Shown here: positions 1-21,939 of the stretch, piece after piece
Layout of the letters: each line of letters opens with the position of its first letter
Numbering within the stretch: position 1 is the first letter of the stretch
Virus record (IMG/VR): IMGVR_UViG_3300035120_000025
Coordinates: 1 to 21,939 of that record
Reading direction: 5' to 3' (one strand)
DNA length: 21,939 bases
Source: a virus
The notes under the pieces: generated by a model
Databases searched by the model: none
What the model saw: the letters and a program-made list of their open reading frames with translations, nothing else
Told to the model about the DNA's origin: nothing
Program-made: the position numbers and the translations under genes

Positions 1-5
1 AACTC

Positions 6-2423
6 ATGTCAGATTTTTATGATCGTGGCGATGATTTAGGTCCGACCGGAGTCGATGCAACTGACGTGTTCAACGTTGACACGAATGATGTTGGCGATCA
101 AGGTGTTGCGAAGTCAACGGAACCGGCGCCAGTTTATCGTATTTACGAAGGTAGTCGTATCGCAATAAGCTCTTCCGTTGGTAAGTTGTGGGAGAAAAAG
201 GTTACTGCTGCTATCGCTGCATACGAACAAGTTGTGATCATTTGGGATGAAGTGTTTAAGTATTACAATAACAATCAGAACAAGTCCATCGAGTCCACAC
301 GCGGACTGTTTAAGCGTGGTGACGGCACGGAAAACATTATGTTTTCCAATCTTAACATTATGTTGCCTGCGGTTTACAGCAAAAATCCCGATGTCACATG
401 TAGTACAATCGACGAAGTTGAAGAACCATTTACCAAGTCGCTCGAAAAAGTTCTCAATACTCTTATTCGAGGTCAAAACGGTCTTAATGCGAAGCCCAAG
501 ATTAAGAAGGCCGTTGGTGTCGGTTTGCTTACCAATTTTGGCGTTCTGAAACTTGACTGGACGAAGAAAAACGACTCGCGGGAGATTGCTGTTCAACAGA
601 TGCAATCGTTAACAGACGAACTTGCATCGGCGAAAACTCAAGAACAAGTCGAACTGATCTACGGCAAGCTTGAAGCACTTGAACTATCAATGGAAGTACT
701 GAAACCATCCGGCCCGTCGCTTTGTAATGTGCTTCCGCATAATCTTATCATCGATCCATATGCTGAACAGCAAGATGGCAGCGACGCGGATTGGATGGCT
801 GAACGTTGTTTCTTGTCCACAGCGATGTTGACAGAGCGTTACACTATACCGGACCCAGCGACTCAGAATGACTCAAACTCGAATAACCTTGTCGGCAACG
901 ATGGCGGTATCAAGGAAACGTCTGCAGGCGCACGTACATTGGTTTATAAGCCGACGCATAAGGCTGCATTTAACACGGCAGATGGACGGCGTGATGACGG
1001 ACTCGGTTTAGTCTTACAAGCTATCGAATCAGGGTCACAGTCAACGCATCATACCGACGACGAGCGCACGGCCTATCTCAACATGTATACGACCGAGTGT
1101 TATATTGTATGGGACAAGGTGGCACGTCGCGTTATGCTATTTCAGCGTGACGATTGGTCGTGGCCGTTGTGGGTATGGGACGATCCATTGGTGATCAGTC
1201 GATTTTTCCCGTATTTCATTATCGGTTACACGATGTCCACCGGCGGCACGGTCGCTGTAGGCGAAACTGCATACTACATGGATCAACAAGATGCGATCAA
1301 TGACATCAATCGCAAAATGAAGCGAATGCGAACGTCTGTGTTCGACTACTTTCTATATAACTCAGACATGGTGGACAGTGACCAAATCGAAAAGCTCATC
1401 AACGCCGTCCGCGGTGAAGGGTCAGGTGACGCGAAACATGTTATTGGTGTCAAAGCGGGCGAGAAGAAGGTCAGTGATCTTATTGAACCAATCGTTCCGC
1501 GGATGGATCAGTACAAGGAGTTATTTGATAAGCAGAGCCTCCTTGATGCTATCAATCGAATTACGAACACGTCTGATGCGCTTAGAGGCGTACAATTTAA
1601 AACCAACACAAATGAAGACGCTGTTAATACCTACCAAGAATCCATGAAGCTTTCCGTTGGCGCGAAGGTCGATGTTGTCGAAGACGTAGTAGCTGCAATT
1701 GCACATTCGCTTGCAGAATTGTCTGTGCAAAACTTAACACAAGACGATGTAGTCAATCTCGTCGGGCCTACATTTGCGCTTGCGTGGCGTCAAATGTCAA
1801 TGGTGGAATTTAATGGTCGGTACAGCGTTGAAATCGTAGCCGGGTCAATGGAGAAACCCAACAGTGTATTCAAGAAAAAGGAAGCCGTACAAATCGCCCA
1901 AGCTGTGGGTCAGTTTGCGCAAGCGGCTCCCGGAGCGACGCTTCAAATTATGCTTCGGGTATTGGAGCAAGCGTTTACGGAAGTTGTTATTAAGCCGGAA
2001 GACTGGCAGGCTATTACACAGGAAATGCAAGCCAAGACCGCTCAAGGCGTAGGCGCGCCACAAGGCACTGCACAAGGTCCACAATCGGTTCAGGGAGGCG
2101 CACCAGCACAACCCGGGGCACAAGGCGGTCAACCTCAACAGGGCGCACAGGGGCAAAATCCAATAGCACAGATTCTGGCAAACTTGCCACCAGAAATCAA
2201 GCAACAAGTCGTCGCAATGAAACAGCAAGGTAAAACGGATCAACAGATTCAGAGCTTCCTGTTGCAGCATGTTGCAGCACTGCATTCAGGACAAACTCAA
2301 CCGCAAGGTGCTGGTGCAGGTGCTCCGAAATTAGGAGTACCGCCGAAACCAATGGCACCGCCCGGACCAAGTGGAATGCCAGGCGCTTCACCAGGGGGCC
2401 AGAGCGTTCCCAATTTACAGTAG
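6..2423 (+). CDS. Portal protein (head-tail connector)
   Basis: This 805-residue protein is the likely portal. In the virion it would form the dodecameric ring at the capsid vertex through which DNA is packaged and ejected. The call rests on family resemblance of the N-terminal third: a stretch around residues 112-130 (ENIMFSNLNIMLPAVYSKNP) and the LLTNFGVLKLDW segment near residue 180 are typical of large podovirus portals. It also rests on its place just before a scaffold and a capsid gene. From about residue 680 to the end it is a disordered-looking Gln/Gly/Pro/Ala-rich tail, unusual in length for the family. The start is ATG at 6, and the preceding five bases match the context before the gene at 12386 (AACTCATG), so the upstream regulatory motif is probably cut by the window edge. 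A two-mismatch copy of the 13-bp repeat lies within it at 866-878. Terminase would be expected just upstream. Confidence 0.85.
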   Translation: MSDFYDRGDDLGPTGVDATDVFNVDTNDVGDQGVAKSTEPAPVYRIYEGSRIAISSSVGKLWEKKVTAAIAAYEQVVIIWDEVFKYYNNNQNKSIESTRGLFKRGDGTENIMFSNLNIMLPAVYSKNPDVTCSTIDEVEEPFTKSLEKVLNTLIRGQNGLNAKPKIKKAVGVGLLTNFGVLKLDWTKKNDSREIAVQQMQSLTDELASAKTQEQVELIYGKLEALELSMEVLKPSGPSLCNVLPHNLIIDPYAEQQDGSDADWMAERCFLSTAMLTERYTIPDPATQNDSNSNNLVGNDGGIKETSAGARTLVYKPTHKAAFNTADGRRDDGLGLVLQAIESGSQSTHHTDDERTAYLNMYTTECYIVWDKVARRVMLFQRDDWSWPLWVWDDPLVISRFFPYFIIGYTMSTGGTVAVGETAYYMDQQDAINDINRKMKRMRTSVFDYFLYNSDMVDSDQIEKLINAVRGEGSGDAKHVIGVKAGEKKVSDLIEPIVPRMDQYKELFDKQSLLDAINRITNTSDALRGVQFKTNTNEDAVNTYQESMKLSVGAKVDVVEDVVAAIAHSLAELSVQNLTQDDVVNLVGPTFALAWRQMSMVEFNGRYSVEIVAGSMEKPNSVFKKKEAVQIAQAVGQFAQAAPGATLQIMLRVLEQAFTEVVIKPEDWQAITQEMQAKTAQGVGAPQGTAQGPQSVQGGAPAQPGAQGGQPQQGAQGQNPIAQILANLPPEIKQQVVAMKQQGKTDQQIQSFLLQHVAALHSGQTQPQGAGAGAPKLGVPPKPMAPPGPSGMPGASPGGQSVPNLQ
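866..878. repeat. Degenerate copy of the 13-bp inverted repeat inside the portal gene
   Basis: GAATGACTCAAAC keeps the GACTCA core and the right half-site TCAAAC. It differs from the consensus at two left-arm positions. It is read as N-D-S-N, a different frame from the other intragenic copies, so it may be coincidental. Confidence 0.35.
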
Positions 2424-2435
2424 TTTGACTCAAAC
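2423..2435. promoter_or_regulatory. 13-bp inverted repeat, portal/scaffold junction
   Basis: GTTTGACTCAAAC is an exact consensus copy with 6-bp arms and a central C. Its first base is the last base of the portal stop codon TAG. The scaffold Shine-Dalgarno (GGAG at 2437-2440) follows at once and the start codon is 12 bases further on. This is one of the dispersed GTKTGASTCAMAC sites and a probable protein-binding site. Confidence 0.8.
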
Positions 2436-2447
2436 CGGAGATAGCAC

Positions 2448-3581
2448 ATGTCGATGACATCAGGCGAAGGCTTTTCGCAATCAAATGGCGGTATGGGTGG
2501 TCAGGGTGGTATGGATCACACTGGCGGCGACAATGGTCCTGGCTCCGAAGCCATGGATATGGTTCTCGACAATCTCGGCATGGACGAATCCGCATTTGAA
2601 CAAGGAAGCGAAAGCTTTGAAAGCGAAAGTCAAGACATCGACCAGCGGATCGAACAGCGACAGCCGACTTACCAACCGGAAGTTCAGCGACAACAGCCTG
2701 GACAACAACCGCAGCGTCAGCAGCCTCAATTCCAACCTGGACAAATTACGCAAGATGCTCGAGGAAATTTCGTCGGTCCGAACGGTCAGGTTGTTGCCCG
2801 TGCAGGTATGGAAGCACGGCTCTATACCGACAACGTTCGAGCACGTGCTCAGCTTGCGCAGGAAACTCACAGAGCGCAGGACGTAACCAATAGACTTAAT
2901 CGTGCAGTTGAGATCGGCCAAGAGCTTCACGGACGTGTCACACAACTACAAGAACAGTTACGCGACAGAAACGGTACAGGTGCGCGTCTCGGTCTTAATG
3001 ACGGAGAGCAAATTCAAGCGTTGCAACTCGCGGCTGAGGCAAAGCGCGATCCCGTTGCTACAATTCGAAAACTTCTTACTATGGCTGCAACGGCCGGTGT
3101 GGATGTATCAAAGATTGGTATAGCGCCAGGTGGCGTTGACGCAAAGTCGCTCGTCGATATCGTTCGACAGGAAATCTCGCAGGTAACTGCACCAATTCGG
3201 CAGAGAACCGAACAAGAACAAATCCAACAGCAACGTACGCAAGCTGCACAGGCTCAGCTTCGTCAAACAGAAAGTGAGGTACATGGATTCTTCAACGAGA
3301 ACCCTGGTGCTCGTCAATACATTCCCATATTTCATGCTGTACTGAGCGAACCTCAGTTTCAGAATATGTCTTTGGGGGAGGTATGGGCGAAAATTCAACT
3401 TAACATGATGCGCATGAACCAAAACAAGGGACAGCAACGCCCAAATGGTAATTCCATGCGTCGTAATCTCCCGGCAGGACGCGGAGCGCCGTTGAACTAT
3501 GGTACAAACAACGTCGCTCCGGTGAATGCCTCCTACGACCAAATCTTACGTGACACACTCGACCAACTCGGCGTGGTGTGA
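2448..3581 (+). CDS. Capsid scaffolding protein (putative)
   Basis: This 377-residue protein lies between portal and major capsid genes, the standard position of the scaffold that directs procapsid assembly and is then removed. Composition fits: a Gly/Gln-rich flexible N-terminus (residues 1-110), then long charged, Gln-rich stretches likely to form coiled coil (about 120-180 and 230-290, for example RAQLAQETHRAQDVTNRLNR). No enzyme motif and no protease signature is visible. ATG at 2448 is chosen because GGAG lies 7 bases upstream; an in-frame ATG two codons later is possible. Function is inferred from position and composition rather than from a recognised family motif. Confidence 0.7.
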   Translation: MSMTSGEGFSQSNGGMGGQGGMDHTGGDNGPGSEAMDMVLDNLGMDESAFEQGSESFESESQDIDQRIEQRQPTYQPEVQRQQPGQQPQRQQPQFQPGQITQDARGNFVGPNGQVVARAGMEARLYTDNVRARAQLAQETHRAQDVTNRLNRAVEIGQELHGRVTQLQEQLRDRNGTGARLGLNDGEQIQALQLAAEAKRDPVATIRKLLTMAATAGVDVSKIGIAPGGVDAKSLVDIVRQEISQVTAPIRQRTEQEQIQQQRTQAAQAQLRQTESEVHGFFNENPGARQYIPIFHAVLSEPQFQNMSLGEVWAKIQLNMMRMNQNKGQQRPNGNSMRRNLPAGRGAPLNYGTNNVAPVNASYDQILRDTLDQLGVV

Positions 3582-3588
3582 CTCACAC
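3576..3588. promoter_or_regulatory. 13-bp inverted repeat, scaffold/capsid junction
   Basis: GTGTGACTCACAC is an exact consensus copy and a perfect inverted repeat around a central C. It overlaps the scaffold stop codon TGA (3579-3581). AGGAG (3593-3597) and the capsid start at 3609 follow. Both arms carry the G variant of position 3, so symmetry is kept where the base changes, as expected of a dimer-binding site. Confidence 0.8.
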
Positions 3589-3608
3589 GAACAGGAGAAA
3601 GTTTCAAA

Positions 3609-4577
3609 ATGGCTACTCTCGACACGGTTGTGAATGCAATGCTCACGCGTAGTCGTGCGAAATTGATCATGGCCTCGGCCATCAGCGGCACCGTCTCGGC
3701 GTATTTGCACGCAAAAAAGCGTGTGGTCGTTGAGGACGGCGGGCCTCAGATCAGCAACCCGTTAATCACGGGCCTCAACCCGAACGTTACATCGATGCAG
3801 TATTACGATACTGTGCCGGTCAACCAGACCAACGAATTCATCACCGTGAACCACTTCATGTCACGCGTGGTTGGATCGCTGATCATTTCGGATCAGGAAG
3901 AAGATGAGAACCAAGGACGTGCGGCGATATTCAAGATCATCAAGGGCAAGATTATGGCTCTCGACGAATCTATTAGTCGCCAATTTGCTGCTTATCATAC
4001 TTCTGTGGGTGCTGGCACCGATCCTAACGGACTGGGAAATCTTATTCCTGTCGATCCTACCAGTGGTTCTGTTGGGGGTATTAGCATGGCCGCGGAGTCC
4101 CAATGGCGGACATCCGCATACGACTTCCAAGGAACACTGACGCCAGAAAACATCGAGGAAGCCTTCGATGACATCACGGAACTCGACCTTAATCGATCTA
4201 CAGACGGTCAAAGCTCACCGCAACCGTCTGTCATCTTCGCCGGTAGAAATATCTACCGAATGCACAAGGCCGCTGCCAGAGACAAGCAGCACATCGATCT
4301 ACAGGCAACCGGAACTGGCAAAAAATTGGTTAATCTTGGGATCGTTGGCACGACGCATAACGGAATCCCTCTCCTGTTCGATGAAAAACTCTCTCCCAAC
4401 GTCGCGTACTTCGTCAACGACGGATACATGACGTTGCATGTGCTTCGCGGCGTCAATATGAAGATTAAGAAGCTTGTCGCTCCGTGGTCGATGGATGCGA
4501 CCGGCCGCCGCGTAGTGTGGGAAGGTCAGCTTTGCACGTGGAGGAACTACCGAACCCACGCGTACTTGACCAACTAA
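3609..4577 (+). CDS. Major capsid protein
   Basis: This 322-residue protein is the likely major head subunit, presumably HK97-fold. Evidence is the gene order portal-scaffold-capsid, the usual size, and patterns typical of phage capsid proteins. These include an N-terminal helix region, a VNQTNEFITVNHFM segment near residue 78, a long helix followed by GAGTDPNGLGNLIP near residue 133 (the common 'GTGxxPxGL' pattern), and a C-terminal ARG-like VLRGVNMKIKKLVAPW segment. It lacks a long N-terminal delta domain, which agrees with a separate scaffold. AGGAG (3593-3597) is 11 bases from the ATG. Codon choice is richer in GC-ending codons than its neighbours, as expected for the most highly expressed virion gene. 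Confidence 0.85.
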   Translation: MATLDTVVNAMLTRSRAKLIMASAISGTVSAYLHAKKRVVVEDGGPQISNPLITGLNPNVTSMQYYDTVPVNQTNEFITVNHFMSRVVGSLIISDQEEDENQGRAAIFKIIKGKIMALDESISRQFAAYHTSVGAGTDPNGLGNLIPVDPTSGSVGGISMAAESQWRTSAYDFQGTLTPENIEEAFDDITELDLNRSTDGQSSPQPSVIFAGRNIYRMHKAAARDKQHIDLQATGTGKKLVNLGIVGTTHNGIPLLFDEKLSPNVAYFVNDGYMTLHVLRGVNMKIKKLVAPWSMDATGRRVVWEGQLCTWRNYRTHAYLTN

Positions 4578-4587
4578 CCCACATTGG

Positions 4588-4600
4588 GTTTGACTCACAC
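4588..4600. promoter_or_regulatory. 13-bp inverted repeat downstream of the capsid gene
   Basis: GTTTGACTCACAC is an exact match to GTKTGASTCAMAC, although its two arms use different variants of the degenerate base. It lies wholly between the capsid stop codon and the GGGAG Shine-Dalgarno (4604-4608) of the next gene. Confidence 0.8.
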
Positions 4601-4614
4601 TAAGGGAGTTTAAC

Positions 4615-5046
4615 ATGTTCCCAGCACAAGACGGCGCTCGATTGTCCTTTGTGGTTCGCGAACTACAAGGCAAAGTCAAGCGTGAAGTCTATCGTATGGT
4701 TCCCAACAAGCGAAGTGCGACCGCCACTGGTAGGCAATCGCATGAGATGCAGAAAGTGATCATGGAGGAGCCTGCGGGTTACATGGTCTACTTTCCCCGA
4801 GGGCACGTGATACGTGTTCGCGACAAGAAAACGCTTGCGTACTATGGTTTGGATCGCAAGCCTCGCATCATCAACATGGAGGGTCTGGCTGATCCGAACA
4901 GTCCGCTCGGCAGAATGATGTCTGCACAAGACGATGCAGCACGTCACGGTGCCATGGTGGACATGGAACGCATGGTCATTCAAATGGCCACTGCGAAAAC
5001 CGGACCTATTCTGTTGAACGAACAGGTCATCGAGAAGGGAGAGTGA
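4615..5046 (+). CDS. Uncharacterised head-associated protein
   Basis: This 143-residue protein was not recognised. It is moderately basic with a compact, probably folded centre (about residues 45-90, GYMVYFPRGHVIRVRDKKTL) that looks like beta strands, followed by a helical C-terminus rich in Met and Gln. No signal peptide, membrane segment or catalytic motif is seen. Its position directly after the capsid gene and before another structural gene suggests a minor head or head-completion protein, but that is inference. GGGAG at 4604-4608 is 6 bases from the ATG. Its stop TGA lies inside a degenerate TGAGTCA core that runs into the next start. Confidence 0.6.
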   Translation: MFPAQDGARLSFVVRELQGKVKREVYRMVPNKRSATATGRQSHEMQKVIMEEPAGYMVYFPRGHVIRVRDKKTLAYYGLDRKPRIINMEGLADPNSPLGRMMSAQDDAARHGAMVDMERMVIQMATAKTGPILLNEQVIEKGE

Positions 5047-5053
5047 GTCATGG
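5041..5053. promoter_or_regulatory. Degenerate 13-bp repeat overlapping a stop and a start codon
   Basis: The TGAGTCA core (5044-5050) is intact but the outer arms are poor: GAGTGA on the left and TCATGG on the right. The core's first three bases are the stop of the 4615 gene, and its last base is the A of the next ATG. It may be a decayed site or chance. Confidence 0.35.
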
Positions 5054-5739
5054 ATCGCGATAGGAAGTTCTTTCAAAGTGGCGTCAACATGTATGTCAAG
5101 GCATGTCAGTTCGCCTGCTCGGTTATCGAAAACGAACCTGGAACGTTCGACTTGGGTTCACCTGCAACAGCTAGCGGTACGGTTTACCAAACTGCTGTTG
5201 CAGCTAACAGTGCAGCAAATACCGATGCCGCTCCGACAAATCCAATAGTTGTGGATTCGACGTACGGTAGGACTATAACCGTCACGCCGAGTGGTGTTCC
5301 TGGCAATGCTAACGTGATCGACGTTTACGGTACGGACTACCTAGGCCAGCCAATGATCGAGCGGTTCACTGGTTCAGCTGCCGCAGCGACTGCCCTAGTA
5401 GGGAAGAAAGCGTTCTATCGTATTATCAAATCACGAAACATCACGCCTTCGACAAACGCCATTACGTATTCGGTTGGATCAGGTGCGGCATTAGGTCTAC
5501 CGTACAAAGGTAACATCTTCTCGTCGAGTGAATCCGGTGTGATCGTTTCCATTGCGTCGGCATTCACGTTGCCTGATCTAACCGATCCGGCGACGCGTAC
5601 CACCGGCGATCCACGTGGAACGTTTACGCCAGTTGTGGCTGTCAACGGCAGACAGATTTCCGTCGATATGATGGGTGACAATTGGGTGAATGCTGCCAAT
5701 AATGGTGGTCTTCACGGCATTCAGCAGTTCTACGCATAA
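5050..5739 (+). CDS. Virion structural protein, possible head decoration
   Basis: This 229-residue protein is almost entirely beta-strand-like, rich in Thr, Ala, Gly and Val. A segment near residues 75-125 (TVTPSGVPGNANVIDVYG, then DYLGQPMIERFTG and KKAFYRI) resembles a conserved structural protein found between capsid and adaptor genes in many short-tailed phages. No enzymatic motif is visible. A head decoration or head-stabilising role is the most natural reading from position, but is inferred. ATG at 5050 has GGAG (5038-5041) 8 bases upstream. It ends 94 bases before the adaptor start, the largest non-coding gap in the window. Confidence 0.65.
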   Translation: MDRDRKFFQSGVNMYVKACQFACSVIENEPGTFDLGSPATASGTVYQTAVAANSAANTDAAPTNPIVVDSTYGRTITVTPSGVPGNANVIDVYGTDYLGQPMIERFTGSAAAATALVGKKAFYRIIKSRNITPSTNAITYSVGSGAALGLPYKGNIFSSSESGVIVSIASAFTLPDLTDPATRTTGDPRGTFTPVVAVNGRQISVDMMGDNWVNAANNGGLHGIQQFYA

Positions 5740-5749
5740 GAATGGACAC

Positions 5750-5790
5750 GATATAAGAGTACGCGAGCGCAGCGAGCGTACTCTTATATC
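5750..5790. repeat. Perfect 15-bp inverted repeat (RNA hairpin) in the intergenic gap
   Basis: The left arm GATATAAGAGTACGC (5750-5764) is exactly complementary to the right arm GCGTACTCTTATATC (5776-5790). The loop is 11 bases, GAGCGCAGCGA. The transcript would form a strong stem-loop between the head accessory gene and the adaptor gene. There is no U-run after it (CTATATACAG follows), so a classical intrinsic terminator is unlikely. RNA processing, mRNA stabilisation or partial attenuation fit better. It is the only long junction without the 13-bp repeat. Confidence 0.75.
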
Positions 5791-5832
5791 CTATATACAG
5801 TGTATCTCCTCTCGGACGTGGCGAGATTTATC

Positions 5833-6522
5833 ATGACTGCTACGATTCGTAACATCGTCGATGATGCACAAGAAATCGTGGGCGAAGTGACAGGCCCAGG
5901 CGTGCAAATGTACTCCGATGATCGTTGTTTCTCGGACTGCATTCGCGGATTTAACATGCTATTCAAGAAGTACAACTGGCGTCATTACTGTAACTGGGTA
6001 CAATTGACACTTGACGGTTCCACTGGAACAGCCGTTACGGATGACTTGCTTAATGTTCTCGACTTTGAAGACATTATTGCAGTCCGTCGTGATGGTAGCC
6101 GCACGAATTTAAGTATGCGGCCACGTCATATTAGTCCATTTCAGTCGAATATGTTAAGTGGGAACGGTATTATTTACTGGGATGCGCTGAACGTAAGCAA
6201 CCCTTTGTACAACAAGAAGAAAATATATTTGCTTCCGAAGACTGCTACCGGCAAGATCAATGTGTATGCCAAGTTCTATCCTGTGCAGAATGATGCATGG
6301 GATTGGCAAGACACAATATACTTGGATCGTGATTTGCTAGCATACAGCACGGCATACACGACACTGGCGGGCGATGATTTGAATGCTGCGGCTGCCGACA
6401 TGTGCAAGAATATGATGGAAATGAAGTACAAGGATATCATGTCGCAACTTTCGAGTCATGATATCAACTTCAGCGACTCTCAATACGGTGGTGTTCCTGA
6501 TCAGTGGGTTTCGTATCCTTAA
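5833..6522 (+). CDS. Head-tail adaptor, T7 gp11/P22 gp4-like
   Basis: This protein of about 229 residues is probably the adaptor (tail tubular protein A type) that sits under the portal and connects to the nozzle. It opens with a helical segment (IRNIVDDAQEIVGE) and a long helix with DCIRGFNMLFKKYNWRHY, as in gp11-like adaptors that begin with a helical bundle. A beta-rich middle with YLLPKTATGKINVYAKFYP and a C-terminal helical part follow. The next gene is a nozzle candidate, the usual pairing. The reading frame is open from a GTG at 5800, but ATG at 5833 is preferred. A weak GCGAG lies 7 bases before it, the GTG has no ribosome site and lies next to the hairpin, and the protein then begins with the expected helix. 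Confidence 0.7.
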   Translation: MTATIRNIVDDAQEIVGEVTGPGVQMYSDDRCFSDCIRGFNMLFKKYNWRHYCNWVQLTLDGSTGTAVTDDLLNVLDFEDIIAVRRDGSRTNLSMRPRHISPFQSNMLSGNGIIYWDALNVSNPLYNKKKIYLLPKTATGKINVYAKFYPVQNDAWDWQDTIYLDRDLLAYSTAYTTLAGDDLNAAAADMCKNMMEMKYKDIMSQLSSHDINFSDSQYGGVPDQWVSYP

Positions 6523-6533
6523 TGGCAATCCAA

Positions 6534-6546
6534 GTGTGAGTCAAAC
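6534..6546. promoter_or_regulatory. 13-bp inverted repeat directly before the nozzle gene start
   Basis: GTGTGAGTCAAAC is an exact consensus copy. It ends two bases before the ATG at 6549 and so occupies the space where a Shine-Dalgarno would lie. No AGGAG-like sequence is present. The arrangement is nearly identical at 12371-12386. Confidence 0.8.
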
Positions 6547-6548
6547 CT

Positions 6549-8954
6549 ATGCTATTTCCGAACCAAATTCTAAAGCAGCGAACGGCTAAGTCTCGTCTCA
6601 AGAGCCTCACGCTGAAAGGTTTTGGCGGAGGCTTGAACGCCGTTGACGACGAATATAGTATGGCTCCGCGGTTTGCTGTCACTCTGAAGAATTTCAGACG
6701 CGCTCCATCTGGTGGCCAACAACTACGATATGGTAGTAGTTGGTTTGCCGATGTAGCAGCTTCATTACCTGCAGGTGGAACAATTCTAGACAAGATATAC
6801 TTCAATGGCCGTTTGATTGTTGTCGCCACATCAGGGAACATCGTAACCGTTTCCGATTCAGGTGTTGTAACGACTATTTGGAGCACTGCGATTGCTGCGT
6901 TGTTGCCTGGTGCTCCGTCGGCATGGGGCTCAGCATTCACGACCGTCAACTTCGTGCCGTTTAAGGATACACTGATAATCCATAACGGTAAGGATAAGCC
7001 GCTATCGATATCTAGCGTGTTTAAGGTTACTTATTTGCAAGACCTTGCGACAGGGAGCAACGTCAATGTACCAATCGGTAAGTATGGATGCGTCGCCAGC
7101 AATTACCACTGCGTCGGTGGTATTCCTGGCAGTCCTACTACTATCTACATTACTGCAGTTGGTACAAGTGGTACATTCCCTGGTGATCCTGTCCCGAACG
7201 ATGCAATCAGCATTGACGTGGGTGCGTACGCGCCTCAAGGGGCCGTGTCAATTCGCGGAATGATCGGTTTTCGCTCGTATCTGATTATATTCTTTCAGGG
7301 TCAGACTATTCTTGTGACGCTTGGCGTATACAATGCGTCAGGTATACATTCACCTACGTTTCCTGATACGCTGCCCAAGTTCGGTCTTCTCGGGCATCGG
7401 TGTATGACATTTATCGAACAAGAATTGATCTTCGCCGGACTTGATGGTTTCAGCGACGCCAAGCGAAATCTGTTCAGTGGCTTGATTAATTCACAGCATG
7501 TCAGTGATCGTATCGAGCCGTTGTACCGATCAATTATCGGTAACTTGACCGACTTGCAACAGCTTGAACAATGCTTTATGGTTTACGATTCGCTATGGCA
7601 TGACACGATTTTGTTCAATCCGAATGGGCGTTGCCTAGTCCATACTGGCAGTACAGGATTGCATTACGATGCATGGTCAGAATTTAATTTCCCCACAAAT
7701 TGGTCATGCGCGTGTCAATCGTTCTTAGGACGTGTGTTCTACTCGACGGGCACAAAGATATTCCAGCACGGAAATGCTGTCTTTGCAAATGAGAATTATC
7801 ACGCTGATCGGATGAATGACCGTGATAAGAATTGGGCGAGAAGTACAGTATTTACGGCTGGTCAACTTGTGCGTAGTATGGTGACGAACGTCGCGTTGCA
7901 GTCTGATACATTCAACGTAGCGCCTTGGACTATTACCGCCGCGACAGTTCTATGGGCGCCCAACACGATTGATCCGCTAAATAGCAATAATGCATGGCTG
8001 CTTAAGGAAGATACTACGATTGGCTCGCAGCATAAACTGGACCAACTTGTAACAGTCGTCGCCGGTGTAACGTATACGCGATCTATTTATTTGAAGAACA
8101 ACGCTGGCAAGACTTATGTCTCGCTTCGAGCTTATTCCAATCCGACGACGGCGACTGGTGTCACTGTTAGATTTAATTTAGTCACGGGCGAGTTCGATTT
8201 ACCTACGGTTGCTGGAACAGCTACACAAAGCTATAACGCCATTCAGATGTTGAACGGTTGGTGGCGTGTGAGTCACACCATAAATATGAACAACGCCGAA
8301 ACGGGAGTGTATTTGCGTCTGTCCTTGTTGCAAGGCGATGGGTCGTCAGACGCAAGTATATATGACGGCGACGGAACGACTGGCGTAGTCATATTCGGCA
8401 ATCAGTTGGAAGCCAGCCAGAGCATGGGGGCGTACGTTCCAACTACTACGGCAGCAGTTACAGGCGACGGAGCCAAGAGCTATACTTGCAGTGTGAGTCA
8501 TACCAGCGGAACAACTTCGATGGCTGACGACATAGCAGCCAATCCTTCGTGGTGGGCGATATACAATGGTATTTCAATTCCGTTCGAGATGGAATTGCCT
8601 TGGATGTCCGGCCGTGAGCCGATGAAAATTAAGCAGTTACGTTTCGTTGCAGCAACTGCAATTGGAGTAGCTAGATTCACTGTCGAAGTCTATGTGGATG
8701 GACTCTACAAAGACGACAATGGCAACATAATGTATAATCCTGCATTGATGGTTGAGTTCGTTGGTAACTCCATGCGAGGATTTGGCTATGACGACGGTCC
8801 TTACGGCGGCGGACGTGTGGCAGACGATCCCAGGCTATGGGGATTCCCTGTCAAGTTCAAAATCCTAAAGGTTAAGGTGTTCGGAACATCTACGAAAACC
8901 TTACAGGTTAACGACTTCTCCTTCCTGTATTCAGAGGGGCAGTACAAACGATGA
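6549..8954 (+). CDS. Tail nozzle/hub protein (T7 gp12/P22 gp10-like) with an inserted carbohydrate-binding-like region
   Basis: This 801-residue protein probably forms the nozzle below the adaptor. The N-terminal part (about 1-430) shows GFGGGLNAVDDEYSMAPRFAVTLKNFR, the usual opening of this family, followed by repeated beta strands (RLIVVATSGNIVTV, LIIFFQGQTILV, ELIFAGLDGFSDAKRNLFSG) consistent with a beta-propeller. Residues about 447-641 look foreign to the fold. They start NVALQSDTFNVAPW and continue with YTRSIYLKNNAGKTYVSLRAY and NGWWRVSHTINM, the pattern of jelly-roll carbohydrate-binding modules common in tail proteins. A short Trp-containing piece (NPSWWAIYNG, near 660-670) follows, then the typical nozzle C-terminus (IKQLRF to NDFSFLYSEGQYKR). 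The start has no clear ribosome site. The end overlaps the fibre gene by ATGA. Confidence 0.75.
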   Translation: MLFPNQILKQRTAKSRLKSLTLKGFGGGLNAVDDEYSMAPRFAVTLKNFRRAPSGGQQLRYGSSWFADVAASLPAGGTILDKIYFNGRLIVVATSGNIVTVSDSGVVTTIWSTAIAALLPGAPSAWGSAFTTVNFVPFKDTLIIHNGKDKPLSISSVFKVTYLQDLATGSNVNVPIGKYGCVASNYHCVGGIPGSPTTIYITAVGTSGTFPGDPVPNDAISIDVGAYAPQGAVSIRGMIGFRSYLIIFFQGQTILVTLGVYNASGIHSPTFPDTLPKFGLLGHRCMTFIEQELIFAGLDGFSDAKRNLFSGLINSQHVSDRIEPLYRSIIGNLTDLQQLEQCFMVYDSLWHDTILFNPNGRCLVHTGSTGLHYDAWSEFNFPTNWSCACQSFLGRVFYSTGTKIFQHGNAVFANENYHADRMNDRDKNWARSTVFTAGQLVRSMVTNVALQSDTFNVAPWTITAATVLWAPNTIDPLNSNNAWLLKEDTTIGSQHKLDQLVTVVAGVTYTRSIYLKNNAGKTYVSLRAYSNPTTATGVTVRFNLVTGEFDLPTVAGTATQSYNAIQMLNGWWRVSHTINMNNAETGVYLRLSLLQGDGSSDASIYDGDGTTGVVIFGNQLEASQSMGAYVPTTTAAVTGDGAKSYTCSVSHTSGTTSMADDIAANPSWWAIYNGISIPFEMELPWMSGREPMKIKQLRFVAATAIGVARFTVEVYVDGLYKDDNGNIMYNPALMVEFVGNSMRGFGYDDGPYGGGRVADDPRLWGFPVKFKILKVKVFGTSTKTLQVNDFSFLYSEGQYKR
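8266..8278. repeat. 13-bp inverted repeat inside the nozzle gene, copy 1
   Basis: GTGTGAGTCACAC is an exact and fully symmetrical copy. It is read R-V-S-H-T at residues 573-577, inside the carbohydrate-binding-like insertion. Confidence 0.7.
8491..8503. repeat. 13-bp inverted repeat inside the nozzle gene, copy 2
   Basis: GTGTGAGTCATAC has one mismatch to the consensus. It is read S-V-S-H-T from residue 648, just after the end of the carbohydrate-binding-like insertion and in the same frame as copy 1. Confidence 0.55.
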
Positions 8955-10918
8955 CCACGCACTACACAAAATACTTTCGATTTCCAGTCCCTGACTTCAT
9001 GTCGGAGCCATGGGTTACGCAATTATCTGCTACGTTCGACTCAATCGACGCGCAGATGTACGGCGTTATGGCCGTTGCCGGAATGATGAATTGGATAAAT
9101 TCGACAAGTTATGCTGTCGGCGACGTGGCGATTGACTCGGATTTAGGCACTGTTTGGTCTTGTCTAGTCGCTAACAACAGCGCCGCGGCACCGACGACAT
9201 TTGCACAAGATCGAGCTGCGCATCCGTCGTATTGGGGCTTTGGAGTCATCACGACAGGCACCGCAGCGACGATTTCGTACGCTAATGGCACAAGTGGATT
9301 GACAGCTACAAACGTTCAGGCTGCGATTGATGAAGTGGACGCTCGACTTGATCCAGTTGTGCCGAGTAATACTCCGCCACTAATGAACGGTCCCGCAGTA
9401 GTTGGTGTGAGTCAAACTTATGCTCGTGGTGATCACGGCCATCCTTCCGATACGTCTCGTGCTTCGATAACGTATGTTGACGCACAGGATGCGACGAAAG
9501 CACCAATAGCATCACCTACGTTTACAGGTGTTCCGAGAGCACCAACGCCAGCTTTGGCAACCAATGATACTACTATCGCTACTACTGCGTTCGTTGCAGG
9601 TTCGATTGGTGGAAGTGGAATGCCTGCACCAGGTAACGCTAATCCTATAATGGACGGTCCTGCTGCTCCCGGTATTTCGAATTTATATTCTAGACAAGAT
9701 CACATTCATCCGAGCGACACATCTAAGGCGGCGGTCACCTACGTTGATTCACAGGATGCGCTGAAAGCTAGTATCACTTATGTCGATTCGCAAGATGCGT
9801 TGAAGGCTCCGATAGCCAGCCCGACGTTTACAGGTACGCCAGCCGCTCCAACACCTACGGCTGGTGACAGTTCAACAAAAGTTGCTACGACGGCGTTCGT
9901 AGGGACAACAGTTGTAGGGCGACCTGAGATTCTTTCGATCAATGGTGGAATGGACATAAGTCAAGAAAATGGTACGACTCCGGTAACTACAACAGGTAAA
10001 TATACTTGTGATGGATGGCTAATAAATTTTACTGGTACTATGACGTTAAGCGCGGCGCAATATACGAGTGGTGCTATAAATGGTATGCCTTGCTCTATAG
10101 GTATTGCTGTTACTACGGCACAGACAGTTATGGGAGCCGGTGATTTTGCGTTAGGTGCAGTTCAAAGAATGGAAGGATTGCGGACGCGGCGATTGGCGTG
10201 GGGCATTGCGAATCCTCAGCCTATATCGATAGGTTTCTGGACGGCACATCATCGAACTGGCATTTATAGTGTAGCAGTTCGTAACCTTGCCAGCAATCGT
10301 TCTTATGTTGCAACCTATACTCAGGCTGTCTCAGATGTCTATCAATATAATACCATAACTATTCCAGGTGATACGACAGGAACTTGGAATACAGATAACA
10401 CCCTTGGTATAGAAATTGATTTTGCAATGGCTTGCGGAACCACGTATACAGCACCGTCGGCTAATAATTGGTTGGCAGGTAATTACGTTGCGGCGCCTGG
10501 GCAAGTTAACGCTGTCGCTGCAACGTCGGATGTGTTTCGCATAACTGGGATTATTGTGGTTCCGGGAACGATTTTACCAGCAAGTGGACAACAGGCGATA
10601 GTGTTGCCGACTTACGATCAAGAGCTTGCAGCGTGCCAACGTTACTTTCAATGGATACCGTTTAGCTTAGGTTTCTATGCGCAGGTAGCAGGTGCCTTCA
10701 CGATCGCTGGGATGTCGCTTCCTGTCACAATGCGTGGAGCACCTACAATTGGTGCAATCGGCGTTGATCCAACCGTATCGGGTAGTGGATCAGCCAATGT
10801 AGGAGGTACGACTATAGACTGTATAACACTTTACGGTGTTAGACAAGTTTTGACCTCTTCGATAATAGGAAATTCATACGTAAATGGTTATCGTGCATCG
10901 GCGAATGCAAGGCTCTAG
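8951..10918 (+). CDS. Tail fibre / receptor-binding protein
   Basis: This 655-residue protein has the modular build of a tail fibre. Residues 1-40 (KYFRFPVPDFMSEPWVTQL) are the probable virion-attachment end. Residues about 48-95 (W48, YAVGDV, W95) resemble small CBM5/12-type carbohydrate-binding folds. Two shaft units follow, 147-215 and 236-317. Each holds an H-x-H motif (DHGHP at 161-165; H251-I-H253-P), a TYVDxQDA segment, APIASPTFTG and an ATTAFV end, a known tail-fibre repeat style. H-x-H motifs bind metal in some fibres such as the T4 gp37 tip. Unit 2 carries an extra 13-residue tandem copy (T263 and T276 starts). Residues about 325-655, beginning ILSINGGMDISQENG, are the likely receptor-binding head. 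Translation is coupled to the nozzle gene by an ATGA overlap, with AGAGGGG at 8933-8939. Confidence 0.85.
   Translation: MTTHYTKYFRFPVPDFMSEPWVTQLSATFDSIDAQMYGVMAVAGMMNWINSTSYAVGDVAIDSDLGTVWSCLVANNSAAAPTTFAQDRAAHPSYWGFGVITTGTAATISYANGTSGLTATNVQAAIDEVDARLDPVVPSNTPPLMNGPAVVGVSQTYARGDHGHPSDTSRASITYVDAQDATKAPIASPTFTGVPRAPTPALATNDTTIATTAFVAGSIGGSGMPAPGNANPIMDGPAAPGISNLYSRQDHIHPSDTSKAAVTYVDSQDALKASITYVDSQDALKAPIASPTFTGTPAAPTPTAGDSSTKVATTAFVGTTVVGRPEILSINGGMDISQENGTTPVTTTGKYTCDGWLINFTGTMTLSAAQYTSGAINGMPCSIGIAVTTAQTVMGAGDFALGAVQRMEGLRTRRLAWGIANPQPISIGFWTAHHRTGIYSVAVRNLASNRSYVATYTQAVSDVYQYNTITIPGDTTGTWNTDNTLGIEIDFAMACGTTYTAPSANNWLAGNYVAAPGQVNAVAATSDVFRITGIIVVPGTILPASGQQAIVLPTYDQELAACQRYFQWIPFSLGFYAQVAGAFTIAGMSLPVTMRGAPTIGAIGVDPTVSGSGSANVGGTTIDCITLYGVRQVLTSSIIGNSYVNGYRASANARL
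9405..9417. repeat. 13-bp inverted repeat inside the tail fibre gene
   Basis: GTGTGAGTCAAAC is an exact copy, read G152-V-S-Q-T156 in shaft unit 1. The matching place in unit 2 (G241-I-S-N-L245) encodes a similar peptide with unrelated bases, so the protein does not require the exact DNA sequence. Confidence 0.75.
9737..9814 (+). repeat. 39-bp tandem duplication in the fibre shaft
   Basis: Two adjacent 13-residue units (TYVDSQDALKA followed by a two-residue spacer) start at 9737 and 9776. A third related unit lies in shaft unit 1 near 9470. The two copies differ at many synonymous positions, so this is an old duplication kept at the protein level rather than a recent slip. Confidence 0.6.
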
Positions 10919-10932
10919 ATACCGAGGCTATC

Positions 10933-11454
10933 ATGACCGACAAATCTGAAACGCGCAAAACGCACTTACGCCGATTCACCGAGACGGATATTCCTGACCT
11001 CGTGAAGGCAGCATGTGTCTTTGTTCCAATGTTGCCTAACTATAAAGGTGCATCTGTAGACCCGACTCGTATCGAATTTCTGCTTAGAAACAACCTCACG
11101 AACGACGGCGCAATTACAGTTTTTATACTTTTGAACGACGCAGAAGAGCTTGTCGGTGGCATTATGGCATACTGTGTTCCTCTTTTGTTCTCATGGGAAC
11201 TGGTCACAAACGACGTTTTTCTGTATATTGTGCCTGAATATCGGTCGATTTTGAACCTTCAGAAGCTCACTTTGGCCTATCGCGACTGGGCCATAGCACG
11301 CAGGGCGAAGCTAATTCAGGCAAGTCATACGGGAGGATTGCATGAAGAAGGAATGGAACGTTACCTCAAAAGCATAGGCTTTGAGCCTGTCGGTAAGCTT
11401 TATCATCTAAACCGCCTCAAAATGAAGCCGAGTACGACTCAAACTCAGGAGTAG
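10933..11454 (+). CDS. GNAT-family N-acetyltransferase-like protein
   Basis: This 173-residue protein has the length and order of a single GNAT domain. It has an opening strand and helix with HLRRFTETDIPDLVKAA, then a central strand pair (AITVFILLNDAEELVGGIMAYCV). The acetyl-CoA-binding region follows around residues 85-110 (SWELVTNDVFLYIVPEYRS), though the Q/RxxGxG/A loop is poorly conserved (SILNLQKL). The closing part ends GMERYLKSIGFEPVGKLYHLN, which is typical of the family. Such genes are common in the tail module of short-tailed phages, where the substrate is usually unknown; modifying a virion or host protein is possible. It starts 15 bases after the fibre gene with GAGG at 10924-10927. 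Its stop codon lies inside the ribosome site region of the next gene. Confidence 0.75.
   Translation: MTDKSETRKTHLRRFTETDIPDLVKAACVFVPMLPNYKGASVDPTRIEFLLRNNLTNDGAITVFILLNDAEELVGGIMAYCVPLLFSWELVTNDVFLYIVPEYRSILNLQKLTLAYRDWAIARRAKLIQASHTGGLHEEGMERYLKSIGFEPVGKLYHLNRLKMKPSTTQTQE
11432..11444. promoter_or_regulatory. Two-mismatch 13-bp repeat before the 11459 gene
   Basis: GTACGACTCAAAC has an intact right half-site and core but two changes in the left arm. It lies within the last codons of the acetyltransferase gene, 14 bases before the next ATG and just before AGGAG (11447-11451). This is the usual spacing for the junction copies, which supports it being a real site. Confidence 0.6.
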
Positions 11455-11458
11455 TAAA

Positions 11459-12370
11459 ATGTCAGCACCATCCATGCCTCCGGACAACAGCGCACAAGTC
11501 GAGTCGATGAAGGAAGCAGAAGCTGCACGACAGCAACAAATTCAAGATGCTAAAGACGCGCAGACCAAAGCTGATCTTGCGGCTCTGCGTGGCTCTTCGG
11601 CTACTGCTGGTCGGGCTTCTGCGCAAGACTTCTTCGCGCAACAGGGACTCGATCCTAGTGAATATCAATCAAGTATTGATGCCAGAATTGCATCAACACT
11701 TGCTGGTATCTCGCCAACTGATCCGAATCCGGGGGCGTCGTTTAGTGGTATAGGTCAACAAATCTATGATGCCGACACTGCTGCGGCGCAAGCAAAAGCA
11801 GGACGAGGCATTGATGCATTGTTCTCTCCGAACTACGGTGCGTCTAAAGCTCCATTCAGCATCATGGACCCATACGTGGCTGGCATCGATGCAACGCAAC
11901 GTTCGGCTGCTGATGCAATCATTCAGAATATGCTATCACGCGGTGTTATTACTCCCGCGGGTCAGACATCAGCGGAAGCCGAACTCACTCGTCAAGACCC
12001 TGGTGTGCTAGCAACGATTAGATCGGCAGGTACTGGTCTTGTTTCGTCGGAGCAACAAGCTCTTGATGACATCGCGAACAAAGGACGTACATCGGCACAG
12101 ACTCTAAAACTAGGTACTAGATTCGATCCTAACACGTTCGGCACGCAGGCTGATCAGAACTTTAGTGACTTTATGAGAGACTTCAATACGTCACTACAGG
12201 GCAAGATCGGCTCCGCGAACTTGTTTAACACACAGGGTCTGGCTGCCATCGCTGGTGCTGGTCAAGGTGCGCAGAACCTACCGTTCGATCCTACTGCACA
12301 GGCCGGTGTCATCGATCCGAACGCGCAGGCGACTAACAAGACCACGCCGACGACATCCGCAGTGTTCTAA
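11459..12370 (+). CDS. Ala/Gln-rich virion-type protein, possible internal (ejection) protein
   Basis: This 303-residue protein was not recognised. It begins with a charged, Ala/Gln-rich helix (residues 15-45, probably coiled coil: EAEAARQQQIQDAKDAQTKADL), followed by Ala/Gly/Ser/Gln-rich segments predicted to be largely helical or flexible. There is no signal peptide, membrane segment or catalytic motif. Lying after the tail genes and before the giant lysin-bearing protein, it occupies the place where short-tailed phages encode internal virion proteins ejected with the DNA. That role is inferred from location and composition. AGGAG (11447-11451) is 7 bases before the ATG. Confidence 0.6.
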   Translation: MSAPSMPPDNSAQVESMKEAEAARQQQIQDAKDAQTKADLAALRGSSATAGRASAQDFFAQQGLDPSEYQSSIDARIASTLAGISPTDPNPGASFSGIGQQIYDADTAAAQAKAGRGIDALFSPNYGASKAPFSIMDPYVAGIDATQRSAADAIIQNMLSRGVITPAGQTSAEAELTRQDPGVLATIRSAGTGLVSSEQQALDDIANKGRTSAQTLKLGTRFDPNTFGTQADQNFSDFMRDFNTSLQGKIGSANLFNTQGLAAIAGAGQGAQNLPFDPTAQAGVIDPNAQATNKTTPTTSAVF

Positions 12371-12383
12371 GTGTGAGTCAAAC
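12371..12383. promoter_or_regulatory. 13-bp inverted repeat directly before the 12386 gene
   Basis: GTGTGAGTCAAAC is an exact copy starting right after the preceding stop codon. It ends two bases before the ATG at 12386, the same layout as at 6534. No separate Shine-Dalgarno is visible. The following bases AACTCATG match the very start of the window. Confidence 0.8.
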
Positions 12384-12385
12384 TC

Positions 12386-13894
12386 ATGGCCAAGAAAAGC
12401 GGTTTCGGGCTGCCGAGTATCTTCGAATTAGGTCGAGGGCAGCAACAGCAGCAGCCTCAAGAACTACCGCCGCCACCCAAAGGGTACAGATACGTGCCGC
12501 TCAATGCTGCGGCACGTAACGCGCATCCTGAATTGTTACTTCCACAGGATTCGTATGCAGTCACGCCTCGCGGAACGGTTCCAGGGACCGTACCAAAGGA
12601 CGCTATAAACATCCCAGGTACTGTGGGTGGGAGTCAACGTTACCAGTACAAGTTCCCTGCACATACACCAGAAGGCATTAAAGAACGCGCAGCGGAACAT
12701 GACCGACTGCTACAACAACAACAAGAACTGCGTGGCTTAGGCGTTAAGGAAGGTGGTCAGCGCGCAACTCGTGCCGGAGGTACTTCTGGCGTTCCAGGAT
12801 TGCCTCCACCAACAACGTCAACAGGACAACCTGGACAACCCGGGGAACAGCCACACGTTCCGCTGAGTTATCAACTACCAGCAGTATTGGCAATGTACGC
12901 TGGCAATAATCCTGCGAGTGGTCAGTATTCGGATGCACTGATCAAACGTATGATGAAGGGAGACTATAACCTAGCCGAAACCGTAGGCATGGATCAACCC
13001 TTCTTGAAGACTAAAGCAGGAATAGCGTACCAGTCGAAGCATGGCTATCCGTCGTACGAAGGTGAGCCTATCGATCTCACGGATGCTGAAAGACGTGCTT
13101 CTGGATTACGGGAACAGAAATTTCTAGAGTCACAGTGGAAGGCGGAAAATCCTGATTTCATAGCTATGGGTAGCGAAAGAAATCCAACACACGCTGTAGC
13201 CACAACTGCGGATTACGAGCAGCCGTCTCCTACAATCAGCGGTCCTGAGAAGTACAAATTAGTGCCTGGGAACACGGTGCCTGTAGGGCGAAACCAGAAC
13301 CCTACATGGCTGCCGCAAGTGTTAGCCGGTTACAACGCTTCACGTATGACGATACCACGCGAATACGCACCCCCCGACACGCCTCCACGAAGTATGTCTT
13401 CATGGGTGCCGGAGATAATACGAAGGATGTACGAATCGCCTCCGGCCCCTCCGCCGTCAAATAGAATGAGCGAACAGCCCCATGCGGTTCCAGGAATGTC
13501 GGAGGCAATGCTAACTGAATTGTTATCGCGAGTCAATCGTGTAGCTGAACCCCTCCCGAGTAGCATGGCTGAGACTTCTGCACGAGCCATTAACAACAAT
13601 TTGGCGGAATACGGGATCATTCCTCGAGCAGCACAAGTACCTGTGCCAACACCAAGTGTGAGTCAAACTCCACCAGTCGTTACGCCGGAGAGCGGCAAAT
13701 CAATGATTGTGCCACAAGTATTAAAGGACATGTACGAGAAGATGAATGCTCCACCTGATCCTACGAAATTCGACCTGTCCAATCCAAAGTATAACGAACA
13801 GCGTTACGATCCGCTTATCGAAAGTAATTTGCCTGCTACTCCACAGGAAACACCGGAAGAGACACATAACAAGTTAGACGAAGAGGAACAATAG
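12386..13894 (+). CDS. Proline/glutamine-rich low-complexity protein of unknown function
   Basis: This 502-residue protein was not recognised. It is rich in Pro, Gln and Gly along its length, with poly-Gln (residues about 18-25) and Pro-rich linkers near 140-150 and 350-365. Two similar short motifs, YQLPAVLAMYAGNNPASG near 162 and WLPQVLAGYNASRM near 308, are followed by further LPQVL/PQVLKDMYE and VPEIIRRMYE variants. These repeated '[VI]PxVLxxMY' elements spaced through disordered sequence look like short helical binding motifs. No enzyme signature is seen. An internal virion or tether role is a guess from context. The start lacks a clear ribosome site. An exact copy of the 13-bp repeat lies at 13656-13668. 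Confidence 0.6.
   Translation: MAKKSGFGLPSIFELGRGQQQQQPQELPPPPKGYRYVPLNAAARNAHPELLLPQDSYAVTPRGTVPGTVPKDAINIPGTVGGSQRYQYKFPAHTPEGIKERAAEHDRLLQQQQELRGLGVKEGGQRATRAGGTSGVPGLPPPTTSTGQPGQPGEQPHVPLSYQLPAVLAMYAGNNPASGQYSDALIKRMMKGDYNLAETVGMDQPFLKTKAGIAYQSKHGYPSYEGEPIDLTDAERRASGLREQKFLESQWKAENPDFIAMGSERNPTHAVATTADYEQPSPTISGPEKYKLVPGNTVPVGRNQNPTWLPQVLAGYNASRMTIPREYAPPDTPPRSMSSWVPEIIRRMYESPPAPPPSNRMSEQPHAVPGMSEAMLTELLSRVNRVAEPLPSSMAETSARAINNNLAEYGIIPRAAQVPVPTPSVSQTPPVVTPESGKSMIVPQVLKDMYEKMNAPPDPTKFDLSNPKYNEQRYDPLIESNLPATPQETPEETHNKLDEEEQ
13656..13668. repeat. 13-bp inverted repeat inside the Pro-rich gene
   Basis: GTGTGAGTCAAAC is an exact copy, read S424-V-S-Q-T in a Pro/Thr-rich linker (VPTPSVSQTPPVVTP). 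It has the same frame and sense as the copies in the fibre gene and the 15807 gene. Confidence 0.75.
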
Positions 13895-13896
13895 CC

Positions 13897-14943
13897 ATGG
13901 CTGAAATCTTAGGCGCAGTCGCTGGCTTAGCCGGAGCCGCTGCACAATCGCAATCCGCAGGTGAAGCTGCGATCATCAATCTAATGAACCTACGCTTTCA
14001 GGAGCGTAACGCTGCACAGCAATATGATCTGCAAACTGCTACACGTACCGATGCTTACGGTAATAAGCAACGGTACAATCGAGCGACAAATTCATGGGAA
14101 ACGGTTCTATCGCCTCTACAGGCTGAAATTATTTCCGCAGGTCAAAACGAACAACTGAAATCTCTTACTGTAGACGCGCGACGCAATCGACAAATTCTCG
14201 AAGATGCTGCCGCTCGCGGTGAAGCTGCAAAGCCTGACTACAATATTGCACTAGCAGGATTTCGTTACGATCAACCACCGAGTCGGGCTGCGCTCGAGGA
14301 CACACTTGCGTCAAAAATGCAACTTGCCAACCAAATGGCTTCGGGTAGGCAGGCTCAGGATGTTGGACGCACACTAATACGTCAAGGCCGAGGCGCTGAT
14401 CTCCCAGCCATACTAAAAGCCGCCGACGACGCACAGGGTCGTAACGTTGCAGCTAACCAACTAGAGGCTTACAAAGAATCAATACCGTTGGAGGCTTCTC
14501 TACAGCAACAGCACCAAAGCAAATACTTGCCAGTGCTGCAACAGTTGCAACAAACAATGATGCAGGGTGGTGGTGCTCCTATTCGGATGTCAGATACGCC
14601 ACAGGCACTATCTACGCTACAACAACAGCAGAGCCAAGGGATTCTGCAAGCGTTACAAAACTCGGCAGGCAATATTGGTAATGCTTACAATGCGTATGCG
14701 AAAGGCATTGCCGATACTGCACCAGACTTGAAGGGACTTGCATCACTGATTGGCGCGTTTAAGGGCAGTGGTGGCGGTGGTGGTGGTGGAAGTAGCGGTC
14801 AGCAACCGCAGTACGGACTTGTGCCTACTAGTGGTGGTGCCGATAGCGGTAATGTGTCAGGCGATACAGGTTTCGGGTTGAGCGATCAGCAGGCGTCCGA
14901 CACGTTTAGCAATTTCTTTAGCGGAGGCGATAGCAGTTTCTAA
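13897..14943 (+). CDS. Putative internal virion / DNA-ejection protein
   Basis: This 348-residue protein was not firmly recognised. It opens with a small-residue hydrophobic helix (AEILGAVAGLAGAAAQ, residues 2-17), then long amphipathic Ala/Gln/Arg-rich helices to about residue 285. It ends with an eight-Gly run (about 291-298) and a Gly/Ser/Asp-rich tail. This build of a short hydrophobic N-terminus, long helices and a flexible Gly tail resembles P22 gp7/gp20-like and other ejection proteins in character but not in identifiable sequence. It starts two bases after the preceding stop codon with AGAGG at 13882-13886, so the two genes are probably translationally coupled. Confidence 0.55.
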   Translation: MAEILGAVAGLAGAAAQSQSAGEAAIINLMNLRFQERNAAQQYDLQTATRTDAYGNKQRYNRATNSWETVLSPLQAEIISAGQNEQLKSLTVDARRNRQILEDAAARGEAAKPDYNIALAGFRYDQPPSRAALEDTLASKMQLANQMASGRQAQDVGRTLIRQGRGADLPAILKAADDAQGRNVAANQLEAYKESIPLEASLQQQHQSKYLPVLQQLQQTMMQGGGAPIRMSDTPQALSTLQQQQSQGILQALQNSAGNIGNAYNAYAKGIADTAPDLKGLASLIGAFKGSGGGGGGGSSGQQPQYGLVPTSGGADSGNVSGDTGFGLSDQQASDTFSNFFSGGDSSF

Positions 14944-14953
14944 TTTGGCTTTG

Positions 14954-14966
14954 GTTTGAGTCAAAC
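14954..14966. promoter_or_regulatory. 13-bp inverted repeat before the small-gene cluster
   Basis: GTTTGAGTCAAAC is an exact and fully symmetrical copy in the 38-base gap. A strong Shine-Dalgarno, AGGAGGT (14971-14977), and the ATG at 14982 follow. Confidence 0.8.
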
Positions 14967-14981
14967 TAGTAGGAGGTAACA

Positions 14982-15209
14982 ATGCCTGTCGTCAGTAATG
15001 CACAGCGGCGTTTTATGTACGCTACCCAAGCTGGCAAAACCGATGTCAGTCCGAAGGTTGGCGCAGATTTCATTAGCAAGAGCCATGGCATTACTGGCTT
15101 GCCAGAGTACGTACATGAAGGGCATCCAGAACTAACCAAGTTAGCTTCACACAAGTCGTCACGTAGCGTTGACGATGTTATTCAGGCAGCACTAAGGAGG
15201 AACAAATGA
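14982..15209 (+). CDS. Small conserved phage protein of unknown function
   Basis: This 75-residue basic protein has the opening PVVSNAQRRFMYAT, then KVGADFISKSHGITGLPEYVHEGH. Short phage proteins with a 'P-x-x-S-x-A-Q-R-R-x-M' start and an 'LPEYV' segment occur near virion genes in many phages of Gram-negative hosts, but I know of no established function. The AGGAGGT site 4 bases before its ATG is one of the strongest in the window. The stop overlaps the next start as ATGA, so it is coupled to the nucleotide-sponge-like gene. Confidence 0.7.
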   Translation: MPVVSNAQRRFMYATQAGKTDVSPKVGADFISKSHGITGLPEYVHEGHPELTKLASHKSSRSVDDVIQAALRRNK

Positions 15210-15430
15210 CAGGTAGTCTTGGGGCGCAGCGCGTTCGTGAGTCGTTCAACCCTAGCAAGGATAACGTAGTCGATAAGATCAAACGCTACACAGCTGATCT
15301 TATCGACATATGCGAGGAACTTAAACATCTCGATCCACGACTGGCCGCACTGGCACAGACTGCTTACGAAGAGGCTGCGATGTGGGCAGTCAAAGCTGCA
15401 ACGGCTGATAAGAAGGAGGACAAGAAATGA
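15206..15430 (+). CDS. Acb2/Tad1-hairpin-like small protein (possible anti-CBASS/Thoeris nucleotide sponge)
   Basis: This 74-residue protein is predicted to be an N-terminal segment plus two antiparallel helices. Residues 9-17 read RVRESFNPS. Helix 1 is about 21-39 (VVDKIKRYTADLIDICEEL). Helix 2 is about 44-67 (PRLAALAQTAYEEAAMWAVKAATA). The 'T-x-x-E-E-A-x-M-W-A-x-x-A' helix and preceding 'F-N-P-S' are, as I recall the family, the pattern of small phage proteins grouped with the Acb2/Tad1 hairpin domain. Acb2 (T4 Vs.4 and relatives) binds cyclic oligonucleotides made by CBASS, blocking host defence. Activity here is inferred and individual ligand residues were not verified. The AAGGAGG site (15194-15200) is strong. 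Both ends overlap neighbours as ATGA. Confidence 0.55.
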   Translation: MTGSLGAQRVRESFNPSKDNVVDKIKRYTADLIDICEELKHLDPRLAALAQTAYEEAAMWAVKAATADKKEDKK

Positions 15431-15780
15431 ACCCTCAAATGATCATGCAAATCCTAACACAAATGGGACTGCCTCCACAGGCTGTTCAATTCGCAATACA
15501 GCAGATACAGGCTAACCCACAGCTTGTACCTATGATTTTACAGCAAATGATGGGAGGCCAGGGTGGTGGCATGGGTGGTGGTGGTGGCAGAGGGATGCCT
15601 ATGGGTGGTGGACAAATGCCTCCTGGGATGCCTCAAGGTATGCCTATGCCTCCACAGGGAATGCCACAAGGTATGCCAATGCCAGGCGGTGCTGATGAAG
15701 AAGAAGGCGAGCCTGGGCAATCCACCGAAGAAGAGCTAGCCGAAGCTCAGAAAAACATGGGTGGTGGCAAAGCTTACTAG
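15427..15780 (+). CDS. Met/Gly/Pro/Gln-rich low-complexity small protein
   Basis: This 117-residue protein has a helical N-terminus (residues 1-42, MNPQMIMQILTQMGLPPQ then AVQFAIQQIQANPQLVPMIL). A Gly-rich run (43-60) follows, then an imperfect repeat of GMPQGMPMP units (about 62-87), and an acidic C-terminus (ADEEEGEPGQSTEEELAEAQ). No family was recognised. Such Met/Pro/Gly repeats are disordered. An assembly or virion-tether role would be a guess. AAGGAGG at 15413-15419 is 7 bases upstream and the start overlaps the previous stop (ATGA). The stop codon TAG shares its last base with a copy of the 13-bp repeat. Confidence 0.6.
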   Translation: MNPQMIMQILTQMGLPPQAVQFAIQQIQANPQLVPMILQQMMGGQGGGMGGGGGRGMPMGGGQMPPGMPQGMPMPPQGMPQGMPMPGGADEEEGEPGQSTEEELAEAQKNMGGGKAY

Positions 15781-15792
15781 TTTGACTCAAAC
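15780..15792. promoter_or_regulatory. 13-bp inverted repeat before the giant gene
   Basis: GTTTGACTCAAAC is an exact symmetrical copy whose first base ends the preceding stop codon, as at 2423. AGGAG (15794-15798) and the ATG at 15807 follow. Confidence 0.8.
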
Positions 15793-15806
15793 CAGGAGAT
15801 TCGTCA

Positions 15807-18800
15807 ATGGCCGACGACGAAGAAGACCTGACGCAAGAGACCGAAACTCCTGATATCACTACGGACGAAGTCCCAAGTAGAGACCCGTGGAAGGATACTT
15901 CCGATACATCGGCAACCGCCCCAGTCATACCTGGGGTGGTGCCGATTGATCCTGCACGAATTGTACCTGGTGGCATTGACCGTCGGCAGTTTATTGACGA
16001 AATCAACAACAATCCTGCGTTGGTCAATAGACTAACCAGTATGGTTCACGGTGAAGTTAATCCTAAATCGTCGCTTGAGGCGCAGATTATTCAAGCCGAA
16101 AGTGCATTCAACAGAGCGCAGCATCGAGGACACTCGCTCGAACAGGCTTTATGGGACAAGCCTACGTATGGCCAGCGTGGTTATTATCCAGGTACAACGT
16201 ATGTTCCCATCACGCAGGCAGACGTAGAAAAGTTCAAGCGGGACGTACTCGATGCGGTTTTGCACGGCTCTGACCTATCGTCGCGGTATGGTGTCGGACC
16301 AATAACTGGTAATGCTTCTGGTGGTTTAGCAGGGAGACAATTTAGCTCTGGCCAACCAGGCTTTCAGATACGTTTAGCTGATGGCACAATGGAGTCGTAT
16401 TTCAATGAGGAAGGACGACGACTCAACTTGCCAAGGTTTGCTGGTAACGCTCAGCCAAACATAGAGATACTGACTCCCAGATCAACTACGACACCAAACT
16501 GGTGGGAGGAACGTGATCCAGAAGCTATATCTCCACCAATACCAGAAGGTCGTGGTCAGGAACAACGCTTCGCACCAACTGCGCCTATTGCTTCTGGCGA
16601 CGAATGGCCACCGCGTGAAACCGATTTGCCTGATGTATGGCAATCACCGAAGGCAACACCTACGCCTGGTGTGAGTCAAACTGTAAGTCAAGGTCAGGGT
16701 CTAGCTGGTGCCGTCGAATCATTTGGTTTCCTTTCGAGTAGAGGCCGCAACTTAATAACTCAAGGTCTTCATCCTGAATTTGCTAATAGACTATCTCGTG
16801 CCATTCAAGCTGCCGAGAGCGCAACCGGACAGCGTGCCGTAATCCGCGATTTGTATCGCACACCTGAAACACAAGCACAGTATCGTGCTGATTACATTAA
16901 ACGACCTGTGGCATGGGGAGGGAAAGTTTACTATCCCAATCCCAACAATCAGGGTGGACTTGCTGCCCCTCCCGGTAGTAGCGGTCACCAATCTGGTGTC
17001 AGTGCAGATATCCAACGTGGGCCAGTACTCGATTATCTGCATAGGCACGCAGGCGAATATGGCTTATCATTCTTAACTGGAAAGGCGTTTCAGCAAGACC
17101 CTGCACACATTCGCATGGCCGGTTCTGTAGGTGCCAACGTTGGCGTCGGCGGTAGAGTCGGCAGGACCGGCGAAGGTATGGCTGAGCCTCACACCGCCGA
17201 GTATGTTACAGGGTCCGATGGCAAAAAGCGATTAACATTAACAGTTTCCAAACCTTCTCCGGCTGCGCCAGACGTAGCTATACCGGCGACCGAAGCTGAA
17301 ACGGCACAAGCAGGACAGGAACAACCAGACATAGCCGCATTGCTTGAATCTTTGAAAGAGACAGCAGAGCCTGCGAAGCCGAAAGGTACTGAAAAACAGC
17401 AATACGCAGTCGTTCCGGAGACTCCACAAGCGTCGCCGACGGAACCGCTCATCGAGGAATTGAAATCTCTCCTGACCAAGAGTAAAGAAGAAGCGCCTCC
17501 GAAAGCTCCTGAATTTGGGTTTCCTGAAATACCTCAATTCAGCGAGATACCGCAGGGACATATTCCGCTGCATCCCGATGCGCATAGTGTGAAGCATGTT
17601 GTTGTTGGAGCTAATGGGCTACCGCAGACAATTTCCGCTGCCGATGTTGCTTTGTCCGGTCCTATGGTCGGCGCTAGTAAAGGCTTTGCGTTAACCCCCG
17701 AGGCAATGACGCAAGAGCCTGTAGAATATCCTGCGCCAGACCTTGCCGAAGGTGAAGCTCCCTATACAGGTGGAGTGAAACTCTACCCAGGGCATGGACC
17801 ACACCTTCAAAGCGACACACCGTTCGCTGGATGGAGTAAGCGATTCGGAGAGGAAGCTGCAAGCAACGTTAAACAAATCCTTACGCACCCTGAGGAATTG
17901 CCTGCCCCTGGTCATTTGGCTGGTGGCGCAGGATTGATAGGAATGATGCGCCAACTTCCTCCACGGATTGTAGGCGGTCGGTTCGCGAAGCCGATAACTG
18001 AAATACCTCATGGGATGCCTCCGTTGCCGGGCGCACCTAAGATAGAATTCACTCCGGAGATGGAAACTCAATACAGAGATTGGCGACGGGGCGGTGCAGC
18101 CGGACCACCTACTGAACGTACGAGATGGGCCGAACAGTTTGAGCAACGTCTTAGGGAAGAACTTTTAGGTAAAGTTGCACCTGCGTCTAGGGCATTGCCT
18201 GGCGTAGGCCAAGGATTGCCGTTAACGGCACTTCCCGCAGGAATGCCTCCATTGCCGACTGCCCAGGTAGGCCATACACCATTGACAACACCACCTGTCG
18301 GTATGCCTCCGTTGCCTGTCGCACCGCCTCAAGCACCACCCGTACGTTCTCCGGGAGGCGTTCGTGCAACACCGCCCGCGCCTCCTACGCCTCCTACGCC
18401 GCCTGCGTCCCCTATGCCGCCTACGCCTCCTGTCGGTATGACTCAAACTCCACCACCTGGTGGACGCGGATGGCTCCCGCCTGCGCCTGCACCTGTTCCT
18501 GGATACGCTGTGCGTCCTAGTGCTATCGACTTTGCCCGTAGAAGCGATGACGCAAACGCGGCCTTAGAACGATTCATGGGCCGTGCTGGTGTCAACCCAG
18601 CGGAACTGGATCGCATACGCGTGACCAACGACGTGAGCACTGGTGCGACAGCACAGCAACATGCTACGAATGCAGCTTTGAAAGGTGAGACGCACCTGCC
18701 TAATATAACTTACAGTACCCGTATGTCGTTCCCTGAAATCGAGCGTGCCGCTCAGAATCATCCTACATTCCAAGATTACATGCACGCAATGGATACCATC

Positions 18801-21701
18801 GATGACATTCGCCACGTGACTAACAATCCTGGTACTGTTGCGGGACGTGCTACACCACAAGCTGGACCTGTACGCGTGCGAGGCTTGACGATGGCCGACG
18901 CTCAGAACTTAGTACGAAACATGGAACATACCGATCCTGGACTAGTATCGTTACGTGATGCGTTCAGGGAGCATGTAGAAGAAACTCGACGCTTCCAGCA
19001 CGAAATGGGAATGATCACGGGACAAGAACATGCCGATTTGAACATGAACCATCCGAACGAAGTACCATGGAGCAAACGTGTATCTGGTGCCGAGCGTATC
19101 TACGAAGCAAATCGTGCAGACGCTAACACAGAAGCAGTTCGCGGAAACATATTCAGAAATGCCGAGGACGTGACTTCTGCCAATGTACGTGCAGCACTTA
19201 GCAATCAGGCTAGTCGTGAAGCTGCCGACGCTTTGCTTCGAACGCCTAACGGGCGTATCATCTTACGACATGTTGATCCTGAGCACTTCACATTGAATCC
19301 TGACGCAAGACCTAACCAAGTTAGTTTCAGACGCGACGGCGTAATGGAGCATTACGTAGCCGAGAATCGTAATGTTGCTGATTGGCTTAACCACGATCCT
19401 TATGGGAAAGGTGGTTGGTTCTCGCGTGCATGGAACACGTTGGCGAACGGTTACAGGCAAGGCACAACTGGTTATTTCAATCCAGTATTCGGACCAACGA
19501 CTGACATGCTGCGTAACTGGTCGATCATGCAAACTACAGTGGGACAAGCTGGCAGAGCCCCAGGATTTAGAGGCAAGATGCAAGCACTAACGGGTGCAAA
19601 TCCACTAGGCCGTCAGGCGCCAGGGCTACTGAACCTCCCGAAAGCATGGACGTTGGTTAGTGGACAAAATGCACGTATTCCCCTCGGACGTGGAAGTGTG
19701 ATCCACGCCATACCCTCACAATTAATTCCACAGCTTACAGATTACATAGCACAAGCTATTCTCCATGGCGGTAACGGATGGTTCGGTCGAACCTATGGTG
19801 GCCAAGCGATTCGTCCAGTCGCCGAAGCTATGGCACGCGCAATGGTGCGATGGCACGCCAACACTACATATGCTCGAACACAACACATGGGAGGCGTTTC
19901 TGGAAGCCGTATGACTCAAGCTGAGTCTGCTATGGAAAATGCTCGAGGTATGGGCAGCGTGATGCCGGGAGCAAACTCCGCTCTGGTACGTAGGGCTGCA
20001 CCTATTCTAAATGCTTTCAAGCATACACTGGAAGCGGGTCGCAATGCTGCGCACTTCGCATATGTTGAAGGAAATCTAGGCCGAGCACCGCTAGAACAAT
20101 TGGTTCACGAATCGAATGAATTATCAGGTAACCCTCGAACTGGTGGACGTGCTTTCATGCCAAGTGGCGCACGCGAAAGATTCGATCCTGGACCACGCGA
20201 ACCTGGTATCGGCGGAGCGATTAACTATGCTGGACGACAAGCTGCACGACCGTTCTTAACTGCATATCAAATGGCAAATGAAGCCAACAGAAAACTTCCG
20301 TTCGGAGGCATGACACAACAAGGTTGGAAAAACCGTCTGTCCAATCCATCCTCGCTGATTAATCCGTTCACGTATGTAAAGCACATAACACCTATGAAGC
20401 TTACGGCTGCTTCGTATCTTTATAATATGTGGATGGGCAAAGACCCTAATGGCAAGTCGTATATCGACCATGCAACGAATGGACAAAACCCAACAAGAGA
20501 GGCTACAACTATTTACTTTGCGAAGCCCGGCGCTCCGGTCGAAGACGGTTACCAATGGCCCATTCCACAAGAAGACGTGCTTCATAAAATGATAGTATGG
20601 GCTGCGATGCATCATATGTTTGGCGATCAACAGCATGTACGCTCGTCCCTTCGAGAAGATTTTGGGCACGCAGCACATGCGTTTATGGATGTTGCAATGT
20701 TGCCGCAGATACCGCCTGTACTGAGTGCCGCGTACGAAGCAGGAGGTGTTGCACCACCATCAAACATCGGAGGTTTTCTATCACCCCTCACAGAGGCGGC
20801 GGGACTTGGCAACTTGGCTGGTGCCGGTTCGTATGCACGCAGAGACCCACTGTATGCCAAGGATCAAAACTCAACTCTGCCCGAAAAATTGCAGCGTACG
20901 TTGTATGCACTGAACCCAGGGTTTGTAGCAGCGATGACTAAAGCTTACAGTGCTGCCGCTCACACCCCTCGCAGTGAAGACGATCCATGGGGAACATCTT
21001 GGGAAATGGCCAAGAACGCTATGGGAGCAGGTACAAGACAAATGCTAGGAACGGGGCTAGCATCAAACATAGCCGATCAACGTAACATCGCGTCTGGTAT
21101 GACGCGAGAATCGGAGAAGATGTTCGAACGTAAGAAGGTACTCGATGGATTGGTTGAATACGCCGCGAAGTATGGTACGACTGGCGAGCGTCAAATCGGT
21201 CGAGAGAAACCTTTAAGTAAAGCTGGCGAACAGATGGCACGGCAACAGGGACTTGAGCGTCTACCACGTGACATTGCAGGTTTGAGTCAACCTGAGCCTA
21301 AGAACGAATTGTATAAGATGTTCGCAAAAGACTTACTTAACCGTACGCGTAAGGATACGGTCCAGGGATACAAAACGTTGTTGGACTTCTGGAAAGATTC
21401 CACACAACAGATACAAACAATGCGACACAACGATTCAGCTAACGATCCTACATGGCAACAACAACTACAACAGCGTCCGCAGATGATGTCGTTCTTGCAA
21501 CGGCACGGTGTTGACACTACTAATCGTATAGACGTAAGGAACTACTTGGAGGGATATCGCCAGAACGTCGCCCGAACGATTAACAACAATATCGACAAGA
21601 TCGAAGCTGATTACTCACGGCGCATGGGACAACCCATTAAGTTGCAAGACCTCGATCCGCATAAGCCTTGGCATTCGAGTTTACAAGTGCCTACGCCGTG
21701 A
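15807..21701 (+). CDS. Giant virion-associated protein with peptidoglycan hydrolase domains
   Basis: This 1964-residue protein is probably packed in or under the head and ejected to open the cell wall. After an acidic start, residues about 70-150 (MVHGEVNPKSSLEAQIIQ, then FNRAQHRGHSLEQALW) resemble SleB-type cell-wall hydrolases, with E83 as candidate catalytic acid. Residues about 305-437 form an M15/VanY-type peptidase. SGHQSGVSAD gives zinc ligands H394 and D401, and DPAHIRM gives H434. Ser replaces the usual Ala before the Asp. A Pro-rich region with repeated GMPPLP (about 732-902) separates this from a long C-terminal part. There, YFNPVFGPTTDMLRN at 1223-1237 and the helical segments after it recall the large polyvalent-protein-associated regions of phage ejection proteins. 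That last match is weak. It carries four copies of the 13-bp repeat. AGGAG lies at 15794-15798. Confidence 0.75.
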   Translation: MADDEEDLTQETETPDITTDEVPSRDPWKDTSDTSATAPVIPGVVPIDPARIVPGGIDRRQFIDEINNNPALVNRLTSMVHGEVNPKSSLEAQIIQAESAFNRAQHRGHSLEQALWDKPTYGQRGYYPGTTYVPITQADVEKFKRDVLDAVLHGSDLSSRYGVGPITGNASGGLAGRQFSSGQPGFQIRLADGTMESYFNEEGRRLNLPRFAGNAQPNIEILTPRSTTTPNWWEERDPEAISPPIPEGRGQEQRFAPTAPIASGDEWPPRETDLPDVWQSPKATPTPGVSQTVSQGQGLAGAVESFGFLSSRGRNLITQGLHPEFANRLSRAIQAAESATGQRAVIRDLYRTPETQAQYRADYIKRPVAWGGKVYYPNPNNQGGLAAPPGSSGHQSGVSADIQRGPVLDYLHRHAGEYGLSFLTGKAFQQDPAHIRMAGSVGANVGVGGRVGRTGEGMAEPHTAEYVTGSDGKKRLTLTVSKPSPAAPDVAIPATEAETAQAGQEQPDIAALLESLKETAEPAKPKGTEKQQYAVVPETPQASPTEPLIEELKSLLTKSKEEAPPKAPEFGFPEIPQFSEIPQGHIPLHPDAHSVKHVVVGANGLPQTISAADVALSGPMVGASKGFALTPEAMTQEPVEYPAPDLAEGEAPYTGGVKLYPGHGPHLQSDTPFAGWSKRFGEEAASNVKQILTHPEELPAPGHLAGGAGLIGMMRQLPPRIVGGRFAKPITEIPHGMPPLPGAPKIEFTPEMETQYRDWRRGGAAGPPTERTRWAEQFEQRLREELLGKVAPASRALPGVGQGLPLTALPAGMPPLPTAQVGHTPLTTPPVGMPPLPVAPPQAPPVRSPGGVRATPPAPPTPPTPPASPMPPTPPVGMTQTPPPGGRGWLPPAPAPVPGYAVRPSAIDFARRSDDANAALERFMGRAGVNPAELDRIRVTNDVSTGATAQQHATNAALKGETHLPNITYSTRMSFPEIERAAQNHPTFQDYMHAMDTIDDIRHVTNNPGTVAGRATPQAGPVRVRGLTMADAQNLVRNMEHTDPGLVSLRDAFREHVEETRRFQHEMGMITGQEHADLNMNHPNEVPWSKRVSGAERIYEANRADANTEAVRGNIFRNAEDVTSANVRAALSNQASREAADALLRTPNGRIILRHVDPEHFTLNPDARPNQVSFRRDGVMEHYVAENRNVADWLNHDPYGKGGWFSRAWNTLANGYRQGTTGYFNPVFGPTTDMLRNWSIMQTTVGQAGRAPGFRGKMQALTGANPLGRQAPGLLNLPKAWTLVSGQNARIPLGRGSVIHAIPSQLIPQLTDYIAQAILHGGNGWFGRTYGGQAIRPVAEAMARAMVRWHANTTYARTQHMGGVSGSRMTQAESAMENARGMGSVMPGANSALVRRAAPILNAFKHTLEAGRNAAHFAYVEGNLGRAPLEQLVHESNELSGNPRTGGRAFMPSGARERFDPGPREPGIGGAINYAGRQAARPFLTAYQMANEANRKLPFGGMTQQGWKNRLSNPSSLINPFTYVKHITPMKLTAASYLYNMWMGKDPNGKSYIDHATNGQNPTREATTIYFAKPGAPVEDGYQWPIPQEDVLHKMIVWAAMHHMFGDQQHVRSSLREDFGHAAHAFMDVAMLPQIPPVLSAAYEAGGVAPPSNIGGFLSPLTEAAGLGNLAGAGSYARRDPLYAKDQNSTLPEKLQRTLYALNPGFVAAMTKAYSAAAHTPRSEDDPWGTSWEMAKNAMGAGTRQMLGTGLASNIADQRNIASGMTRESEKMFERKKVLDGLVEYAAKYGTTGERQIGREKPLSKAGEQMARQQGLERLPRDIAGLSQPEPKNELYKMFAKDLLNRTRKDTVQGYKTLLDFWKDSTQQIQTMRHNDSANDPTWQQQLQQRPQMMSFLQRHGVDTTNRIDVRNYLEGYRQNVARTINNNIDKIEADYSRRMGQPIKLQDLDPHKPWHSSLQVPTP
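16669..16681. repeat. 13-bp inverted repeat between two lysin domains
   Basis: GTGTGAGTCAAAC is an exact copy, read G288-V-S-Q-T292. It lies in the linker between the SleB-like region (ending about 150, with disordered sequence after) and the M15 domain (from about 305). Confidence 0.75.
18436..18448. repeat. One-mismatch 13-bp repeat in the Pro-rich linker
   Basis: GTATGACTCAAAC differs from the consensus at one base. It is read G877-M-T-Q-T881 inside a Pro-rich linker and keeps the reading frame of the other intragenic copies. Confidence 0.6.
19909..19921. repeat. Two-mismatch 13-bp repeat in the giant gene
   Basis: GTATGACTCAAGC has two mismatches. It is read R1368-M-T-Q-A in a helical region. 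The core is intact and the frame matches the other copies, but it may be chance. Confidence 0.35.
21280..21292. repeat. One-mismatch 13-bp repeat near the end of the giant gene
   Basis: GTTTGAGTCAACC has one mismatch in the right arm. It is read G1825-L-S-Q-P in a short linker (IAGLSQPEPKNEL). Confidence 0.55.
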
Positions 21702-21714
21702 GTTTGACTCAAAC
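21702..21714. promoter_or_regulatory. 13-bp inverted repeat between convergent genes
   Basis: GTTTGACTCAAAC is an exact copy extended to a 15-bp inverted repeat with flanking A and T. It fills the entire gap between the stop of the giant gene (21699-21701) and the stop of the minus-strand gene (complement of 21714-21716), so here it is downstream of both genes. Confidence 0.8.
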
Positions 21715-21939
21715 TAGTTGAGGGACTTATCTACCTTTGGCTTCTCTACTTTCGGTGGCAGTATCTTTGTAGTAGCTCGCCACTGAATAACGCCTCCCGG
21801 CAAGATGAACTTTTGCACCTTGCCCTCGGCCAGTAGCGAATTGAGAAACGATAGCACTTCACGGTCATCGACCTTAGTGCTCACTCGTGAAATCAATTCG
21901 CTCTGCCGTCTACCTACAGTACCTGCGTTGATGAGCCAT
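21714..21939 (-). CDS. C-terminal part of a possible winged-helix DNA-binding protein (cut by window edge)
   Basis: The frame is open from the window edge (21938) to its stop at 21714-21716, giving about 74 residues without a certain start. A TTG at 21896 is possible, but the reading continues upstream without a stop, so the start is probably outside. A helix (QSELISRVSTKVDDREVLSFLNSL) is followed by LAEGKVQKFILPGGVIQWRAT. This is the pattern of a recognition helix followed by a beta-hairpin wing, as in winged-helix domains. A Lys/Pro-rich tail ends it. It is the only minus-strand gene and converges on the late operon, so it marks a transcription-unit boundary. A regulatory role is inference from fold and place. 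Confidence 0.5.
   Translation of the reverse strand, partial: WLINAGTVGRRQSELISRVSTKVDDREVLSFLNSLLAEGKVQKFILPGGVIQWRATTKILPPKVEKPKVDKSLN

Follow-up and report, generated by a model that had tools for sequence, protein, structure and literature searches.

A 13-bp palindrome repeated across the genomes of a family of soil phages

The KorB operators of plasmid RK2 are dispersed 13-bp palindromes with a central G or C, and the matS sites of E. coli are palindromic as well. A KorB operator oligonucleotide is given in PMC11790492, and KorB-KorA is described as mediating long-range silencing. MatP binds the matS sites, a 13-bp target of which an 800-kb domain holds 23 copies (PMC3330122). Cluster A (L5) mycobacteriophages carry stoperators, genome-wide 13-mers that number more than 20 and lie in promoters and in short spaces between genes; PMC9283540 describes them as asymmetric, oriented with transcription, dependent on polarity in L5 and bound by a monomeric immunity repressor. 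In Bacillus prophage SPbeta, the SPBRE element is repeated at several intergenic places and bound by one master regulator, MrpR; PMC10516654 names ten promoter-region targets, a 15-bp motif and a repressor with a tyrosine-recombinase fold, in a temperate phage. Cluster O mycobacteriophages (Corndog and relatives) have 17-bp dyad repeats in more than 30 copies per genome, with function given as unknown in PMC4351075, and we found no other published case of dispersed palindromes in non-integrating phages.

Exact and weaker sites in the window

The window analysed here is a stretch of 21,939 nt of viral DNA, in which a first-pass annotation had described a dispersed 13-bp inverted repeat marking most late-gene junctions. 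Scanning the window recovered exact copies of GTKTGASTCAMAC at all 12 of the coordinates claimed, and none in 100 dinucleotide-preserving shuffles of the same DNA, so that the shuffled control proposed with the annotation left its claim standing and the non-chance, two-fold symmetric site is real. The six weaker copies are also present. They are not proven by mismatch counts alone, because the window holds 27 matches with at most three mismatches against 17.3 expected; a genome-specific matrix recovered all six above the threshold set by shuffles on G001, a fuller record that is 99.8% identical to the window. Matrix seeds were chosen per genome in this analysis and automatically in the analysis of 25 records below. 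The sites, and two genes to which the text returns, are as follows.

866..878, weaker site GAATGACTCAAAC, two mismatches
2423..2435, exact site GTTTGACTCAAAC, begins on the final G of the portal gene stop TAG
3576..3588, exact site GTGTGACTCACAC, provides the TGA stop of the gene upstream
3609..4577, plus strand, major head protein, the anchor for finding relatives
4588..4600, exact site GTTTGACTCACAC, in the spacer 3' of the capsid gene
6534..6546, exact site GTGTGAGTCAAAC, next ATG 2 nt downstream
8266..8278, exact site GTGTGAGTCACAC, within the gene for an 801-aa tail protein
8491..8503, weaker site GTGTGAGTCATAC, one mismatch
9405..9417, exact site GTGTGAGTCAAAC, within a 655-aa tail-fibre-like gene
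11432..11444, weaker site GTACGACTCAAAC, two mismatches, ends 7 nt 5' of a stop codon
12371..12383, exact site GTGTGAGTCAAAC, immediately 3' of a TAA stop
13656..13668, exact site GTGTGAGTCAAAC, within a 502-aa gene
14954..14966, exact site GTTTGAGTCAAAC, in a spacer
15780..15792, exact site GTTTGACTCAAAC, begins on the final G of a stop TAG
16669..16681, exact site GTGTGAGTCAAAC, within a 1964-aa gene
18436..18448, weaker site GTATGACTCAAAC, one mismatch, within the 1964-aa gene
19909..19921, weaker site GTATGACTCAAGC, two mismatches, within the 1964-aa gene
21280..21292, weaker site GTTTGAGTCAACC, one mismatch, within the 1964-aa gene
21702..21714, exact site GTTTGACTCAAAC, fills the gap between two convergent stop codons
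21714..21939, minus strand, 3' part (74 codons and stop) of the gene for a conserved 83-aa winged-helix protein, a candidate binder; the gene runs off the window

Conservation is confined to the 13 bp, the flanking columns of the window sites having no common pattern, and the sites are two-fold symmetric except at the third base. The arms had been said to vary together; this was not borne out, with like arms in 6 of 12 window sites (6.2 expected if independent) and in 13 of 32 sites in G001 (16.4 expected). The junction rule held for eight of the 12 exact sites and failed for the four that lie wholly within genes (8266, 9405, 13656 and 16669), all of which share one codon phase, reading V-S-[QH]-T. 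Codon usage as a chance source of these four was ruled out by synonymous-codon shuffles, which gave a mean of 0.036 such in-gene sites and a maximum of 2 in 500. Nor is one site per junction the rule: 8 of the 16 junctions in the window have one. A spacer of at least 12 nt is present at 10 of these junctions, eight of which carry a site, and the six without that room carry none.

Spread, spelling and placement across relatives

The sites extend over the whole genome in G001, which has 32 exact copies, and in relatives, so that their restriction to late-gene junctions does not stand, and both places in which the annotation had proposed to look for the motif, the remainder of the genome and related phages, contain it. 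Matrix hits number 34–55 per record in the 20 records longer than 40 kb, G001 included. The exact motif occurs in 72 of 80 capsid loci and in all 22 larger records chosen from these loci; exact copies number 25–36 in 10 of 13 records of 43–46.3 kb and 1–9 in the other three, whose spelling differs. In every one of 25 records, the most over-represented 10-mer is a form of this palindrome (z 46–143), whereas in three distant phages whose capsid protein is related the top z is 14–18, for other words. Each genome has a preferred spelling, falling into GTTTGA, GTGTGA, GTRYGA or GTGTGWSW classes. From phage to phage the spelling shifts together at dozens of sites, so that the palindrome very probably serves a DNA-binding protein, acting on the entire genome, as its landing site. 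The family is one of soil phages, and the palindrome steps along the genome at about 1 kb; tRNAs, searched for in the initial 20 kb of G001, gave no clue to the host.

Sites persist beside the capsid gene in relatives: in the 70 distinct loci left after removal of those with cut or identical flanks, a site lies within 70 nt upstream of this gene in 63 and within 70 nt downstream in 52, compared with 4.3% of random stretches in each case. Open reading frames in the relatives were called by a simple script, the error of which is carried by the in-gene, spacing, long-gene and orientation counts. With that error, 369 of 951 sites are wholly within genes against 838 expected, and the other 582 are not wholly inside predicted genes. 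Tabulation of five genomes shows the highest site density in bins with little coding sequence, and in G001 the sites are densest between divergent gene blocks, where promoters would be expected. Of 130 junction sites in ten T-class genomes, 73 are symmetric; the mixed-arm ones split 43 to 14 by direction (P = 1.5e-4), but mixed-arm sites inside genes split 10 to 28 in the same order.

Spacing and long-gene tests used the 20 of 25 records that exceed 40 kb. Spacing was more even than in a junction-aware null in 18 of the 20 (P ≤ 0.03), with coefficients of variation of 0.45–0.73 compared with 0.88–0.99 in the null; in one record, G017, sites are not evenly spaced. The longest gene of each of the 20 genomes has 1–4 sites, and the 112 sites in genes of at least 1.2 kb are on average 1057 bp from the next site, compared with 764 bp in the null and 871 bp in the best of 300 nulls. 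What is established for the array is thus how many sites there are, that each genome has its own spelling, that a site persists next to the capsid gene, and that the tiling is even and fills gaps in long genes; no clear connection with promoters, terminators or RNA structure emerged. Given the even spacing and the placement of in-gene sites far from other sites, the array resembles a tiling along the DNA rather than gene-by-gene control.

Candidate binders and competing explanations

Two small proteins of DNA-binding type are widely conserved in the relatives, one ribbon-helix-helix (RHH) and one winged helix, and of these putative binders we favour the former and place the latter second. The winged-helix gene, cut by the window end, is listed above; the other lies outside the window. 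Their positions in the fuller record are:

G001:19012-19212, ribbon-helix-helix candidate
G001:23936-24187, winged-helix candidate

RHH was found in 19 of the 20 records longer than 40 kb and in 21 of the 28 searched; G026 (40 kb, 37 sites) gave no match, and its record ends do not overlap, so that it may be incomplete. The predicted RHH model (pLDDT 86) has the strand-helix-helix fold, with helices at 25–37 and 42–65 and the strand not assigned in the monomer. It aligns best with KacTA (Z 7.0), AtaTR (6.9) and TacA1 (6.7) over 50–52 residues, further with the RHH entries AmrZ, PutA and Arc, and with MatP chains at Z 4.6–5.2; with Z at most 7.0, the predicted fold match is modest. Foldseek gave no match to it at E ≤ 0.001, and the sequence scored against Pfam TacA1 at E 0.0014 and 19 bits (cut-off 21), a weak support. 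The winged-helix model (pLDDT 87) has a predicted helix-turn-helix and beta-wing and aligns best in the PDB with HxlR, MarR and PerR (Z 10–10.5), while its sequence has no PDB match below E 0.17. The first-pass annotation had suggested a helix-turn-helix binder; an HTH_3 repressor was rejected as the common binder, with matches in only 5 of 20 relatives, 4 of them above cut-off.

A co-variation test on distance matrices, with seven records added and only pairs with enough core proteins used, singled out neither candidate: partial correlation with motif distance was 0.01 for RHH and 0.02 for the winged helix, whereas an SSB-like protein reached 0.42 and the polymerase 0.36. The strand residues VFRCS are shared by RHH proteins of G031 and G012, yet the third-base preference differs (A/T/G and G, respectively). 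In the GTGTGWSW-class phages (G020, G027, G044 and L251), the RHH strand starts with Pro, compared with Thr or Ala in four sister phages, which may represent a single event.

Our best, tentative reading is that the sites serve as operators for a dimeric phage protein by which the whole genome is silenced or organised. The 13-mer would be the site of a dimeric protein, most likely phage-encoded, with the 34–55 sites forming one chromosome-wide array. A phage dimer, RHH or else winged helix, would bind the sites, and bound sites about every kilobase could halt or slow RNA polymerase genome-wide, keeping transcription low until newly made genome copies dilute the protein or it is displaced. The mode of action would resemble that of stoperators, or of a repressor acting on a whole plasmid, in a phage with no lysogenic cycle based on an integrase. 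Against this stand co-variation that does not favour RHH, its modest fold match, its absence from the matches in G026, the uneven spacing in G017, the lack in family searches of recognised lysogeny genes that would need global silencing, and palindromes without the polarity that L5 stoperators require (PMC9283540). An architectural array, in which the DNA is folded, protected or marked by a site-specific phage protein of nucleoid or segregation-like type, comparable to MatP at matS or to a bridging protein, with secondary effects on transcription, is a possible but less than likely alternative. It would account for the even tiling, the gap-filling within long genes and the dispensability of orientation, has a precedent in the 13-bp MatP target (PMC3330122), and agrees with the MatP chains among the fold matches; the concentration of sites in poorly coding bins and between divergent blocks, the absence from the window of the matS consensus and the failure to find ParB in 20 records speak against it. 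A further, rather unlikely reading is that of a virulent lineage with a sequence-specific "chromatin" that has to load about every kilobase on its own DNA, the 34–55 sites of a genome being rewritten together when the binder changes taste; selection would act on the tiling itself, with sites put into long genes when none is near. If this were true, the array could mark phage DNA as self, or silence it until replication titrates the protein.

Operators of the immunity repressor of a temperate or plasmid-prophage phage, that is, stoperators in the strict sense, share the number, density, 13-bp length and short-spacer preference of Cluster A sites, and are nonetheless improbable here. The sites are symmetric, and family searches found no tyrosine integrase in 28 records, no resolvase in 20 and no ParB or ParB_N in the same number (10 of 14 control genomes had one). 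No lysogeny-named family occurred among 137 accessory proteins (scanned together out of 179 representatives, some others being scanned separately), most PHROG matches themselves being unnamed, and two scans of a bacterial genome collection with fixed peptide patterns, which may miss distant relatives, confirmed no capsid relative and found no prophage copy. Binding by a host protein, with spelling drifting after the host species, would fit the finding that neither phage candidate's divergence stands out, but dozens of sites would then presumably be maintained for a foreign factor, and we hold it quite improbable. An RNA-level element, promoter or terminator is very unlikely indeed. Symmetric versions can fold into a 5-bp hairpin (-0.7 and -3.2 kcal/mol), whereas the two mixed-arm 13-mers tested stayed unfolded (0 kcal/mol), and 6 of the 12 window sites have mixed arms; in positions 2000–21939, the 22 terminator-like hits (17.8 expected) include none on an exact site, and an Rfam search gave no match, on which grounds the hairpin and terminator readings were rejected. 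Promoter support is at most slight: the best downstream -10 match averages 2.80 of 6 compared with 2.73 in shifted controls (1901 orientations), against 15 promoter-like hits in that region and 21 in shuffles. CcrM-type GANTC methylation is disfavoured as a cause, with 1–35% of GANTC within the motif in the 12 genomes examined and GANTC in 1 of 40 sites in G020. Outside the motif, GANTC occurs at about half the mononucleotide expectation in G011, G012, G016 and G020.

Comparison with known systems

The present sites resemble the KorB operators in being dispersed 13-bp palindromes with a central G or C, but the KorB operator sequence is absent from the window at one mismatch and, unlike RK2, 20 relatives have no ParB-family protein. 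The likeness to matS/MatP lies in the repeated 13-bp target and in MatP chains among the fold matches of the RHH protein; matS differs in sequence, belongs to a bacterial chromosome and is far less dense, and its consensus has no match in the window at one mismatch. SPBRE is likewise an element repeated at several places of a phage genome, differing in its promoter-region targets, 15-bp motif, tyrosine-recombinase-fold repressor and temperate phage. The stoperator precedent drawn by the first-pass annotation is apt for layout, with more than 20 genome-wide sites mostly in short intergenic spaces; the sites here are two-fold symmetric apart from the third base, unlike the asymmetric 13-mers of Cluster A, and the L5 consensus has no match in the window at one mismatch.

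The phages described here resemble those of Cluster O in having some 30 or more dyad-symmetric copies spread over a genome without a recognised integrase. According to PMC4351075, the Cluster O repeats share with the present sites a number above 30 per genome and two-fold symmetry, many being intergenic, about one third coding and most off predicted promoters, in phages likewise without integrase or parAB. They differ in sequence and arm spacing and come from five closely related phages; TGTTCGG-N3-CCGAACA has no match in the window at up to two mismatches. The present family is more diverged, with drifting spelling, a test of evenness and conserved candidate binders. Beyond the Cluster O case, it offers dozens of diverged genomes that fall into several classes of spelling and show a signal of tiling, together with two small candidate proteins that are conserved, and it forms a natural series for the joint change of a protein and its dozens of sites. 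The reason for which dimer sites would be needed along the whole genome of a phage lacking known lysogeny genes becomes directly testable in this family.

The palindrome and its spread across the phage family

The first-pass annotation had placed 12 exact copies of a 13-bp palindrome, with 6-bp arms around a central G or C, in the window, and these were borne out, the pattern GTKTGASTCAMAC matching exactly these 12 sites and occurring 0 times in 100 dinucleotide shuffles. Each of the six weaker copies departs from the pattern at one or two positions, and all lie above the shuffle-set matrix threshold in G001, a near-identical and fuller record (44,355 bases; 99.8% identity to the window over 20.4 kb and 100% over 2.2 kb). 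The flanks beyond the 13 bp showed no pattern in common. The proposal that the two arms vary to match each other did not hold, with like arms at 6 of 12 sites in the window versus 6.2 expected and at 13 of 32 in G001 versus 16.4 expected. Which base stands at the centre correlates with the arms: at sites with arms of unlike spelling in ten relatives, the strand carrying the T-type half reads C next in 80 of 95 cases, and in the GTRYGA class (relatives G017, G019 and G021) the base after the A-type half, read on the strand of that half, is C in 41 of 46. This correlation suggests that a dimer would not read the site fully symmetrically.

The window, a complete virus record of 21,939 bases, carries late genes for P22-like portal, major head, tail and tail-fibre proteins. 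Relatives of the capsid protein among deposited phages amounted to five records at only 22–24% identity, and 207 IMG/VR stretches encode one, from which 80 capsid loci were kept. The exact pattern is present in 72 of these 80 loci, several of the other eight using a different spelling, and in all 22 larger records chosen from them, where a reversed control pattern had 0 copies. Among the 13 records of 43–46.3 kb, ten hold 25–36 exact copies and three hold 1–9. In an automatic search, some form of the palindrome ranked as the most over-represented 10-mer in every one of 25 records; nothing comparable was found in Mx8, ctMlz233 and ppBjS10J-1, distant phages whose capsid proteins are related. 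Half-sites fall into the classes GTTTGA, GTGTGA, GTRYGA and GTGTG with a WSW centre, and spelling preference is particular to each genome, the third base being mixed in some. When phages were ordered by capsid identity alone, T- and G-class phages (including G015) were interleaved, which suggests that the spelling class has switched more than once. One relative, G010, has a second repeated word, AATAGTCCTA (6 copies, z 28), which is in the top word list of this phage only among 12 relatives.

The major head protein (window 3609–4577) is unusually conserved, at 82–97% identity in 11 relatives; in these phages, the corresponding figures for terminase, portal, scaffold and polymerase are about 34–77%.

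Placement and spacing of the sites

The claim that the sites mark gene junctions stood for eight exact copies, but four lie wholly within genes, all in one codon phase; synonymous-codon shuffles gave 0.036 intragenic copies on average. Window junctions with a spacer of 12 nt or more have a site in 8 of 10 cases, and tight junctions in 0 of 6. The widest junction (5740–5799), one of the two roomy siteless ones, contains a perfect 15-bp inverted repeat, GATATAAGAGTACGC...GCGTACTCTTATATC, with an 11-nt loop and without a run of T; it may be a hairpin for RNA processing or attenuation. Across 25 records, 369 of 951 sites are wholly within predicted genes versus 838 expected; a TGA stop codon lies within the site in 78 cases, and the site's first base is the last base of a stop codon in 53. 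Around the capsid gene, 63 of 70 distinct loci have a site no more than 70 nt upstream and 52 of 70 have one no more than 70 nt downstream, compared with 4.3% of random control stretches.

In all but one (G017) of 12 records, the sites were spaced more evenly than random placement would give. Under a junction-aware null, which kept the number of sites and assigned them to real junctions and to coding DNA, this evenness reached P ≤ 0.03 in 18 of 20 records longer than 40 kb (0.06 and 0.074 in the remaining two). In each of 20 genomes the longest gene contains 1–4 sites, and sites in genes of at least 1.2 kb lie on average 1057 bp from the nearest site versus 764 bp for positions drawn at random within those genes, a mean exceeding the best of 300 nulls (871). 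These results suggest that coverage of the DNA is under selection.

Genome context and candidate binders

G001 encodes Sak4-like, exonuclease, DNA polymerase and nucleotide kinase replication genes, oriented toward the late genes, and both blocks meet at the site 21702–21714. Between divergent gene blocks, G001:8242–10214 (about 2 kb) has little predicted coding and dense sites, and is a probable control region. At least nine relatives are probably complete genomes, since their ends overlap at 99% identity or more (77–191 nt, 99–100%); the ends of G001 share a 646-nt overlap with 94% identity. Together, these overlaps suggest circularly permuted or assembled-through complete genomes.

The phages look virulent. 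Tyrosine integrase was not found in 28 records, nor resolvase or ParB in 20, and 137 accessory proteins yielded no lysogeny-named family, the majority of their PHROG matches having no name; two pattern-based scans of a bacterial genome collection confirmed no capsid relative. The same 137 proteins (alignment A4) include one protein with a Tad2-like (anti-Thoeris) domain (E 2.4e-21) and a single PadR-like regulator (E 1.9e-7).

Three proteins were considered as binders, one of them partly in the window:

21714–21939 of the window: 3' part of the winged-helix protein

This 83-aa protein, whose modelled fold resembles MarR and HxlR, is present in 22 of 25 records, and a 343-aa protein in 20 of 25. 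A 66-aa ribbon-helix-helix (RHH) protein is present in 19 of 20 records longer than 40 kb and in 21 of all 28 searched, and the best alignments of its model are RHH entries with modest Z. Co-variation of protein distance with motif distance gave no choice among the three, the highest value belonging to an SSB-like protein, and some phages share the same RHH strand residues yet differ in the third base of the motif. We favour the RHH protein as the putative binder, for its predicted fold and wide presence only.

Interpretation and likeness to known arrays

The sites form a family-wide, drifting and evenly tiled set with two-fold symmetry. Readings as an RNA element, terminator or promoter fared poorly: the two mixed-arm 13-mers tried do not fold as RNA hairpins, no terminator falls on an exact site at 2000–21939, promoter-like matches there show no excess, and the −10-like match downstream of all sites (2.80 versus 2.73 of 6 in controls) is only slightly better. 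GANTC methylation does not account for sites of the type in relative G020; outside the motif, GANTC occurs at about half the mononucleotide expectation in G011, G012, G016 and G020. A dimeric phage protein would bind the sites and would act on the entire genome. The array may serve global silencing of elongation, a reading we hold at somewhat under even chances, and an architectural role seems rather unlikely; the two may be one and the same.

Arrays of this kind have precedents. The genomes of Cluster O mycobacteriophages contain over 30 copies of a 17-bp dyad repeat whose function is not known and are described without integrase or parAB (PMC4351075), and Cluster A stoperators resemble the array here in number and placement, although they are asymmetric and oriented whereas the present sites are two-fold symmetric (PMC9283540). 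A literature text search with six of the exact 13-mers gave five papers, of which none concerns phages as judged by title. Given these likenesses and this search result, the sites described here are a variant of the dispersed-site arrays already known from Cluster O repeats and Cluster A stoperators.
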